Below are positions 1-64,000 of a stretch of 64,000 nucleotides of DNA, piece by piece (position 1 is the first letter of the stretch; the number at the start of each line of letters is the position of its first letter). The notes beneath the pieces were generated by a model. It was given only the letters and a program-made list of their open reading frames with translations, did not search any database and had not been told where the DNA came from. Made by a program: the position numbers and the translations under genes. The stretch is from positions 310,001 through 374,000 of the forward strand of contig NZ_AZUI01000001.1 in the NCBI RefSeq assembly GCF_000526995.1, in the 5' to 3' direction. The stretch comes from Lacrimispora indolis DSM 755. GTDB lineage: Bacteria > Bacillota > Clostridia > Lachnospirales > Lachnospiraceae.

Positions 1-216
1 TTTATTTCAACAGTACTAAAATATATATTCGCCCTAATTTCAAGTTAAAGACAAATGTTGTACACTCCGGTTTCTCATAAATCTTAAAATTGGAAGAAAG
101 GTCTTTTCGAGTAAACTAAACCTACCATAAAATACCTTTTGATCCCATAAACCGGCCAATATTTCAGTTCGTTTATGATGCTTATGCCCTCTTCCTTACT
201 TACAAAATGCATTAGC

Positions 217-245
217 AGTATAACATATTTTGTATGTATTTACAA
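217..245 (-). promoter_or_regulatory. Possible leftward promoter at the window edge
   Basis: On the minus strand a TTGTAA -35 (240-245) and a TATACT -10 (217-222) are separated by 17 bases. It would drive transcription leftward out of the window. The remaining DNA from 1 to about 365 is AT-rich and I see no open reading frame, RNA fold or repeat in it that I can support, so the transcribed gene must lie beyond the edge. Confidence 0.4.
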
Positions 246-366
246 CCTATTGGTATTGACTACATTTTAGGGAGATTCTTCTGTCCGGGCCTTGTATGAC
301 CGGTACAGCAACCGTTTAAGCAGCTGTGAGCATGATGATCATGGATTGGAAGATTGGAAAAATAAA

Positions 367-400
367 AAACACCCAAAGGATTCTCATCCTTCGGGTGCTT
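367..400 (-). terminator. Rho-independent terminator of the surface-protein operon
   Basis: On the minus strand a stem CACCCGAAGGAT / ATCCTTTGGGTG is followed by a TTTTTTATTTTT tract. It lies just after the stop codon of the secreted protein ending at 410 and so closes the long leftward operon. Confidence 0.85.
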
Positions 401-409
401 ACAGCTATA

Positions 410-1243
410 TCAGCCTTGAGGCAGTGCGCTGATTTTTTCTTTGTTCTCTTCAGAATTAAGTATTCTATATACATTCCGTTCGGAATCTGACAGATTGTAT
501 ACATCCATACCCGAAGGCTGCACTACACGGATCACAGCATTTGCTCCTGTTTTTGCTCCATTTACAATATTCAGGCTCCAATATATGGATTGAAGCTCAG
601 CAAAGTCATCCGTGCCCGTAATTTGTATCTCATAGGGATAATTCTCGGTCTGTCCATGTCTTATGGCATAGATGGAAAGTGCTTCACAAAAATTATCTTC
701 CCCTTCTATGAGAGTATAGGTTTCTGACATGCCCAGCAAATCAGCGATATAATCAATGCGCTCATCCAGGCTGCTGTGTGCGGCATGCATCGCTTCCGCA
801 ACATTCGGATTGCTCTCGTTTTCTTGCAGGACTGGCAGCTCCTCCCGAATCAGAATCCCACCGCTTCCACCAGTTCCTGCCTCCGGCAGATTTTCTCCTT
901 CATAGTCAGATCCATCTGGCATAGCCTGGGAAGGGGTTCCCTCCGTTTCTTTGGAGGTCTCCAGGGATTCGCTTTGTTCCGGTTGGTCTATAGCTGCTTC
1001 CTGATCCTCCTCCTCATTATCGCTTTCTTCAGGATACTCCCCATCTCCTGGAATCGGCTCCATGTTGTCCTGGGGTTCAGACTCTGTAACTTGAGGCTCA
1101 GACTCTGTAACTTGAGGCTCAGACTCTGCAGCCTGGAGCTCATCAAGCTGGATTTCCTCCTGTGCAGATACCGGAAGGATGGCTCGTGCGACCAATCCGG
1201 TAAACAAAACCGCACACAAGACAATTGTACTCCATTTTTTCAT
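410..1243 (-). CDS. Secreted protein with acidic repeats, function unknown
   Basis: This 277-residue protein begins with a clear signal peptide (MKKWSTIVLCAVLFTG..., cleavage near residue 27). Residues about 35-110 are a low-complexity acidic, Ser/Glu/Pro-rich stretch that includes three tandem copies of a TESEPQV-type heptad. The C-terminal part, about residues 145-277, looks folded but matches no family I recognise. It is the last gene of the leftward sortase/pilin operon and is followed directly by a terminator, so it is probably surface- or secretion-associated. It has no sorting motif or C-terminal membrane segment. It could be an accessory or shed component of the appendage; this is inference from position only. 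Confidence 0.8.
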   Translation of the reverse strand: MKKWSTIVLCAVLFTGLVARAILPVSAQEEIQLDELQAAESEPQVTESEPQVTESEPQDNMEPIPGDGEYPEESDNEEEDQEAAIDQPEQSESLETSKETEGTPSQAMPDGSDYEGENLPEAGTGGSGGILIREELPVLQENESNPNVAEAMHAAHSSLDERIDYIADLLGMSETYTLIEGEDNFCEALSIYAIRHGQTENYPYEIQITGTDDFAELQSIYWSLNIVNGAKTGANAVIRVVQPSGMDVYNLSDSERNVYRILNSEENKEKISALPQG

Positions 1244-1256
1244 TTGACCTTCCTCC

Positions 1257-1724
1257 TTATTTACATTCTATCTCCTCGGGCAAATTGCCGGGACCGTCTG
1301 TTTCATTCTTTTCTATTGCATATTGCGGCGGCGTCTCCGCATATTCCGGATCGCCAAGCAGTTTTCCAATTTCATTTTTAATCCTTTGAAATGCAAGAAT
1401 CTTATACCGTTCAAGAGAGGATATTTCTTCCTGCAATACAGTTTTCTTCTTGTGCAGTACTGCCAGTTCATGGGCACATTCCTGCTTCGTTTGTTCCATT
1501 AAATCTGCCGCTGCCTTTTGCCCAATCAGAAGCGCTTCCGAAATCTGACTCTTCATCTCCATATATTCTGCCTGAACGCTGCGCAGCTGTTCAAGCTCCC
1601 TGCACTGCTCATCGGCTGCTGCCGCAATCTTATCAAGTAAAAGATCCACTTCCCTGGCATCATAGCATTTACTGAATCTTCTTGTCAGCTTAACCGTATC
1701 TATCGATTCTTTCGTTAATATCAC
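1257..1724 (-). CDS. DivIVA-like coiled-coil protein
   Basis: The 155-residue product is cytoplasmic and mostly alpha-helical. The N-terminus (RRFSKCYDAREVDLLLDKI) matches the DivIVA/GpsB pattern F-x-x-x-x-Y-D-x-x-E-V-D-x-x-L-D, followed by a coiled coil through about residue 115 and a polar tail. DivIVA-type proteins mark curved membranes and division sites. Sitting between a sortase gene and a secreted-protein gene, this one may position the appendage machinery at a pole or septum, which is inference. The start is a GTG at 1724, preceded by GGAAG with nine bases of spacing. The length is short for DivIVA itself, so it is a family relative rather than the housekeeping copy. Confidence 0.7.
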   Translation of the reverse strand: MILTKESIDTVKLTRRFSKCYDAREVDLLLDKIAAAADEQCRELEQLRSVQAEYMEMKSQISEALLIGQKAAADLMEQTKQECAHELAVLHKKKTVLQEEISSLERYKILAFQRIKNEIGKLLGDPEYAETPPQYAIEKNETDGPGNLPEEIECK

Positions 1725-1752
1725 TTTTTGTTACTTCCTTTCGTACCTGTTT

Positions 1753-2556
1753 TTATGCTCCATATTCTGGCCTTAAAACTCCGATTACAATATACCGGGC
1801 ATCGTCAAACTCATAGCTGCACGTGGAAAGCACAATAAACTTATCACGGTCCGTATATTCTGTGCCGCTTTCAAAGGTTGTTTTTGATGATGCGTGTGAC
1901 AGCAGCGCTTCCAGATTTCCTTCGAACATAAATGCCTGGTCACGCCATTGATCTGCACCGATGACACAGCCATATTTCAGATCTATCCGGTAGTTTCCCT
2001 GTTCTGTATAAAGGTACAGGTAAGGGTACTGTTCAAAATATTTCTGTTCCTTATATTTTACCAGGGAACCAAACATCTTGCCCGATTTCATGTTGTGCCC
2101 GTAAATGATGCTCAACCTGCCGCTAAAATCCGGCGGACAGCTGTAGTCAAGAAATAATGTTCCGTTCACATGATAAGTTCCGTCCGGCAGATGGTGTAGA
2201 TACCAGTTGTAATCGTCGGAGCACATAACAGGATAGTCGATTTCAGTATCAGGACAGTAAAGCCATACAGCAGCGTCAGTATTAACTTTTTGAAGCATTT
2301 CAAAATCTATGTAGATTGACGGAATATCCACCAGCGCCAATGCTTCTGATTCAGAAGCATTGGCACCTGCCGGATGCCGGATCTGCGTTTGCAGCTGCTT
2401 ATAGTTTTGATCCCCTTCTGCATAAATCTGTAAGCTTTCCCTCATCTTGTACCAGGAAAACACCATAACACAGACTGAAACCATTAGAAGGAACCCTGCT
2501 GCGATTTTCATTGGTTTTTGCCTTTTTCTCATGAGCTTCCCATCATTCTCTTTCAT
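1753..2556 (-). CDS. Class B sortase (first of two)
   Basis: This is a membrane-anchored transpeptidase that cleaves a sorting motif and joins the substrate to the wall or to another pilin subunit. An N-terminal membrane segment (around IAAGFLLMVSVCVMVFSW) is followed by the sortase fold. The SrtB-type histidine motif YGHNMKSGKMFGSL and the catalytic cysteine in VLSTCSYEF are both present, with a C-terminal Arg (DDARYIVIGVLR) in the expected place. I chose the ATG at 2556 because it overlaps the stop codon of the preceding pilin as ATGA, suggesting translational coupling; a longer frame to 2622 would overlap that gene by 70 bases. The adjacent pilin is its likely substrate. Confidence 0.9.
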   Translation of the reverse strand: MKENDGKLMRKRQKPMKIAAGFLLMVSVCVMVFSWYKMRESLQIYAEGDQNYKQLQTQIRHPAGANASESEALALVDIPSIYIDFEMLQKVNTDAAVWLYCPDTEIDYPVMCSDDYNWYLHHLPDGTYHVNGTLFLDYSCPPDFSGRLSIIYGHNMKSGKMFGSLVKYKEQKYFEQYPYLYLYTEQGNYRIDLKYGCVIGADQWRDQAFMFEGNLEALLSHASSKTTFESGTEYTDRDKFIVLSTCSYEFDDARYIVIGVLRPEYGA

Positions 2557-3749
2557 CTGCCAATGGCTTTTACCGTTTCCTCTGTTTTGCGTCTGCTGGT
2601 AAAGATCAGATAGATAATACAACAGGCCGCTACGATAAAACTGCCCAAAAACATTGCTGTATAGAACCCGAATCTGATAGAATCGCCGGTTTTGGGTATG
2701 CCGATTTGGGATAGTCCGGCTTTGGGTATGCGCGTTTCGGATACGTCAGCTTCAGGTACACCTGTCTGGGGTGCGCCGGCTTTGGGTACTCCGGCATCTA
2801 CGCCTTTGATGCTGCCTTTGCCACTTCCCCCATTTCCGCTGCCTCCACTACTTCCACCACTGTACTTGTTTATAAAAATACAGGATTCCACTTGCTTATT
2901 GGATCCGTTTGTCACTGTCCGAGTAACATCCAGCTGGCCGTTCACATCCTTCACAACATCTGTAATCGTGTAAACAGTGGTATCATAAGTGTATCTCGAT
3001 TGTCTGGTGTTCACTTCAGAGATGGTGTAATAATACGTTCCTTCCCTGGTGTATGTCCATGAGCCAAAGTCCTTCTTACCTGAACCCGTAATAGTTATGG
3101 TTTTCACACCATTGGCACTGCCCTCAGGCATGGGATTTGCCTCATTCTTTGCTTTCAGTAAAAAGGTGAAGGTGCTGGCTTTAGACGGATTTCCGGATAC
3201 AGTTTTTTTCACCGGCGGATCGACCATGATTTCAGGCTTGCTTGCAAGAGGAGTATAAGTGTTTTTAAACTCAATACGGCCCGCCTTGCTGCCATCACCT
3301 TTTTGGACAGTAATTTCCGTTACAAGATGATTAGCCGGCTGTCTCACATAGACAGTCAACGAATAAACCTCATTGTCGTAACTATATCCTGCTGCAGAGG
3401 AAAACGTATTTCCTTTGATTTCATAACGGTAGATACCGGTATTGTTAAAGGAAATCGGATCAATATTTTTGCTGCCAGTTCCATCGACTGTGAAGGAATA
3501 AACGCCGCTGATACTTCCCGCTGGCATTGGATTTGCGGCATCCATTGAGGTTAACGTGTAAGAAAACACACTGTTCACACCCAAAGCAAAGCTATTCTTT
3601 ATAAAGACCTGGTCTATGCGTAATGTGACCGGCACCGAAGTGACCGCTGCATAAGCGGCCCTGGGAAGTACCATAACCAAAATGAATAGAACAAACAGAC
3701 AAACCATGGTTGTTATTCTTTTACCCTGTGCTTTATGTAAAAAAGGCAT
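2553..3749 (-). CDS. Pilin-like surface protein with IPKTG sorting signal
   Basis: The 398-residue protein has a signal peptide (ending near AAYAA), then two repeated domains, about residues 40-170 and 178-300, of the Spy0128/T-antigen pilin type that form internal Lys-Asn isopeptide bonds. Each carries the typical 'PMPEGSANGVKTITITGSG' style strand, a TYDTTVYT strand and a terminal Asn-rich FINKY/FKNTY strand. After a Gly/Ser linker comes a tail of degenerate five-residue repeats (VPKAG, APQTG, IPKAG and similar) ending in a genuine IPKTGD sorting motif, hydrophobic segment and basic tail. It is the likely substrate of one or both flanking class B sortases and a candidate minor or major pilin. 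Confidence 0.9.
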   Translation of the reverse strand: MPFLHKAQGKRITTMVCLFVLFILVMVLPRAAYAAVTSVPVTLRIDQVFIKNSFALGVNSVFSYTLTSMDAANPMPAGSISGVYSFTVDGTGSKNIDPISFNNTGIYRYEIKGNTFSSAAGYSYDNEVYSLTVYVRQPANHLVTEITVQKGDGSKAGRIEFKNTYTPLASKPEIMVDPPVKKTVSGNPSKASTFTFLLKAKNEANPMPEGSANGVKTITITGSGKKDFGSWTYTREGTYYYTISEVNTRQSRYTYDTTVYTITDVVKDVNGQLDVTRTVTNGSNKQVESCIFINKYSGGSSGGSGNGGSGKGSIKGVDAGVPKAGAPQTGVPEADVSETRIPKAGLSQIGIPKTGDSIRFGFYTAMFLGSFIVAACCIIYLIFTSRRKTEETVKAIGR

Positions 3750-3755
3750 CTTCCA

Positions 3756-4688
3756 CTACTCCTTTACGCGCTTTCTTTTTAATATATAATGAATGGCAAT
3801 TACAAACAGGATGATCAAAACTATTAATAGCGTGATCCGCAGCCACACAGGGGTGCTCTCCCAGATGCCGTCTTGCATGTCTACCAGCACCTGCCCGTTT
3901 GCTTCCCTTATATTTTCCGTATTAAAGGTATTGCTGTAGCACTCGTTCGTAATTCTTGCTGCAAGAATGTCCCTTCCATTGGTTGAATCGGAAGAACATG
4001 TGGTCAAAAGCAGGATATGATCTTCTGCAGTCACTCCAATATCCCGGGTATACAGGGCCTTATCCATGAGGTTTTGCAGGTATGCCTGCTGTGCCTCCCT
4101 GCCCTGGATGCAGGGTGTAAATACGCCTCCATCGTATGCATCAGTCTTAATAAAGGCAAAAAATTCCAGTCCATGATCTTTGCCGCTGAAATACAGATTT
4201 CCATAAATGCGGCTGTCAAAAAAGTTCTTATTGCTAAAGGAACCAAGATCTCCGAACATCGCTTGTTTTTCCATGTGATGTCCGTACAAAATGCTGTTAA
4301 AGTCCTGGAAGTCCTTGTTGTTTAAATAATCCAGGAAGATTGCTCCTGAAAGGGAGTAGGTCCCAAAGACACTGGTATTCACATATTTTGCATTGTCGGT
4401 ACCCTGCGCGATGGGATAGTCTATATTGGTACCATAGACAGTCAGCCAGCCAAACACCTCCGGGTTCATAGCCTGAAGCTCTGTAAAGGATACACTGTCT
4501 TCCTCTGCACTGGGCTTGTAAACCGCGAACCGGGAGGCGTCTGCTGCCTGGTATACCTGGTCAGAGTCCCACATGGCATAGGCGGAAACCGCTATCATCA
4601 GCAGAATGATCGTCAGTATCATGAAATCAACCACATTGCTTGCGACCTTTACTGCTATTCTGCCGATCTTTATTGCTGCTATGTTCAT
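3756..4688 (-). CDS. Class B sortase with C-terminal membrane segment (second of two)
   Basis: This 310-residue sortase has an N-terminal membrane segment (residues about 18-38) and the SrtB-type motifs YGHHMEKQAMFGDL (catalytic His) and LLLTTCSSD (catalytic Cys), with an Arg in GRDILAAR shortly after. Unlike a simple SrtB it also ends in a second hydrophobic helix (VWLRITLLIVLIILFVIAI) and a basic tail, a layout more usual for pilus-polymerising class C enzymes. It lies between the two pilin genes with gaps of 6 and 48 bases. I infer that it assembles the appendage; which of the two sortases polymerises and which anchors cannot be told from sequence. Confidence 0.9.
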   Translation of the reverse strand: MNIAAIKIGRIAVKVASNVVDFMILTIILLMIAVSAYAMWDSDQVYQAADASRFAVYKPSAEEDSVSFTELQAMNPEVFGWLTVYGTNIDYPIAQGTDNAKYVNTSVFGTYSLSGAIFLDYLNNKDFQDFNSILYGHHMEKQAMFGDLGSFSNKNFFDSRIYGNLYFSGKDHGLEFFAFIKTDAYDGGVFTPCIQGREAQQAYLQNLMDKALYTRDIGVTAEDHILLLTTCSSDSTNGRDILAARITNECYSNTFNTENIREANGQVLVDMQDGIWESTPVWLRITLLIVLIILFVIAIHYILKRKRVKE

Positions 4689-4736
4689 ATGGACTCCTTC
4701 CCGGTATTATTTTATATCAGCCTTACCGGCTGACAT

Positions 4737-6038
4737 TTAATGCTTGGAACCGTAAACACGTCTTTTATTTGATTTCACTACTACGAAAGCAGTAAACGCA
4801 CCTGCCCCTATGATCAGAATCATGATAAAGGGAAGGTTATTGATTACAACGCCCGTAGGAGTTATGGTTTTAAACATGCTGGTAAAATCAGCACCATTCT
4901 TACTCTCACCGATAAGCCATGATCCGGTACTGAGGTTTTGTCCCTCAGGAGCAGTTAAATCCGGAGTTATCACGGAGCCGTTGGAAGTAATCCGGGCTTT
5001 CGGAGTATAACCCACAGCACCTTGTAAATTCGCAACATATGTTGCTCCAACTTCTAAATCATTGAAAACCAGTATCTGGTTATGTTTGAGGTTGATCACC
5101 TTTGTTGCTCCTGTTGTTACTTTAATATACTTTTTGCCGTTATCATCGGTTTGAATGCTGCCTGTGTCACCAGAAGCTACATTGGCATCCCCTGTTACCA
5201 CACCGGTAGAATCAATTACATATGCCTTGTAGGTCACCTCGTCCGTCAACACAGCAGGTTTGGTTATTGAAATATCATAGCTGAAGTATTTTGTCTGGTC
5301 AGCAAAATCACCTGCTACAACCTTACTGATGGCAAGAACCTGATTCCCGGGAATTGTTGGGTCCACGCCTCCGGTATTCTTTGTATAGGCATTGCGGAAG
5401 ACAAGACCGCTGTAGCTGCCGCTTCCCGTAGGACCGCCGGGATTTGGATTAATCTTTTCGCCGGAACCATCTGTACCGTCGTCATTTACAAGGATTTTAG
5501 TAACAATCGTTTCTACATAGAAACCTGAGTGATCGTTTTTCTCTTTTACATAGTAACTGATTTCATATTTTGCCTGAGAATAAATCATGGTTTCCTTCGC
5601 AGGATCTGCAATAGTATAGGTGTTCTCATTCTCCGTAATGTCGTATGTATATATGCCCGTACTTGTAAAGGTGGGAGTCACTTCCACTTCTTTTGGCACG
5701 CTTTTGATTCCGGTTTGGCTGTCTGTGCTGCCCGCATCGGTGCTGGAGAATAAAACAGTTACAGGTGAAATGTCCGGCATCTGGCTCAAAGCAGATTGTG
5801 TTGTTTCTCCCATATAGTTTTTCTTTGTGAAAGAAAAAGTGAAATTCGCCGCAGGTGTCGTTGTTCCTTCCGGCATGTCCAGCATTTTTGTTATAGACGC
5901 TTTGGCAGGGTTGGTTTCACTTCCAGTGAGGGGACCGCCATCTGCAAATGCAGGTGCAGTAACTTCCAGGCACATTACCACGGCAAGTGCCGCCGTTAAG
6001 AGCATACGCGGGAACCGCTTTTTTTGTTTTTTAATCAT
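4737..6038 (-). CDS. Pilin-like isopeptide-domain surface protein, PTGV-type C-terminus
   Basis: The 433-residue protein starts with a signal peptide (cleavage near APAFA-DGG). Residues about 40-220 form a pilin isopeptide-linkage domain ending in FRNAYTKN, and residues 230-390 a second domain with the pattern ISKVVAGDFADQTKYFSYDI, the DUF7601-type domain also found at the end of the 1.1-k-residue protein nearby. There is no LPXTG; instead the C-terminus reads TPTGVVINNLPF followed by a hydrophobic helix and basic tail, a variant anchor seen in clostridial pilin-like proteins. It is the likely main shaft subunit by analogy with other loci, but that is inference. Confidence 0.88.
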   Translation of the reverse strand: MIKKQKKRFPRMLLTAALAVVMCLEVTAPAFADGGPLTGSETNPAKASITKMLDMPEGTTTPAANFTFSFTKKNYMGETTQSALSQMPDISPVTVLFSSTDAGSTDSQTGIKSVPKEVEVTPTFTSTGIYTYDITENENTYTIADPAKETMIYSQAKYEISYYVKEKNDHSGFYVETIVTKILVNDDGTDGSGEKINPNPGGPTGSGSYSGLVFRNAYTKNTGGVDPTIPGNQVLAISKVVAGDFADQTKYFSYDISITKPAVLTDEVTYKAYVIDSTGVVTGDANVASGDTGSIQTDDNGKKYIKVTTGATKVINLKHNQILVFNDLEVGATYVANLQGAVGYTPKARITSNGSVITPDLTAPEGQNLSTGSWLIGESKNGADFTSMFKTITPTGVVINNLPFIMILIIGAGAFTAFVVVKSNKRRVYGSKH

Positions 6039-6092
6039 TTTTTTACTCCTTATTTAATATTTAGCATGTTTATATATAGAAACACAAAGGTT

Positions 6093-6668
6093 TTATATAT
6101 CTCTTCGTCTGAGGATTGTTATCACTTTCCCCAGTGTGTCTTTGAAATCCACAGCGCCATATATGCGGCTGTCTGTGGCGTTTACCCGGCTGTCTCCAAG
6201 GACAAATACCTGCCCTTCCCTGACTGTAATCGGGAACTCCGCACCGACTTCGTACCGCTGAGTCGGGGCATATATCTTTGTTTCCTGCTGCAGTGCACCG
6301 TTGATGAACAGCCCTTCCTCCGTGATATCCACAATATCACCTGCCGTAGCAATCACCCTGCGCACCTGTTTTTTTCCCTCAAATTCCAGCACAAGGGTAT
6401 CATCGGCCACATAGTTTTTGTCCAGTCGGTAGAAGATCACCAGGTCACCGTCTTTAACTGCAGGAGTCATAGAGGCGTCCACATTGCGGCAAAGGCCGAA
6501 CATAAAGGTGAAGCCTAGCAGCATGACCAGCAGCACCGCTGCAATCTTGGCTAACAGAAACAAAATTTCCATTAACAGAGAAGGTTCAGATACCATTACC
6601 GGTTCCCCTGGTGGTTCCCGGCTCCTTAAGATCCTTTTGGTTTTTGCATGTTTATAAACTTCTCCCAT
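6093..6668 (-). CDS. Signal peptidase I-like protein lacking the catalytic lysine
   Basis: This 191-residue S26-family membrane protein has one N-terminal membrane helix (residues about 33-58), the nucleophile motif ASMTPAVKDGD with Ser66, and the downstream box VLGDSRVNATDSRIYGAV. At the position of the general-base lysine, where family members read VKR, this protein reads QVRRVIATAGD, placing Arg103 where Lys should be. The other signal peptidase of the locus keeps the Lys. In some streptococcal pilus loci a catalytically altered SipA-type homologue is needed for pilus assembly rather than for cleavage, so a chaperone-like role is possible. It is located between two surface-protein genes and is probably co-transcribed with them. 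Confidence 0.88.
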   Translation of the reverse strand: MGEVYKHAKTKRILRSREPPGEPVMVSEPSLLMEILFLLAKIAAVLLVMLLGFTFMFGLCRNVDASMTPAVKDGDLVIFYRLDKNYVADDTLVLEFEGKKQVRRVIATAGDIVDITEEGLFINGALQQETKIYAPTQRYEVGAEFPITVREGQVFVLGDSRVNATDSRIYGAVDFKDTLGKVITILRRRDI

Positions 6669-6669
6669 G

Positions 6670-9600
6670 TTATAAACTCCTTTTATATCTGCGAAGGACT
6701 TTGCCAGTTCCCAGGCCGGCTCCCAGCAGCATGGGCAATGCCAGAAAAACTAAGGGCTTACTGCCTCCCGCTGATACACCGGTGGGCACAACGGCAGTTC
6801 TGGTATTTATATAAGCAAAGGTTTTGGCTGCATCAGCCAATGTACATATCCCTGTATCTGCTCCGGTATATATCGTATTTTCGTCCCGGAACGATGTGGT
6901 ATAGCCTGCAGCAAGGTTCTCAACAATTTGAACCTTGCTGTTCATTGCGGCACCTGCAATGGTAATTTGCTGGCCATGTTTCAGTGTGAACGCTGCTTCG
7001 CCGTTACTGTCCAGTGTCAGCATACCGCCTGCCGGAGCTTCCGCTCCCGATCCTGAAATAATACTGCCTGTATATATAAACTGTATTCCCCCTGGAAGCT
7101 TACTTCCGTTTTCATTCATAAACCTGATGGTGAAATTAAATTCCTTTGTTTTGTCGCCATAATCACCGGCTACTGTCTTGGAAACAGTAACGCTGCTGCT
7201 GAGCGCCCACTTTGCATACAGTTTCATATTACCTGTCACCGTATCTGAGGCAAAGTTCCAGGGATTTGTGCCGTTAATATCCCTGTACCAGCCCGCAAAG
7301 GAGTATCCGTCACGGGTAGGGCCGGGTGATGGTGCTGTAATGGTGCTGCCGGGTGCAACGATCTTTGGATGAACCAGATCTCCGCCACAGGAATCAAACT
7401 CCACTGTGTAAAAAATACCGGTTGCAGTCGTCTTATATCCAACGTCAAAGTTATTGTAAGCAAAGTCAAATGGCGCAGTAAAATGTGTTGTATAGATCTT
7501 TTGTGCATGCAGATTCATATCAACTTCACTTTTAATATTAGCCTTGCCGGCAATGTTATCGTTAAATACCACTTCATCTGAAGTAACCGTAAGGTTGGCC
7601 AGGGGCGTCACGTAAATGCCGCCGCCGTTGGGCGCCAGATTACCCTCAATTTTTCCGGCCTGGATTTTAACGGTTCCATTCGCTTCGCTGTAAATGCCGC
7701 CGCCGCTTTGCTTTGCCATATTGCCGAAAATTTCACCGCTTTCAACGACAATCGGACTCTGATTTAAATAAACTCCGCCGCCCCTGCCTGAATCGCTTTC
7801 CACTGATTCTGCAACATTGTTAGTGATTTTCCCACCATCCTTGATTGTAATGATACTGTTACCCCTGCCGTGGATACCACCGCCCTGACCTCCTCCAAAG
7901 CTGCCGTAGGAAGCAAGTGCAGCATTTCCGGAAATTTCACCGCCGCTGATTGTAAAAGTTGCTTGAGCATAAAGGTATACACCTCCGCCGTATCCCGCCG
8001 TATTGTTGGAGATATTTGAATTAATAACCGCAATATTTCCTCCGCTGCTCAGTATAGCACCGCCAAAGAAAGGCGACTTATTGCCGAAGATGCTGCAATC
8101 CTTGATTGTATTCATCATCTCTTCTGATGAACTTCTACCGTCTATGCCAATACCGCCGCCGCCCATCTCCGATTCATTGCCGGAGATTTCACTGCCAGTG
8201 ATGTTAATAGCCGCTGTAATACCTGAATTTGTGATAGAATTTATCTGAATCCCCCCGCCGGTCATTACCACTTTATTATTAGAGATTTTTGTATTATTGA
8301 CCGTCAGCGTGCCTGAAGCAAAGTATACTCCGCCTCCATGGGTTGATGTATTTCCAGAGATTTCACTGTCATCTATGGTGACGTTGGATTCTTTTCCATA
8401 CAACCCGCCACCCAGATGATTCCCTTGATTGGAACCGTATTGAGCAATATTATTACAGATTCTGCTGTCCCGGATAGAAACAATGCTGTTGTTAACATCA
8501 ACACCAGCTCCATTTTGCAGTGCAACATTTCCGGATATTTCAGTATTTTCAACGGTAAGATCACCTGAATCAACGTAAATTCCGGCTCCATTTTGGGACG
8601 CAGTATTTCCGGATATTTTAGTGCTTTCAACGGTGAGATTACCTGAATCAACGTAAATTCCGCCCCCATTTTGTGGTGAAGTATTTGCGGACATTTCAGT
8701 ACTTTGAATGGTAAGATTACCTGAATCAACATAAAATCCGCCGCCGTACATTTTCCCGATATTTCCGGTTATTTTACCGCCATGAAGAGTGAGCGCAGCT
8801 CCCGTATTAAGCAGAAAGCCGCCTCCGTACTGTGCATTACAATTCTGTATTACAGAATTGGTGAGGTTAAGCTTAAGAGATTTTCCAGCCTTAATCTCGA
8901 ATCCGCCACCATTTTTTTTCCCGTCAATCACGATATTTTCAAAGGTAAGTTCAATCGCACCGCCGTTAGAGCTTGAATCTATGATGAAGTGCCGCCTGGC
9001 ATTGGGCTGGGAAAAGGTAATCTGATTACCGGAACTGGAACGAAAGATAAGACTCTTATTAATGGTAATACTTTCACTTGATAAAAATCCAATGTCTCCT
9101 GATATTACGATTATATCGTTCTCCGCTGCCTGGCCTATGTATGTTTTCAACTGACTATAATTACTTGCCGTCCATACCCGCGCAGCCTTTTTACCCGGTA
9201 AGCGAATACCGGCGTTCACAGCCCCCTCCCCCGTATCTGTTTCCTCAGAAATTATAATCGTTTCACTGTATGCCATGATCGTTTCTTCGCCCACTTCAAC
9301 GATCTCAAATTTATTGTCTCCTGACATTCCAATCACTGGCAGCAGGTATTCTGTTTGCTCTATTATTTCAGGGGCAATGCCCACTACATAACTGCCTGGC
9401 TCTATGTTTTCAAAGCGGTAAGTACCATCGGTTCCGGTTTTGGCAGTCTGTACAGCAATATGAGGATCATCAGCCATATAGAGACTTACAGGATAATCTT
9501 CCACGCCTGACTCATCTTCATCCATCACGCCGTCCGCATTTTCATCCAGCCAAAGCCTTCCGCTGATGCTGCCGGACGACCCATAAGAAGGTTCCGTTAC

Positions 9601-9951
9601 CGTTACAACTGCAACAGGGCGCGCCTGCCCATATAGGTATGTGCCAATATCAGCAGTGAACGTATACATCCCTGCCGTATCTTTGTTATATCCCCCACCG
9701 TCCTTCCATATTATTGGAATGGCGGCTATCGTTCCATCCTCCAGAGTTGCCATCAAGGTTTCAGGAAGTGAAATACCCTCTCTTTCCGTTCCTGCCGGGA
9801 CAGTCGCTTTTGTCACAACCACATCAAAAAACGCGATTGCTTCTGTTCCCCTGTCGTTTTGGGCGATCCCTGTAATAGGCAATACTCCGAAGACCAGCAA
9901 TATTACAAGCAGCAGAGAAAAACTGCCGTACAAATTACATTGTTTTTTCAT
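6670..9951 (-). CDS. Large secreted beta-helix adhesin-like protein with C-terminal anchor
   Basis: About 1,090 residues. A signal peptide is followed by an Ig-like region, an SdrD B-type repeat (GRLWLDENADGVMDEDESGVEDYPVSLY pattern, about residues 135-235), and a long right-handed parallel beta-helix (about 265-830) made of many copies of ISGNTA-x-x-GGGIYV. A Listeria-Bacteroides type repeat follows (FAGWYRDINGTNPWNF), then a DUF7601-type isopeptide domain (SKTVAGDYGDKTKEF ... YINTRT), and a VPTGV tail with hydrophobic helix and basic end. I prefer the ATG at 9951, with GGAAAG seven bases ahead, over the upstream ATG at 9969. It is probably the tip adhesin or a polysaccharide-binding protein displayed by this appendage system. 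Confidence 0.9.
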   Translation of the reverse strand: MKKQCNLYGSFSLLLVILLVFGVLPITGIAQNDRGTEAIAFFDVVVTKATVPAGTEREGISLPETLMATLEDGTIAAIPIIWKDGGGYNKDTAGMYTFTADIGTYLYGQARPVAVVTVTEPSYGSSGSISGRLWLDENADGVMDEDESGVEDYPVSLYMADDPHIAVQTAKTGTDGTYRFENIEPGSYVVGIAPEIIEQTEYLLPVIGMSGDNKFEIVEVGEETIMAYSETIIISEETDTGEGAVNAGIRLPGKKAARVWTASNYSQLKTYIGQAAENDIIVISGDIGFLSSESITINKSLIFRSSSGNQITFSQPNARRHFIIDSSSNGGAIELTFENIVIDGKKNGGGFEIKAGKSLKLNLTNSVIQNCNAQYGGGFLLNTGAALTLHGGKITGNIGKMYGGGFYVDSGNLTIQSTEMSANTSPQNGGGIYVDSGNLTVESTKISGNTASQNGAGIYVDSGDLTVENTEISGNVALQNGAGVDVNNSIVSIRDSRICNNIAQYGSNQGNHLGGGLYGKESNVTIDDSEISGNTSTHGGGVYFASGTLTVNNTKISNNKVVMTGGGIQINSITNSGITAAINITGSEISGNESEMGGGGIGIDGRSSSEEMMNTIKDCSIFGNKSPFFGGAILSSGGNIAVINSNISNNTAGYGGGVYLYAQATFTISGGEISGNAALASYGSFGGGQGGGIHGRGNSIITIKDGGKITNNVAESVESDSGRGGGVYLNQSPIVVESGEIFGNMAKQSGGGIYSEANGTVKIQAGKIEGNLAPNGGGIYVTPLANLTVTSDEVVFNDNIAGKANIKSEVDMNLHAQKIYTTHFTAPFDFAYNNFDVGYKTTATGIFYTVEFDSCGGDLVHPKIVAPGSTITAPSPGPTRDGYSFAGWYRDINGTNPWNFASDTVTGNMKLYAKWALSSSVTVSKTVAGDYGDKTKEFNFTIRFMNENGSKLPGGIQFIYTGSIISGSGAEAPAGGMLTLDSNGEAAFTLKHGQQITIAGAAMNSKVQIVENLAAGYTTSFRDENTIYTGADTGICTLADAAKTFAYINTRTAVVPTGVSAGGSKPLVFLALPMLLGAGLGTGKVLRRYKRSL

Positions 9952-9983
9952 ATTACATCTTTCCATCATTGTTATTCATGTTC

Positions 9984-10559
9984 TCATATACCTCCCCGGA
10001 ATATGATGAGTGCCCTTCCATCAATTTGTTTTACACTCACAGCGCCATAGTTGCGTGAGTCATATGAATCACCCCGGTGGTCTCCCATGACAAAGTACTC
10101 GTTAATACCAAGCGTAAGCGGATAACTGATTTCCGCTTTACCATAGGTCTTTTCATAGATGTATGGTTCATCGGGCACTTCTCCATTAATAAGAAAAAGT
10201 TCAGGATTGCCTCCACACTCCAGCATATCACCGGGAACAGCGCATATACGCTTTACATAGTCTGTACTTCCGTTCCTGCTTACCAGAGCAATATCACCTC
10301 TCTTATATGAGCTTGAAAGTTTCCAAAACAGGAGGACATCACCTTCCAAAAGAGCTGGTTCCATGGATGTTCCCGACACGACCGCAATTCCAAACATTGC
10401 GTTGAATACCAAGGCTGTTGTTGCGGCAATCAGCACGCACCTTATAAAAGAAGGCCAAAACGGCAGCTTAGGCTTATGGGGTTCAGCCGCATGCTTTAGC
10501 TGATATGTTCTCTTTATGATATTTGTACCTTCCTGTTTCGTTCTTTTATCTTCTGGCAT
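9984..10559 (-). CDS. lepB: Signal peptidase I
   Basis: This membrane-bound serine protease cleaves signal peptides from exported proteins. After a basic N-terminus there is one membrane helix (about residues 38-58), then the Ser nucleophile in SGTSMEPALLEGD, the Lys general base in DYVKRICAVPGD, and the conserved MGDHRGDSYDSRNYG box. All catalytic features are intact, in contrast to the paralogue at 6093-6668. The ATG at 10559 is preceded by AAGGAAAG at good spacing; the upstream ATG at 10577 has no ribosome binding site. It is the first structural gene of the surface operon after the Rrf2 regulator and may be dedicated to the pilins. Confidence 0.9.
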   Translation of the reverse strand: MPEDKRTKQEGTNIIKRTYQLKHAAEPHKPKLPFWPSFIRCVLIAATTALVFNAMFGIAVVSGTSMEPALLEGDVLLFWKLSSSYKRGDIALVSRNGSTDYVKRICAVPGDMLECGGNPELFLINGEVPDEPYIYEKTYGKAEISYPLTLGINEYFVMGDHRGDSYDSRNYGAVSVKQIDGRALIIFRGGI

Positions 10560-10608
10560 TAAAACTTTCCTTTTCATAACTGCAAGGGATCGGATATCTG
10601 CTTAACGT

Positions 10609-11076
10609 TCATTCAGGTGCGCATCGGGAACGCCGGATAGTCATGTGGATATTATTAAGCTCATGCAGTCCCCTGGCCGTTTCTGCAATGTCAGACAGGC
10701 GTACACAGCGCAGATTATAGACCAATTCCTTTTGTACTGAGTCCAATACCGCATGGACAAGGCATGTTTCTATTGAACCCTTGTTGCAAAAACCATCCAT
10801 ACCCAAACAAGAGTTGATCTGGATATCGCCTTCCATTACCTGTATGATGTCATAAAGAGTAACCTCCCGCGCGCTCTCAGCAATCTGATAGCCTCCAAAA
10901 CGCCCATGCAGAACCTCTACCATACCGGCCTGTCTCAGGCAGCCAAGTACCTTATTTAAATATCCGTACGAAATGCAAAGCTGCTCCGAAAGCTCATTTG
11001 CCGTAATTAATGTGTTCTTGCTATAGAGGCAACACATAACGCGGATGCCATAGTCTGTTGTCATATGTAATTTCAT
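10609..11076 (-). CDS. Rrf2-family transcriptional regulator
   Basis: The 155-residue protein has the Rrf2 winged helix-turn-helix at its N-terminus (MKLHMTTDYGIRVMCCLY, then a helix-turn-helix with ISYGYLNKVLGCLRQAGMVEV and the wing GRFGGYQIA). The C-terminal half carries three cysteines in SCLGMDGFCNKGSIETC, the usual place for an iron-sulfur cluster in IscR/NsrR-like members. It may therefore sense iron, redox state or nitric oxide. It is the first gene of the leftward surface operon, about 50 bases ahead of the signal peptidase gene. A palindrome in its own promoter region suggests autoregulation and hence control of the whole operon. Confidence 0.88.
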   Translation of the reverse strand: MKLHMTTDYGIRVMCCLYSKNTLITANELSEQLCISYGYLNKVLGCLRQAGMVEVLHGRFGGYQIAESAREVTLYDIIQVMEGDIQINSCLGMDGFCNKGSIETCLVHAVLDSVQKELVYNLRCVRLSDIAETARGLHELNNIHMTIRRSRCAPE

Positions 11077-11125
11077 GTATTCAACCTCATTAATGCATAC
11101 TTGGCTTTTGAAATATGACTTAACT

Positions 11126-11152
11126 TGAAATATATTTCATTTGCTGATTATA
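11126..11152 (-). promoter_or_regulatory. Promoter and palindromic operator of the Rrf2/pilus operon
   Basis: A perfect 14-base palindrome TGAAATATATTTCA lies at 11126-11139, with a related half (TGAAATATGA) at 11109-11118. A TATAAT -10 hexamer for the minus strand is at 11147-11152, placing the palindrome over the likely start of transcription. The match to -35 is weak. Rrf2 proteins bind AT-rich palindromes of this kind, so autoregulation is a reasonable inference. Confidence 0.5.
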
Positions 11153-11178
11153 AAATAACAAAAGTCCATTTGCCCGAT

Positions 11179-11286
11179 TTTCCGCTTAATGAGCAGTAAT
11201 TTCCGCTCGATTGCATGGGCTGGAAGTATTGGGAAAGCACAAAGCAAAAGTACCGCTTTGCTGATGAATACTAATTAAGCGGAAAT
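11179..11286. repeat. 12-base inverted repeat in the divergent regulatory region
   Basis: TTTCCGCTTAAT (11179-11190) is repeated in inverted orientation as ATTAAGCGGAAA (11275-11286). The region between the Rrf2 gene and the LytTR regulator (11077-11452) has no gene. The repeats could be binding sites for the LytTR response regulator encoded next door or could bring a loop together; the sequence alone does not decide. Confidence 0.45.
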
Positions 11287-11452
11287 ACTGCTTTATTGGA
11301 CGAAATATATTCCAAATGTACGTTTTTTACTTATACTTATAAGTTGAACTATACATTTGAAGCGCTTAAACAAGTGGTATAAAAATCATGTGAATTTGCG
11401 AATAAACGGATGCATCGCGTTTCATCCTAAGTTCTAGGAAAGGGTGTATAAA

Positions 11453-12187
11453 ATGATAACCATATTCTTGTGCGATGACAACAGTGAAACAGTAGAAAGA
11501 TATAGTGATTTAATTAAACAGACAGCGAAAAAAAAACAGATCGACATTTCCCTTTCTGCATTTTATAACGGCAGATCCTTGCTGTTTCATATGTCCGACA
11601 CTCCTGATTTGCCGGACATCATTTACCTTGATATATTAATGGATGGACTTAATGGCGTAAATACGGCAAAAAAACTGAGGGAACTGGGATGTAATGCAGA
11701 AATTATTTTTTTGACTTCCAGCAATGATTACGTGTTTGACTCCTTCGATGTCTCACCCGTATATTATCTGTTAAAAAACGAAACATCTGAGACTAAATTT
11801 GAACAGGTGTTTTTGCGTGCCGTCCATTTGTCCGATAGTAAGGCAACTCAGAAATTTATCTGTAAATCAGGTGCATTACGTAAAATCATTCCAATTAAGG
11901 AGATCTCGCATTTTGTTATTTGGAAAGGGATTGTAACCATACATTATGGAAAAAATGAAAAGTTTGAGTATTGGATCACTATGGAAGAGCTGGAAGAGCA
12001 ATTGCGTGGAAAGAATTTTGTCCGCACACACCGCTCCTATATCGTCAACCTCCAGTATATCGCAGAATTTCAGCGCCGCACGATTATTCTTAAAACAGGA
12101 GAAACGATACCAGTAGGTGTGACTTATGAAGAAAAGGTAAAAAACACCTTTTTGGATTACATGATCCGGCACAATACAATTTTTTAA
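11453..12187 (+). CDS. LytTR-family response regulator
   Basis: This two-component regulator has a receiver domain (residues about 1-120; acidic pocket in FLCDDN, phospho-acceptor Asp in IIYLDILMDG) followed by a LytTR DNA-binding domain (about 135-235, with FVRTHRSYIVNLQYI). It resembles AgrA/ComE-type regulators that control secreted or surface products. I chose the ATG at 11453, with GGAAAGGG eight bases ahead, over the GTG at 11444. The gene is divergent from the Rrf2/pilus operon and followed 18 bases later by its cognate kinase gene, so regulation of the surface locus is likely though not shown. Confidence 0.88.
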   Translation: MITIFLCDDNSETVERYSDLIKQTAKKKQIDISLSAFYNGRSLLFHMSDTPDLPDIIYLDILMDGLNGVNTAKKLRELGCNAEIIFLTSSNDYVFDSFDVSPVYYLLKNETSETKFEQVFLRAVHLSDSKATQKFICKSGALRKIIPIKEISHFVIWKGIVTIHYGKNEKFEYWITMEELEEQLRGKNFVRTHRSYIVNLQYIAEFQRRTIILKTGETIPVGVTYEEKVKNTFLDYMIRHNTIF

Positions 12188-12205
12188 TGAGAAAGGAGAA
12201 GTCCA

Positions 12206-13546
12206 ATGGCGCTTACTTTGCGATTTTTGGCGGAATGTCTGTTTACCTTTTACAGCGTGTCCTTCCTCTTTTATCACAGGAATACCTTTCTTGTCAGACA
12301 GGGTTACTGGATTTATCTTGCAATTGCTGCTTTCACAAACTGGAGCTTCGGGGCTGCTTGGGGATTAAGCCTTTCATCCCATTACGGAGCTCTCATACTC
12401 TTAGGTATCACCATATTGGAATTAAAGCTAATGTACAAAATGAATCCGGTGCAGCTCCTATTTGAAAGCAGTTATTTTGTTTCCGTTCTCTACTGGGGAA
12501 GAGGGATTGTACTTCCGGCTTTTGCTTTGTGTCTGGAAAAAAGCGTTCAATGGGTGAGGCATGACAATTTCTACTACTCCATTTCATGGTTCCTCTCCAT
12601 GTGTATTATACTCGTCTATAACAGGATTTTTCGGCATACTATTGCGCCCCGATCTAAAATGGAAAAGTTCTACCGCATCAAAGAGCAGATACGGTTTGTA
12701 GCTATCTTTCAAACAACTCTATTGGCTTATCTGCTATTTGTCAATTTAGGACGATATTATGGTGTAGATCTGCCCTGGTATAAAATAACCTATATTGTAT
12801 CATGCGTGATATGCTTTGCTGCTCAAAGTCTTTTGGTGCATCGCGGGATAAGAATGAGCGCTCTTTTGGAATTTGAACTGCATAACCGATTTCTTCAGGA
12901 GCAGCTTCGCAGGCAGTTGCAGCATTACAAAACCTATCAAAAATACACGGAAAGTTACAGGGCATTTAAGCATGACTATAAAAATATGATGATTTCTGTG
13001 AAATCCCTGCTATCCACCAGAGAATACCAGAAAGCAGAACGGATGCTCGATACCATTCACGATACCATGCAGCAACAGGTTCTGGTCCATAAGACATATT
13101 CAAACCATATTATACTTGACGCCATTTTTCATGACATTGCCAACGTGTGTGCAGAGCAGGAAACACGCTTCTCAGCAATGGTATATATCCCCGAGGGACT
13201 CAATATATCAGATATTGATTGTGTCCGCATTTTTTCAAATCTAACAAATAATGCGGTTGAAGCCTGTACCAAAGTCACATCTGAATTTCGGAGATTTCTT
13301 ACAATCACAAGCAATTTAAGTGAGGGCAATAATTGGCTGAGTGTTGAAATATCCAACTCTTTTAATGGGGAGTGCAGCATGCGCAACGGGATTCCCGAAT
13401 CGACAAAAGCTGACAAAGACTTTCATGGAATGGGTTTGGCAATCGTTACAGAAATTATTGAGCACTTAGGCGGGGTGATTAGAATTGATGCCGGCCAGGA
13501 GGAAAAGATCTTTACAGTGACCCTTTTATTTCCGCTCAGCAAGTAG
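12206..13546 (+). CDS. GHKL sensor histidine kinase, AgrC-like
   Basis: The 446-residue protein has six or so predicted membrane helices in residues 1-215, a cytoplasmic helical region with a phospho-acceptor-like His (YRAFKHDYKNMM), and a GHKL ATPase domain with the N box DCVRIFSNLTNNAVEAC and G box GMGLAIVTEII. This is the layout of peptide-sensing kinases of the AgrC/ComD group that pair with LytTR regulators. The start ATG has AGGAG eight bases upstream, and the gene directly follows the response regulator gene. No short signal-peptide gene is evident next to the pair, so the ligand is unknown. Confidence 0.88.
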   Translation: MALTLRFLAECLFTFYSVSFLFYHRNTFLVRQGYWIYLAIAAFTNWSFGAAWGLSLSSHYGALILLGITILELKLMYKMNPVQLLFESSYFVSVLYWGRGIVLPAFALCLEKSVQWVRHDNFYYSISWFLSMCIILVYNRIFRHTIAPRSKMEKFYRIKEQIRFVAIFQTTLLAYLLFVNLGRYYGVDLPWYKITYIVSCVICFAAQSLLVHRGIRMSALLEFELHNRFLQEQLRRQLQHYKTYQKYTESYRAFKHDYKNMMISVKSLLSTREYQKAERMLDTIHDTMQQQVLVHKTYSNHIILDAIFHDIANVCAEQETRFSAMVYIPEGLNISDIDCVRIFSNLTNNAVEACTKVTSEFRRFLTITSNLSEGNNWLSVEISNSFNGECSMRNGIPESTKADKDFHGMGLAIVTEIIEHLGGVIRIDAGQEEKIFTVTLLFPLSK

Positions 13547-13684
13547 TATCTATGCTTTGCACATTTTCTCCCTAATCCCGTATTCTATAATAGAAACAAT
13601 TTATTGTTGTATTATTTAACGTTTATAACATAATATTATCTTTTATCATTTTTATTAGATACAGGAAAGAAGGTGAATTGTTAT

Positions 13685-14140
13685 TTGAAGTTATCTGATT
13701 GCAGCAATTCCAATTGTCCCATACATAACAGGGGTATGGGCCAATCTTTCTGTCCTGATATTCAGGGGGCTCCCGGTTTCCGGGGCCGTTTCAGCGTTCA
13801 GGGATCTTCTGGACCGGAAGGGTCACCGGGGTCTTAGGGAGAACAGGGATATCCCGGCCCCCATGGGCCCGCCGGACCTGCAGAACCTGCCGCCACCTTT
13901 GCAGACGCAGAATTAATATATACACAAAAATGACGAAGAGCAGAAACGCCTGCTTCCGTCCGGCGAAACTATAACATTGAATACAAAAATCGCAAATGGC
14001 GCACCATATATAAGCTATAATAATTCGGAATATTTTTAATTGCCAACCCAGGATAATAGGTGGTTCATTGCTGCCTGCAATCATTTCATGCAAAAGCAGC
14101 TCTGTACCATTTCAGTTTTTGGATAGCAAATATTTCCATC
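13685..14140 (+). pseudogene. Broken collagen-like (Gly-X-Y) protein gene
   Basis: A reading frame starting at a TTG (13685), after an AAGGTG ribosome binding site, encodes a Cys-containing head (KLSDCSNSNCPIHNRGMGQS), then Gly-X-Y triplets such as GAPGFRG, GSSGPEGSPGS and GYPGPHGPAGPA. It is interrupted by an in-frame TAG near 13836 and ends at a TGA near 13932. One base-shift later the text continues as a recognisable BclA-like C-terminal piece (TLNTKIANGAPYISYNN), again broken by stops. Clostridial and Bacillus collagen-like glycoproteins coat spores or cells; this copy is decayed and probably not expressed. A TTATTG / TATAAC promoter-like pair lies upstream. The stretch 14140-14215 holds nothing I can identify. 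Confidence 0.7.
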
Positions 14141-14218
14141 TGAGAACTTGTATGACTGTTGCCATAACCATTTCATCAACAGACGGCTATGGCAGCCAGG
14201 TGTTAGAAAATGAAAATG

Positions 14219-14255
14219 CCTCCCTGCCGGTTTCGCAAAGAAACCGGCAGGGAGG
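14219..14255 (-). terminator. Terminator after the LURP-one gene
   Basis: A perfect 16-base stem CCTCCCTGCCGGTTTC / GAAACCGGCAGGGAGG closes a five-base loop. On the minus strand it is followed by CATTTTCATTTTC, fitting termination of the repair operon that ends at 14305. Confidence 0.75.
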
Positions 14256-14304
14256 CTATGTTATTTCATGACTTTCTGATCTGCTCTTTTGAGCTGTAAG
14301 GCTG

Positions 14305-14781
14305 TCAGCCCTTATTCTGGCTGCATTTGACCGCATCAATGGCAAGGACCACCATAAGTGCCAAAAGACTGTCCTGTCCGTCAGCCACATCAATCAAATA
14401 AGTATCTGTAAAATGAAAAAGCTGTTTTTCGATCCTGGCCACCGTACTGCCGGTCTGGGAAAGAATGGAATAATCCCATTCCAGGAAGCTGCCTTCCACA
14501 TGCCAGCCATTGCAGTCAACGGAAAAAGAGGGTTTAAAAAAAGTGAACTCCTTGGTGATGGTTCCCACCGTTTCTCCTCCGATCTGGATGGCAAACCGGG
14601 GAAGGAAAGTAAGCACCTGCTCCCTTAAGGTTGCCAGGTGATTTCCGTCTTTATCATAAATCTCCAGCTTATGGCCCCATGCAGGCCTGCCGCAGACCGT
14701 GTATACAGTGGCGCCATTCTCATCATAAATATCGTAACTGTCAAACCAGGAAAAAAACCTCTGTTTAAACATAAGTCTCAT
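14305..14781 (-). CDS. LURP-one-related family protein
   Basis: The 158-residue product begins MRLMFKQRFFSWFDSYDIYDENG and shows the repeated beta-strand pattern of the LURP-one/DUF567 family (Tubby-like barrel), including GHKLEIYDKDGNHLATLREQV and the late hydrophobic helix LLALMVVLAIDAV. The biochemical role of bacterial members is not established. I start it at the ATG at 14781, which overlaps the endonuclease III stop codon as ATGA. It is the last gene of the endonuclease Q / endonuclease III operon, and the coupling suggests co-expression; a role in repair is only guilt by association. Confidence 0.85.
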   Translation of the reverse strand: MRLMFKQRFFSWFDSYDIYDENGATVYTVCGRPAWGHKLEIYDKDGNHLATLREQVLTFLPRFAIQIGGETVGTITKEFTFFKPSFSVDCNGWHVEGSFLEWDYSILSQTGSTVARIEKQLFHFTDTYLIDVADGQDSLLALMVVLAIDAVKCSQNKG

Positions 14782-15467
14782 GATATCTTTTTCTCTCCTT
14801 TCCCTTCCATGTCCACCGTCTGCCCGCACCACTCCCTCAGCATGCATTCCCCGCACTTTGCCTTCCTTGCCGTGCAGATTGCCCTGCCATGGTAAATCAG
14901 CTGAAAATTGATCCGGTTCCAATGGTCTTCCGGCAATATTCTCTGCAGTTCCACTTCCACCTCTGCCGGATTTTTCCCGAAGGCCCAGCCCAGCCGCTTT
15001 GAAATGCGGAATACATGAGTATCCACCGTGACCCCCGGTATTCCATAAGCATCTGCCAGAAACAAGGTAGCAGTTTTTCTTCCTACTCCGGCCAGGGTTA
15101 AAACACCTTCAATATCTCCTGGAACTTCTCCGCCGTATTCCTCTGCAATCTGTCTGCAGCATTTCTTTAAATTTTTTGCCTTGTTTTTATAAAGCCCGAT
15201 CGAACGTATGGCTTCTTCAATTTCTTCTAACGGTGCTTCGGCCATCTGCTCCACTGTCTGGAAACGCTGAAACAGCTGGGGGAGCACCTCCTCCACCTGT
15301 TTATCCGTGCTCTGGGCACTGAGCATGATGGCTGCCAGAAGCTGCCAGGGCTGCTGGTGGTAAAAGCCCTCCTTTGTTACACCGTAAACCTGATCTAACT
15401 TTTCAAGTATATAACCGATATTTTCCTTTTTCATCCGGTATTCCAACCTTCCGCTACTGTATTTCAT
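14778..15467 (-). CDS. nth: Endonuclease III (DNA glycosylase/AP lyase)
   Basis: This base-excision repair enzyme removes oxidised pyrimidines and cuts the abasic strand. The helix-hairpin-helix LTLAGVGRKTATLFLADAYG is followed by the catalytic Asp in VTVDTHVFRISKRLG; the active-site Lys lies in the GVGRKTA segment. The C-terminal 4Fe-4S cluster cysteines are present as C-x6-C-x2-C-x5-C (ICTARKAKCGECMLREWC). Start choice is uncertain: ATG at 15467 (GAGAAAAG ahead) or 15434, which begins MKKENIGYILEKL like most family members. It lies just downstream of the endonuclease Q-like gene, and the two enzymes act on different damaged bases. Confidence 0.93.
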   Translation of the reverse strand: MKYSSGRLEYRMKKENIGYILEKLDQVYGVTKEGFYHQQPWQLLAAIMLSAQSTDKQVEEVLPQLFQRFQTVEQMAEAPLEEIEEAIRSIGLYKNKAKNLKKCCRQIAEEYGGEVPGDIEGVLTLAGVGRKTATLFLADAYGIPGVTVDTHVFRISKRLGWAFGKNPAEVEVELQRILPEDHWNRINFQLIYHGRAICTARKAKCGECMLREWCGQTVDMEGKGEKKIS

Positions 15468-15498
15468 CTGCTTTTCTCTTTCGTCCGTACGCTTATTC

Positions 15499-16770
15499 CT
15501 ATGTAAAAACGTGTTTCCCTTTGCCCCTCCGGTCAATCTCTCCCGGCTCAAACAGCCGGATGGTCCCATATTCTCCGTCATATCCCGGGCTGCATATGAC
15601 TCTTCCTTCCCTCAGCCGCCTGATCCCCTCTGAAATCATATGACCGGAAGCTTGATCAATATCCTCCAAAGGCAAATCCCGCAGAATGTGAAATTCCGGA
15701 CCCAGATCACTGATCATGGATTCATACTGGCCCTGAACCTTTTTGCTGGCTGTGGAATAGCCTATGGAAGCCGCAATCACCTCAGACAAAGGGACCAGAT
15801 TTTCAAATCTCCTTCCTCCGGGAAGAACAAAGCCAGGGGCACGGTCAGCCAGCTGACCGATCCGATGGGAAACGCCTGTAGTCAGCTTGCGGCCGCATAC
15901 CGGGCACTTGCCTGAATACTGTTTCGCTTCTGAAGGAGAAAGGCAAAGATTGCATTTCCGGTGACCGTCATAATGATATTTCCCTTCTTCCGGGAAAAAT
16001 TCCACAGTCCCCTCCAATCCCTCCCCTTTTTGAATGGCATTCCAAAGCCCGGTATAGGATAATTGAATATCCAGAAGATTGGCTTCCCTGCCTAATTTCG
16101 ACGGAGAATGGGCATCGGAGTTGGAAACAAGCTGAAAACGGTCCAGAGCCGACAAACGCCAAATCATAGGCGGATCAGAAGAAAGGCCTGTTTCCAGGGC
16201 ATGCACATAGGGAGTTAAGTCCTCAAAACACTCTTCAATGGAATCAAAACCGGAAAATGCTCCGAACAACGAAAAATGGGGCGTCCAGATATGAGCCGGA
16301 ATATAAATGGCCCTGGGGCACATTTCCAGCGTAATTTCAAGAAGGTCATGACAATCCAGACCCAGGATAGGCCTGCCGTCTGAATGTAGGTTTCCAATGG
16401 TTTCCAGCCTTTCTGAAAGCAGTTTTGCCTCCTCAATGCCGGGAAGAAGGATGACGCTGTGAACCTTCCTCACTTTCCCGTTTTTCTTATAAATCGAGCT
16501 GATCTCTCCGGAAACCACAAACCTGGGAATTGCCTTTTCCGGACCCTCCTTCTTGTTCACACGATATTCTTCTTTTAATATATAAAGCCCCTCTTCTGCA
16601 GGAACCAGCTTTTCCTTTAATTCCTCACGCCATGCCGGGTGGGTAAAATCACCGGTCCCCAGGATGGCGATCCCTTTTTTCCTTGCCCATAAATCCAAAT
16701 ATTCCAGAGAACAATCCTTACTGGTTGCCCTGGAATAATGGGAATGGATATGTAAGTCTGCTATATACAT
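15499..16770 (-). CDS. Endonuclease Q-like PHP-domain nuclease
   Basis: The 423-residue protein starts with the PHP metal site DLHIHSHYSRATS and has further metal-ligand motifs GTGDFTHPAW and SNSDAHSPSKLG. Around residue 280-300 is a four-cysteine zinc finger (CNLC ... CPVC). This arrangement is that of endonuclease Q, which nicks 5' of deaminated bases such as uracil and hypoxanthine, known from archaea and some bacteria. The ATG at 16770 (AGGTG ahead) gives the family-typical MYIADLHIHSHYS start. Gene order with nth suggests a small DNA-damage repair operon. Confidence 0.88.
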   Translation of the reverse strand: MYIADLHIHSHYSRATSKDCSLEYLDLWARKKGIAILGTGDFTHPAWREELKEKLVPAEEGLYILKEEYRVNKKEGPEKAIPRFVVSGEISSIYKKNGKVRKVHSVILLPGIEEAKLLSERLETIGNLHSDGRPILGLDCHDLLEITLEMCPRAIYIPAHIWTPHFSLFGAFSGFDSIEECFEDLTPYVHALETGLSSDPPMIWRLSALDRFQLVSNSDAHSPSKLGREANLLDIQLSYTGLWNAIQKGEGLEGTVEFFPEEGKYHYDGHRKCNLCLSPSEAKQYSGKCPVCGRKLTTGVSHRIGQLADRAPGFVLPGGRRFENLVPLSEVIAASIGYSTASKKVQGQYESMISDLGPEFHILRDLPLEDIDQASGHMISEGIRRLREGRVICSPGYDGEYGTIRLFEPGEIDRRGKGKHVFT

Positions 16771-16793
16771 AAATTTCACCTGCTTTTGTCAAT

Positions 16794-17756
16794 TTATGTA
16801 TTATTATAGCCTTCTTTACTGCCGGTTGCAAGAAGCACGTCCTTCCTTTTACCGGCATATTTTTCATAAATTCCCAAGGCCAGCTGTGCCAGCTCTTCTC
16901 TGAATTCTGCCGGCTCAATCAATTCTATCTGATCTCCCATGCTTAATAACCAGCCAAAGAGATTTCCCCTGCCGGAAAATCCGGCTTCAAATAAAAGCCT
17001 TCCATCCTCCTGTTCCTTAAAGCTATCCATCCCAAACTCTTCGATCAGGCGCCATTTGATCTCCGGCTCACAAACCGCAATGGCCTGAAAGCTGGCGGGG
17101 TATGGATTTTCCGGAAAACACTCAAAGGAAGGCAGGGAAAGCTTATCAAAATGCTCACCGGTATCCAAAAGCTCCTGAATCCTGTTTAGTTTGAACATGC
17201 GGAAATCCATCCGCTCCCTGCAATATCCCCACACATACCAGGAGGACCACTGGAATACCAGAAGATAAGGATCAATGATCCTTTCCCTCTCACCATTTGG
17301 TGCATAATAATAGAATTTTATGGAATGGCTGGCTTCTATGGCTCCCCGCATCAGCTCGATCTTAGGAGACAGAGAGGATTTATACCAGGAGGAAAGGTTG
17401 ATCATTATGTGGCTTTCCGGGACCTGCACCGAGGCCTGGTCCATGGACAGCTTTTTCATCAGCTGCTGGTACCGGCTGGAACCGGACACACTGTCCAGGC
17501 TTTTAAGTCCGGTCAATATGGACTGCATTTCAGAGGAGGTAAGCACAGTCCGGTCGATCCGGTAAGCAGGCATGATGGATATCCCCCCATTCTTCCCCTG
17601 AGAAGTGGCAAGGGGAATGCCTGCCATTAACAAAGCTTCCACATCCCGGTTTATGGTCCTTCTCGAAACCTCAAAGGTTTCCGCAAGATAAGAAGCCGTT
17701 ACCTTTTCCTCCTGAAGCAGGATGGATAAAATTCCGATAAGTCTGTCAATCTTCAT
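16794..17756 (-). CDS. WYL-domain transcriptional regulator (YafY family)
   Basis: The 320-residue protein has an N-terminal DeoR-like helix-turn-helix (residues 1-60, TASYLAETFEVSRRTINRDVEALL) and a WYL ligand-sensing domain (about 140-220, with a WYVWGYCRERMDFRMFKLNRI motif), plus a C-terminal WCX extension. Such proteins commonly bind nucleic-acid ligands and control DNA-damage or defence genes. It is the probable first gene of the run leading to endonuclease Q, 24 bases away, so it may regulate that operon. The start ATG is preceded by AAGGACTGCC. Confidence 0.88.
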   Translation of the reverse strand: MKIDRLIGILSILLQEEKVTASYLAETFEVSRRTINRDVEALLMAGIPLATSQGKNGGISIMPAYRIDRTVLTSSEMQSILTGLKSLDSVSGSSRYQQLMKKLSMDQASVQVPESHIMINLSSWYKSSLSPKIELMRGAIEASHSIKFYYYAPNGERERIIDPYLLVFQWSSWYVWGYCRERMDFRMFKLNRIQELLDTGEHFDKLSLPSFECFPENPYPASFQAIAVCEPEIKWRLIEEFGMDSFKEQEDGRLLFEAGFSGRGNLFGWLLSMGDQIELIEPAEFREELAQLALGIYEKYAGKRKDVLLATGSKEGYNNT

Positions 17757-17806
17757 AGGCAGTCCTTTCTTTCATGTTCCTAATGTACCATAAAGCAATG
17801 AGCCAG

Positions 17807-17862
17807 GCGCCGCAAGGCTGCATCCGGCCACTGCAGCATGATCATAGACCCTTGCGCCTATT
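17807..17862. other. Intergenic hairpin upstream of the WYL gene
   Basis: An imperfect stem formed by AGGCGCCGCAAGG and CCTTGCGCCT spans the gap between the WYL gene and the small protein gene. It may be a terminator for something no longer present or part of the regulatory region. No T tract follows on either strand. Confidence 0.3.
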
Positions 17863-17976
17863 ATACCACGGCTGAAAGACTTAGGAAAAGCCATTCTTTT
17901 CTCCAGCTGCTCATTGACTCCTTTTTTTATTTATGCTAGGATATGCCTATCAATCAAGAAAGAAAGGATCAGTCAA

Positions 17977-18204
17977 ATGAACTTAATGAACCTGATGCAG
18001 TTAAAGGAATCCTGGGCTGTCTTTAAACATAATCACCCTAAATTTCCCCTGTTCTTAAAAGCCGCCTTAAACGGCCCGCTGAAAGAAGGAAGCGTGGTGG
18101 AGATCCGGGTTACATCGCCGGAAGGAAAGACCATTGCCACCAATTTAAAACTTAAGGCTTCCGACATAGAGCTGCTTGAACAATGGAAAAACTCCTTAGG
18201 CTGA
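17977..18204 (+). CDS. Small conserved-looking protein of unknown function
   Basis: The ATG at 17977 has GAAAGGATC at good spacing and gives a 75-residue product starting MNLMNLMQLKESWAVFKHNH. It is predicted to be cytoplasmic, with a helix then a beta-rich region (GSVVEIRVTSPEGKTIATNLKL) and a final helix. I do not know its function. It stands alone between the WYL gene (divergent) and a decayed gene on the other strand. Confidence 0.75.
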   Translation: MNLMNLMQLKESWAVFKHNHPKFPLFLKAALNGPLKEGSVVEIRVTSPEGKTIATNLKLKASDIELLEQWKNSLG

Positions 18205-18403
18205 TTGTTGATTTCGTTCTCTTTCATCTCCCCAAATAACGTATAACCGCACCTGTTGAGCTCTGTCAAAACTGCATAGGTGCCGTTGATCCAGAGAACT
18301 TCAGGCTGTATTTTTTCTGATGCCCGCGGCGGGTACCTACTAACAGGACCGCCCCTATGATGCAAAAAAGAAAAACGTATTTTGCAAAATTTTGTTTATT
18401 CAT
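18205..18403 (-). pseudogene. Frameshifted remnant of a secreted protein gene
   Basis: On the minus strand an ATG at 18403 with a GAAAGGTG ribosome binding site starts a signal peptide-like segment (MNKQNFAKYVFLFCIIGAVL). Near 18330 the frame breaks, and the protein text continues in another frame as ASEKIQPEVLWINGTYAVLT and ELNRCGYTLFGEMKENEI before running into the small gene at 18204. This is the 5' end of a lost secreted protein; the family is not identifiable from so short a piece. The rest of the gap, 18404-18525, holds nothing I can identify. Confidence 0.55.
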
Positions 18404-18528
18404 GGGTTATTTCACCTTTCATAAGTTAATTTGTGTATAAAATCATCTGATCATGATATCATTCTTTTATCCCAAAGTACCGGAGCACGTACCAAACAGT
18501 CATTTTAACGTTGTTAAATATATGAGAA

Positions 18529-18558
18529 AAGTACCTGCCAAAAAATCGGCAGGTACTT
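18529..18558 (-). terminator. Terminator of the NRPS operon
   Basis: On the minus strand AAGTACCTGCC and GGCAGGTACTT form an 11-base stem around an AT-rich loop, followed by TTTTCTC. It lies about 70 bases after the stop codon of the release reductase, the last gene of the long leftward cluster. Confidence 0.8.
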
Positions 18559-18626
18559 AACCCGATAATAATATATTTCACTTTTCTCTTTGCCGGAAGC
18601 ACAAGCGGCACCTTCCAGACATATGG

Positions 18627-20099
18627 TCAGCAGAATCCTTCTTTTTTCGCCTGATCGCAAGCCCTCTCTACCATCGCTGCGTCCGGTGTATTCCAGGCCA
18701 TTCCAAGCTGTTCCAAAACATTGACCGTTTTTTCCATACAAATGTTGTATTGGTTCTTACCGATCCAGCTGATAATTTCACAGTGAAACGCCAGCTCATA
18801 AAAATGCTCCCGTTTTGACGGATGGGTTTTCTGATAATATGTAAAAACTTCATCCACTGACATCTCTTTCAAGGAAACAGCCGTATTCTTTCCCCTCATC
18901 AATTTTAAAATCTCTCCAATGGACAATGCATTTGGATTGATTACATGATGAATCTGATTGATTTCCTGATCGCTGAACATCAAACGGATTATGGCTTCAC
19001 TGATCATATCCACATTTGATATATCCATGGGGCGCTTAATCTCTTCAGGAACGATCCCCAGCCGATACAATGCCCGGTAAAAAATATATGCCGTACTTTG
19101 CTCCATATTCTGCTGATATTTTCCGGTCTGTGAATCAAATAAAATGCCGCTCATGCGGTAAACCGTGCTTTCGATCCCCCCTGTTCTGGCACGGATCAGC
19201 CGCTGTTCCGCCTGGTATTTGGAAGACAAATACTGATTATTTAAAGGATGCTCCACCAGCTCATCATATTCTGTGAAAAGCGTTTTTGCATGTTCTCCCT
19301 GTTCACCATAAGCGATTCCTATTGTAGACATATGATGAACCGCCTTTTTGCACCCCGTTGAAGCAAACTCCAGAACAGTTTCTACTGTTTTTACATTTAC
19401 GGAAACAAAATCATCATTTTTACCCATATGTTTTACTAATGCGGCAGAATTTACTACCGCATCAATTGACTGGGCCAGGGCCCCATACAGATCTTCGGAG
19501 ATGCCCATACATTTTTTTGTCAGATCTCCATATACAATCTGTACCCGGTCCTGATACTGTACATAGGAACCATCACCAAAATAATATTCATACTGTTTCT
19601 TCAGCCTTTCAGCAGCATCCCAGTGTCTGCGGACCAGTACAGTGATCACTGCGTCTGTCTGAACCAACAGTTGTTTTAACAGGTAGATCCCTAAAAACCC
19701 GGTTCCGCCCAGCAGCAGGACCTGATGATACTTATTGAAATCCGGCTTTATCTGATTCTGGCCTGCAAAGGCTGACCGGTACCGTTCCAGCTCAATGTCT
19801 GAAATTTCCTTCAAATCTTTAAAATGTAAAATGTCCTTGAGCTTCTGTTTCATCGCCTCCTGATTCTCCCGCAAGCATTCAGCAATATGTCTGACCGTCA
19901 TCGCGGCAAAAACATCGTCAATATCCAGTTCAAAATTCTCACTCAATTCAGAAATCACGTTTATTGCCCTCAGAGACGTCCCTCCCACATCAAAGAAATC
20001 ATCTTCTATTCCAAACTGTTTATGTTTTAAAACTCTCCCCCATATTTCTGCAACAATTTCCTGGTATGGTGTTTCCGGCAGCAGTTCCTTTCCTTTCAT
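18627..20099 (-). CDS. NRPS release protein: carrier domain plus thioester reductase
   Basis: The 490-residue protein has a peptidyl carrier domain (about residues 8-80; phosphopantetheine Ser42 in DVGGTSLRAI) followed by a thioester reductase of the extended SDR type (about 125-490). The Rossmann motif is LLLGGTGFLGIYLL and the Tyr-x3-Lys pair is in NQYLSSKYQAEQR. Such R domains release the finished chain with NAD(P)H as an aldehyde, sometimes reduced again to an alcohol. There is no condensation or adenylation domain, so the carrier must receive the chain or an amino acid in trans. The start overlaps closely with the stop of the large synthetase (TAGGATG). It is the last gene of the cluster. 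Confidence 0.88.
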   Translation of the reverse strand: MKGKELLPETPYQEIVAEIWGRVLKHKQFGIEDDFFDVGGTSLRAINVISELSENFELDIDDVFAAMTVRHIAECLRENQEAMKQKLKDILHFKDLKEISDIELERYRSAFAGQNQIKPDFNKYHQVLLLGGTGFLGIYLLKQLLVQTDAVITVLVRRHWDAAERLKKQYEYYFGDGSYVQYQDRVQIVYGDLTKKCMGISEDLYGALAQSIDAVVNSAALVKHMGKNDDFVSVNVKTVETVLEFASTGCKKAVHHMSTIGIAYGEQGEHAKTLFTEYDELVEHPLNNQYLSSKYQAEQRLIRARTGGIESTVYRMSGILFDSQTGKYQQNMEQSTAYIFYRALYRLGIVPEEIKRPMDISNVDMISEAIIRLMFSDQEINQIHHVINPNALSIGEILKLMRGKNTAVSLKEMSVDEVFTYYQKTHPSKREHFYELAFHCEIISWIGKNQYNICMEKTVNVLEQLGMAWNTPDAAMVERACDQAKKEGFC

Positions 20100-20100
20100 C

Positions 20101-23100
20101 CTATATCTCCCCTTCCATTCCGCCTGCGTATAGTGTTAATTTCTCCTGAATCATGCTGCTCAAATTTCTGACAGTATTGGCTGAAAAAATTTCCTGGAGA
20201 GATATTTCCGTATCATATTTCTTAATGAGCCGGTTCATGCTTTGAATTGCAAGGAGGGAGTCGCCGCCGATTTCAAAGAACTTATCAGTCACACTGACGG
20301 AATCCAGCCGCAGCATCTCTTTCCACATTTCTGAAATAAAAGCTTCCACTTCATTTTCAGGTGAAACAATTTCCCTGCGTTCTTCCCTGCCGGTTCCTGT
20401 AAATGGAAGCAGGCCTTTTCTGTCAATTTTTCCATTGGCAGTAACAGGAAGCTTTGGCAGTACTGCAACATGCCTGGGGACCATATATTCGGGAAGCTGT
20501 CCGGACAGAAATTCTGACAATACTTCCGTATCAATTACCTTCACATATTCTTTTGCCCTGGCCGCATAAAGGTTCCTGCCATAAACAGCCGTGATCTCCT
20601 CAAGGTCACAGAACAAATCAATCAGTTCCATTTTGCAGCTGTTCAAATGGCGGCTCCATTCCTGATGATTGAAAAAGGGGATCCCTGTTTCCTTTCGCTC
20701 GTCTGTAAAGCGGCTGAATCCGTACTCATACAGCCCTGCAATATTTAAGTCAAAACAATTCATCTTTGTGTTCTCCACAAAGAACAATACCCCTTCCGGC
20801 AGCAACAGCTGCCTGATGTTTTCAAGTGCGGTATTGATGTCAGCTGCTCTGTGCAGAGTGTTGTCTGCCAGTATGATGTGAAACTTCCGGCCTTTTGCCA
20901 GCTGCATATCAGCCGGTTGATTCATATCAAACAGTTCAAAATGGATTCCCTGATGCCGGGATTCTTTTTCTGCCAGGAAAAACTTTGACTCGTCACAGTA
21001 GGTGTAATCCCACTTTCCACGTTCTTCGTTTTTCAGAACCTCTTCCAGCATATTCCCGAATCTGGTTCCAATCTCCAGGACAGCTAATTTTTCTCCTTCA
21101 AAGAACTTATCAGTATATTGTTTCAGTAAACGATTCAACGCATTGTAATAATGCTGATTGATCCGCTGATAATAATTCAGTTTCTTTAACGCCGCTGTAA
21201 AATCCTGATCAAGGAAAAGAGAAACAACATCCTTATTCCCCTGGAGCACAGCCACATAAGTCTGCTGTGTTTCCAGATAATATTCTGCCAAATCTTTCAT
21301 TGATACCGGCAGTTCCTGAACCCTTTGAGAGACCAGTGACCACTGTCCGTAAGTCTGGCTGCAGCGGAAGATTTCCAGTCCGCTATTTTCCTGTGTAACT
21401 GCGCCTGCCTGTTTTAACTGTTCCAGCCAGTGTCTGAGCAGCGGCTGAAAACGCCGGTCTGTCTTCGTTTGAATCATCCGGTCTGCAAATGAAAATTCAT
21501 CAGCTTCACCGGTTAACATGCCGAGTTCTCGCAGAATATCAGCCGCTGCACAAATGCTCACAAGGTTCATCTCTTCCAGCATCCTTTGGACTGCATCCAC
21601 ATTCTCCTTCCGCACCATATCCGAAGCAATATCAGTGATATCACCATGATCAGCTATGATTAATTCACAATGGCCGTAAGGGTTTTCTTCCGTTTTTGCC
21701 GTTACAAATGCATATAGCTGCTGCTGCGGGCTTTGATCTGCAATGACTGCCACATCCTTTACATCCGGAAACAATCCGACCGCCTGCTCAATCTCACCCA
21801 GACCGATACGGAATCCTTTTATTTTAATCTGGTTATCTTCACGTCCCAAAAATTCGATGTTGCCGTCAGGCATATATCTGGCCAGATCTCCGGTTTTATA
21901 TATCCGTTCCCCGGTAAGAGGATGGGTGATAAATTGTCCTGCCGTGCGTTTTTCATCATTCCAGTATCCTGCGGCCACACCGGCTCCGCCGATATACAGA
22001 TCCCCGCAGACTCCCACCGGACAGGGCTGCATTCTGTCATTGTAAATGTACAGCACCTGATTGCTTAAGGGTTTTCCATAAGGGATGCTGCTCCATTCCG
22101 GAGATACCTGGTGAATAATATAATAGTTAGACCAGATGGCCGCTTCGGTGGCCCCTCCCAGACTAATCAGAAGGGTAGCAGGGAAAAGCTGTTTTATCTG
22201 CTCAGGTAAAGTCATTGGAATCCAATCACCGCTTAACATCACCAGGCGCAGGGAGGCATCAATCGCCCCAGAGCCGCAGAACTCCGCCAGCATGCTCATA
22301 AAAGCAGGAACTGTGTTCCAAATGCTGACCTTCTGCTGTTCCATGACTGCCGCCCAATGAGCCGGATTTTTAAGCTGTGCCTGCTCCGGAATTACCACAG
22401 CACCTCCGGCTGACAGCATGCCAAAGATATCGTAGACCGACAGATCAAAATTTAAGTTGGAAAGCGCAATGCTCCGGTCCTCCTCTGTAACATTAAAACG
22501 CCGATTGATATCAATGATTGTGTTCACTGCATTTTTATGGGTAATGGTAACACCTTTGGGTTCTCCGGTGGATCCGGATGTATAAATGACATAAGCCACA
22601 GCTTCCGGCAGAACAGGCTCCAGGACGCACTCTTTTGTTTCTGCATAGGGAATGGTATCCACATCAATCCATTGCCCGGCCCTGATTCCCTCTTTTTTAA
22701 TCCAGGACTGGGACAGCAGCATCTGGACTCCTGCCCGTTCTAACAGACTGTTAATCCGTTCGGCAGGATGATGGACATCCAGCGGCAGATAAGCTGCGCC
22801 TGTTTTCATAACAGCCAGTGCCGCGATTACCTGCTCCATTCCTTTTTCCATATAAATGCCGATGAGAGGTTTCCTGTTTTGTCTGAGGCAAATCTCGGCG
22901 GCAGTCCGTTTCACACAGTTTTCCAGTTCTCCATAAGTAATGGTTAAGTCTTTATAAATGACTGCAATATTTTCAGGCGTTTTTGCACATTGCCGTTCAA
23001 ATAGTGAAACCAGCGTATCATCAGGAATCACTGTCTTATTTACATTCTCCTGCTCAAACTCCTGAATCCGGGGAATGGTGACCAGTTCAATATCCGGCTT

Positions 23101-26100
23101 CTCCCAGTTTTCCAGATGCTCACATAAACTCTCGATCAGTTTTACATATGCATGGAACATTTCCCAAATCATCCGCTCCGGGAACAGTTCTTTTACATAA
23201 TCCCAAATCAGGACCAGGTCGCCCTGCTCCTCTGTCACCTGATGGTCCAGCCATACCTGGGGTGTTTCCGAGCTGCTGTAAATACGGTTTTCAAACCAGT
23301 TTTTGTGATCCTTCCCATTTGACTGCAGTCCCAGAGAACTGGTAAATACAACCGGCATCATGACTCCCTGCTGACTTTGATAATATTTTCCCAGTTCACG
23401 CTGAACAGAAACACCGCAGAACAGCGGATGCTCTAAATCAGCCAGCAGCTGTTTCTGTATTTTTTTACAGCGTTCCGTAAAGGAATCAGTCATTCCTGTC
23501 TTCATATCAATTTCCAGCAAAGTCAGAGAAGTAAAATCCCCCACCACTTCATTGATTTCAGGATGAACCGGCATCCGGTTAAACCGTGTTAAATTGATGG
23601 TAAATCTCTGATGTCTGCTCCAGGCCGCCAGAATTTCTGCATATGCACCGATCAGAAATACTGATGGAGTGATACCTCCTGTTCCAGTCAGATGAGTTTT
23701 GATTTTTTCCCACTTTTCCGAAGAAAGCCGGTGCTCCAGATGGGCAAAGGTATGGACCGGCGCTTCCAGGGTGGGCAATTCCGGTGCCGGCGGGAGGGTG
23801 GAAAGACGGTTTAACCAGTATTCCTTATCCTGCTTAAATGCCGGCGTCTGTTTCATCCGTTCTGCTTCTAATACATAGTCCCGGAACGTGACAGCCGGCC
23901 GGCGCGCAGAATACTCCTCCTGCTCATACATTCGGCTGATCTCCCGGAAGAAATAGAAGATGCTCCATCCGTCGAAAATAATGTTGTCAAAGCAGAGATG
24001 CAGACGGACCCTTTTCTCCGGCAGCACGGAAATCCTGATATCAAACAGAGGCCATTCCTCCGGCTGGAATACACGGTGGGACAATTCCCGGCGTATCTGT
24101 TCTATATGGCTTTCGATCACCTCGCTGTCCATTTCTTCCAGATGATATTCTTTCAGTTCATAAGGCGGGATCTCCTTTAAAACCACCTGCCGTTCTCCGT
24201 CACTTAAAATCACCGCCCGCATCATATCGTGGGCGTTTAAAAATCCATGGAAGGCCTGTTTCAATCTGGCGATCTTAAAATCATTATTTTCAATTTCAAA
24301 ATAGTAATGGGTGGATACCTGCCCTAAGTCATAAACTCCCTTGCGGCCGATCCAGTATGCTTTTTGGATTTCGGTCAGCGGAAATGGCTCAAATCTGCCT
24401 GCAGGATCTGTTTGCAGGACCGAATCCTGATTTGTTGATATGGCTTCCCGGCCCGCATCCTGCAGCTGCATTGTATCCAACAATTCTGCCTGAAGGGAAA
24501 GCACCGGCTGTTCAAATACATGTTCCAGCATAAACGGAACACCAAACCGTTTCCGTATTTCAGCCGTCAGCTGTGTAGCAATCAGCGAGTCTCCTCCTAA
24601 TTCAAAATAGGAATCTTCCAAATAAACTTCCGGTTGTTTTAAAATTTCTTTCCATATCTGAGCAAGCCTTTTCTCTTTTTCTGTTTCCGGCAGGCGTTTT
24701 TCTTCTTCCGTCTGATGCGTTTCTGTAATTTCCAGGGCCAATAAACGGCTTCTGTCCACTTTTCCATTTTGATTTAACGGCATCTGTTCAAGATAAATAA
24801 AATGTTTTGGGATCATATACTCCGGAATCAGGTGTTTCAGCCTTTTTTTCCATTCATTGGAATCCCTGCCGCAGTCTTCCCCTGTGAGGAATGCCAGCAG
24901 TTCTTTTTGTCCCGATGGCAGTTCTTTTGCAAAAACAACTGCTTCCTCTACTCCTGAATGCTTTAAAACAGCAGCTTCTATTTCTCCCAATTCAATCCGA
25001 TGACCACGGATTTTTACCTGTAAGTCTTTCCTGCCGAGAAATTCAATCCGCCCATCAGGACGGTAACGGCCCATATCCCCGGTCCGGTACCAACGCTCAT
25101 GGTTATGAAGGATAAACCTTTCCTCTGTTAACTGAGGTTCCCCAACATATGACAATGCCAGGCCATTGCCTCCGATCCACAATTCCCCTGGCACCCAGTC
25201 CGGACAGGAACGAAGCTTTTCATCCATAATACAGTACTTTTGATTGCTTAAAGGATACCCATAGGGGATAGACTTCCATTCCGGTTCCAGGGGCAGGGTC
25301 ACTTCATAATAGTTAGACCAGATGGAAGCTTCTGTGGCACCGCCCATGGACAGCATATTTGCATTGGGACACTGATTTTTCATCCGCTCCGGCAAAGTCA
25401 GTCCTATCCAGTCACCGGAAAGAAAAATCCATCGCAGGGAACTGAGAAGAATCCCCCTGCTCTTAGCCGCAATCAACAGCATATCAAACAAAACCGGAAC
25501 GCTGTTCCAGATTGTAATTTGGTATTGATGGATGAGATCGGCCCAGTACTCGGCATTTCTCCGCTCCTGATCAGGAATGCAGATAAGTGATGCGCCGGTA
25601 TTTAACGTTCCAAACAGATCATAAACCGATAAATCGAATTCCAGTGAAGAAACAGCTAACACCGAATCCGTTTCATGAATTCCACAGATCCGGTTAACCG
25701 CTTCTATTGTATTAACCGCACCTCTGTGACTGATTTCCACACCTTTTGGCTCACCGGTGGAACCTGAAGTAAAAATAATATAGGCACTGCTGTCCGGTGA
25801 AACGGGATTTGCCTTCTGCTGGGGCAATATCTTTTCACTGTCCTCTATGCACAGCATGGTCACCTGCTCATCAGGTTCAATTTCAGCCATAACTGCACGT
25901 GTTGTCAATACATACTCTGCATTTGACTTCCGGTACATAACCGCTCTCCGGAAAGCAGGCTGGGTGGGGGCAATGGGAGTATAGCAGGCTCCTGCCGCCA
26001 GGATTCCCATTACACCGATGACCTGGGAAATCCCCCGTTCCATGGTGATTGCAACAACAGACCCTGTTTTCACTCCGGCCTTTTGTAAATAAGCAGCGGT

Positions 26101-27861
26101 TTGCAAACTCTTTCGCACCAGTTCTCCGTAAGTCAATACCTGCCCGGTATCCGGCTGGATTACCGCTGTTTTTTCCGGATGTCTTTCTGCATATGGAAAC
26201 ACACCGTCTAACAAGGTTTCCATTTCATTAGGAACTTGCAGATTCAGCTGCCGGTCCCGTTTTAACCGGATATCTTCCAGCTCCGCCGACGGCAGGACCT
26301 GCTGCCAGTCGCTGTCCGGCCTTGCCAGTTTTTCAATCCACTCACAGCAGGTGCCAAACATCTGCCCGATCATTCCGTCAGGAAAAAGCTCTTCCACCGC
26401 ATCCCATCTGATATAGAGTCCTCCGTTATAATCAAAGGTCTGAAAATCAATCCACACCTGGGGCGTCTGGGATACCATAAATTCCAGCTCACCAAATGTT
26501 TTTGTGAAGCTGTCATCCAGCAGCGGTTCTCCTAAATTGCATGCAAATACCACCGGAGCAATGCATTTTGCTTCTGGAAAACGCTGTGCCAGCTCCCTTG
26601 TCACCTGAACACCGGAATAGGCAGAATATTTTATATCATTGTGAAAGCGCTGCTGAAGCTGCCTGGCACGTTCCACAAAGGTTCTGGAATCGCTGCAGTC
26701 AACATCCAATAATAAAATATTGGAAAAATCCGCCACCACATCTTCAATCCCGTCAAACTCCGTGTGCCGGTTAAACAGCGGGAGGTTGACCAGAAAACGG
26801 GATTTTTCACTCCACCGTTCAAGGATCTCACAATAAATTGTCAAAAATACCATTGCCGGAGTGATCTGGTACTGAGCGGCCTTTTTCCTGATGGTTTCCC
26901 ATTGTTCCGGAGTGAACCCGGCCTTGTGAGGAGCAAATACTGTTTTTTCTATTGTTTCCGGCGCTTTTTTCAGCGGAAGCTCCGGACCCAGGGGAAGTGT
27001 GGGTATTTTCTCCTGCCAAAATGCTTCCGCCTCTTTTTGTGCCCCGGCAGCCTGCTGATGTACTGCTTCCAAATATGCCCCGAAATTCCAGTCCTTGCTT
27101 ACAGACAGGTTCTCGCTGCGGTACAGTCTGGCAAGATCACGGAGTATGATCTGGAAACTCTGTACATCTGCTGCCAGTAAGTCCACATCAAAGTGAATCC
27201 TGGCTTTCCCCTCAGGCAGGAGCGTTAATGTCAATCCGGCATTCTCCCCTGTTTCTACGGATAATTTCCGATGGGACAATGCCTGACGCAGCTGATTTAA
27301 TCCACGTTCCACTTCCTCCGGGGTCCTGCTGCGCATATCACATAACATGACCTCTTCATAAGGAGAAGCTGTTAATACCTCCTGTTTTCCGTCTTCCGTA
27401 AAACGGGTCCGCAGTGCGGGATGGTGCATGATAAGCTGTTTCCAGGCTTGTTGCAGCTGTTTTGCATCAATGTTCTCACCGGCTACTTCAATATAGGCAT
27501 GGCAGCCGGTATCCCCCAGAACCTGTCCCTTTTTTCGCCCGACCCAGTAGGCATACTGTACATCCGTTAAATCAAACTGTTTTTTTGTATCGTCTTTCGG
27601 CAATGCCAGCTTCGTTTCCCCGGGCGCAGATTCGCTTTGATTATATATGGAAAGGAGGATCCACCAGTCCTGAAACGTAGGCTGTGAAATCAATTCTGCA
27701 AAAGTTACCTTTGCACCTCGTTTCCTCCAGTCATTAACCAGTCTCATGATTTTCAAAGAATTAATTCCCATTTCAATCAGATTGTCCTGATCATGTATAT
27801 TTTCCGGGTTTACCTTCAGTATCTTTCCGATCTGTATCTTAATATCCTGATATTCAAACAC
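20101..27861 (-). CDS. NRPS: ArCP-Cy-A-PCP-Cy-A(MT-like)-PCP
   Basis: The 2586-residue synthetase starts with an aryl carrier domain (Ser35 in EMGINSLKIM). Cy1 follows (about 90-530, DLLAADVQS = DxxxxDxxS), then A1 (about 560-1045), PCP1 (Ser near 1089, ELGGDSL), Cy2 (about 1155-1590, DNIIFDGWS), A2 (about 1620-2450) and PCP2 (Ser near 2530, EIGGDSL). A methyltransferase-like domain (about 2050-2390, VLEIGTRFG) is inserted before the last A motif, as in pyochelin and yersiniabactin synthetases. Both A domains have DLYN-type pocket residues, near the known cysteine code. The inferred work is loading an aryl acid and adding two Cys as thiazolines. The start is a GTG with GAGGAG eight bases ahead. 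Confidence 0.93.
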   Translation of the reverse strand: MFEYQDIKIQIGKILKVNPENIHDQDNLIEMGINSLKIMRLVNDWRKRGAKVTFAELISQPTFQDWWILLSIYNQSESAPGETKLALPKDDTKKQFDLTDVQYAYWVGRKKGQVLGDTGCHAYIEVAGENIDAKQLQQAWKQLIMHHPALRTRFTEDGKQEVLTASPYEEVMLCDMRSRTPEEVERGLNQLRQALSHRKLSVETGENAGLTLTLLPEGKARIHFDVDLLAADVQSFQIILRDLARLYRSENLSVSKDWNFGAYLEAVHQQAAGAQKEAEAFWQEKIPTLPLGPELPLKKAPETIEKTVFAPHKAGFTPEQWETIRKKAAQYQITPAMVFLTIYCEILERWSEKSRFLVNLPLFNRHTEFDGIEDVVADFSNILLLDVDCSDSRTFVERARQLQQRFHNDIKYSAYSGVQVTRELAQRFPEAKCIAPVVFACNLGEPLLDDSFTKTFGELEFMVSQTPQVWIDFQTFDYNGGLYIRWDAVEELFPDGMIGQMFGTCCEWIEKLARPDSDWQQVLPSAELEDIRLKRDRQLNLQVPNEMETLLDGVFPYAERHPEKTAVIQPDTGQVLTYGELVRKSLQTAAYLQKAGVKTGSVVAITMERGISQVIGVMGILAAGACYTPIAPTQPAFRRAVMYRKSNAEYVLTTRAVMAEIEPDEQVTMLCIEDSEKILPQQKANPVSPDSSAYIIFTSGSTGEPKGVEISHRGAVNTIEAVNRICGIHETDSVLAVSSLEFDLSVYDLFGTLNTGASLICIPDQERRNAEYWADLIHQYQITIWNSVPVLFDMLLIAAKSRGILLSSLRWIFLSGDWIGLTLPERMKNQCPNANMLSMGGATEASIWSNYYEVTLPLEPEWKSIPYGYPLSNQKYCIMDEKLRSCPDWVPGELWIGGNGLALSYVGEPQLTEERFILHNHERWYRTGDMGRYRPDGRIEFLGRKDLQVKIRGHRIELGEIEAAVLKHSGVEEAVVFAKELPSGQKELLAFLTGEDCGRDSNEWKKRLKHLIPEYMIPKHFIYLEQMPLNQNGKVDRSRLLALEITETHQTEEEKRLPETEKEKRLAQIWKEILKQPEVYLEDSYFELGGDSLIATQLTAEIRKRFGVPFMLEHVFEQPVLSLQAELLDTMQLQDAGREAISTNQDSVLQTDPAGRFEPFPLTEIQKAYWIGRKGVYDLGQVSTHYYFEIENNDFKIARLKQAFHGFLNAHDMMRAVILSDGERQVVLKEIPPYELKEYHLEEMDSEVIESHIEQIRRELSHRVFQPEEWPLFDIRISVLPEKRVRLHLCFDNIIFDGWSIFYFFREISRMYEQEEYSARRPAVTFRDYVLEAERMKQTPAFKQDKEYWLNRLSTLPPAPELPTLEAPVHTFAHLEHRLSSEKWEKIKTHLTGTGGITPSVFLIGAYAEILAAWSRHQRFTINLTRFNRMPVHPEINEVVGDFTSLTLLEIDMKTGMTDSFTERCKKIQKQLLADLEHPLFCGVSVQRELGKYYQSQQGVMMPVVFTSSLGLQSNGKDHKNWFENRIYSSSETPQVWLDHQVTEEQGDLVLIWDYVKELFPERMIWEMFHAYVKLIESLCEHLENWEKPDIELVTIPRIQEFEQENVNKTVIPDDTLVSLFERQCAKTPENIAVIYKDLTITYGELENCVKRTAAEICLRQNRKPLIGIYMEKGMEQVIAALAVMKTGAAYLPLDVHHPAERINSLLERAGVQMLLSQSWIKKEGIRAGQWIDVDTIPYAETKECVLEPVLPEAVAYVIYTSGSTGEPKGVTITHKNAVNTIIDINRRFNVTEEDRSIALSNLNFDLSVYDIFGMLSAGGAVVIPEQAQLKNPAHWAAVMEQQKVSIWNTVPAFMSMLAEFCGSGAIDASLRLVMLSGDWIPMTLPEQIKQLFPATLLISLGGATEAAIWSNYYIIHQVSPEWSSIPYGKPLSNQVLYIYNDRMQPCPVGVCGDLYIGGAGVAAGYWNDEKRTAGQFITHPLTGERIYKTGDLARYMPDGNIEFLGREDNQIKIKGFRIGLGEIEQAVGLFPDVKDVAVIADQSPQQQLYAFVTAKTEENPYGHCELIIADHGDITDIASDMVRKENVDAVQRMLEEMNLVSICAAADILRELGMLTGEADEFSFADRMIQTKTDRRFQPLLRHWLEQLKQAGAVTQENSGLEIFRCSQTYGQWSLVSQRVQELPVSMKDLAEYYLETQQTYVAVLQGNKDVVSLFLDQDFTAALKKLNYYQRINQHYYNALNRLLKQYTDKFFEGEKLAVLEIGTRFGNMLEEVLKNEERGKWDYTYCDESKFFLAEKESRHQGIHFELFDMNQPADMQLAKGRKFHIILADNTLHRAADINTALENIRQLLLPEGVLFFVENTKMNCFDLNIAGLYEYGFSRFTDERKETGIPFFNHQEWSRHLNSCKMELIDLFCDLEEITAVYGRNLYAARAKEYVKVIDTEVLSEFLSGQLPEYMVPRHVAVLPKLPVTANGKIDRKGLLPFTGTGREERREIVSPENEVEAFISEMWKEMLRLDSVSVTDKFFEIGGDSLLAIQSMNRLIKKYDTEISLQEIFSANTVRNLSSMIQEKLTLYAGGMEGEI

Positions 27862-27914
27862 TTTTTCATCTCCTCTTCCGCCCGCTGACCGCAGTCAAAA
27901 GGACGCCTGCTCCT

Positions 27915-29489
27915 TTAATTGATCTTATTGGCAATGGCCATTTCTGTCAGTTTTTTCTTATTTACCTTTCCCACATTGGTAAGGGGAAACGCTTCCAGTA
28001 TGTACAGACTGTCAAGACGTTTATAATCTGCCAGTCCGGTCTCCTTTAAAAAGCTGTTGACTGTTAAAAGATCCAGATCGTCCTCCTCAGTAATAATAAA
28101 CGCACATGCCTGATGGCCATACATCTCATCAGGAACTCCCACCACGCTGGCTTCCTTAATCAACGGATGCTCACACAGGCAGTTTTCCAGTTCTATGGGC
28201 ATGATTTTTTCACCGGCACGGTTGATCTGCTCTGTAATCCTTCCGGAAACCACAAGATTTCCCTGGGAAGTGATCATTGCCTTGTCACCGGTGCGGTAAT
28301 ACCCATCCGCTGTAAAGCTCCGTGCATTTGCCTCTTCAGAACCATAATAACCATGAATGGTATAAGGACCTCTGGCAAGCAGTTCTCCATATTCACCCTG
28401 GGGCACACAGTTTCCCTGTTCATCTGCAATCTTGATTTCATCCAGCTCAGAAACCAATGTCCCCTGAGTGGATAAGATGATCTCATCGCTGTCATCCAGA
28501 CTGGTCATTGCAGTAATGCCTTCCGCTATTCCAAAGGTCTGCTGCAGCTTACAGGGAAGCCGTTCAAAAATTCTTTTGGCAATGCTCTGTTCCAATACAG
28601 AACCGCCCACCTGCAGTACTTTCCAGCTGGATAAGTCTCCCTCATCCCACCACTCCAGCATGTCCATCAAAAGGTTTACTACCGCGGGGACCATACCGGT
28701 ATGAGTAACCCGCTCCTGTGCAATCAGCATCAGAAGCTCATCGGGACTGCTGGTCTTTGCAAGAACGGCCGTTCCGCCTGACAAAAAGGTTCCCATAATG
28801 CCGGCATTTCCCAGGGCAAAATTGTGGGCAACAGGCAGTGCCGCTAAGTATACGGTCTGTTCATCCATCCGGCACCGTTTGGCTGACTTTTTCGCATTAT
28901 ATAAATAATCAGCCTGGGTTCTGGGAATTAACTTAGGCGTATTGGTGGTTCCACCGGAAAGCAATAAAAATGCAAGATCCCCAGGTACTGCCGCCTCGTC
29001 AGCAGGATCTGCCTTTTTACGGTAAAACTGCTGAATCGTCTGCTTCCCGCTTTTCTCAGAATCAAGCACCACATATTTAATGCACGGATACTCCTGCTGC
29101 AGCCTGTCTGCCAGCTGCCCATAATCGTAGCCAAGATAATGTTCCGCGGCAATATAAGCAGTGGGCTGGGTGAACTGAATCATATGTTTTAAGTCAGCTT
29201 CCCGCAGTGACGGAAGCCCCATAATCGGTATGGCCCCAATCTTGGCCAGCGCAAATATGGTAAAAACAAATCCGGCTGTATTTGGCAGCTGCAGCAGCAC
29301 ATGGTCGCCTTTTTTAATACCCATTTCCAGATATCCGGAAGCCAGATTATCAGAATAGTTCAGCATATCTAAATATGTAAACTGCATATCACCGTCAATC
29401 ATTGCAGTCTTATCCTGATATCTGGCAGACAATTCCGCCAGCTTTTCATGGAAGGTAATTTGTTCAATATCGTATGTTATTTTCATCAT
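27915..29489 (-). CDS. Aryl-AMP ligase (DhbE/EntE/YbtE-like)
   Basis: The protein activates an aromatic acid with ATP and loads it on the aryl carrier domain of the large synthetase. It has the adenylate-forming core LLLSGGTTNTPKLIPRT, the LQQTFGIAEG motif, YYRTGD and the C-terminal catalytic Lys in NVGKVNKKKL. The HN pair that holds the substrate in DhbE is present (PVAHNFALGNAG). By alignment, the DhbE Ser240 position is Asn and the Val337 position is Thr, unlike either the DHB (Ser) or salicylate (Cys) pattern I recall, so the acid may be unusual. I start at the ATG at 29489 with GAGGGG ahead; an upstream ATG at 29528 overlaps the thioesterase gene. Confidence 0.9.
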   Translation of the reverse strand: MMKITYDIEQITFHEKLAELSARYQDKTAMIDGDMQFTYLDMLNYSDNLASGYLEMGIKKGDHVLLQLPNTAGFVFTIFALAKIGAIPIMGLPSLREADLKHMIQFTQPTAYIAAEHYLGYDYGQLADRLQQEYPCIKYVVLDSEKSGKQTIQQFYRKKADPADEAAVPGDLAFLLLSGGTTNTPKLIPRTQADYLYNAKKSAKRCRMDEQTVYLAALPVAHNFALGNAGIMGTFLSGGTAVLAKTSSPDELLMLIAQERVTHTGMVPAVVNLLMDMLEWWDEGDLSSWKVLQVGGSVLEQSIAKRIFERLPCKLQQTFGIAEGITAMTSLDDSDEIILSTQGTLVSELDEIKIADEQGNCVPQGEYGELLARGPYTIHGYYGSEEANARSFTADGYYRTGDKAMITSQGNLVVSGRITEQINRAGEKIMPIELENCLCEHPLIKEASVVGVPDEMYGHQACAFIITEEDDLDLLTVNSFLKETGLADYKRLDSLYILEAFPLTNVGKVNKKKLTEMAIANKIN

Positions 29490-29511
29490 AACAGGAGTCC
29501 CCTCTTTCTTT

Positions 29512-30261
29512 TCATGTGAATGGTTCAATCAACTCTTTTACATATCCAAGGAGCGGCATTTTGTCTTCTGCAAAATAAAAATGTTTTCCTTGAAACAGCT
29601 TAAATTCAACCGGATCGTCAGAAAATGCTTCCCAATCCTGAACCGCTTCCTTTCGCAAGGTACGGTCGTCCTTTCCATACATCACCCGGATGGGGCAATG
29701 TAATTTCTCATGGCTGGTAAACCGATACGTTGAAAGCATGTTAAGATCCATCCGGTAAATCGGCAGATAATACTTTTGAAACAGAACGCTGCGTGCCGTA
29801 TCCGGATCAACCAGCTCATATTCCACCATCATGTCAATCATTTCTTCATCAGAGGCGCCCCGCTTTTCCATTTCACGTTCCCTTGTCATTAAAAACCGTG
29901 GTGATTCTGAACCGGAAGCCAGGAGATACAAAGGCTCTTTCCCAAATCGCCGCCGCACCTCCAACAGTACCTCATAGGCAAGCAAAGTGCCGGTGCAATG
30001 ACCGAACAGAATAAAATCATTTTGAAATAATTCCTGGTTTTCATCCACAAACTGTTTGGCAAACAAGTCCACAGTCTTTGGCATGGGATCACTTTTCCGC
30101 AATTCCCTTCCGGGATAGAGAACAGGAAAAAAATTAATAGTCTCCGGAATTTCACTTTTCCAGGGAGCAAACATACTGGGACTTCCGCCTGCATAGGGAA
30201 AACTGATGAAATTGATACCCCCATCCCGGTGCCGTACTTCATGTGCTATCCATTTACTCAA
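29512..30261 (-). CDS. Type II thioesterase with cysteine nucleophile
   Basis: This 249-residue alpha/beta hydrolase has the GrsT/RifR layout: N-terminal FPYAGGSPSMF, the nucleophile elbow, and a late His in GKHFYFAED. The elbow reads FGHCTG where the family normally has GHSxG, putting Cys89 in place of the catalytic Ser; the codon is TGC. Type II thioesterases clear misprimed carrier domains. Cys-nucleophile thioesterases in some assembly lines favour ring closure or slower hydrolysis, so an editing role with altered kinetics or a transfer role is possible. It starts at a TTG overlapping the preceding stop (TTGA). The other thioesterase of this cluster keeps Ser. Confidence 0.88.
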   Translation of the reverse strand: MSKWIAHEVRHRDGGINFISFPYAGGSPSMFAPWKSEIPETINFFPVLYPGRELRKSDPMPKTVDLFAKQFVDENQELFQNDFILFGHCTGTLLAYEVLLEVRRRFGKEPLYLLASGSESPRFLMTREREMEKRGASDEEMIDMMVEYELVDPDTARSVLFQKYYLPIYRMDLNMLSTYRFTSHEKLHCPIRVMYGKDDRTLRKEAVQDWEAFSDDPVEFKLFQGKHFYFAEDKMPLLGYVKELIEPFT

Positions 30262-33200
30262 CTGACTTTTCCCTCACTTCTCTCTATAAACTGGCTGAAA
30301 GCCTCAATGGTAGGATCATTCAATAGCTGGATGAGAATCTCTTCAAAATCATAATATTGGGAAAAGGCTTCCGTTAAGCTTGCAGCAAGACGATTCATAA
30401 TCAGAGAATCCGCTCCTATTTCATAAAGATCCTCATGTATGCCGATATCCGGTAATTCCATAACCCGGCAAACCGTACTTTTTATTTTTTCCAGACAGCC
30501 GCAGGAGGAAATTATAAGCTCCTGCTCCGGCCCGGTTGAAGCTGCCTCCATTTGGGAGCGAACCAGGCTTTCCAGTGCTCTTCTGTCTGTTTTTCCATTT
30601 GGGGTTAATGGCACATGTTCCACATGGATCATACGATAGGGAATCATGTAAGATGGAATCTTGTCCTTTAAAAAATCTTTTATTTCCGCCTCTTTAAATG
30701 GGTTCTCTCCTCCCCATGTTATTCCCATGATTTTTGTCATATTGTTAACCGCCATGGTTACTGCCATTGCACCTTCCACACCCGGAAACCGCTTTAAGGC
30801 CGACTCAATCTCCCCCAGTTCAATCCGAAAGCCCAGGATTTTAATCTGCTTGTCCTCCCTGCCCAGAAATTCAATTTCTCCGCCCGGCATATATCTTCCC
30901 ATATCACCGGTGCGGTAAACTCTCCTGCCCAGGGAGGGGACGAAAAAGAACTGTTCCCCGGTTCTGTCTTTATCACCATAATATCCCATGGCCAATCCCT
31001 CTCCGGAAATGTATAAGTCTCCTTTTAACCATACCGGACTTTCTTCCAGTTTTTTATTTAATATATGGATCTGCTGATTAGCCAGCGGCTTTCCATATGG
31101 AATGCTTACCCAATCCGTTTTCAATCCCCGATATACATGATAAATGGACCAGATTGCGGCTTCGGTAGCACCGCCCAGACTGACAATTTCAGCTGACGGC
31201 AAAAATGGCTGTATCTTCTGAGGAAGCTTGATGGGAATCCAGTCTCCGGACAGCAAAACAACTCTCATGGAATCCAGCTGCTGCTCCTTTTGAGTCTGCA
31301 AATATTCCTGCAGCATTACCAACAGAGAAGGAACCGAGTTCCAGACCGAAATCCGGTATTTTTCTATTAACTTTACCCAGTGGGATGGGTCCGAATATTT
31401 ATCATGGTCAGGGTAGATCACCCCGCCTCCAACACTCAGCATTCCAAAAATATCATAAACCGACAAATCAAAATTCAGCTGTGACAGCCCCAGCACCCGG
31501 TCTCCTTCCCGGATTCCGAAACGTCCGTTCACATCACAGATGGTGTTCACTGCGGCCTTGTGACTGATGACCACTCCTTTGGGAATTCCCGTTGAGCCGG
31601 AAGTATAAATGATGTAAGCCGGAAGTCCGTCATGAACCTGGACTTCTGTTTCCTGTTTCCCGGTTTGTTCCAGCTGATCTACTACGATCACGTTTAAATG
31701 ATCCGTTTGATACCTGGTACGGCTATGCACCAGCAGCAGCTTGATATCAGCATTTTTGATAATCGTTTCCGTCCGTTCAAAGGCTTCGCTGTCATCGATA
31801 GGAACAAATACCCCGCCGCACAGCAGCGTACCTAAAGCGGCAACAATCTGGTAAACATTTTTGGGCATTATAATTCCCATATGGGCTCCTTCTGCCAAAC
31901 CAAATTCCTTTATGGCAAAAGCCAATTGCTTACTCTTTTCTATCAGCCGGCAATAGCTGAACCGATGTTCACAATCTGCCGCAGCCAGCAGGTCCGGTGT
32001 CCTTTGGGCCTGGTCCAGCACCAGCTGATGAAGGGTTCTATTCCCCACTGGTCCGGCAGTCCGGTTGGCTGCGTCTCTTTCCAGCTGCTGCCACTCAGGC
32101 AAAGCAAAGGAGAACTCCTTCGTCCAGTTGGTTTCAGGAGAGGCAGCCTCCAGTATAACTGTTTCAAATGTCTGAAACATATCTTCCAGATACCCATCAT
32201 AAAAAATACCCTCTCTCACATCCCAGTTGATTCTCAGGCCAAAGATGCCATCCATTGCCTGGCAGTCAACAAAGGCCTGGGGTGTCTGGCTGATTCCGGT
32301 ATTTCTTATTTTTCCTGCAATTTCATCATTCTGGCTGGTAATGCCTATGGCACTGGTAAAAATAATCGGCATAAGCGCTGCATCCCTGCCTTTTTGACGC
32401 GACAGTTCCCGGAGAATTTCCACACCGGAGAACAAGCCATGATCCAGGGCTTCAAAAACAGCCTGATTGATCTCCAGAACCTCATTAAGAAATGGCCGGC
32501 CCTCCCTCATAATAACCGGAATCAGTGTATTCGACGTAAAATCTCCGATGATCTGATTGACTTCTTCATGAAGGGGCTGGCGATTCAGCATGATCATATT
32601 TATGGTAAATTCATCTGTCTCACTGTACCTGGCAAGCACTTTTGCATATGCGGCCAGCACATAACTGGTAGGGGTGACGCCGGCTGATTTACATTTTTTC
32701 TTGATCTGTTCCCAGTATTCCGGTGGAATTTCCATCTGCAGCCGGCGGAATGTGTTTTGTAACTGTTTGCCGTGATCCTGGGGAAGCTTGGGAGCTGCTT
32801 TTATATCCGGTATTCTTTCCAGCCAGTACTGCTGATCCCTTTTATATTTCAGGGTATGTTTCAACTGCCTTTCCGCTAATACATAATCCCGGAAACGCAG
32901 CTTCAGCACGGGCATCTGCTGCTGTCTGAAATAGATGGCTTCAAATTCTGACAGCAGCATCCATATACTTGTCCAGTCCACGATCAGAAACTCTGTTGAA
33001 TAATGAAGAATGCTGCAGCCGCCTAAATCTGACACACCGATGTCAAACAGCGGCCAGCGATCAACCGGATACATCTTATGGTCTAATTGGCTGCGTAGAT
33101 CCAGACTCTCCTGCTCTCCGGCTGCTCTGGTGATTTTAAAATACGGAACTTCCGGCAGCTCCTGCTGATATCCTTCCTGAGTGAACACCGTTTTTAACAT

Positions 33201-33575
33201 CCCATGCCTGTCAATCAGTTGATTCCATACCACTTCCACCCGGTCCGGATCCAGGGAAGGATATTCTATTTCCATATAGATGTGACAGGATACCCCTCCG
33301 TATTGATACGTATTGTTTCTTCCTAATAAATACGCCTCCTGGATACCGGTAAGGGGAAATGGCTCATATTGCTGCTCCGGATCAATGGAAAGAACTGCCT
33401 TCCCTTCCCGGTGTTTTAAGATTTTTATGATTTCAGGTTTATGGTTTTTTAAAAACTGAATATCTTCCGGTGTTAACGTCCCTTTCGGAGCATGGTATTT
33501 TATGTTTCCATCCTGTTCATTCAGACGAATCCCCCGGTTTTCCATCTCAGATAAATTCTGTAAAATCATTTCCAT
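30258..33575 (-). CDS. NRPS: TubC docking-Cy-A-PCP
   Basis: The 1105-residue synthetase opens with a TubC-type docking domain (about residues 1-55, ending LTPEDIQFLKNHKPEIIKIL), which receives the upstream synthetase. A Cy domain follows (about 68-500), but its signature reads EFLIVDWTS, with Glu in place of the first Asp. The A domain (about 525-1010; YTSGSTGIPKG) has pocket residues consistent with the DLYNLSLIW cysteine code. A carrier domain follows (Ser near 1053, EIGADSL), with no thioesterase. It most likely adds the third cysteine and passes the chain to the PCP-reductase protein. AAGGAG is eight bases ahead of the ATG. Confidence 0.92.
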   Translation of the reverse strand: MEMILQNLSEMENRGIRLNEQDGNIKYHAPKGTLTPEDIQFLKNHKPEIIKILKHREGKAVLSIDPEQQYEPFPLTGIQEAYLLGRNNTYQYGGVSCHIYMEIEYPSLDPDRVEVVWNQLIDRHGMLKTVFTQEGYQQELPEVPYFKITRAAGEQESLDLRSQLDHKMYPVDRWPLFDIGVSDLGGCSILHYSTEFLIVDWTSIWMLLSEFEAIYFRQQQMPVLKLRFRDYVLAERQLKHTLKYKRDQQYWLERIPDIKAAPKLPQDHGKQLQNTFRRLQMEIPPEYWEQIKKKCKSAGVTPTSYVLAAYAKVLARYSETDEFTINMIMLNRQPLHEEVNQIIGDFTSNTLIPVIMREGRPFLNEVLEINQAVFEALDHGLFSGVEILRELSRQKGRDAALMPIIFTSAIGITSQNDEIAGKIRNTGISQTPQAFVDCQAMDGIFGLRINWDVREGIFYDGYLEDMFQTFETVILEAASPETNWTKEFSFALPEWQQLERDAANRTAGPVGNRTLHQLVLDQAQRTPDLLAAADCEHRFSYCRLIEKSKQLAFAIKEFGLAEGAHMGIIMPKNVYQIVAALGTLLCGGVFVPIDDSEAFERTETIIKNADIKLLLVHSRTRYQTDHLNVIVVDQLEQTGKQETEVQVHDGLPAYIIYTSGSTGIPKGVVISHKAAVNTICDVNGRFGIREGDRVLGLSQLNFDLSVYDIFGMLSVGGGVIYPDHDKYSDPSHWVKLIEKYRISVWNSVPSLLVMLQEYLQTQKEQQLDSMRVVLLSGDWIPIKLPQKIQPFLPSAEIVSLGGATEAAIWSIYHVYRGLKTDWVSIPYGKPLANQQIHILNKKLEESPVWLKGDLYISGEGLAMGYYGDKDRTGEQFFFVPSLGRRVYRTGDMGRYMPGGEIEFLGREDKQIKILGFRIELGEIESALKRFPGVEGAMAVTMAVNNMTKIMGITWGGENPFKEAEIKDFLKDKIPSYMIPYRMIHVEHVPLTPNGKTDRRALESLVRSQMEAASTGPEQELIISSCGCLEKIKSTVCRVMELPDIGIHEDLYEIGADSLIMNRLAASLTEAFSQYYDFEEILIQLLNDPTIEAFSQFIERSEGKVS

Positions 33576-33592
33576 AAGTTCTCCTTTGCACG

Positions 33593-34642
33593 TTACAAAA
33601 CTCCTTCTTCCTTTTCCTCCAATGCTCCATGCACTGTCTTTTTCAGACTTACAAGACCAAACTGCTTCACTTTTTCAAACACAGCCGCCGGATCTGTAAG
33701 CTTTTCAATCCAGCCGATTCCCGGTTCAATACAGCCTTCTAAAAGACATTCACAGACCGCCGTACAAAAGGCTGCCGATAGCTTGCTTTGCCCTGGGGCC
33801 TGAAGATAATATAAGTTTTTCTGTGGTTTTCCCTCCCGGTTGATCCCCTCCATTTCAAGTAAGAACGTCACCTGAGAAGGAAGGAGCATATGATCAAGTT
33901 CAGCAGCCAGACAAAGATCGGCAGCCAGCTTTTCTCTGTCCTGAACATACTTTTTTAATAAATTTTTGTAAAAAGCATTGATATTACTGCCGCAAATCAC
34001 GTGAAACCATTGCGCCTCCACTCCGTTCATCATCTCCTGAACACGAGCTGTATCAGCGTTTTCGTAAGGTATCATGCGTTCTGCGTTTTTGTAAAACGGC
34101 TGAAGTTCACTTATTTCTGGAATTTTTCCGTCTGTCCGCAGGGACACTCCTCCATTCCCGTTAAAAATCCCAGCCATAAAATCAATTGCAGCCGTCTGAG
34201 TAAATTTACCGGTGATGCTGTAGAAATGCCTAAACCTCTGGGGCCTTAATAAATCTTCCTGAAAAACAAGAGGTAAAAGTTCTGAGAATCCCGGTACTGA
34301 ACCCATATTGTATAACATACACTGGGCCTTATCCTTCACCGAAAGCCTGGTCACTTCACGGTTGTAACCGCAGTCAATGTAATGGCAGCCGGATTTTAAA
34401 GCGCATTCTGCTGCTTTCAATGACAATAAAGACGATGGCCCGGCTGTGTTTATCACAATGAAATGCCGGTTCATAAAATGAAGAAGGCTCTCCTCTTCTT
34501 CAATATTCACATAGCTCCATAAAATTGGATTTTCTGGATTCTGCCTGCGGCTGCCGACCGTGATCCTTTCATATCCCCGTTTTGTCAGCAATTGAATCAC
34601 CTCACGGCCAATATTCCCGTACCCTCCAATGACACCGATCAT
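33593..34642 (-). CDS. Saccharopine dehydrogenase-like NAD(P)-dependent reductase
   Basis: The 349-residue protein begins with a Rossmann motif (MIGVIGGYGNIGREVIQLL) and continues like the saccharopine dehydrogenase/reductase family (INTAGPSSLLSLKAAECALK, YIDCGYNREVTRLS). Within a Cy-rich NRPS cluster it occupies the place that the thiazolinyl imide reductase holds in yersiniabactin and pyochelin pathways, although those enzymes belong to a different (Gfo/Idh-like) family. I infer that it reduces one thiazoline to a thiazolidine, but it could instead act on a precursor. It is preceded by AAGGGGG and by an 18-base palindrome, and followed 17 bases later by the TubC synthetase gene. Confidence 0.8.
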   Translation of the reverse strand: MIGVIGGYGNIGREVIQLLTKRGYERITVGSRRQNPENPILWSYVNIEEEESLLHFMNRHFIVINTAGPSSLLSLKAAECALKSGCHYIDCGYNREVTRLSVKDKAQCMLYNMGSVPGFSELLPLVFQEDLLRPQRFRHFYSITGKFTQTAAIDFMAGIFNGNGGVSLRTDGKIPEISELQPFYKNAERMIPYENADTARVQEMMNGVEAQWFHVICGSNINAFYKNLLKKYVQDREKLAADLCLAAELDHMLLPSQVTFLLEMEGINREGKPQKNLYYLQAPGQSKLSAAFCTAVCECLLEGCIEPGIGWIEKLTDPAAVFEKVKQFGLVSLKKTVHGALEEKEEGVL

Positions 34643-34666
34643 AATTTCCCCCTTGCCGTTGCATTT

Positions 34667-34684
34667 AGTTAGTCATGACTAACT
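34667..34684. promoter_or_regulatory. Palindromic operator candidate before the biosynthetic genes
   Basis: AGTTAGTCATGACTAACT is a perfect 18-base palindrome in the 65-base gap between the ECF ATPase gene and the reductase gene. Its GTTAG-N6-CTAAC core also occurs at 41733-41748. It may be a binding site for an iron- or product-responsive regulator; nothing resembling a strong promoter is evident beside it. Confidence 0.55.
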
Positions 34685-34707
34685 CATGGGTATGATTATC
34701 AACCGGC

Positions 34708-36084
34708 TTAGCCGATTGTAACCACTGATGCTCTTAAATGATTGATAAATTCCAAATCATGAGTAATGACAATGACAATTTTATTCTTTTCACACAACAT
34801 ATTGATTAAATCGCCGACCCGTTTCATATTATCCAGGTCCAAACCGCTGGTTGGTTCATCGAAAATAATAATCTCTTTTTCACTTAAACATCCCGTAGCA
34901 ACTGCCAGACGCTGTTTCTGCCCGCCTGATAAAGCCATGGGATGCTTTTCTAAAAAACCGCTCAGTTCCATGGTGTCAAGAATCTCTATGGCCTCTTTTT
35001 CAGAAGCACCATTTCCAAGCATAACCTCTGACAGCACACTGTCGGAAAAAAGCTGGTGATTGACATCCTGCATAATCAAAAAACTGCTTTTGCAAAGCTG
35101 TTTCCGGTTCATCCGCCTGCCATCCAGATACAGCTCCCCCTGCTTACACTTCCTAAGTCCGCACAAACACTGGACCAGAGTCGTTTTTCCTGCTCCGTTT
35201 TTGCCGCAAATGGCTACCACGGTTCCTTTCAATGCAGTAAAGGAAAGGTGTTCCCATAGAATACGGCGTCCTCTTTTAACCGCCAGATTTTTCACCATCA
35301 GGCCCTCACTGCTCTGGATTTGAACCCGTTCCTCATGAATTTCCACCGGATCAACCGAACGGATCGACCACTCCCGGCATTGTTCAGGAGTCAGAGCCTT
35401 AAATTCCTCCTGACTCCACTCTTTTGCAACGGCCCCCTCTTCCAGCCAAAGCGCCCGGTCCAGCAGATCCGCCAGATACCAGACCCTGTGTTCCGCAATC
35501 ACAATGGTTTTCCCCTGCTTTTTTAATTGTTTTAACAATCCCTGCAGCCGCAGTATTTCTTCCTGATCCAAATTAGCGGAAGGTTCGTCAAGCACATAAA
35601 TCTCCGGTTGTTCCATATATGCGGAAGCAATAGCAACCTTCTGCTTTTCTCCTCCTGACAATTCAAAGACACTTTTCTCCATCAGTGTGTGCAGATGATA
35701 TTCCGCCACAACCTGCTGCAAGCGCCCCAAAATGTCATCTTTGGGAACCCCCTTATTTTCCAGTCCGTATACAACCTCGCTGGTGGTATCCAAATTAAAA
35801 AATTGCGTTCTTGGATTTTGAAAAACAGAGCCTACCGTTTCAGACAGTTTCCAGGTCGGCTGGTCGGCTGTATTTTCATTGTTAATCCACACCGAGCCGC
35901 TTAAAGTCCCTGGAATCTGTTCCGGAATCAGTCCATTGATCAGCTTTATTAGCGTTGTTTTTCCGCATCCGCTTTTCCCGCAGAGCATAACAAACTCTCC
36001 CCGTTTCACCTCCATACTGCAATGGAGCAAGCTGGCCTTTTCTTCTCCTTCATATGTAAATGTCACATCACAAATACGAATCAT
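34708..36084 (-). CDS. ECF transporter double ATPase (EcfA1-EcfA2 fusion type)
   Basis: The 458-residue protein contains two ABC ATPase domains. The first has Walker A GKSGCGKTT and signature LSGGEKQKVAIA with DEPSANLD; the second has GKNGAGKTT, LSGGQKQRLAVA and DEPTSGLD. It energises the ECF transporter formed with the next two genes upstream. I start it at the ATG at 36084 (MIRICDVTFTYEG), since the longer frame overlaps the EcfT gene with an implausible Trp/Cys-rich leader. Being embedded in the NRPS operon, the transporter probably handles the metallophore, its metal complex or a precursor. Confidence 0.9.
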   Translation of the reverse strand: MIRICDVTFTYEGEEKASLLHCSMEVKRGEFVMLCGKSGCGKTTLIKLINGLIPEQIPGTLSGSVWINNENTADQPTWKLSETVGSVFQNPRTQFFNLDTTSEVVYGLENKGVPKDDILGRLQQVVAEYHLHTLMEKSVFELSGGEKQKVAIASAYMEQPEIYVLDEPSANLDQEEILRLQGLLKQLKKQGKTIVIAEHRVWYLADLLDRALWLEEGAVAKEWSQEEFKALTPEQCREWSIRSVDPVEIHEERVQIQSSEGLMVKNLAVKRGRRILWEHLSFTALKGTVVAICGKNGAGKTTLVQCLCGLRKCKQGELYLDGRRMNRKQLCKSSFLIMQDVNHQLFSDSVLSEVMLGNGASEKEAIEILDTMELSGFLEKHPMALSGGQKQRLAVATGCLSEKEIIIFDEPTSGLDLDNMKRVGDLINMLCEKNKIVIVITHDLEFINHLRASVVTIG

Positions 36085-36103
36085 TTTGCCTCCCAATGAT
36101 TTT

Positions 36104-36775
36104 TTACCCCAGCCAAATGGCTGCCCCTGCCAGCAGCAGGAAATACACCAGCACCAGTACATCCAATAACCGGATCCGGATCTCGACAATGGAAGTCTTG
36201 GGAGCTGGATTTTCTATTCCCCGGACAATGGCCGATTGTGCCAGTTCTTCACCGGTCTTTACCGCACTCATTAAAAGCGGTACATACATACTCTCTATTT
36301 TCTGTTCCATTCCCTTTATATTACGCAGACGCATGGCATTCCAAATTGCCGTCAGTTCATCCTTCAGCGTGGGAAAATATCTGGCGGACACCGCTACCGC
36401 CACTGAAACAGATAATGGAATATGCATTCTTCGGAAAGCCTCCAGCAAAACCCGGACCGGTGTTGTTGCGCAAAACAAAGCTACGGCCGCACCACACGGA
36501 AAAATCATTTTAAAATAAACAGCTACCGATATCATGCTGGCCAATGTGACATTTACATTAGGAATTACGAAAACCTGAATGACACATAAGACCAGATAAC
36601 TGGCCAAAATCTGAAACATGGTTTTTCTGACTCCGAAACAATACATTAAAAATAAAATGCTGGACATAAAAATCCATTCTATGTATAACTTTGTATGGGA
36701 AAATACAATAACCACTGATAAAATGATCAGTATCATGCCGATCCGGGGATCCAATCCCCTGCTTTTTCCATACAT
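36104..36775 (-). CDS. ECF transporter transmembrane subunit EcfT (CbiQ family)
   Basis: The 223-residue membrane protein has about five helices and the EcfT coupling motifs, including SAIVRGIE in the ATPase-contacting cytoplasmic region. It is the scaffold between the S component and the ATPase. The start overlaps the S-component stop as TAATG, and the ATPase gene follows after 20 bases, so the three are clearly one unit. Confidence 0.88.
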   Translation of the reverse strand: MYGKSRGLDPRIGMILIILSVVIVFSHTKLYIEWIFMSSILFLMYCFGVRKTMFQILASYLVLCVIQVFVIPNVNVTLASMISVAVYFKMIFPCGAAVALFCATTPVRVLLEAFRRMHIPLSVSVAVAVSARYFPTLKDELTAIWNAMRLRNIKGMEQKIESMYVPLLMSAVKTGEELAQSAIVRGIENPAPKTSIVEIRIRLLDVLVLVYFLLLAGAAIWLG

Positions 36776-37368
36776 TACTGAGCAACTCCTGCCTTTACAA
36801 AGTGTTTTCTCATCAGTTTAAAACCTAAAAACCCACCTGCTAAAGAACCAATCAGAATGCTGACGATAATAAAGATCATTGTCGGTGCGGAGACCAGCCG
36901 GCTTAACGCATCCAGATATTCGGCATTCATAAAATTTTCCGAATATTTCAAAAAGGACTCTTTGTGGAACCACAACAGATAAAAATCTCCAATAAATCCA
37001 AAAGAAAAGATAACATAAGAGATCATGATCCAGAACTTATTTTCAAACTGCCCTTTTCTGAGCGCCAGTTCAGCTAAAATACCGGCAATGATTTCTGAAA
37101 CGATGATCGAAATTGCTGCTGAAATAAATATAATTCCAGTAACCAGACTGATCACAAAAACAGGTCCTGTTCTCCTGGTTTTTGCTACAATCAGCATATA
37201 AACCGGACCAATGAAAATCGCATCAAACATATGGGATGCAAACCATGCAACAGGCAGAATCCCTCCTAAGATCATAAAAAGAAAGCGGATCGCAATGCAA
37301 ATCACCCCCAAAACAGATGCTATTATTATATCTTTCATACTCAATTTACTGCTGCTTTCTCTGCTCAT
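36775..37368 (-). CDS. ECF transporter S component, MptD-like
   Basis: This 197-residue protein has about five or six membrane helices and resembles MptD-family ECF substrate-binding subunits (MKDIIIASVLGVICIAIRF at the N-terminus). S components bind the transported small molecule; they are best known for vitamins and metal ions. A dedicated S component inside a siderophore-like cluster suggests that it binds a product, its metal complex or a precursor. It has AGGAGG eleven bases ahead of the ATG. Confidence 0.83.
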   Translation of the reverse strand: MSRESSSKLSMKDIIIASVLGVICIAIRFLFMILGGILPVAWFASHMFDAIFIGPVYMLIVAKTRRTGPVFVISLVTGIIFISAAISIIVSEIIAGILAELALRKGQFENKFWIMISYVIFSFGFIGDFYLLWFHKESFLKYSENFMNAEYLDALSRLVSAPTMIFIIVSILIGSLAGGFLGFKLMRKHFVKAGVAQ

Positions 37369-37394
37369 TTTATCATTATCCTCCTTTGGCCATT

Positions 37395-38168
37395 TTACTT
37401 CATCACATCTTCTACTAAACCGGCAAGATAGCTTTCGTCCTCCAACACAAAAAAGTGGTTTCCTTTGAACTCGCGAATCTCAAAATGATTTGTAGTTACT
37501 TCTTTCCAACGCTTCATCATTTTTTTGTCTGCTCCTGCATCTTTTATGGCCGAATGGGCAATCACCGGAACATCAGTCCTTTCGCCGTTGTAGCAAAAGC
37601 TCTCATTCAATTGATAATCTCTTCTGATTTCAGGAAGGTAATAGCTCATAAACTGCTCATTCTGCAGCACAGCCTCCGGGGTGAGCTGATAACGCCTCAA
37701 TTCCTCAATCAGGGCCTGATCATCCATATAAGTCTTGAACTCGGAAAAGTTCTCATCCTGGGGAGCCTGACGGCCTGCCACGATCAGCTTTTCCGGCCTC
37801 ACCCCATATAACCGTTCCAGGATGCAGCAGACTTCAAATGCCAGAGCCGCCCCCATGCTGTGGCCAAACAGGCAAAAAGGTTCACTTCCTGTTTTAGCCA
37901 GTATCTGCTGTGCCAAAGTCTGTGCCAGCATTTTGCTGTTCCCAATAAACGGTTCCCCGCGCCTTGTTCCTTTTCCCATCAGCTCCACGCAGATGATTCT
38001 GACCGGCATTAATTTTGTGGTCCATTTCCGGTAAGATGCTGCGGTTCCGCCTGCATGGTGGAAACAAAATACATTCATTACCCTTTTCTCATTTCCCGCT
38101 CCCGGGTTAAGGATCAGCTTACTCTCAAAGGGAAATGTTTTCTCATACCCTGCTGCAGTTCCGTTCAT
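37395..38168 (-). CDS. Type II thioesterase with serine nucleophile
   Basis: The 257-residue protein is an alpha/beta hydrolase of the GrsT/YbtT type: FCFHHAGGTAASYRKW near residue 35, the nucleophile Ser104 in FGHSMGAALAFE, and the late His in FKGNHFFVL. It should remove misloaded or stalled groups from carrier domains. It is the canonical counterpart of the Cys-containing thioesterase at 29512-30261. Its ATG forms an ATGA overlap with the original, now frameshifted, end of the preceding ABC transporter gene. Confidence 0.9.
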   Translation of the reverse strand: MNGTAAGYEKTFPFESKLILNPGAGNEKRVMNVFCFHHAGGTAASYRKWTTKLMPVRIICVELMGKGTRRGEPFIGNSKMLAQTLAQQILAKTGSEPFCLFGHSMGAALAFEVCCILERLYGVRPEKLIVAGRQAPQDENFSEFKTYMDDQALIEELRRYQLTPEAVLQNEQFMSYYLPEIRRDYQLNESFCYNGERTDVPVIAHSAIKDAGADKKMMKRWKEVTTNHFEIREFKGNHFFVLEDESYLAGLVEDVMK

Positions 38169-38292
38169 TGGCTCACCTTCCAGCTGACTGATTCTTTTCT
38201 GACGTTAATAAAATCTGCGTAAATTCCCGGCTGTTTGATCAGCTCCTCATGTCTGCCTTTCTGTACGATATTCCCTTGATCCAAAACAATGA
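38165..38292 (-). pseudogene. Displaced 3' end of the second half ABC transporter
   Basis: In a second frame the minus strand encodes the missing end of the ATPase: IIVLDQGNIVQKGRHEELIK and PGIYADFINVRKES, matching the equivalent end of the paralogous transporter (IVVVNHGRIEAAGRQDELLL). It finishes in a TGA that overlaps the thioesterase ATG as ATGA. Loss of one copy of a tandem AGATC pentamer near 38290 would explain the break. It is either a true mutation or a sequencing error. Confidence 0.75.
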
Positions 38293-39902
38293 TCTGCATT
38301 TCTCACTGTTTTTAACCGGTGAGCGATCATGATAATGGTTTTATTGTGAGTTAATGCCTCAATGGCCTTCTGTAAATCCGCTTCATTCTCAGGGTCCACA
38401 TTGGCTGTCGCCTCATCGAGAATTACAATCGGGGCATTTTTAAGCATTGCCCTGGCAATGGAAATCCGCTGTTTTTCTCCTCCGGAAAGATTGCCCCCAC
38501 CCTCTCCCAGCACCGTATGATAACCTTCCGGCAGCTGGCGGATAAACTCATCGCAGCAGGCAGCCTTAGCAGCCTTTACCACCTCTTCATGTGTGGCTTC
38601 CGGTCTGCCGAATTTAATGTTATTTTCGATGGTATCCTGAAACAGATACACGCTCTGGAACACCATACTGATATGCTCTAAAAGACTGTCCAGCGTATAG
38701 TTTCTGATATCGGTTCCTCCTAAAAGGATCCGGCCGCCGGTCACATCCCAAAACCTTGCGATCAAACTGCAAAGTGTGGATTTTCCGCCGCCGCTGGGTC
38801 CGATCACTGCCACAGTTGACTTTTCGGGAATAACCAGGTTGATTTTTTCCAGCACCTTTCTCTCACTTTTTTCATAACAAAAGTCAACATCCTGAAATTT
38901 GATTTCCATATTCTCCGGAACGATCTCCATTCCGTTCTGGTCCATAACGGGGGTCTCATCAATGGCATTTGCCTTATCCATCGAATCATTCAGCATCTGA
39001 AGCATGGAAGCCATATTACCCGCTGATTCCAGTTCACTGTAAACCATAAAGGAAGCAATGATCAGCAGCAGGCACTTTACAAGCTCCAGTCCTCCATCCA
39101 GATACAGACGGACAGTCATCAACAGGATTCCTGTACCGGCAGCCCTTACAATCAGCTGCTTTAACCCATCCCAGGGAACACTTTTTAAAGTCAGGTTAAT
39201 GTTTTTTTCACAGCTTTTATGTATGGCATCATCAATTTCCTGATTTCCGGCAGCTTCCAGATTAAACGATTTCACCACGCTCATCCCCTGCACATATTCC
39301 AAAATCGCACCCACCAGTTCTTCCTGTGCAGTCTGCCGTTTCCCGGAGACAATGCGGGAGCGGCGCTGAGCCACTTCCGTAATGATCAGATAAATAATCA
39401 TTCCCCCAAAAACCACCAGGCCGATTCTGAAATCAATGATCAGTACAGCGATGGAAAAAGCCAGAGACTGTAAGATGCCGCTCAGTATGATAGCCAGACT
39501 TCGGGCCGCCGTGTTTTCCACATCTCCAAGAGAAGTCGTTACAACTGCAGTTAGATTGCCAAGATTATTTTCATTAAAAAATCCCATAGGAATGTATTTT
39601 AACCGATCCCCGATATGCACTCTTTTATCAATGACCATACCATATCCGGTTTCAGTCTGTTTGATTACCGATCCATAAGTCGCCCAGGCTTTTCCGGCAA
39701 TCGACACCAGCATAATCCCAAAAAGATATGCGGCGGTTTTTAGCTCACGGTTATCAGCCAGAACATTCTGAATCAAAATCAGCAATGCCCAAAACTGAAG
39801 CGCCGCAAAAACAGATCCCATAAAACTAATCCAGATTGACTGAACCAGCATCTTTTTCCGCTCTCCGGCAAAGGTAAAGATCTTCCGAAAAATATGTATC
39901 AT
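38247..39902 (-). CDS. Half ABC transporter (YbtQ/IrtB-like), 3' end frameshifted
   Basis: The protein has an ABC exporter-fold membrane domain (about residues 10-310) and an ATPase domain with Walker A GPSGGGKST, signature LSGGEKQRISIARA, Walker B IVILDEATANVD and the H-loop IAHRL. The frame then shifts: after RNAD it reads into an unrelated 15-residue tail, while the expected end continues in another frame to 38165. The start is the ATG at 39902 with AGGAGG ahead. With its neighbour it forms a heterodimer like YbtP/YbtQ or IrtA/IrtB, which import iron-siderophore despite their exporter fold. Direction of transport here is not known. Confidence 0.88.
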   Translation of the reverse strand: MIHIFRKIFTFAGERKKMLVQSIWISFMGSVFAALQFWALLILIQNVLADNRELKTAAYLFGIMLVSIAGKAWATYGSVIKQTETGYGMVIDKRVHIGDRLKYIPMGFFNENNLGNLTAVVTTSLGDVENTAARSLAIILSGILQSLAFSIAVLIIDFRIGLVVFGGMIIYLIITEVAQRRSRIVSGKRQTAQEELVGAILEYVQGMSVVKSFNLEAAGNQEIDDAIHKSCEKNINLTLKSVPWDGLKQLIVRAAGTGILLMTVRLYLDGGLELVKCLLLIIASFMVYSELESAGNMASMLQMLNDSMDKANAIDETPVMDQNGMEIVPENMEIKFQDVDFCYEKSERKVLEKINLVIPEKSTVAVIGPSGGGKSTLCSLIARFWDVTGGRILLGGTDIRNYTLDSLLEHISMVFQSVYLFQDTIENNIKFGRPEATHEEVVKAAKAACCDEFIRQLPEGYHTVLGEGGGNLSGGEKQRISIARAMLKNAPIVILDEATANVDPENEADLQKAIEALTHNKTIIMIAHRLKTVRNADHCFGSREYRTERQT

Positions 39903-39915
39903 TTCATTCCCTCCT

Positions 39916-41664
39916 CTACGCCTGATCCTTGACATCCATATGTGCATTCCACATTTCCTGATACAGAGGGCACTGAAGAAGCAGCTCATCCTGCCTGCCC
40001 GCCGCTTCAATCCTGCCATGGTTTACCACAACAATCTGATCCGCATCAACAATTGTGGATAAACGATGGGCAATTATGATCAATGTCTTTCCTTTGGTCA
40101 GGGAAGAAAGTGCTCTTTGAATTTCAGCTTCATTTTCCGGATCCATTGCTGCCGTAGCTTCATCTAAAATTACAATCGGGGCATTTTTAAGCATTGCTCT
40201 GGCAATGGTGATTCTTTGCCGCTCGCCGCCGGACAAACTGCTTCCGGCCGTTCCAACCAGGGTATCATAGCCATGTTCCAGTTTCCGGATAAATTCATCA
40301 CAGCCGGCTCGTTTTGCCACTTCTTCCACCTCTTCATCCGATGCATTCAAATTGCCCATCCGGATATTCTCACGGATGCTGCGGTTAAATAAATACGTAT
40401 CCTGTGAAACGTAAGCAATCTGACAATTAAGCTGCGACACAGGAATCTGTTTCATCTCAACACCGCCGATATGAATTTCACCTTCTGTTACATCCCAAAA
40501 GCCGGCAATCAATTTGGCCAGAGTGGATTTTCCGGAACCAGAGGGGCCTACCAGTGCCGTCATTGTCCCTGCAGGAATCCTTAAGCTGACATGATCAAGA
40601 GCCTGTTCATTGCCCGTTCCATATGTAAAAGATACATTGTTTAACTGAATATCACTTCCGTCCAATATTGCATCAGTTTCTGAACGGTTCAGTTCCCCGG
40701 CATTTAAAATATCGTTAATTTCTGCAACATTGGCACCAAGCACCGCAATATCATCTGTAAATGTGAAGGCAGCCATAATGGGCCCGATAATGCCCAGAGC
40801 TAAGATGATGATCGTCAGCAGTTCATGGAAAGCAATACTTCCTGTGGCCCAGAAATACAATCCGGCCGGCAGCACCGTCAGTAAATTGGCCGGAAGTATG
40901 GCCTGATATGCACACATTGTTTTCTGATTATCTCTCATCCAGTCAATATAGTAATTTCCGTTATAGGATACGGCATCAGCATACTTTTTATAGGATCCGG
41001 CTGACTGGTTAAAGGTCTTGATCACTTCTATTCCGTTGATGTATTCGATAATGGCATTTACCATTTTCCGGCCTGCAAGGACCGCCCCTTCATACCGCTT
41101 GGCATATCCTCTCATCCCATACATCATAACAGCCATTCCCACAATCAGTGTGATGATTGAGATAAATGCCATCCTCCAATCTAATATAAAAAGATAAATG
41201 AAAATAAAAATGGGAATCAATAGGTTCGCGGTCATCTCCGGAATCAGATGGGCCAATGTGGGTTCCATGCCTTCCACCCGCTCTACTATGACCGTTTTAT
41301 ACTGCCCGGAAGGGGTGTCCAATATGGTTCCCATGGGAAGCCGTGTCAGTTTTTTAATTAAACGGATCCGCAGATCCTTCAGCGATCTGTATGTGGCTTT
41401 ATGGGATATGGACGTGGAAGTACAGGAAAATATGATTTTTACCAGATATCCTGCCAGCGCTGTCCCGCACCATGTAACATAAAAATGAAAGTCATCATTC
41501 CCTTCCAACAGCCCGCCTACCATTTGAGCCGCACAAAAATATGGGACAATTCCTCCTGCGACTCCGATCACTGCAAAAAAAATTGACAGAATGAACTGTG
41601 ATTGATATTTTTTTCCCCATTCCATCAAAATACTGGCTGAAGATTGTTTTTCGTAATCCTCCAT
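39916..41664 (-). CDS. Half ABC transporter (YbtP/IrtA-like)
   Basis: This 582-residue protein has six membrane helices (about residues 20-310) and an ATPase domain with Walker A GPSGSGKST, signature LSGGERQRITIARA, Walker B IVILDEATAAMD and H-loop IAHRLST. It is intact. It pairs with the frameshifted half-transporter gene 14 bases downstream. It is the first gene of the leftward operon, after a strong promoter and a GTTAG-N6-CTAAC repeat. In related metallophore clusters such pairs import the loaded siderophore or export the free one; the sequence does not decide. Confidence 0.92.
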   Translation of the reverse strand: MEDYEKQSSASILMEWGKKYQSQFILSIFFAVIGVAGGIVPYFCAAQMVGGLLEGNDDFHFYVTWCGTALAGYLVKIIFSCTSTSISHKATYRSLKDLRIRLIKKLTRLPMGTILDTPSGQYKTVIVERVEGMEPTLAHLIPEMTANLLIPIFIFIYLFILDWRMAFISIITLIVGMAVMMYGMRGYAKRYEGAVLAGRKMVNAIIEYINGIEVIKTFNQSAGSYKKYADAVSYNGNYYIDWMRDNQKTMCAYQAILPANLLTVLPAGLYFWATGSIAFHELLTIIILALGIIGPIMAAFTFTDDIAVLGANVAEINDILNAGELNRSETDAILDGSDIQLNNVSFTYGTGNEQALDHVSLRIPAGTMTALVGPSGSGKSTLAKLIAGFWDVTEGEIHIGGVEMKQIPVSQLNCQIAYVSQDTYLFNRSIRENIRMGNLNASDEEVEEVAKRAGCDEFIRKLEHGYDTLVGTAGSSLSGGERQRITIARAMLKNAPIVILDEATAAMDPENEAEIQRALSSLTKGKTLIIIAHRLSTIVDADQIVVVNHGRIEAAGRQDELLLQCPLYQEMWNAHMDVKDQA

Positions 41665-41732
41665 AAAAAAGACTCCTTCCTATCTCTTTCCCCTATTAGG
41701 CATGCAATGAGATATTTATCATAAAACATGCA

Positions 41733-41748
41733 GTTAGATACAACTAAC
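41733..41748. promoter_or_regulatory. GTTAG-N6-CTAAC operator candidate in the NRPS operon leader
   Basis: GTTAG (41733-41737) and CTAAC (41744-41748) are separated by six bases, the same geometry as the palindrome at 34668-34683. It lies in the leader between the operon promoter and its first gene, about 65 bases downstream of the -10. Confidence 0.55.
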
Positions 41749-41813
41749 CTTAGGGTGTTAAAAAGCGGAGCAGTCAGATACTCCGAACTTTAAACTCTTT
41801 AGATAACACTGAT

Positions 41814-41842
41814 ATTTTAATTCCAATTATGGCTTTTGTCAA
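41814..41842 (-). promoter_or_regulatory. Main promoter of the NRPS/transport operon
   Basis: On the minus strand a perfect TTGACA -35 (41837-41842) and a TAAAAT -10 (41814-41819) are separated by 17 bases. It precedes the two half-transporter genes and presumably the whole cluster down to 18627. A weak CGGAG/CTCCG hairpin followed by CTTTTT lies in the leader (about 41763-41794) and could act as an attenuator. Confidence 0.75.
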
Positions 41843-41912
41843 GGTAAATTATGGCAGGTATGGAAATTACATGTAAAAGGATGTCTTTCTATCTTCTATA
41901 TGATAGCAAAAA

Positions 41913-41963
41913 GGAACGTAATATTCTATTCTCTGGAATGCAGATCATAAAATATTACGTTCC
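41913..41963 (-). terminator. Terminator of the TetR gene
   Basis: On the minus strand GGAACGTAATATT pairs perfectly with AATATTACGTTCC and is followed by TTTTTGC. It separates the TetR gene from the NRPS operon, which therefore needs its own promoter. Confidence 0.82.
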
Positions 41964-41992
41964 TCACCGGGAATCAGGATGCATTGCTCTGA

Positions 41993-42616
41993 TTATAATT
42001 CTATATCCAGAAGCTTAAACCACCCGGCTTCATAAAAAACATACAGCCGCTCAATATATTCTCTGGCTTTTTCCCGCGGCATATCGTGAATTACGGTTTC
42101 GAAAATACCAGAAAACAAAGCATTGGAGACAATATGAACCAGCTCTTTATCGATCCTTAACTGCTTTCCTCTTTCCGATTGAAGCCGCTCAATAAAAGTC
42201 AGGCTGGCTTCTGCTTCAATTTGAACCAGCTGATCCATATAATTCTCATAAACCGTTCCTGCGGAACAACAGCAAATCAATTTAAACTCTTCAAAGTGGT
42301 CATAAACATATTCAATTAACCAATTCTGGTCATGTTTCGCAAGCTGGTCCAGGTTTTCGATCTGATGATCCACATCCAGATCCCAAAACTCCTGCTGCTG
42401 ATCTCTGTACCGATTCTCAAGCTGCTCAGCAGCCTCTGATACGAGTGCGTGAAACAGTGCCTGTTTATCAGTAAAATAAATATAAACAGCACCGGTTGTG
42501 GCCCCTGCCGATCTTGCGATGTTCCGCATGGATGCTTTTTGGTACCCCTGGGTTAAGAATTCCTGCTTCCCTGCATCCAAAATGGCTTGTTTTAATTTTT
42601 CATTCGTTGGTCTCAT
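41993..42616 (-). CDS. TetR-family transcriptional regulator
   Basis: The 207-residue protein has an N-terminal TetR helix-turn-helix (residues 8-55, MRNIARSAGATTGAVYIYFTDKQALFHALV) and a helical ligand-binding C-terminus. Its gene lies between the NRPS/transport operon and the divergent phosphopantetheinyl transferase gene, so it probably controls one or both. GGAGG lies six bases ahead of the ATG. The ligand is unknown; the pathway product or a precursor is a reasonable guess. Confidence 0.88.
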   Translation of the reverse strand: MRPTNEKLKQAILDAGKQEFLTQGYQKASMRNIARSAGATTGAVYIYFTDKQALFHALVSEAAEQLENRYRDQQQEFWDLDVDHQIENLDQLAKHDQNWLIEYVYDHFEEFKLICCCSAGTVYENYMDQLVQIEAEASLTFIERLQSERGKQLRIDKELVHIVSNALFSGIFETVIHDMPREKAREYIERLYVFYEAGWFKLLDIEL

Positions 42617-42704
42617 TGGCTGCCTCCAAATTTCATTTCCTTTCAGGGCCCCATTTTGCTTACAGAATACCCTTTAATTTTTATTCTTAAATTTAAAAAA
42701 TAAT

Positions 42705-42732
42705 TTGACAAATTGTCCTGAAATGATACGAT
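42705..42732 (+). promoter_or_regulatory. Promoter of the phosphopantetheinyl transferase gene
   Basis: A TTGACA -35 (42705-42710) and TACGAT -10 (42727-42732) have 16 bases between them. An inverted repeat GACAA-A-TTGTC (42707-42717) overlaps the -35 and could be a site for the adjacent TetR protein. Confidence 0.55.
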
Positions 42733-42768
42733 ATAACATAAAAACATGATTTTCCTTGGGAGGATTCC

Positions 42769-43416
42769 ATGATTGAGAATTATCATTTAGAAGTTAACAA
42801 ATCTGTATTTTCCCATGAGGAAAAACATTTACTGCAATTTGTCCCGAACGAAAGAAAAGAAAAAATACTAAGGTACCGTTTTTTTTCCGACCGCCTGCTG
42901 TCTCTGTATGCAGCGCTGCTGACGCGGATGGTCGTGAGCAGACGAATGGGAGTTCCCGCAGATAAACTGGAAATAGCTTATGAAGCAATGGGAAAGCCTT
43001 ATTTGGCAAACACAGAAAATTTGTACTTTAATTTATCTCATACCCGGAGTTGTATTTTACTTTGTATATCCGATCATCAGCCGGTGGGGGCAGATATTGA
43101 AAAACTTAATCCCCCTCCATTTGAAATTATGGAAACAGTCTTCCATCCGGATGAGATATCTTACATTGAGTCCGCTTCAATAAATACAAACGTGCATAAG
43201 TTTTATGAGATATGGACAAAAAAAGAAGCTTATCTAAAAAAGACCGGCACCGGTTTTATCCAAGATCCCAGCCTTATTAATACACGGATGCTTCCGGTGG
43301 ATTACTGCAGCTACCAGGCAGGTGATTACTTTTGCACGATATGCAGTGATACGATCGGTAAAATCATAAGGCATAACATAACGGAAACAGATATTTTGAA
43401 CTTTTTTCAGTCTTAA
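42769..43416 (+). CDS. Sfp-type 4'-phosphopantetheinyl transferase
   Basis: This 215-residue enzyme transfers phosphopantetheine from coenzyme A to the carrier-domain serines of the synthetases. It has the Sfp signatures NLSHTRSCIL, VGADIEKL (metal-binding Asp/Glu) and FYEIWTKKEAYLKKTGTGF. GGGAGG lies seven bases before the ATG. It is divergent from the NRPS operon and its TetR regulator, as is common for cluster-linked Sfp enzymes. All carrier domains in this window (one ArCP, four PCPs) need such an enzyme. The gap 43417-43560 holds nothing I can identify. Confidence 0.92.
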   Translation: MIENYHLEVNKSVFSHEEKHLLQFVPNERKEKILRYRFFSDRLLSLYAALLTRMVVSRRMGVPADKLEIAYEAMGKPYLANTENLYFNLSHTRSCILLCISDHQPVGADIEKLNPPPFEIMETVFHPDEISYIESASINTNVHKFYEIWTKKEAYLKKTGTGFIQDPSLINTRMLPVDYCSYQAGDYFCTICSDTIGKIIRHNITETDILNFFQS

Positions 43417-43562
43417 TACAAAGCAACATGTTCCGTTTCGAATTTAGTGTACTGAATTTTTCCAAAATAATCAAGTACCTATGTGTGAGGAATCATTGAT
43501 ACTTAAGGAATCCAACAGAAGGCAGGGGAAAAAGGGGCCAAAGAATTTTCCAATTACAAAAA

Positions 43563-43588
43563 AAGAGAGGGGATCAACCGCCTCTCTT
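43563..43588 (-). terminator. Terminator of the DUF5684 gene
   Basis: On the minus strand AAGAGAGG and CCTCTCTT form a stem around a nine-base loop, followed by TTTTTTTG. Confidence 0.75.
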
Positions 43589-43671
43589 GTCAGGTTATTT
43601 CATGGTCCAGCGGATATTCGCAATCCGCTTTGCTGCCTCATATGATAAAAAAAGGACACCGCCTGGAAACC

Positions 43672-44121
43672 TTAATTATTTTGCGGTCCTATGTACTCGG
43701 CACTGCCGAATGCCAGAATTGGGAAAAATATTAACGGCAGCAGCACTAAGCCAACTGCAAACCCGCCGCCCTTTCCAAAAGCCTTGGAAATCTTGACACA
43801 GTAGATAATATATAAAACCAGGGAAGCCAGCCCTGCAAGACTGCTTAAAAATCCAACTTCTGCAAATCCTCCGATCATAGAAACTACCCATAAGATCATT
43901 ACCGCAACAAAATAGCTTATATTTCCAAAAGCAATATCAGACGAAATATAAATATTGTAAATTGGTATCAAAGCCGCCCAGCCTGGCTTGCCGGCTTTTG
44001 AAAAAATTCTCCAATTGGTAACAATAAAGAAAATACAAGCACCTAAACCAAATACTAAAAGAAAAATACCAAATACAGCTAAAGAAGCATACAAATCACT
44101 ATACACACTCAATTCCTCCAT
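43672..44121 (-). CDS. DUF5684-type membrane protein
   Basis: The 149-residue protein has four predicted membrane helices and the family loop SKAGKPGWAALIPIYNIYI after the first helix, with a KISKAFGKGGGFAVGLVLLPLIFFPILAFG end. The function of this family is not known. Its gene is convergent with the phosphopantetheinyl transferase gene and unlikely to belong to the NRPS cluster. Confidence 0.8.
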   Translation of the reverse strand: MEELSVYSDLYASLAVFGIFLLVFGLGACIFFIVTNWRIFSKAGKPGWAALIPIYNIYISSDIAFGNISYFVAVMILWVVSMIGGFAEVGFLSSLAGLASLVLYIIYCVKISKAFGKGGGFAVGLVLLPLIFFPILAFGSAEYIGPQNN

Positions 44122-44183
44122 ATATCTTTTCTAGTTATTATTCATTAGTCATCTCATTACCCGGTAATACCGGCTATCCACTG

Positions 44184-44279
44184 TTACTTCTTTCTCTTTT
44201 TTATGATAGCCGTGGCAATTGCAATACCTGCTGCCACAAAAAACAGTATGTTTACCAGATTACTTGTCAGTCCGTACAT
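44184..44279 (-). CDS. 31-residue single-helix membrane peptide
   Basis: The minus strand has an ATG at 44279 with GGAGAAAAG at good spacing. It encodes a peptide starting MYGLTSNLVNILFFVAAGIA, followed by IATAII and a KKRKK end: one membrane helix with a short outside N-terminus and basic inside tail. The coding quality and ribosome binding site suggest that it is real. Its function is unknown; it could be a membrane-acting toxin-like or regulatory peptide upstream of the DUF5684 gene. Confidence 0.55.
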   Translation of the reverse strand: MYGLTSNLVNILFFVAAGIAIATAIIKKRKK

Positions 44280-44393
44280 ATTACTTTTCTCCTTTTTTTC
44301 CCATTTACCACATATTTTAACATGCCTGATTCTGCTCATCAACTGGCATTGGGTACATCAAAACACTTATCGGATACATGGTGTGTCATATTC

Positions 44394-44422
44394 TTGCTGT
44401 AATTACCAAAATATGGTATAGT
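44394..44422 (+). promoter_or_regulatory. Promoter of the secreted CW-binding-like gene
   Basis: TTGCTG (44394-44399) and TATAGT (44417-44422) are 17 bases apart, about 90 bases upstream of the start codon. Confidence 0.55.
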
Positions 44423-44510
44423 GGATGAATAAGTACAGGCATGGGAAACATTGTCCGGTTCTTTTCTCCCTTTCAGGGTGAACAAAACAAACAGGAGGAA
44501 TGAAAACTTC

Positions 44511-45521
44511 ATGAAAAAAATCATAAAATTATTTGCAGTCGCAGCCCTTCTGTCCGTATCCATGGCATTAACCGCCCATGCGGGAGCCTGGAAGCAGGAC
44601 GGCCATGGCTGGTGGTGGCAGGACAGCGATAAATCCTACCCCTCCTCCACATGGAAATGGATCGATTCCGATGGGGATGGCATGGCAGAATGCTACTATT
44701 TCGATGAAAACGGCTATCTTTTGACCGGAACCACTGCCCCTGACGGCAGCATTGTCAATGAATCCGGTGCATGGACCGATGAGGGCGTTGTCCGTCAAAG
44801 GGCCTCATCCCCGTCTGCCTCACGGAACATGAACCGGAAAGGGCTGGAGCTTTACCAGGAAGCAGACCAAAAAAGCTCCGGACTGCCGGGTCTGGATATC
44901 TCCGCAGATATCGGGATGAATTTTTACTATGACTGGCTGGAGATACCTATCACCATGAACATGCAGCTAAAATATCATGACTTAAACACTCCTGGTATGG
45001 AATTTCTTTCCCAGACCGATATTGATATGATGGGAATACGTAAATCAGAAACTTCCTTCTACACCAACGGCTGCTATTATTCCGACATGGGAGAGTATGA
45101 TAAATACAAGATGAAAATCGGACATGAGGATATGACCAGAAACCTCACCCTGGGAGGCTTGACCGGGCAGTTTGGGGCATTCCTTGATAATGTACAGATT
45201 GCAGACGGAGAAGGAGGGAATAAGATCCTCATGTACTCCAGCAAGACAGAAGGCTTAGAAAAATATCTCACCAATGTTTATGACGGGATATGGCCTTCCC
45301 TTTCTGATTCTGATTATAAGATCAACCGGATTGACGGAAAGGCATTCATCAGCCCGGAAGGCTACTTTTCCAGGGAAGTCATTTCCATATACACAACGAT
45401 AACCGAAGACGAAGAAACCATGGACCTGGTCATGAATATAAACTTAAATTATAAGGATCCGGGAAAAGCCGTTTCCATTGAATTTCCTTCCACAGAAGGA
45501 TTTGAAGAAGTCATCTATTAA
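44511..45521 (+). CDS. Secreted protein with cell-wall-binding-like repeat
   Basis: The 336-residue protein has a signal peptide (MKKIIKLFAVAALLSVSMAL, cleavage near AHA-GAW), then one choline-binding-type aromatic repeat region (WWWQDSDKSYPSSTWKWID ... ECYYFDENGYLLTGT). The rest, about residues 100-336, is a beta-rich domain resembling DUF6612/LppX-like lipid-binding or lipoprotein folds (MNMQLKYHDL, MMGIRKSETSFYTNGCYYSDM). The ATG at 44511 follows an AGGAGG with somewhat long spacing. It is monocistronic, with its own promoter and terminator. Its role is unknown; binding at the cell surface is inferred. Confidence 0.8.
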   Translation: MKKIIKLFAVAALLSVSMALTAHAGAWKQDGHGWWWQDSDKSYPSSTWKWIDSDGDGMAECYYFDENGYLLTGTTAPDGSIVNESGAWTDEGVVRQRASSPSASRNMNRKGLELYQEADQKSSGLPGLDISADIGMNFYYDWLEIPITMNMQLKYHDLNTPGMEFLSQTDIDMMGIRKSETSFYTNGCYYSDMGEYDKYKMKIGHEDMTRNLTLGGLTGQFGAFLDNVQIADGEGGNKILMYSSKTEGLEKYLTNVYDGIWPSLSDSDYKINRIDGKAFISPEGYFSREVISIYTTITEDEETMDLVMNINLNYKDPGKAVSIEFPSTEGFEEVIY

Positions 45522-45524
45522 TAA

Positions 45525-45561
45525 CAAAAAGGAGGAAGCCGCAGACGGCTCCCTCCTTTTT
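45525..45561. terminator. Bidirectional terminator
   Basis: AAAAAGGAGG-A-AGCCG and CGGCT-CCCTCCTTTTT form a long stem with A and T tracts on both sides. It sits between convergent genes ending at 45521 (+) and 45567 (-) and serves both. Confidence 0.82.
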
Positions 45562-45566
45562 GTTCA

Positions 45567-46025
45567 TCAATCCTTTAAACCGATATAAATATGGATAACC
45601 GCATCCTCCATGTCTTCGTTCTGATATTCCTCAAAATCACAGACAAAGGCTCTTGGCAGATCCAGCTTCCAAAGCTCCTGCCAGAATTCTGCTACCGCCT
45701 TTACCATGTTTCCTCTTACCACAAACTTGGCATACGTCCCATCCGGAATGGTCCTTGCCACCGTGCCTTCGGGAATGTCATCTGCAGCTTCTACTTCACA
45801 GGCTGTTATTACGCTGTAATCATCCATTTCCGCCCCGTCATAATCCGTATAAATTCCCAGAGCCTTGTTATTGCTCTTATTTTTAATGGCAGAATAAACC
45901 CCCCTGCCGTAAAAGCTCTCCCACATGCCCCCGATCACATTTCCCATGTCCGGTGATCCATTGTTTGTCCGGGCCATCAGCCCCACTGCCTTTTTTTCCT
46001 TTAGAAAAACCTTCTCAAAATCCAT
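45567..46025 (-). CDS. GyrI-like / effector-binding domain protein
   Basis: The 152-residue protein has the GyrI-like (AraC effector-binding) fold as a stand-alone domain: an opening strand with KKAVGLMARTNN, a central IYTDYDGAEMDDYSVITACEV, and a late IPDGTYAKFVVRGN. Such domains bind small amphipathic ligands or, in SbmC, protect gyrase. Here the specific role is unknown. It is close to but separate from the MFS transporter gene. Confidence 0.8.
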   Translation of the reverse strand: MDFEKVFLKEKKAVGLMARTNNGSPDMGNVIGGMWESFYGRGVYSAIKNKSNNKALGIYTDYDGAEMDDYSVITACEVEAADDIPEGTVARTIPDGTYAKFVVRGNMVKAVAEFWQELWKLDLPRAFVCDFEEYQNEDMEDAVIHIYIGLKD

Positions 46026-46082
46026 TCTGCTTACCTCTTTTCTTCATATGGTAAGCCGATTGTAGCATATGGAACATGACAT

Positions 46083-47309
46083 CTATATGTCACAATTCAT
46101 CTGCTCTCCATTATTTTTCATAAGAATTTCTGTCTCTTTGCCTGATTTATAAAAGCGGATCAGGATGAATACCAGAATAACGGGAAACAGGACAGCTCCT
46201 AATATTCCAATTTTTAAATTATCCCCAAAATACCCGGAAACAATGCCTACAAAGGAAGGTCCCCCGGAACAGCCCAAATCGCCTGCCAGCGCCAGAAATG
46301 CAAACATTGCGGTTCCTCCCCCCCGCAAAGAAGCAGAGGCCATGCTAAAGGCTCCCGGCCACATGATGCCCACGGATAAGCCGCACAGCCCGCAGCCCAA
46401 AAGGCCCAAAGCCGGAAAAGGCGAAAGGGAAATCAGAAAATAAGAGCCTATGCAAAGAATCCCGCTTGCAATCATCGTCTTTTTCAAATTTACCTTTTCC
46501 CCGTATTTTCCATAAACAGCCCTTGAGGTTCCCATCATTACGGCAAAAAACATGGGACCCGTGAGATCTCCTACGGCCTTGCTCACTCCCAGCCCTTTCT
46601 CCGCAAATGCAGACGCCCACTGGCTTACCGCCTGCTCACTGGCCCCGGCACATATCATGAGAAGCATGAATCCCCAGAATATCCGTTTTCCAATAAGGGC
46701 CTTTAAGGAAAGACCTTCATCCTCTTCCACAAGAGGAGCAATGGGCACCTTAAAAAACAGGATCATGTTGACAACGGGAACCAGGGCCCAAAAAAGCGCC
46801 AAAAGCCTCCAGCTCTTCAATCCGGCAACGGCGAAAAATATGGTGGATACAAGGACAACGGCAACATGGCCCCAGCAATAAAAGGAATGAAGCATGCTCA
46901 TGGCTTTTTCCTTGTTGTCTGTGGGACAGGCTTCCACAATAGGACTTACAAGAACCTCCAAAAGTCCGCCTCCTGCCGCATAGATGGCCACTGAGATAAA
47001 AAGGCCCATCCATGCCTGGGAAAACAATCCCGGCAGAACAGTCAGAGAGATCAGTCCGATTGCCGACAATACGTGTGCCGTTATCATGGAAGCACGGTAT
47101 CCTACCCGGTCAATCACACCTGCTGACAATAAATCCACCAACAGCTGGATTCCAAAATTAAGGGTCACAAGCATGGTGATCCTGGATAAGGAAATGCCAT
47201 ACTCGGACTGGAATGTCAGAAACAAAAGGGGAACAAAATTGTTAATGATCGCCTGTACGATATAGCTCAAAAAACAGGCATGGACGGTTTTGGTATAATC
47301 TTTATTCAT
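46083..47309 (-). CDS. MFS transporter
   Basis: The 408-residue protein has about twelve membrane helices in two bundles and resembles sugar/FucP-like or uncharacterised clostridial MFS permeases. I start it at the ATG at 47309 (MNKDYTKTVHACFLSY). A cytoplasmic loop after helix six includes PIAPLVEEDEGLSLKALIGK. The divergent AraC-family regulator next to it probably controls it. The substrate cannot be read from sequence. Confidence 0.85.
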   Translation of the reverse strand: MNKDYTKTVHACFLSYIVQAIINNFVPLLFLTFQSEYGISLSRITMLVTLNFGIQLLVDLLSAGVIDRVGYRASMITAHVLSAIGLISLTVLPGLFSQAWMGLFISVAIYAAGGGLLEVLVSPIVEACPTDNKEKAMSMLHSFYCWGHVAVVLVSTIFFAVAGLKSWRLLALFWALVPVVNMILFFKVPIAPLVEEDEGLSLKALIGKRIFWGFMLLMICAGASEQAVSQWASAFAEKGLGVSKAVGDLTGPMFFAVMMGTSRAVYGKYGEKVNLKKTMIASGILCIGSYFLISLSPFPALGLLGCGLCGLSVGIMWPGAFSMASASLRGGGTAMFAFLALAGDLGCSGGPSFVGIVSGYFGDNLKIGILGAVLFPVILVFILIRFYKSGKETEILMKNNGEQMNCDI

Positions 47310-47364
47310 TGTAATCACCTGCTGTTTATTTTTTTGTATTATACCGCATATTTTTTTGAAATTC

Positions 47365-47394
47365 TTGTAAATTACCGCCAGTTTATGATACAAT
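47365..47394 (+). promoter_or_regulatory. Promoter of the AraC-type regulator gene
   Basis: TTGTAA (47365-47370) and TACAAT (47389-47394) are 18 bases apart, with the start codon 30 bases downstream. On the other strand a TATAAT serves the divergent MFS gene. Confidence 0.55.
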
Positions 47395-47423
47395 CTAGCC
47401 AATCAAGCAAAGGAGAATGCTCT

Positions 47424-48317
47424 ATGCAAAGCACGAAAATACTCACCGACGAATCCATGATGGAGCTTGTCCCCCACGGTTCCTCCACGTTTCCCTTTCA
47501 ATATTATTACGAGGATGTAGGAAAATTTGATAACCAATGCATTGACTGGCACTGGCATAAGGAATTTGAGCTGGTATCCGTAACAGAAGGGATCCTCCAG
47601 TGCTCCGTGGGAAACATCAATCACATACTGGAAGCCGGAGATGGGATATTCATCAATTCCGGCGTCATTCACCGCTTTCTCTCAGCCGGAACAGCGGTCA
47701 TCCCAAACGTTTTGTTTGCATCTGATTTCATTGCACCGGAAAGCAGCTCCATTCACGAAAAATACCTCCTTCCCTTTCTCACCTCAGGCATTTCCCACTT
47801 TGTGCTGAAGAGTAACACTCCCTGGCAGAAAGACGTTCTCTTCTCTCTTATAAGGCTGTATTACTTATGTGAACATCCCGGACCGGCCTGGGAGCTGGAA
47901 GCCCATACCCTGGTCTGCCAGGTCTGGCAAAGCCTGTTTGAACACAGACAGGAATTTCCCACCATGGAGAATACGGGAATAACCAGGATCTCTCAGGCCC
48001 GTTTTAAGGGCATGACCTGTTTTATTGAGGAAAACTACCGAAAAAAAATCACCCTGGAGGACATCGCCGCATCAGTGGGCGTAAGTAAACGGGAAGCCCT
48101 CCGCTGCTTTCATTGCTCGGTCCCTTTATCCCCTATGGAATACTTAAATAAATACCGGCTCCATCAGGCCTGGAAGCTGCTTCTTCACACGGACCGTTCC
48201 ATTACCGACATTGCGGAGCATACCGGATTTGAAAGCACCAGCTATTTTGACCGCCTGTTTAAAAGAGAATTTCATATCACCCCCAGAAAACACCGAAACA
48301 GTTCCAAAAACTCATGA
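47424..48317 (+). CDS. AraC-family transcriptional regulator with cupin sensor
   Basis: The 297-residue protein has an N-terminal cupin (DWHWHKEFELVSVTEGIL and GDGIFINSGVIHRFLS) and a C-terminal AraC double helix-turn-helix (about residues 195-295; ITLEDIAASVGVSKREALRCF and SITDIAEHTGFESTSYFDRLFKREF). The ATG at 47424 has AAGGAG eight bases upstream. It is divergent from the MFS transporter gene and is the likely regulator of that transporter. Confidence 0.9.
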   Translation: MQSTKILTDESMMELVPHGSSTFPFQYYYEDVGKFDNQCIDWHWHKEFELVSVTEGILQCSVGNINHILEAGDGIFINSGVIHRFLSAGTAVIPNVLFASDFIAPESSSIHEKYLLPFLTSGISHFVLKSNTPWQKDVLFSLIRLYYLCEHPGPAWELEAHTLVCQVWQSLFEHRQEFPTMENTGITRISQARFKGMTCFIEENYRKKITLEDIAASVGVSKREALRCFHCSVPLSPMEYLNKYRLHQAWKLLLHTDRSITDIAEHTGFESTSYFDRLFKREFHITPRKHRNSSKNS

Positions 48318-48396
48318 ACATTTTCAGGGATATCCTTTACTCCCTTTTCCATAAGAGCTATTATAATAAAAGACAGCTATAAAAAGGAGGATTCAT

Positions 48397-48654
48397 ATGG
48401 GAGAATTATCAAAGCTTCCGAATATTGGAAAAGAAGTGGAACGGCAGTTAAATGAAACCGGAATCTTTACTTATGAAGAATTAAAGGAAACAGGCACAGA
48501 ACAGGCTTGGCTGAAGATCCAGGCCATGGACTCCTCCGCCTGCATCCACCGTCTCTATGGCCTGGAAGGAGCCATACAGGGGATTAAAAAAAGCCTCCTG
48601 CCTCAGAAGAGGAAGGAAGAATTAAAGGAATTTTACAATTTTCACAAATTATAA
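48397..48654 (+). CDS. TfoX C-terminal domain protein
   Basis: The 85-residue product is a stand-alone TfoX/Sxy C-terminal domain: LSKLPNIGKEVERQLNETGI, a helix-hairpin-helix-like motif, then LYGLEGAIQGIKKSLLP. In gammaproteobacteria TfoX controls competence, but the short clostridial form has no known role. AAAGGAGG precedes the ATG and a TATAAT lies about 35 bases upstream. Confidence 0.85.
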   Translation: MGELSKLPNIGKEVERQLNETGIFTYEELKETGTEQAWLKIQAMDSSACIHRLYGLEGAIQGIKKSLLPQKRKEELKEFYNFHKL

Positions 48655-48657
48655 GAA

Positions 48658-48706
48658 AAGGCCCGGCCTGCCCCCTGTTAACCGGAAGCCAGGCCAAGGC
48701 CCAGAA
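48658..48706 (-). terminator. Terminator overlapping the end of the small membrane protein gene
   Basis: On the minus strand GGCCTGGCTTCCGG pairs imperfectly with CAGGGGGCAGGCC, then GGGCCTTTTCTT follows. The stem includes the last codons of the gene that ends at 48678. Confidence 0.5.
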
Positions 48707-48890
48707 ATCCAAAAATAAAAAACACCAAAAAATACGCAAGTACGGCCAAAAGGCAGATTTCACCAGCCAGCCGGTATTTAATCAGCCGGAAACCCTTCAT
48801 CCACTGATAAAAATAATAAAAAATCAAAACGATCCCCAAGGCTCCAACCAGGATTGGCAGCCAGGCCATGATAAGAAAGATAAGATTCAT
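48678..48890 (-). CDS. Small two-helix membrane protein
   Basis: The ATG at 48890 (GGGAG ahead) gives a 70-residue protein with two membrane helices (MNLIFLIMAWLPILVGALGI and EICLLAVLAYFLVFFIFGFL), joined by a basic loop. I do not recognise a family. It lies downstream of the mannose-6-phosphate isomerase gene and may be co-transcribed. Confidence 0.6.
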   Translation of the reverse strand: MNLIFLIMAWLPILVGALGIVLIFYYFYQWMKGFRLIKYRLAGEICLLAVLAYFLVFFIFGFLGLGLASG

Positions 48891-48971
48891 CCCATTACTC
48901 CCAAAATACGTCCTGTTCTTATCTTCCCCTCTTTCTCCCCTCTTAAGCAAAGGTGGGGACGGATTTCCATT

Positions 48972-50090
48972 TTATTTTATTTCAGGCCCAAAACACTGGA
49001 TAAGCTTTAAATGGCTTCCTTCTTCAGCCAGCCACTGAAGTTCCTCAGTTCCCGTTGGCAGAAAAAACTGGTCCCCCTGACTGATCTCCTCCTGCCAGCC
49101 GTTCTCCTGCCCGGCATTTTTTCCTCCTAAAAGCAGTTTTCCCCTGCCCTCCAGTACATAAGCTGCGCTGCAGCCATTCTGTTTCATGCTCATGACGTCT
49201 TTTACTTCCAGCATTTCCATGGAAAAACATGGGGTGTCTTCATATCCCACCAGACGGATCCGGCGGTTTTTTCCCTCTTCTTTTAAAAGCTTTGCCGGAA
49301 TGAACCACCGTTTCCTGGCCTCCTCCTCTGAAAAATTTTCATAATGGAAGCATTCAAACATTTTCTCAAAACCCAGTCCCTGGTGGCACATGGAATCAGC
49401 CACCTGATACCCTGACGGGGTCACACGCTCCACCCGTATGGTATAATCAGTCGGCTCCTGGATTTCCACCAGAAAACAGCCGGCACCAATTGCATGAGGA
49501 ACACCGCCTTCAATCAGAATGGTATCCCCCTCCTGTACTTCAAACCGGTGAAGACACTGAAGTATGGCTTCTATATCCTGACGCAGGAAGCAGTCCTTCC
49601 AATGCTCCCGTGTCACACCGGGACGAAATCCAAGGTAAACATAAGGTTTTTCTCCATGAATCTCCCTGCCGCCCAGTATGTGCCAGCATTCTGTTTTCCC
49701 GTATTCGGAATGAAACAGTTCTCTGGCCTTCTTTTTATCCGGATGCACCTGAACGGCCAGCCGCTCTGCCGAATCAATCAGCTTCACCAGCACCCCCAGG
49801 GTTGCTCCCAGCTGTGCGGCATGCTCCTCTCCCAGATAACCGGCAGGATCTGATTCAATCAGCTCTTTCAAGGACACTGACGGCCGGTCTGCCAGCATGC
49901 TTAAGCCTTCTGTCAATTCTTCCCTTCCGGCGTTCCTGGCTGCCACAAGAGAGGCAATCCATTCTTCCGGGAAATGATCATCTTCCCCATTCTTTTCCCC
50001 GTGAAATTGTTCCAATAGTTTACCCCCAAAATAGGTCCGCCAGGCCCTGGAGCCTGTCAGGCGAATGGGGCAGTCTTTTCTTATTTCCAT
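48972..50090 (-). CDS. manA: Mannose-6-phosphate isomerase, class I
   Basis: The enzyme interconverts mannose 6-phosphate and fructose 6-phosphate in the cytoplasm. The cupin zinc site is visible as AVQVHPDKK, and later HAIGAGCFLVEIQEPTDYTIR; the catalytic Arg region follows. The 372-residue length fits class I. The ATG at 50090 has GGAGGGAAA ahead. The gene follows the GH1 glycosidase gene by 32 bases, so a mannose- or glucose-containing sugar is probably handled by the pair. Confidence 0.92.
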   Translation of the reverse strand: MEIRKDCPIRLTGSRAWRTYFGGKLLEQFHGEKNGEDDHFPEEWIASLVAARNAGREELTEGLSMLADRPSVSLKELIESDPAGYLGEEHAAQLGATLGVLVKLIDSAERLAVQVHPDKKKARELFHSEYGKTECWHILGGREIHGEKPYVYLGFRPGVTREHWKDCFLRQDIEAILQCLHRFEVQEGDTILIEGGVPHAIGAGCFLVEIQEPTDYTIRVERVTPSGYQVADSMCHQGLGFEKMFECFHYENFSEEEARKRWFIPAKLLKEEGKNRRIRLVGYEDTPCFSMEMLEVKDVMSMKQNGCSAAYVLEGRGKLLLGGKNAGQENGWQEEISQGDQFFLPTGTEELQWLAEEGSHLKLIQCFGPEIK

Positions 50091-50122
50091 GATTTCCCTC
50101 CGCAATTTTCCTGATCAATCGG

Positions 50123-51511
50123 TTAAAAGCCATTCCGGTCTGACAGCTCCTTAAACCAGGTGCCCGATTTCTTCATGGTGATCTTGCAGTTATCATAAAT
50201 ATCCACCCTTAACAGGCCGTACCGGTTCTTATAGGCATTGATCCAGGACCAGCAGTCAAAGGGCGCCCATAAATGATATCCAAAGCAATTACAACCTTCC
50301 TCTATGGCTTTATGTAAGTATTTCAAATGCCCCTTGATGAATTCGATCCGGTAATCATCTGCCACCACACCGTTCTCATCTAAGAACTCCTCTTCTCCCT
50401 GAATTCCCATTCCGTTTTCTGATATGTACCATGGAAGATTTCCGTAGTTCTCCTTAATATTTTTTGCAATATCATAAATGGCCGGCTCATAAATCTCCCA
50501 GCCTCTGGAAGTGTTCATCTTCTGCCCTGGAAAGGTATAAGGCTCATAATATTTTTCCGGCATCAGCGGTCCCTCATAAGGGGTAGTCCTGGCTTTGGCC
50601 CGCCTTGGATGATAATAATTTACGCCCAGATAATCCACTGTATTTTTACGGATTATATCCAGATCCCCTTCCATCACCTGGGGAAGAATCCCCTCCTCCT
50701 TCAGCAGCTTTGTCAATGCCTCCGGATATTCACCTTTCACCGATGGATCCAGGAAGGAACGGTTAAAGATCAGATCCAGAATATCCGCAGCCTTCCGGTC
50801 TTCTTCCCTTTCTGGATTTTCACAATAGGTTGGCGTTAAGTTGATGATAATGCCTATTTTACCCCTGCAGACGCTTTTACGGAATTCTTCCACTGCAAGG
50901 CTGCTGGCCAGCTGAACATGATATCCCACATTAGCCGCTTTCTTTGCGTCACATACTGCAGGATAATGTCTCTGATATAAGTACCCTGTTTCCGGAATGA
51001 TGACCGGTTCGTTGAAGGTAGTCCAGTATGTTACCCGGTCCCCAAACCGCTCAAAGCAAACAGCAGCAAATTTTGCAAATGCAAAAACGGTTTCCCTGTT
51101 CTCAAATCCGCCTTTTTTCACCCAATACTCCGGCAAGTCAAAATGATGAAGGCACATCATGGGTTCTATTCCGTTTGCAATCATTTCATTGATCACATCA
51201 TCATAGAATTTCACTCCCTCTTCGTTTACAGTTCCTTCACAGTCCTTAATCACCCTGCTCCATTGAATGGAGGTCCGGTAGGAAGTCACACCGGCCAGCC
51301 TCATCTTCCTGATGTATTCTTCATATTTGTGATAAAAATCGGATGTCACTGCCGGTCCTACTCCGTCAAAAAACCGTTCCGGTTCCCTTTCAAACCAGTA
51401 ATCCCATTCCGATTTTACACGTCCGCCTTCGCTGCTTCCGCCTTCTGACTGGGGACCGGAAGATGCTCCTCCCCATAAAAATCCCTTTGGAAATACATAA
51501 TCCATCTTCAT
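50123..51511 (-). CDS. GH1 glycosidase (beta-glucosidase / 6-phospho-beta-glucosidase)
   Basis: The 462-residue protein is a glycoside hydrolase family 1 enzyme: FPKGFLWGGASSGPQSEGG at the N-terminus, acid/base Glu in TTFNEPVI, and nucleophile Glu in YISENGMGIQG. Length and layout fit the family. GH1 members cleave beta-linked glucose, galactose or their 6-phosphates; no PTS gene is next to it, so phosphorylated versus free substrate is unresolved. It is the first gene of the pair with manA, and the region upstream (51512-51700) contains no further gene. Confidence 0.9.
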   Translation of the reverse strand: MKMDYVFPKGFLWGGASSGPQSEGGSSEGGRVKSEWDYWFEREPERFFDGVGPAVTSDFYHKYEEYIRKMRLAGVTSYRTSIQWSRVIKDCEGTVNEEGVKFYDDVINEMIANGIEPMMCLHHFDLPEYWVKKGGFENRETVFAFAKFAAVCFERFGDRVTYWTTFNEPVIIPETGYLYQRHYPAVCDAKKAANVGYHVQLASSLAVEEFRKSVCRGKIGIIINLTPTYCENPEREEDRKAADILDLIFNRSFLDPSVKGEYPEALTKLLKEEGILPQVMEGDLDIIRKNTVDYLGVNYYHPRRAKARTTPYEGPLMPEKYYEPYTFPGQKMNTSRGWEIYEPAIYDIAKNIKENYGNLPWYISENGMGIQGEEEFLDENGVVADDYRIEFIKGHLKYLHKAIEEGCNCFGYHLWAPFDCWSWINAYKNRYGLLRVDIYDNCKITMKKSGTWFKELSDRNGF

Positions 51512-51706
51512 CTCTCCTATTCAAATTCACGTTTTGATACATTGATGTGTCATGAAATCATTGTTTTTAAGGCTACTTGTACCGCTTTAAATCGTATATA
51601 TGTTCTGTTTGCAACGTCTGAATAAATTTATAGTTCCAATTTAGGAGATTCAAAATGGCGGATACCTGTCCGTTGTTTTTTGATCTTTGCATATCAAAGA
51701 AAACTA

Positions 51707-51735
51707 TTGAAATGCCATGCCAGAAATGTTATAAT
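51707..51735 (+). promoter_or_regulatory. Promoter of the antisense antitoxin RNA
   Basis: TTGAAA (51707-51712) and a perfect TATAAT (51730-51735) are separated by 17 bases. No convincing open reading frame follows, but a small hairpin and a strong terminator do, fitting a small RNA. Confidence 0.75.
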
Positions 51736-51741
51736 AAATAC

Positions 51742-51837
51742 ACAAAAGGAGCAACCACCCCAATACAAGGGGTTGGCCGATTAAACGATAGAAAATTCCA
51801 CCCTGTAACCGTCCAAAGTATACAAGGGTGGTTTTTC
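51742..51837 (+). ncRNA. Type I antitoxin small RNA candidate
   Basis: From the promoter at 51707-51735 a transcript of about 95 bases would run to a terminator: CCACCCT-GTA (51798-51807) paired with TACAAGGGTGG (51821-51831), then TTTTTC. A second stem (ACCCC / GGGGT) lies near its 5' end. The RNA is convergent with the toxin gene and would overlap the 3' part of the toxin messenger, as in the txpA/RatA arrangement. Confidence 0.6.
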
Positions 51838-51869
51838 TATGCCTGTTCCCAGGACTTTATAGAAAAACG

Positions 51870-51953
51870 CTACTTACAATTATAAAATATAAAGGTAAGT
51901 AATGCTAAAATGAACATACCAAAAGACATAAGGTCCTTAAAGTCATATTTCAT
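51870..51953 (-). CDS. Holin-like type I toxin peptide, 27 residues
   Basis: The minus strand has an ATG at 51953 preceded by a strong GGAGGTGG. It encodes a 27-residue peptide starting MKYDFKDLMSFGMFILALLT and ending in a short aromatic/basic tail. The SFGMFILALL core is characteristic of the putative holin-like, TxpA/BsrG-type membrane toxins of Firmicutes. A CTATC/GATAG hairpin just upstream of the ribosome binding site may limit translation. Together with the convergent small RNA it forms a probable type I toxin-antitoxin pair. Confidence 0.75.
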   Translation of the reverse strand: MKYDFKDLMSFGMFILALLTFIFYNCK

Positions 51954-52043
51954 CCGCACCACCTCCTATCTATGTAAAGATAGAAGGCCAACGCCCTTGC
52001 AGTGACACGATTGCTCCATGCCACTATGGTAACATATCCCATT

Positions 52044-53003
52044 TTAATGTGCAATTACTTTTCTCAGCATCAGGCCACAATGGTTCTGCTCTGTAATTCC
52101 ATTCAACTCAATCGTTTCTCCATACAGGTGATAATAAAGAGCTCCGTACAGATTCGCCCTGCTGCCGTTTGCGCAGGCTGTGATCCTTGGCATTAAATAG
52201 CCCTGCCTTTGTCCATCCAACAGGGAAACCACCTTTTTCCGGATCCGGTCAATGATTCCCGGATTGCTGCTGATCCCGCCGCCGAGGGCAATGAGTTCCG
52301 GATCAAAGGCAAATTCCAGGGTTATGCAGCCAACCGCCATCCAGTAGTAAAATTCTTCCATCAGTTCCTCAGCCAGCCGGTCTCCCTTCCTGGACAGCAG
52401 TTCCAGCCTTATCCCATCAACAGGAGCCTCCTTTGGCTGTTTTTTCATATTGTATTTCTGTGCCTGCTTTTCCAGGGTATAATCACTCCAGGAAAGAAGG
52501 GCTCCGTCCTGAAAGCCTCCCATGGGAAAGTTCCCGAATTCTCCCCGGTTCATGGTCACTCCCTTGTCCAGCATTCCCCGTTCGATCACCGCTCCCCCGA
52601 TACCGGTCCCGCAGATCACAAACACAACATTTTGATATTCCTTTGCCACCCCTTTCCAACGTTCCCCCATGGCAGCGCAGTTGGCATCATTGGCCATGGT
52701 CACAGGGAGCCCGCCAAACCGTTCCTCCAGAATCGTCTTCAAAGGGATGTGATGCAGATACTCTACAGCACTGATGCCCTTTATTACCCCTTCCCTGCTG
52801 TGCACCTCTCCCGGAAAGCTGAAGGCCAGACCGTCAAGGGCATATTCCCTGACAGCCTTTTCGAATATATCTCCGGTCACTTTCAAAAATTCCTTCACAT
52901 CTGTTTTCGGCGTAGGCACCGAATCTGTGAAAGAAAAGTTTCCCTCCTCATCGGAAACGCCGTATTTAACCGCTGTTCCGCCTACATCAAACACCAATTT
53001 CAC
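52044..53003 (-). CDS. ROK-family sugar kinase
   Basis: The 319-residue protein is a ROK-family kinase (glucokinase-like or related): ATP-binding LVFDVGGTAVKYG at the N-terminus, the sugar/phosphate motif VFVICGTGIGGAVIERG, and late GGGISSNPG. The classical cysteine-rich zinc motif of ROK repressors is absent, fitting a kinase. I start it at a GTG at 53003, with GGGGG seven bases ahead; it overlaps the glycosidase stop as GTGA. It probably phosphorylates the monosaccharide freed by that glycosidase. Confidence 0.88.
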   Translation of the reverse strand: MKLVFDVGGTAVKYGVSDEEGNFSFTDSVPTPKTDVKEFLKVTGDIFEKAVREYALDGLAFSFPGEVHSREGVIKGISAVEYLHHIPLKTILEERFGGLPVTMANDANCAAMGERWKGVAKEYQNVVFVICGTGIGGAVIERGMLDKGVTMNRGEFGNFPMGGFQDGALLSWSDYTLEKQAQKYNMKKQPKEAPVDGIRLELLSRKGDRLAEELMEEFYYWMAVGCITLEFAFDPELIALGGGISSNPGIIDRIRKKVVSLLDGQRQGYLMPRITACANGSRANLYGALYYHLYGETIELNGITEQNHCGLMLRKVIAH

Positions 53004-55096
53004 TCTGATTCCCCCTGACATTTATAAATATAAGCCGTATTCTCCGGTATCAGCAGCTTTACCTGCTCCCGGGCCTTTACAATTTCACCTGTTAAAAGAT
53101 TCACAAATTCTGTTTTATTTCCCAACCCATGAAGCGTCACTTCTTCAGCCTTTTCATTAAAATTAATGATCAGAACTGCCCTGCTCCCCTCTGACCGGAT
53201 GCAGGCCACATGCACCTTGCTTCCCTTATTTACGGTGAACAGAGAATCATGCCGTCCGGTGATCACCTCCATCACCAGCTGCTCCACCTGGGGGATGTTC
53301 TGTTTTTTCAGCTCCGCTCCTATAAAAGAATTGAAATACAGTGTGCAGCCCTTTCCATAGGGATGAAGCACCACGGCAGGACTTCCGTCTTCCATGGTTC
53401 CAAGGATCCGGGTATCCTCATCCACCTCTAAACGCTGTTCCATGAAATTACATGGAATTCTCTCTTTTAAAGGATTTATTTTTTCCACGTCACTTGGTTT
53501 CTTAATGGAAAAGGAGTGACCGGAATCCACATCCACTTCCCGCAGTCCGAAGAGCCTGCTTAAATGCTTTCCCGGGATCCCTTCTGCAGGCACTTCCCCG
53601 TATTCATTGACACTTCCCATTCTGCCATCAGAGATGAGGATTCCTCCTCGTTCTACGTATGAGGTAAGCTTTTCTGCCATGTCCCCGCTGATGCTTAAGG
53701 CGGAAGGCAGCACCAAACCCAAGGCCTCCTCCCCTTCCAGATCCTCAATATCCGTAAATTCCGGATTTAAGCCCCTGTTCCAGAAAAGACGGTACCAGCC
53801 TTCCACATCCTCACTCCAAAAGCTGTTGTTCCATTTTAAAAACGCATCAAAATAAAGTCTGGAAGAATAGGAAACAGCTATCTTTACAGCAGGAGCTTCC
53901 ACCTGGAAGCTGTCAAACAAATCTCCATTTTCCCGAATCAGGTTCATCAGCTCTTTCACCCGTGCCCCACGTTCATTGGGGGTCCCATCCATTCTGGTAA
54001 GCCCCCGTCCCGTGGACTGGTACCCGTGTAAGAACGGCCTCCAGCGCCACAGCTGCATCCCATTGGCACCAGTGAAGATACACATAAGAATCCAGTTGTA
54101 CAATTCCTGGGGTGTTACCTCGGAGCCTGGGGTCAGCACGGACTGGGTGTGAGTCTGCAACTCATTGACCATATACGGTTTTCCGGCTTTTTTTGCCGCT
54201 CCTGCGGGAACAGAATAATACATGGACATAGTCCAGGGCGTATTGCGGTAATTTCTTCCCCAGCTCTTAGGGTAAAAGGTTGAGCCGTACACATCCGGGA
54301 TCTTTGCCGTGGCAAATTCATCGTTGTTGCGAAGGGTCACATCCCCTGACAGGATCTGTGCGCTGGTTCCATCAATGATGATCGGATGGCTTGTATCGTA
54401 TTTCCTTGCGGTTTCATACAGGAAACTGCAGATCTGGGTCAAAGTCACGCTCCGGAACCTTTCATATTCCAGATCCGGCATGATGCTGCTCCAGATACTG
54501 TAAGGCGATCTTCTTCTTTTGGGAGAAATCTGCCCAAAGCTCTCATATCTTCTATGCCACACCCGGTTCAAATGTCCGATGGTGCCGTATTTTTCCTCCA
54601 GCCATTCCTGATACTTTTGTATGGTATAAGGGTCGTCGCTTCTAAAATGGGCTTCATTAAACACGTCGTAGCCGTATACAGCCCTGTGATCCCGTAATGA
54701 CGTGATCGCTTCCCGGAAATACCGGTCCATATAATCCCGGACCACCGGATGATTTAAGTTCGCCCAGAAGCAATTTTCATTGATATGCTCTCCTCTTTCA
54801 TCACAGACCAGCATATCCTCGGTCAAGGCACTGTCCGGCATAAATTCCTGAGCCTGATTCTGTCCAAAGAGCTGTAAAATAGCCTTCATTCCCAGGCTTT
54901 CGCACTCATCGAGCACCTGTCTGGTCTGAGTGAATATCCACTGATGGCTGTCCTGTGCAAGCCATGGATTGCACACCGGCCAGAGAGTAACCAGGTTAAA
55001 GCCGCAGTCTTTCATATAAGCCAAATCTCTCCTGATCTCCTCCTGTGTATAATCCTGCTCAATAATGTAGACTGCCCCAAATAAAAATCGATCCAT
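53000..55096 (-). CDS. GH42-like beta-galactosidase
   Basis: The 698-residue cytoplasmic protein has a TIM barrel with RRDLAYMKDCGFNLVTLWPV, the acid/base Glu in YGYDVFNEAHF and a nucleophile candidate Glu in PYMVNELQTHTQ, followed by a beta-galactosidase trimerisation-like domain (about 400-600) and a small C-terminal beta domain. This is the GH42 layout. The ATG at 55096 has AAGGAGG ahead. It shares an operon with the ROK kinase and lies downstream of the regulator genes, with TGTAGAAT repeats just before it. The sugar is probably a beta-galactoside or a related oligosaccharide imported by the neighbouring ABC system. Confidence 0.87.
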   Translation of the reverse strand: MDRFLFGAVYIIEQDYTQEEIRRDLAYMKDCGFNLVTLWPVCNPWLAQDSHQWIFTQTRQVLDECESLGMKAILQLFGQNQAQEFMPDSALTEDMLVCDERGEHINENCFWANLNHPVVRDYMDRYFREAITSLRDHRAVYGYDVFNEAHFRSDDPYTIQKYQEWLEEKYGTIGHLNRVWHRRYESFGQISPKRRRSPYSIWSSIMPDLEYERFRSVTLTQICSFLYETARKYDTSHPIIIDGTSAQILSGDVTLRNNDEFATAKIPDVYGSTFYPKSWGRNYRNTPWTMSMYYSVPAGAAKKAGKPYMVNELQTHTQSVLTPGSEVTPQELYNWILMCIFTGANGMQLWRWRPFLHGYQSTGRGLTRMDGTPNERGARVKELMNLIRENGDLFDSFQVEAPAVKIAVSYSSRLYFDAFLKWNNSFWSEDVEGWYRLFWNRGLNPEFTDIEDLEGEEALGLVLPSALSISGDMAEKLTSYVERGGILISDGRMGSVNEYGEVPAEGIPGKHLSRLFGLREVDVDSGHSFSIKKPSDVEKINPLKERIPCNFMEQRLEVDEDTRILGTMEDGSPAVVLHPYGKGCTLYFNSFIGAELKKQNIPQVEQLVMEVITGRHDSLFTVNKGSKVHVACIRSEGSRAVLIINFNEKAEEVTLHGLGNKTEFVNLLTGEIVKAREQVKLLIPENTAYIYKCQGESE

Positions 55097-55171
55097 GATG
55101 TCCTCCTTATTCATCCTTTTTTTATAGAATATCTTCCATTATAAAAGCCATGGAAAATCTATAAACCTGAT

Positions 55172-55199
55172 ATTCTACATTAAGGTTTCATATTCTACA
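55172..55199 (-). promoter_or_regulatory. Direct repeats ahead of the glycosidase gene
   Basis: On the minus strand TGTAGAATATGAAAC and TGTAGAATATCAGG start 20 bases apart; the first includes the TAG stop of the regulator gene. A related TGTAGAATTTCAAAC is at 61760-61774 before the binding-protein gene. Two-turn direct repeats of this kind fit AraC-type YesN regulators. Confidence 0.5.
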
Positions 55200-56799
55200 C
55201 GATCATGTTCCGGTAAGAGGTAGGCGTATATCCGGTATATTTCTTGAAAATAAAGGCAAAGTACTTGTAATCGCTGAATCCGCATTCCTCTGCAATGGTA
55301 TAAATTTTTGTTTCCGGCTCCTTTTCCATCCGCTTTTTTGCCATCTCAATGCGGAACTTGTTTAACCAGTCAGTAAAATTCTCTCCTGTCTCCTCTTTAA
55401 AAATCTTGCTGAAATAGTTTGGCGTCACATAAACAGCCTTTGCCACCTCCGCCACCTGCAGGCTTTCTGAAAAATGGTCCTGGGCATAAGCAATTCCATT
55501 TGTTACGATCCCCTTGTATTTGCTGCTTCGCCGTTCTTCCACCGCCCGGAGCACGGAGCCATAGATATCCTTCAGCCACATTTCCAAATCTTCCGCAGTT
55601 TCATATTTGGATATTTCTTCATAATAATAGTAATTTCGGCCCAGAACCTGCTCAGGAGTCAGCTGGAAACGCTGGATCTCCCGCATGGCCATCAGCACCA
55701 GGTACATACAAAGCTGTTCCACGGCTTTTCGTCCCACCGCCTGTTCCATGACATATTTTTGAAAGATCTCTTCCAGCATATCATAAATCTTCCGCCTGTC
55801 CAGAAGTGTGACAGCATTTTTTAATTCTGCCTCTTCCTCTGACGTGATGAATATCTTTTCCCCGCGAAGATTTCCCTGGGATTCTTCCCTGGTGATGACC
55901 TGGCTGCTGCCCTGCTTCATCCGCTCTTCCAGGGCTTCATCAGCATTCTGGTATGAGAGCTTTAAATCTCCCCATTCTGACACCAGCTTACCGATTCCAA
56001 CGGAAAGAGACAGTCCATAATGCTTTCTTAAATAAAACTGCACCTCCCTGGCGCTTCTTGCCACCTCCCTGGTGTCTTCCCCTGAACATAAGAGAATCAT
56101 CAGCCTGGCCTCGCCTTCATCGCAGACACAGACCTTTCCCAGCCGTCCCGCAAGCTCTTCCGTCACATTGGACAGGGCGTACTTAAGCAAATCTGCTTCC
56201 CTTTCCCCGTTGGCAAGAAGCTGGAAATAATAGTCAATGCAAAAAATAAGGATCCGGAACCTTTTTTCCTCTAAAGGAACGCCGAGATAACCGGCCCGTT
56301 CCAAAAATCTTTTTTTCTCCGTCCTTCCCCACATAAAATCATGGATGCAACGGCTGCGCATCAGAGGCAGATTCTCTTTGAGCAGGACCGCTCTCTGGCT
56401 GCGGCTTTCAAACTCTCTGCTCTCCCTGCTGATCTCTTTTACCAGCCTTTGAATCAGCCCGGTCAGTTCCTCTGTGTTAATGGGCTTTAAAAGATAGTCC
56501 GCCGCCCCCACCCTCACCGCATGGCGGGTATATTCAAAATCATTGTACCCGGTAAGAAATACGATCCGGGTCTTTGGCAATTTCTTACGCAATTCCTCAG
56601 TAAATTTGATTCCATCCACAATGGGCATCCGGATATCCGTGATCACAATATCCGGCTTTTCCACCATGGCCCTGGCCAGGCCATCCCGTCCATTTCCCAC
56701 AGTGCCGACTACCATAATCCCCAAACTCTCCCAATCAATGATGGTCATCATCCCTTCCCGGATGATGGGCTCATCATCTACTATCATCAGTCGGATCAT
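55195..56799 (-). CDS. YesN-like response regulator with AraC DNA-binding domain
   Basis: The 534-residue protein has a receiver domain (residues 1-120; DDEP, phospho-acceptor Asp in PDIVITDIRMP), a middle region, and a C-terminal AraC double helix-turn-helix (about 435-534; LQVAEVAKAVYVTPNYFSKIFKEETG and IYTIAEECGFSDYKYFAFIFKKYTG). It is the partner of the YesM-type kinase encoded just upstream, with an ATGA overlap. It should activate the sugar operon in which it lies. Confidence 0.92.
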   Translation of the reverse strand: MIRLMIVDDEPIIREGMMTIIDWESLGIMVVGTVGNGRDGLARAMVEKPDIVITDIRMPIVDGIKFTEELRKKLPKTRIVFLTGYNDFEYTRHAVRVGAADYLLKPINTEELTGLIQRLVKEISRESREFESRSQRAVLLKENLPLMRSRCIHDFMWGRTEKKRFLERAGYLGVPLEEKRFRILIFCIDYYFQLLANGEREADLLKYALSNVTEELAGRLGKVCVCDEGEARLMILLCSGEDTREVARSAREVQFYLRKHYGLSLSVGIGKLVSEWGDLKLSYQNADEALEERMKQGSSQVITREESQGNLRGEKIFITSEEEAELKNAVTLLDRRKIYDMLEEIFQKYVMEQAVGRKAVEQLCMYLVLMAMREIQRFQLTPEQVLGRNYYYYEEISKYETAEDLEMWLKDIYGSVLRAVEERRSSKYKGIVTNGIAYAQDHFSESLQVAEVAKAVYVTPNYFSKIFKEETGENFTDWLNKFRIEMAKKRMEKEPETKIYTIAEECGFSDYKYFAFIFKKYTGYTPTSYRNMIV

Positions 56800-58523
56800 A
56801 TTCCTTCTCCCCTTTTTCGAAACGGCTGAACAACTTCAACTGCCAATCCCTTGCTTCCTCTTTCCCGGAAACGGATTCCATAAGCGGCTCCAAAGCACAG
56901 CTTTACCCTTTCATGTACATTGAATAAAGCCATTCCCCGCAGGCCATCCACTTCTCCCTCCAAAAGCCGGTTCAATTCTTCCACATCGGCGCCTTTTCCT
57001 TCATCCTCCACAGACAGAACCAGATCTTCCCCTTGTCTCTCCGCTCTGATCCGGATCATTCCGGAATGCTCCTGCTCCCCCATTCCGTGGACAATGGCAT
57101 TTTCCACAAGAGGCTGCAGGACAAACCGCACGGTCTCGCATTCCTCTGTTCCAGGCTCCATGATTATGTCAAATTCAATGGTATCCGTATACCTGCACCC
57201 CTGAATCTTGATATAATTTTGTATGTGTTCCGTCTCCTCTGCCACTGTGGTGGTTTTACTTGTATCCTTCACAGAAGTGCGGAACAGCTTGGACAATGCC
57301 TCAATGAGGCCGCAGGTTTCAAATGCCTGCTCCATCCGGCTCATCCAGCAGATGGTATCCAGGGTATTATAAAGAAAATGAGGGTTAATGTATGCCTGCA
57401 TGGCACGGATCTGGGCATCTTTTTCCCGGATTTCCGCCCTGTATACCCGGTTTACCAGTTCATCTAAGCGAAGGGTCATCCGGTTAAAGGCCATGGATAA
57501 GACGGATATTTCCCTGTAACCATTTTCCGGCAGCTTCCTTTTAAAATCATCCTCTTCCAGATTCCCCATGGAGGACTCTAAATCTCCCAGGGGCTTTATC
57601 ACAAACCGGGACAGGAAAAAGCCCATGATCCCGCAGAGGATCACTGCCAAAATGCCTGTGGAAATCAGAAGCTGGCGTACCACTGACGCATCATCCTCCA
57701 CCTGGAGGGGAGAAATCTTCTTTATCACATACCAGCCCGGATACTTCACCCTGGCATAGACCAGGTCACCATCATGGTTTTCAGAGGATTCCAGTTTCAA
57801 GCCCGGAAATCTTCTGGCGATCTCCCAGCCTTCCGTTTCCTGCTCCGTAGAAATCCGGATGATTCCGTCTTCCACACAGTAGTAGGCCTCACCCTCTGAC
57901 AGCTGATCAGAAAGCAGCCGCTTAAGCACACTCTTTTTTATATAGATTTTCTGAAACCCAATGGTTGTGCCAATGTCATTGATGTCATTAATACTTCTTG
58001 CATATCCGTACAGCTCTTCCTGGTTGCTCCCCCAATCAGGGCTGACTTTCACATCTGTTAAAAAAACAGCATGGCCGTTCTCCTTCAGCAGCTTTTCCTG
58101 CAGTTCTTTGCTGATTCCGTCGGTGATGGAGGTGGAGCTGTACCTTTTTCCGTCCATGCGGACAAAATCCACTGCATAAACATACTCCTCATAGCAAAGC
58201 TGGTTCCTGACGTATCGGTCCAGATCATAGGCAGCGCTTTCCACCTCTTCTTCCCCATCGGCAAGGAGGAAATTTCTCACCCGTTCATTCTGGAAAAAGG
58301 AAAGAGAATTGTTCCCCACGTTTCTCATGATGCCTTCCATATTGGCGGCGATCTGAGTCGTATTGTTCTGATTCAGTGTGGTCGCATTTTCCGTAATGAT
58401 CTTCCGGTACTGGCCGTAGGAAATCACCCCCAGAATCGTGGTAGGAATCAGGATCAGTACCAGGACCATGGCAAATATGGCCATCTGCAAGCTTCCAAAT
58501 ATATTTTTAAACCTAGTCTTCAT
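56796..58523 (-). CDS. YesM-like sensor histidine kinase
   Basis: The 575-residue kinase has two membrane helices (about residues 12-32 and 290-310) around an extracellular Cache-type sensor, a HAMP domain, the His_kinase phospho-acceptor motif YINPHFLYNTLDTI, and an HATPase_c domain (LVENAIVHGM, VEDEGKGAD). The ATG at 58523 follows AAAAGGAG. It reads a sugar signal, possibly through the neighbouring binding protein, and phosphorylates the YesN regulator encoded next. Confidence 0.9.
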   Translation of the reverse strand: MKTRFKNIFGSLQMAIFAMVLVLILIPTTILGVISYGQYRKIITENATTLNQNNTTQIAANMEGIMRNVGNNSLSFFQNERVRNFLLADGEEEVESAAYDLDRYVRNQLCYEEYVYAVDFVRMDGKRYSSTSITDGISKELQEKLLKENGHAVFLTDVKVSPDWGSNQEELYGYARSINDINDIGTTIGFQKIYIKKSVLKRLLSDQLSEGEAYYCVEDGIIRISTEQETEGWEIARRFPGLKLESSENHDGDLVYARVKYPGWYVIKKISPLQVEDDASVVRQLLISTGILAVILCGIMGFFLSRFVIKPLGDLESSMGNLEEDDFKRKLPENGYREISVLSMAFNRMTLRLDELVNRVYRAEIREKDAQIRAMQAYINPHFLYNTLDTICWMSRMEQAFETCGLIEALSKLFRTSVKDTSKTTTVAEETEHIQNYIKIQGCRYTDTIEFDIIMEPGTEECETVRFVLQPLVENAIVHGMGEQEHSGMIRIRAERQGEDLVLSVEDEGKGADVEELNRLLEGEVDGLRGMALFNVHERVKLCFGAAYGIRFRERGSKGLAVEVVQPFRKRGEGI

Positions 58524-58622
58524 ACCTGCTCCTTTTGCAAACATATTCCTTCGGCTCATGGCCTGTGCAAACAAGTTTAGACAAGCCATGATCTGGCTTG
58601 CCTAAACATTCCTCCAACGTTA

Positions 58623-59459
58623 TTACCCCTTCACCGCCCCTGCAGTCATGCCTTTCATAATTTGATTATAAAACAGTAAGTACATAATTACAACCGGTAA
58701 GGTAGAAACCACCAGCGCCGCCAGCATCAGAGGATAATTGACCGTGTAGCTTCCCACAAAATTGGTCAGACCGATGGGCATTGTTTTCAGTGCATTGCTT
58801 CTTATCAGCACCAGTGCCAGAGGAAATTCATTCCATGTATGCAGGAAGGTTAAAATGGCGCAGGTGGATAAAACCGGCTTGCACATGGGCATAACGATCC
58901 GGAACATGGTGTTTAAAAAAGAGCTTCCGTCTATGCAGGCGGCCTCCTCCACTTCAATGGGCACGCTTTCCACGGAGCTTTCCACCAGAAATACCCCCGT
59001 GGGCAGAGCAAATGCTATGTAGGGAAGGATCAGCGTAAATTTCCTGTTCAGCAATCCCAGAGTTTTAAACTCCACAAAAATAGGAATCAGCAGGGCATAG
59101 ATGGGAATGAGCATGCCGGAAAGGAACATATAATAAATAAAGGTTCTTCCCTTAAAGCGGAATCTGGAAAGACAGTAGCCTGTAACAAAGGAAATCACCA
59201 GCACCACAACTAAGGCTGACAGGGTATTGAACATGCTGTTCATAAAATAGGAGCCGATCCTGCCCTCGGTGATCGCCTTGGCGTAATTTCCAAACTCCGG
59301 TCTGGCAGGAAGGCTTAATATGTCCAGGGAAAACTCCTTATCCGTTTTCAGGGAAGAATAAATCATCCAGATGATCGGGAATATACAGGTGACGGAAAAC
59401 AGCGTCACAAACGCATTTGCCATAACCGCCTGAACCATGCTGTAAATCTTTTTCATCAA
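58623..59459 (-). CDS. Carbohydrate ABC transporter permease (MalG type)
   Basis: The 278-residue membrane protein has about six helices and the EAA loop EEAACIDGSSFLNTMFRIVMPM that contacts the ATPase. It pairs with the permease encoded immediately upstream (ATGA overlap) and the lipoprotein. No ATPase gene is in the operon, so a shared multi-sugar ATPase (MsmK-like) elsewhere is probably used. Confidence 0.92.
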   Translation of the reverse strand: MMKKIYSMVQAVMANAFVTLFSVTCIFPIIWMIYSSLKTDKEFSLDILSLPARPEFGNYAKAITEGRIGSYFMNSMFNTLSALVVVLVISFVTGYCLSRFRFKGRTFIYYMFLSGMLIPIYALLIPIFVEFKTLGLLNRKFTLILPYIAFALPTGVFLVESSVESVPIEVEEAACIDGSSFLNTMFRIVMPMCKPVLSTCAILTFLHTWNEFPLALVLIRSNALKTMPIGLTNFVGSYTVNYPLMLAALVVSTLPVVIMYLLFYNQIMKGMTAGAVKG

Positions 59460-60340
59460 GACTCCTCCTTTCTTCTTCCAACCAGCCTGCTGAGCAAAAT
59501 CAGTCCTAAACTCAGAATCAGGATTCCAATAGCCGCCGTACTGCCGTAGCCGTAACGCATGCGGTTCATGGAAACATTATACGCATACAGGGCTACTACC
59601 TCCGAGCTGGTCCCAGGACCCCCGCCTGTCATTACAAAAATCTGGTCAAAGGTCTTCATATTACCGGATATGCAAAGCATAATGGTCACCATCAGCGTGT
59701 TTTTGATGAGAGGCACTACAATGTACTTAGACTTTTTCCATCCGGTAGCCCCGTCTAATTCCGCAACCTCCAGAACGCTCTGGTCGATGCCCTGGATCGC
59801 TGCCAGCAGAATGATCAAGTAGTATCCGATAAACTGCCAGACCTTTGGAATCGCCAGGGAGCCGATCACAATATCCGGATCATCCAGCCACAGCTGTATG
59901 AAATTTCCAAGTCCCGCAGCACGCATCATGGTATTCACAATGCCGTATTGGGAGTTGTACATGATCCTCCATAAAAATCCCACCACAACAGCCGATAATA
60001 CTACCGGGAAAAAGATAACCGTCCTATGGAAATTTTTAAATTTTAAAATCCTGGACTGGAGAAGCATGGCAATGAGAAAGGCAATCCCGATCTGCCCCAG
60101 TACCGTCCAGAAGATAAAGGTCAGGTTATTTTTAAATGCGCTCCAAAATGCCCTGTCCTGTACCAGCTCCACATAATTCTGAACCCCGACAAACCGTTTC
60201 ACCGGACCTCCATCCCAGTCAAAGAAGCTGTTATAAACTGCCACAAACAATGGTGCGATGCAGCAGAGTATAAAGACAGCCAGTCCAGGAGCAAGCAAAC
60301 CATAGATCACTATGTTTTTGGGTCTTAATGCCTTACTCAT
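59456..60340 (-). CDS. Carbohydrate ABC transporter permease (MalF type)
   Basis: The 294-residue membrane protein has six helices and an EAA-type loop (LEVAELDGATGWKKSKYIVVPLI), typical of MalF/UgpA-like sugar permeases. It lies 10 bases after the binding-protein gene and overlaps the second permease gene by four bases. Confidence 0.92.
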   Translation of the reverse strand: MSKALRPKNIVIYGLLAPGLAVFILCCIAPLFVAVYNSFFDWDGGPVKRFVGVQNYVELVQDRAFWSAFKNNLTFIFWTVLGQIGIAFLIAMLLQSRILKFKNFHRTVIFFPVVLSAVVVGFLWRIMYNSQYGIVNTMMRAAGLGNFIQLWLDDPDIVIGSLAIPKVWQFIGYYLIILLAAIQGIDQSVLEVAELDGATGWKKSKYIVVPLIKNTLMVTIMLCISGNMKTFDQIFVMTGGGPGTSSEVVALYAYNVSMNRMRYGYGSTAAIGILILSLGLILLSRLVGRRKEES

Positions 60341-60350
60341 TTCCTGTCAC

Positions 60351-61661
60351 TCACTTTCCGCTGTTTTCATATTCCGTCTGGATCCGCTGAGCCAGCTCCT
60401 CAGGGGAAACCCTGCCGATCAGCAATTCCTGTAGCCCGCTTTGCATCACATCGATCACGCCTGAATTCAGCTGATGATCATAAACAGGAATAAATGGTCT
60501 GTCCTTTGCAAATACATCAAACTTTGCAGCTACGGTCTTTTCGATCTTAACTTCTTCTCCCGGCTTCACAGCAGTCAAAGTTCCTTCTTCAATGGCAGCC
60601 GTACCGTATTCCGGCCCTGTCATTGCCTTTAAGATCTCAATGACTACCGCCTTTTTCTCTTCCGGAATCTTGGAATTTACCGCCAGAGCCCAGCCGGCGC
60701 CTCCGGTGATTGTCTCAGGATTGCCCTTTCCTCCGTCTACCATGGGAAGAGCCGCCATTTCCGTTACATTTTTCACTTCTTCCGGGCAGTTCTCATCAAA
60801 GTTCGCAATGGCCCAGCTGCCGTCAATGGTAATAGCCGCTTTTCCATTCATATATAACTGTCTCTGCTGGGCGCCGTCAATGCTGTTTACATCTTCATTA
60901 AATGCCCCGGCTTCGGCCAGATCACTTAAAGCCTGTAAGGACTGCACAAACTCCGGATCTGTAAACTTCGCTCCGCTGCGGTCACGAATGCTCTGATACC
61001 ACTCGTCTCCCGTACACCGGTTGCCCAGGGTGCTCATGATAACGGATTCCGCATTCCATTTCTCCTTATTTCCAAGTACGATAGGCGTCACCCCGATTTC
61101 CTTAAGTTTTGGAACGATCTCCAAGAGCTCAGACCATGTTTTCGGAAACTCCTGGACCCCTGCCTGTTTCAATAAGTCCGTATTGTAAAATACACAGGTA
61201 TTTGTCACCTGAAACGGTACAGCATAGATGTTCTCTCCAATTGTAAAGTTGGAAAATACTCCCTCCTTAAAATTATCCTTCCATGCCGGATCACCGTTTA
61301 AAGCCTCATTTAAAGAATATACTTTCCCATTTTCCACAAATGACTCCGCCATCTGCCCCTTGATCATAAAGATGTCAGGCAGTTCTTCCCCTGCGGCCAG
61401 GGTCTGCACCTTTGTTGCCAGATCAGCGTTGGAAACCGATTCTTCATCAATGGTCACATTGGGATGCTCTGCTAAGTACTTATCCAGCAACGGCTTCATC
61501 GCCTTTGTGACCCCTTCCCCTGGTATAAAAAAATCCAGCATGGAAATCTCCACTTTCTGACCTGCTGCCTCCGGCGCTTTCTGCCCGCACCCTGTCAATG
61601 TAACCCCCATGATCCCGGCACAGGCCAGGCTGGCCAGCCGCATCCAAATTTTGTTTCTCAT
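60351..61661 (-). CDS. Extracellular sugar-binding lipoprotein
   Basis: The 436-residue protein has a lipoprotein signal (lipobox GVTLTGC, Cys lipidated) followed by a type 1 solute-binding fold (LAAGEELPDIFMIKGQMAE, PKTWSELLEIVPKLKEIGVTPI, WALAVNSKIPEEKKAV). It captures an oligosaccharide for the two permeases. The ATG at 61661 is preceded by GGAGG at nine bases; a longer frame to 61682 would add seven residues before the signal peptide. It is the first gene of the sugar operon. Confidence 0.92.
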   Translation of the reverse strand: MRNKIWMRLASLACAGIMGVTLTGCGQKAPEAAGQKVEISMLDFFIPGEGVTKAMKPLLDKYLAEHPNVTIDEESVSNADLATKVQTLAAGEELPDIFMIKGQMAESFVENGKVYSLNEALNGDPAWKDNFKEGVFSNFTIGENIYAVPFQVTNTCVFYNTDLLKQAGVQEFPKTWSELLEIVPKLKEIGVTPIVLGNKEKWNAESVIMSTLGNRCTGDEWYQSIRDRSGAKFTDPEFVQSLQALSDLAEAGAFNEDVNSIDGAQQRQLYMNGKAAITIDGSWAIANFDENCPEEVKNVTEMAALPMVDGGKGNPETITGGAGWALAVNSKIPEEKKAVVIEILKAMTGPEYGTAAIEEGTLTAVKPGEEVKIEKTVAAKFDVFAKDRPFIPVYDHQLNSGVIDVMQSGLQELLIGRVSPEELAQRIQTEYENSGK

Positions 61662-61710
61662 AAGAATGATCCTCCTTTTCACTTAGAACCTGTTTCGTTC
61701 ACTTATGGAG

Positions 61711-61774
61711 ATTATAACAAGCCCCCGGAAATGTTTTAAGGGGACGTATCTATTAAAAAGTTTGAAATTCTACA
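61711..61774 (-). promoter_or_regulatory. Promoter region of the sugar ABC operon
   Basis: A TATAAT -10 for the minus strand lies at 61711-61716, with only a weak -35 (TTAAAA, 61734-61739). The TGTAGAATTTCAAAC motif at 61760-61774 is just upstream. A weak -35 with an upstream repeat fits activation by the YesN regulator of this operon. Confidence 0.5.
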
Positions 61775-61797
61775 CATTCAGGGTTCCAAAGCGGAGC

Positions 61798-61846
61798 GTT
61801 TTTATTTTACCGGAAAGTCCAGAGAACCTTCCTGTAAAATAAAAAA
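61798..61846. repeat. 13-base perfect inverted repeat between divergent roles
   Basis: GTTTTTATTTTAC (61798-61810) and GTAAAATAAAAAC (61834-61846) are perfect inverted repeats, and inner GGAA/TTCC bases extend the stem. It sits between the sugar operon promoter and the terminator of the TDT gene. It may be part of a compound terminator. Confidence 0.45.
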
Positions 61847-61850
61847 CAGG

Positions 61851-61908
61851 GGTGCCGCTGAATCAATGCCATTAAGTTTTAACCTAACGGCATTGATTCA
61901 GCAACACC
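61851..61908 (-). terminator. Terminator of the TDT transporter gene
   Basis: A long stem with GCTGAATCAATGCC (61857-61870) and GGCATTGATTCAGC (61889-61902), extended by GGTG/CACC, is followed on the minus strand by CTGTTTTTTATTTTAC. It ends the operon of the TDT transporter gene. Confidence 0.8.
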
Positions 61909-61929
61909 CTCTTACTATAAGTACTCTTA

Positions 61930-62835
61930 TTATCTGCTGAATAAAAACTTCATATACCTGATGAATACATAGACCACCAGACAGACTGCAATCACGGTTT
62001 CAACAAGGACCACTGCCGGTAAAAATCCCACGGCATATCCCATCTTTCCCAGGAACGCCGTTGACATCTTCATTGCAATGGCGCTGATCACCACCGGAAA
62101 TGTAAAAGCCGCGTAGCTTGGATAAAAAGGCAGGACAAGGAATCTTGGCAGACGGATCAGCACGGCCACATATAATACACAGGCTAATACCATGAGCAGA
62201 AGAACCATTGTCATTGATTTTGTTTCGGCGGACTGAAGGTATCCAGCCAGACAAAGGCTCACCGGAGCCGTATAGATACAAAACAGCGGCCTTGCCGGTT
62301 CTGCGATGTCCCTGTGTTTTACGTACCGGACCGTCACAAGAACAAGTAATATCAGGCACGAGATCAAGCCAAACCAGAAAATGACCATTCCCAGCTTTGT
62401 TTGCCCAAAGGCAGGAGCCGTTACGCTGGCCGTTACAATTCCCACATAAACAATATAATAGCTGGCAAATACGGCTTTCATATTCAGCTTATAAAGAAAA
62501 CGCGCGGTAAAATACACGATGAGAAGAACGTGCAGGGCAATGCCAAAATACCAGATACAGACCGCACCGCCGCCGATAAAAGGCTTGGCATAGGCTGACA
62601 GAAGAATCACCGCCATGGAAAAGGTCCCGGATACGCTTGCCATCACCGGGTTTTTCATATCTTCCTTTACCATATCAAAATGAAAAATGCATTTACACAA
62701 AAACAAAATTGCCAATATAGCGGAGATGCTTCCGCATACCAGACGGATGGATTCTGAATAGGTTTGAAGGAGATTTCCCAGGGCAGCAAACCCAAGAGAA
62801 AGCCCTGCCATTGGAACCGGAATTTTTTTAATCAT
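61930..62835 (-). CDS. TDT-family (tellurite resistance/dicarboxylate) transporter
   Basis: The 301-residue protein has about ten membrane helices and begins MIKKIPVPMAGLSLGFAALGNLL, the start expected for the TDT/SLAC1-related family. Members transport organic or inorganic anions such as sulfite or malate. The ATG at 62835 (GGAGGG ahead) overlaps the 3' end of the C_GCAxxG_C_C gene, so the two are coupled. The anion is unknown. Confidence 0.87.
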   Translation of the reverse strand: MIKKIPVPMAGLSLGFAALGNLLQTYSESIRLVCGSISAILAILFLCKCIFHFDMVKEDMKNPVMASVSGTFSMAVILLSAYAKPFIGGGAVCIWYFGIALHVLLIVYFTARFLYKLNMKAVFASYYIVYVGIVTASVTAPAFGQTKLGMVIFWFGLISCLILLVLVTVRYVKHRDIAEPARPLFCIYTAPVSLCLAGYLQSAETKSMTMVLLLMVLACVLYVAVLIRLPRFLVLPFYPSYAAFTFPVVISAIAMKMSTAFLGKMGYAVGFLPAVVLVETVIAVCLVVYVFIRYMKFLFSR

Positions 62836-63328
62836 TGCATCCCTCCGCAGGCACCAGTTCATCGGTATTGGTAAGACCGTACTCCCGCACCACGATCTCA
62901 GCCACCTTTTTGGCTACCAGTCCTGTAAAATGAATGCACTGTTCCTTGTGCTCCCCTTTTCCCATATCAAACTCTTTGGTCAGGATCCGGCAGCATAAGG
63001 CATTCTTCCCGTTGTTTTCCTTAAACCAGTCATGAAGCTCCTTTGACACTTCTAAATTCTTCTCTACCTTAGGATCTCCCTGCTTTGTCCGTCCAAAGAA
63101 TATGCCAAGGGCCATTACTCCTCCTGATACCGCTCCGCACAGGCACTTGGAACGGCCGATTCCTACAGGAAAGCCGGAAGCCATGGCTATGACTTCTTCT
63201 GGTATATCCAATTCAAAATTTGATCTCATAGAGCTTACAACCGCCTCTGAGCAAAAAAATCCTCCACGAAACAGATCTTCCGCATCATCCCCAATTTTCT
63301 TTATACTAACTGCCTGTTTCACATTCAT
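62828..63328 (-). CDS. C_GCAxxG_C_C family protein
   Basis: The 166-residue protein has the family cysteine pattern: FFCSEAVVSS, then CLCGAVSGGVMALG, a CC pair and a late CIHFTG. Proteins of this family are probably redox or metal proteins, with no assigned reaction. GGAGG lies nine bases before the ATG. It precedes a TDT-family transporter gene, with coupled overlap, and a LysR-type box lies upstream. Confidence 0.87.
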   Translation of the reverse strand: MNVKQAVSIKKIGDDAEDLFRGGFFCSEAVVSSMRSNFELDIPEEVIAMASGFPVGIGRSKCLCGAVSGGVMALGIFFGRTKQGDPKVEKNLEVSKELHDWFKENNGKNALCCRILTKEFDMGKGEHKEQCIHFTGLVAKKVAEIVVREYGLTNTDELVPAEGCND

Positions 63329-63363
63329 CTCATGTATCCTCCTGCATGTTTATTGATAATTCT

Positions 63364-63428
63364 ATTCTATTAAGATTTAAGGCCTACGTCCAATTCATAA
63401 ATTCTATAAATAAGCTATACTTATAGAA
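63364..63428 (-). promoter_or_regulatory. Promoter and LysR-type box of the C_GCAxxG / TDT operon
   Basis: TTGGAC (63388-63393) and TAGAAT (63364-63369) on the minus strand are 18 bases apart. Immediately upstream lies TTCTATAA (63402-63409) paired with TTATAGAA (63421-63428), an inverted repeat with an 11-base spacer, typical of LysR-type operators. No LysR gene is inside the window. Confidence 0.55.
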
Positions 63429-63473
63429 ATTATCTATCACCTGCAGTCAGGAAATGAAAATTTTTCCAAATTT

Positions 63474-64000
63474 CTATATGGATTGTCCGTTTTCCGGACC
63501 CGGCACATACTCAAAGCTCACGTGATCACTTGTTAAATCAAATATCAGCTCCTCCTTTTTATACAGCAAAAACCTGGCCAGCAATAAATGCTCCTCTTTT
63601 ATGGAACGCACCATCTTTCCCTGATCAGGAGCCAAAAGCTTATGGGAAAACCTGGCAGCTTTCTTTCTGTTCCTGTTTGATAAAAATATCTTAAAGGAAT
63701 ACTCCCCCTGCCTTAATATGACTGCTGTTTCCCTTTTGCATACCACCTTTACTCCCAGATAAGTGGCAAAGCGGTATTCTCTGCCCTTATGCTGGATGAC
63801 GCAGATACAGCCCTGAAAGCTGTATCCGATAAAAGGAATATGGGCAATGGAAACCATGACCGATGCTTCTTCCTTAAACCGGTTGCATTGAAGCCATAAA
63901 TAATCTCTGGGAAAAGATCTTCCCCGGTCTCCCTCAATATACCCCCTTTCTCCAGTAAAATCCAGAACCTTTCCATTGACCCTCAAGCTTCCCATCAGGC
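63474..64000 (-). CDS. Tocopherol cyclase-like family protein, cut by the window edge
   Basis: The visible part contains the pattern GYIEGDRGRSFPRDYLWLQC, FIGYSFQGCICVI and GEYSFKIFLS, matching the tocopherol_cycl (PF14249-type) family, whose bacterial members have no known substrate. The reading frame is open at the right edge, so the 5' part of the gene probably lies beyond position 64000; an in-frame ATG at 63995 exists but gives an implausibly short protein. It is independent of the C_GCAxxG operon. Confidence 0.75.
   Translation of the reverse strand, partial: LMGSLRVNGKVLDFTGERGYIEGDRGRSFPRDYLWLQCNRFKEEASVMVSIAHIPFIGYSFQGCICVIQHKGREYRFATYLGVKVVCKRETAVILRQGEYSFKIFLSNRNRKKAARFSHKLLAPDQGKMVRSIKEEHLLLARFLLYKKEELIFDLTSDHVSFEYVPGPENGQSI

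What the first reader, a model, noticed from the sequence alone, without database searches (positions are those of the whole stretch)
18627..43416. Aryl-capped tris-thiazoline metallophore-like cluster with reductive release
Seen: an aryl-AMP ligase, an aryl carrier domain, three Cy domains each paired with an A domain with DLYN-type (cysteine-like) pocket residues, an MT-like insertion, two type II thioesterases, a carrier-reductase end protein, transporters and an Sfp enzyme. Known: this toolkit builds yersiniabactin, pyochelin and equibactin. Inferred: the product is an aryl chain with up to three thiazoline (or thiazolidine) rings ending as an aldehyde or alcohol, in an anaerobic clostridium. 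No salicylate or DHB synthase gene is in the window.
Basis: partly seen in the sequence, partly recalled or inferred. Interest (0 to 1): 0.85.

Follow-up and report, generated by a model that had tools for sequence, protein, structure and literature searches.

The report
Equibactin-like metallophore cluster, reductase-ended
A Lacrimispora-like clostridial bacterium carries an acquired-looking block of genes that probably makes a small metal-binding molecule related to equibactin, with an unusual reductase protein that may leave an aldehyde or alcohol end instead of an acid.

Summary
The gene content is confirmed. The block at about 18413-43668 is an aryl-capped thiazoline NRPS cluster: aryl-AMP ligase, ArCP, three Cy-A pairs with cysteine-type pockets, a free PCP-reductase, two free thioesterases, transporters and an Sfp enzyme. 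The kind is known: equibactin (Streptococcus equi) and clusters of C. kluyveri and C. difficile RT023 are in print, and all nine clostridial stretches I fetched hold related NRPS genes. Window and Cellulosilyticum ruminicola differ from those: (i) the end module TubC-Cy-A(MT)-PCP-TE is cut to TubC-Cy-A-PCP, beside a PCP-reductase and a free thioesterase with a Cys nucleophile motif; (ii) the methyltransferase/epimerase-like insert sits in module 2, not module 1; (iii) neither genome has a YbtU/PchG-type thiazoline reductase match, but both have a saccharopine-dehydrogenase-like (EqbM-type) protein, whose modelled fold matches C=N reductases. Uptake is probably by an ECF transporter. The window's genome shows no salicylate synthase or isochorismate-type enzyme, so the aryl acid is probably taken up; salicylate is the best guess. 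The block is an accessory island (1 of 25 genus genomes). Structure, end group and metal are inferred.

The parts
18627..20099 (-). PCP-thioester reductase protein (PCP about 19872-20057; reductase about 18633-19724)
   Evidence: Pfam PP-binding and NAD_binding_4; full-length match to 6vtj and match to the AusA R protein 4f6l; 173.9 bits against a cut-off of 213.35 for TIGR01746, so a divergent member
20101..27861 (-). NRPS1: ArCP 27637-27849, Cy1 26272-27573, A1 24739-26190, PCP1 24484-24669, Cy2 23107-24381, A2 core 21742-23016, PCP2 20134-20352
   Evidence: Pfam, PchE and BmdB alignments, pockets
20542..21669 (-). methyltransferase/epimerase-like domain inserted in A2 of NRPS1
   Evidence: Pfam Methyltransf_12; CurJ-type methyltransferases are the best solved relatives; degenerate motif I GTRFG and HR motif, also in C. 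ruminicola
27915..29528 (-). aryl-AMP ligase, pocket code NFGGQGTT
   Evidence: TIGR02275 533 bits, below its cut-off of 723.55; alignments to solved ligases; codes
29512..30261 (-). free thioesterase with Cys nucleophile motif GHCTG
   Evidence: Pfam Thioesterase; motif also in C. ruminicola, GHCSG in the G634 relative
30258..33575 (-). NRPS2: TubC_N 33414-33554, Cy3 32142-33356, A3 30570-32015, PCP3 30285-30491; no MT, no TE matched
   Evidence: Pfam; 4 of 5 relatives scanned carry MT, PCP and TE
33593..34642 (-). saccharopine-dehydrogenase-like reductase (EqbM type)
34708..36189 (-). ECF transporter double ATPase (true start probably at residue 36, read by eye)
   Evidence: Pfam ABC_tran twice; TIGR01166 cbiO over its cut-off, TIGR04520/04521 ECF ATPases below theirs
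36104..36775 (-). ECF T component (CbiQ family)
   Evidence: Pfam PF02361
36775..37368 (-). ECF S component, MptD/Trep_Strep family
   Evidence: TIGR02185 110.2 bits, over its cut-off of 76.45
37395..38168 (-). type II thioesterase, GHSMG
   Evidence: Pfam, motif
38247..40019 (-). ABC half-transporter with fused permease and ATPase, as EqbK/EqbL (true start probably at residue 40, read by eye)
   Evidence: Pfam
39916..41664 (-). ABC half-transporter, partner
   Evidence: Pfam
41993..42616 (-). TetR-family regulator
   Evidence: Pfam; 62% relative beside the C. ruminicola cluster
42769..43416 (+). Sfp-type phosphopantetheinyl transferase
   Evidence: Pfam ACPS and AASDHPPT_N
18413..43668 (.). 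approximate limits of the segment absent from three relatives, where the two flanking genes lie about 1.3 kb apart

Best explanation
It is an equibactin-family NRPS cluster on an accessory island. Shown: gene content, domain order, conserved motifs, and no salicylate synthase match in the genome. Inferred, step by step: (1) the ligase adenylates a 2-hydroxybenzoate-type acid, most likely salicylate taken from outside, and loads the ArCP of NRPS1; (2) Cy1/A1 and Cy2/A2 add two cysteines as thiazolines, and the insert in A2 epimerises or methylates the second unit; (3) the chain passes through the TubC docking domain to NRPS2, which adds a third cysteine ring; (4) the saccharopine-dehydrogenase-like enzyme reduces a thiazoline C=N to a thiazolidine in place of a PchG/YbtU-type reductase; (5) the chain reaches the PCP-R protein and NADPH releases it as an aldehyde or alcohol; (6) the fused ABC pair helps export and the ECF transporter brings the metal complex back.
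For: Domains and motifs. Gene order R-NRPS1-AL-TE-NRPS2-SDH-ECF-TE-ABC-ABC-TetR is the same in C. ruminicola at 46-71% identity (R and NRPS1 lie in two frames each there). L. brassicae holds close relatives of R (86%) and SDH (83%), both listed with the same longest contig length. In the class 11 of 391 genomes, own included, have an SDH relative; of the other 10 I fetched 8 (9 stretches), and 9 of 9 stretches hold NRPS relatives. Terminal proteins of 4 of 5 examined end in MT-PCP-TE, here PCP, with PCP-R apart. In S. equi salicylate, EqbM and EqbHIJ were needed for product or iron import (PMC3672683, passages). SDH-like fold: best matches work on C=N bonds (their chemistry is recalled). TIGR01761 is matched in 5 of 10 related genomes, not in G000 or G148.
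Against: No product, no metal data, no metal-type box better than shuffles. Cy3's DxxxxD is altered. The PCP-R protein has no C or Cy domain, so transfer onto its PCP is unexplained. A free Cys-type thioesterase is also present, and clusters whose last module lacks a TE domain (window, C. ruminicola, G634) all have one, while G634 shows no R relative: the thioesterase, not R, may be the counterpart of the lost TE. T322 and T330 of the ligase match no ligase in the table read. The SDH-like gene occurs together with a TIGR01761 reductase in five genomes, and in the mupirochelin cluster (PMC10080011, passages), so it need not be the ring reductase. Equibactin's authors could not identify it by LC-MS and saw no chelation in a CAS test.
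Confidence: 0.5

Rival explanations
1. Release is by the free Cys-type thioesterase 29512-30261 (hydrolysis or ring closure), as the counterpart of the terminal TE of related clusters; the PCP-R protein does another reduction or acts on another chain.
For: GHCTG here and in C. ruminicola. Of 8 terminal proteins of related clusters, 5 show GxCxG in the last 340 residues (G782, G693, G763, G110, G469 contig 4) and 3 show no such motif (G469 contig 1, G524, G664); G634, whose last module has no TE match, has a free relative of this thioesterase at 35% with GHCSG. I raised this rival from 0.1 and lowered the main reading from 0.6 because.
Against: Sequence similarity of the free thioesterase to those terminal domains is weak (best E 2.4e-4 over 45 residues). 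PCP-R is kept in C. ruminicola and L. brassicae.
Confidence: 0.2
2. Bis-thiazoline product: NRPS1 hands the chain straight to the PCP-R protein, and NRPS2 with its altered Cy3 is a condensation-only or optional module.
For: The R gene lies directly after NRPS1; Cy3 has Glu for the first Asp of DxxxxD in three clusters; the PCP-R protein has no acceptor C domain for either.
Against: NRPS2 has a TubC docking domain, the TPQ..D.Q residues and a cysteine pocket, and is kept in C. ruminicola at 58%; DxxxxD aspartates are described as structural (PMC9547227, passages).
Confidence: 0.2
3. The product is not a metallophore but a small reactive aryl-thiazoline aldehyde or alcohol (signal or inhibitor), as thought for other R-ended NRPS clusters of gut anaerobes (that comparison is recalled). 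This can hold together with the main chemistry.
For: PCP-R protein; TetR regulator instead of the DtxR-like EqbA; no metal-type box better than shuffles.
Against: ECF genes, fused ABC pair, aryl ligase and SDH-like gene are shared with the equibactin cluster, whose product drives iron uptake; ECF-type ATPase relatives at 36% or more occur in 6 of 9 related stretches.
Confidence: 0.15

Closest known systems
Equibactin locus eqbA-N of Streptococcus equi (PMC3672683, outline, section 7 and passages)
   Same: Aryl-AMP ligase, ArCP, three Cy domains, cysteine use, free TE, PPTase, EqbM (saccharopine-dehydrogenase family), importer EqbHIJ, fused ABC pair EqbKL, no salicylate synthase found, carried on an acquired element
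   Different: Equibactin has one A domain, a YbtU-like reductase (EqbF), a C-terminal TE with Ser to Ala, and a DtxR-like regulator; here three A domains, no such reductase match, PCP-R protein, TetR regulator, insert in module 2
Clostridial eqb-like clusters (C. kluyveri CKL_1504-1523 and C. difficile 023_CTn1 from papers; nine stretches of unnamed Clostridia here)
   Same: In the nine stretches: NRPS relatives 9 of 9, clear ligase 7 of 9, ABC pair 6 of 9, ECF-type ATPase 6 of 9, free TE 6 of 9, Sfp relative 5 of 9
   Different: 4 of 5 terminal proteins scanned end in MT-PCP-TE; no R relative at 1e-10 in the 9 stretches
Cellulosilyticum ruminicola JCM 14822 contig NZ_BBCG01000023.1
   Same: Same genes and order, same PCP-R, same module-2 insert, same GHCTG thioesterase
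   Different: R and NRPS1 each in two frames in that assembly; ligase code NFGGQGTV; no Sfp relative found on the contig
Pyochelin PchDEF and yersiniabactin HMWP1/2
   Same: Cy catalytic residues, cysteine pockets, MT/epimerase-like insert in an A domain
   Different: Salicylate synthases YbtS, PchA/PchB are named in PMC3672683; TE release (that paper for yersiniabactin, recalled for pyochelin)
Solved PCP-R protein 6vtj and AusA R domain 4f6l/4f6c
   Same: PCP plus reductase layout
   Different: AusA makes pyrazinones (recalled); here PCP-R is a separate protein without C or A domain

Membership tests
Equibactin/yersiniabactin-type aryl-thiazoline NRPS | aryl-AMP ligase plus ArCP | tested here: met
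   the two DHB-ligase models hit below their cut-offs
Equibactin/yersiniabactin-type aryl-thiazoline NRPS | Cy domains with catalytic T/D/Q and DxxxxD | tested here: met
   TPQ...D.Q in 3 of 3; DxxxxD in 2 of 3, ExxxxD in Cy3
Equibactin/yersiniabactin-type aryl-thiazoline NRPS | cysteine-type A pocket | tested here: met
   3 of 3 (table; Phe299 of A1 is not in that table)
Equibactin/yersiniabactin-type aryl-thiazoline NRPS | YbtU/PchG-type thiazolinyl imide reductase (TIGR01761) | tested here: not met
   no match in G000 or G148, nor in G110, G763, G693; matched over cut-off in 5 of 10, so not universal in the group
Equibactin/yersiniabactin-type aryl-thiazoline NRPS | C-terminal TE on the last module | tested here: not met
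   no TE match on NRPS1, NRPS2 or R
Equibactin/yersiniabactin-type aryl-thiazoline NRPS | salicylate as starter | tested here: inconclusive
   code NFGGQGTT; Gly239 also in two clusters that hold a salicylate synthase; no synthase over cut-off in G000
Equibactin/yersiniabactin-type aryl-thiazoline NRPS | metal chelation and uptake | not testable with these tools
   needs product
Terminal thioester reductase (R) release | PCP-R didomain with NAD(P) and Y..K motifs | tested here: met
   below the TIGR01746 cut-off
Terminal thioester reductase (R) release | aldehyde or alcohol product | not testable with these tools
   needs enzyme assay
ECF transporter | S, T and ATPase components together | tested here: met
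   TIGR02185 over cut-off, CbiQ, double ATPase
Saccharopine-dehydrogenase-like fold | overall fold | tested here: met
PchE-type inserted epimerase | MT-like fold with His/Glu pair and no working SAM site | tested here: inconclusive
   His and Glu kept, motif I degenerate, but PchE was not among the 25 solved sequences matched up to E 10

The most novel reading that the evidence does not exclude
A subclass of anaerobe metallophores in which a truncated last module, a free PCP-reductase and a free Cys-type thioesterase replace the terminal TE, giving an aryl tris-thiazoline aldehyde or alcohol. It would be built on an aryl acid scavenged from the surroundings, with ring reduction by a saccharopine-dehydrogenase-like enzyme and uptake by an ECF transporter.
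Probability: 0.35. Interest if true: 0.7.

Novelty: new variant of a known kind. Interest (0 to 1): 0.45.

Why it matters
Thiazoline metallophores of anaerobes are poorly known: equibactin's structure was not solved by its authors in the paper read. This locus gives a genetic handle on how the last step varies (terminal TE with Ser, Ala or Cys, free Cys-type TE, PCP-R) and on which enzyme reduces a ring where no classical reductase is matched. It also suggests that some anaerobes may depend on aryl acids made by others, and that ECF transporters carry metallophores. Each of these can be tested directly.

Tried and rejected
Aryl acid clearly not salicylate: I first read the ligase code NFGGQGTT as excluding salicylate. 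One search showed Gly239 in two clusters with a salicylate synthase (NFGAQGVI, NFGGQGII), so I dropped that. T322 and T330 remain unexplained.

R-positive genomes: of the 25 of 392 order genomes with an R hit I fetched wider neighbourhoods of three besides the window (G148, G009, G177). G148's contig has the length and the cluster of the named C. ruminicola contig (52824 bases). In the 3134-aa G009 protein the Cy pattern was not found, but that pattern also missed some Cy domains elsewhere. The two G177 stretches hold R relatives at 27-28% and were not pursued. The rest were not examined.

Metal boxes: window, best DtxR-like 13 of 19, reached by 20 of 300 shuffles, best Fur-like 11 of 19, by 296 of 300; C. 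ruminicola interval, 13 of 19 by 92 of 300 and 13 of 19 by 157 of 300; Fur consensus search of the window, 0 matches. Not used as evidence.

Island ends: longest shared match 10 bases; no integrase among the cluster genes scanned with Pfam.

PchE as match for the inserted domain: not listed up to E 10. Structure jobs for R and for the insert were never accepted.

Paper searches (all ten used): the listings showed no thiazoline metallophore cluster with PCP-R release. Only listings and some passages were seen, and the library lacks most subscription journals, so this is weak. My recollection that PchK is a saccharopine-dehydrogenase-like thiazoline reductase found no support in the listings.

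Script faults: the letter given for pocket position 299 is residue 300; corrected. In one search the pocket pattern found nothing and the PCP pattern missed some PCPs, which I read by eye. In one search the motif pattern for free thioesterases missed the G634 GHCSG protein, found.

Rows dropped: of 17 insert rows, 5 have the HR motif, 10 have GAGxG with other motifs, and 2 (G634 974-aa and G469 1085-aa proteins) fit neither; alignment A3 holds the window and the 5.

Full report
What is there. The window lies at 310001-374000 of a 6.38-Mb single-contig genome. The nearest named relatives of its proteins in the searches are from Lacrimispora brassicae (83% for SDH, 86% for R). Between about 18413 and 43668 lie fourteen genes: thirteen on the minus strand and a divergent Sfp-type gene. 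NRPS1 is ArCP-Cy-A-PCP-Cy-A(insert)-PCP, NRPS2 is TubC_N-Cy-A-PCP, and the last gene is PCP-R. The three A pockets are of cysteine type. All three Cy domains keep the residues of PchE T474, D480 and Q482 (PMC8807600, passages). Cy3 has Glu for the first Asp of DxxxxD, as in C. ruminicola and one G469 protein; PMC9547227 (passages) describes those aspartates as structural.

Known relatives. The equibactin cluster of S. equi (PMC3672683; outline, section 7 and passages) shares nearly the whole parts list, including EqbM of the saccharopine dehydrogenase family. There EqbM was needed for activity in E. coli, salicylate had to be supplied in defined medium, and EqbHIJ were needed for iron import; the term ECF does not occur in that text. 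The C. difficile RT023 paper lists an ECF cobalt-type transporter, a thiazolinyl imide reductase and a saccharopine dehydrogenase in its island (passages). A Ruminococcus genome note reports an antiSMASH equibactin-type cluster (passage). PMC12971057 (passages) notes metallophore clusters without chelator genes in the genome and cites equibactin. So the kind is known, also in anaerobes.

Conservation. C. ruminicola JCM 14822 carries the same genes in the same order at 46-71% identity; its R and NRPS1 are each in two frames in that assembly. In the class, 11 of 391 genomes, own included, have an SDH relative. I fetched nine stretches from eight of the other ten. All nine hold NRPS relatives, a clear ligase is in 7 of 9, an ECF-type ATPase relative at 36% or more in 6 of 9, and none has an R relative at 1e-10. 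Of five terminal proteins scanned, 4 end in MT-PCP-TE and all five match TubC_N, one below cut-off; NRPS2 corresponds to their front part.

The end of the line. Window and C. ruminicola lack a TE match on the last module and have a PCP-R protein. They also have a free thioesterase with GHCTG. In one search, 5 of 8 terminal proteins of related clusters show GxCxG near their end and 3 show no such motif; G634, without a TE match on its last module, has a free relative of this thioesterase with GHCSG and no R relative. So the free Cys-type thioesterase may be the counterpart of the lost TE. Because of this I lowered the main reading from 0.6 to 0.5, raised the thioesterase rival from 0.1 to 0.2, and lowered the novel case from 0.4 to 0.35.

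The insert. The MT-like domain of NRPS1 has motif I GTRFG where the terminal-module domains of related clusters have GAGxG, keeps a His and a Glu, and shares its HR motif with C. ruminicola and with inserts in four other clusters. In those four the domain follows the first A domain; here and in C. ruminicola it lies in the second. PchE has an epimerase of this fold with H1204 and E1234. I give even odds for epimerase and methyltransferase, as PchE was not among the profile's matches.

The aryl acid. One chorismate-binding enzyme was found in the genome; by eye it is TrpE, beside a TrpG-like ORF. It scored 177.6 bits with the salicylate synthase model, cut-off 325.15; 3 of 10 related genomes have a match over cut-off, not G000 or C. 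ruminicola. Other isochorismate enzymes were not searched in C. ruminicola. The ligase code is NFGGQGTT. One search found 4650 proteins among 8000 scored candidates and listed 120; of these 120, P0034-P0038 share NFGGQG[TV], and P0133 and P0135 also have the Gly-Gly pair; the commonest code, counting the window too, is the salicylate-like NFCAQGVL, 54 of 121. Gly239 also occurs beside a salicylate synthase in two clusters, so salicylate stays the best guess.

The island. 1 of 25 genus genomes has the SDH gene. A flanking WYL-type gene has close relatives (80-85%) in five genus genomes; in three of them (G394, G408, G409) the other flanking gene, DUF5684, lies about 1.3 kb away, and in the other two (G395, G406) no DUF5684 match was found. 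In the three, a 259-codon frame sits between them, of which only part matches the window at about 18200-18412. No long repeats were found at the ends.

Verdict. A real cluster of a known kind, in a variant whose distinctive points are the split end (PCP-R and free Cys-type thioesterase), the shifted insert and the missing classical ring reductase.

Noticed in passing
window 1753-13546: Two sortase-domain genes with an isopeptide (FctA, Spy0128-like) protein and repeat-bearing surface-type proteins (pilus-type locus, by Pfam), followed by a LytTR response regulator and a GHKL kinase.
   Followed up: no
terminal proteins of related clusters: L057-L058, L061-L062, L065-L066, L059-L060, L055 stretches: Five of eight terminal proteins show a GxCxG (Cys) motif in the TE region and three show no nucleophile motif, next to Ser to Ala in EqbG (paper): the release step of this family seems unsettled.
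   Followed up: partly
L067 (CP032834.1, Klebsiella pneumoniae plasmid pINF237_01-VP): Plasmid-borne NRPS siderophore-type cluster with an annotated salicylate synthase, TonB receptors, paired ABC genes and a 27% relative of the SDH-like protein.
   Followed up: no
P0021: Metagenomic protein with TubC_N and the start of a Cy domain (43% to NRPS2 over 129 residues) joined to the reductase: the same gene pair in other samples, or a misassembly.
   Followed up: partly
L031 (C. ruminicola contig, about 50.6-51.7 kb of the contig): A transposase-like reading frame, read by eye, lies between the ABC gene and the TetR gene.
   Followed up: no
L058 and L057 (G782): The aryl ligase frame runs on into a salicylate synthase in one 996-aa open frame.
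   Followed up: no
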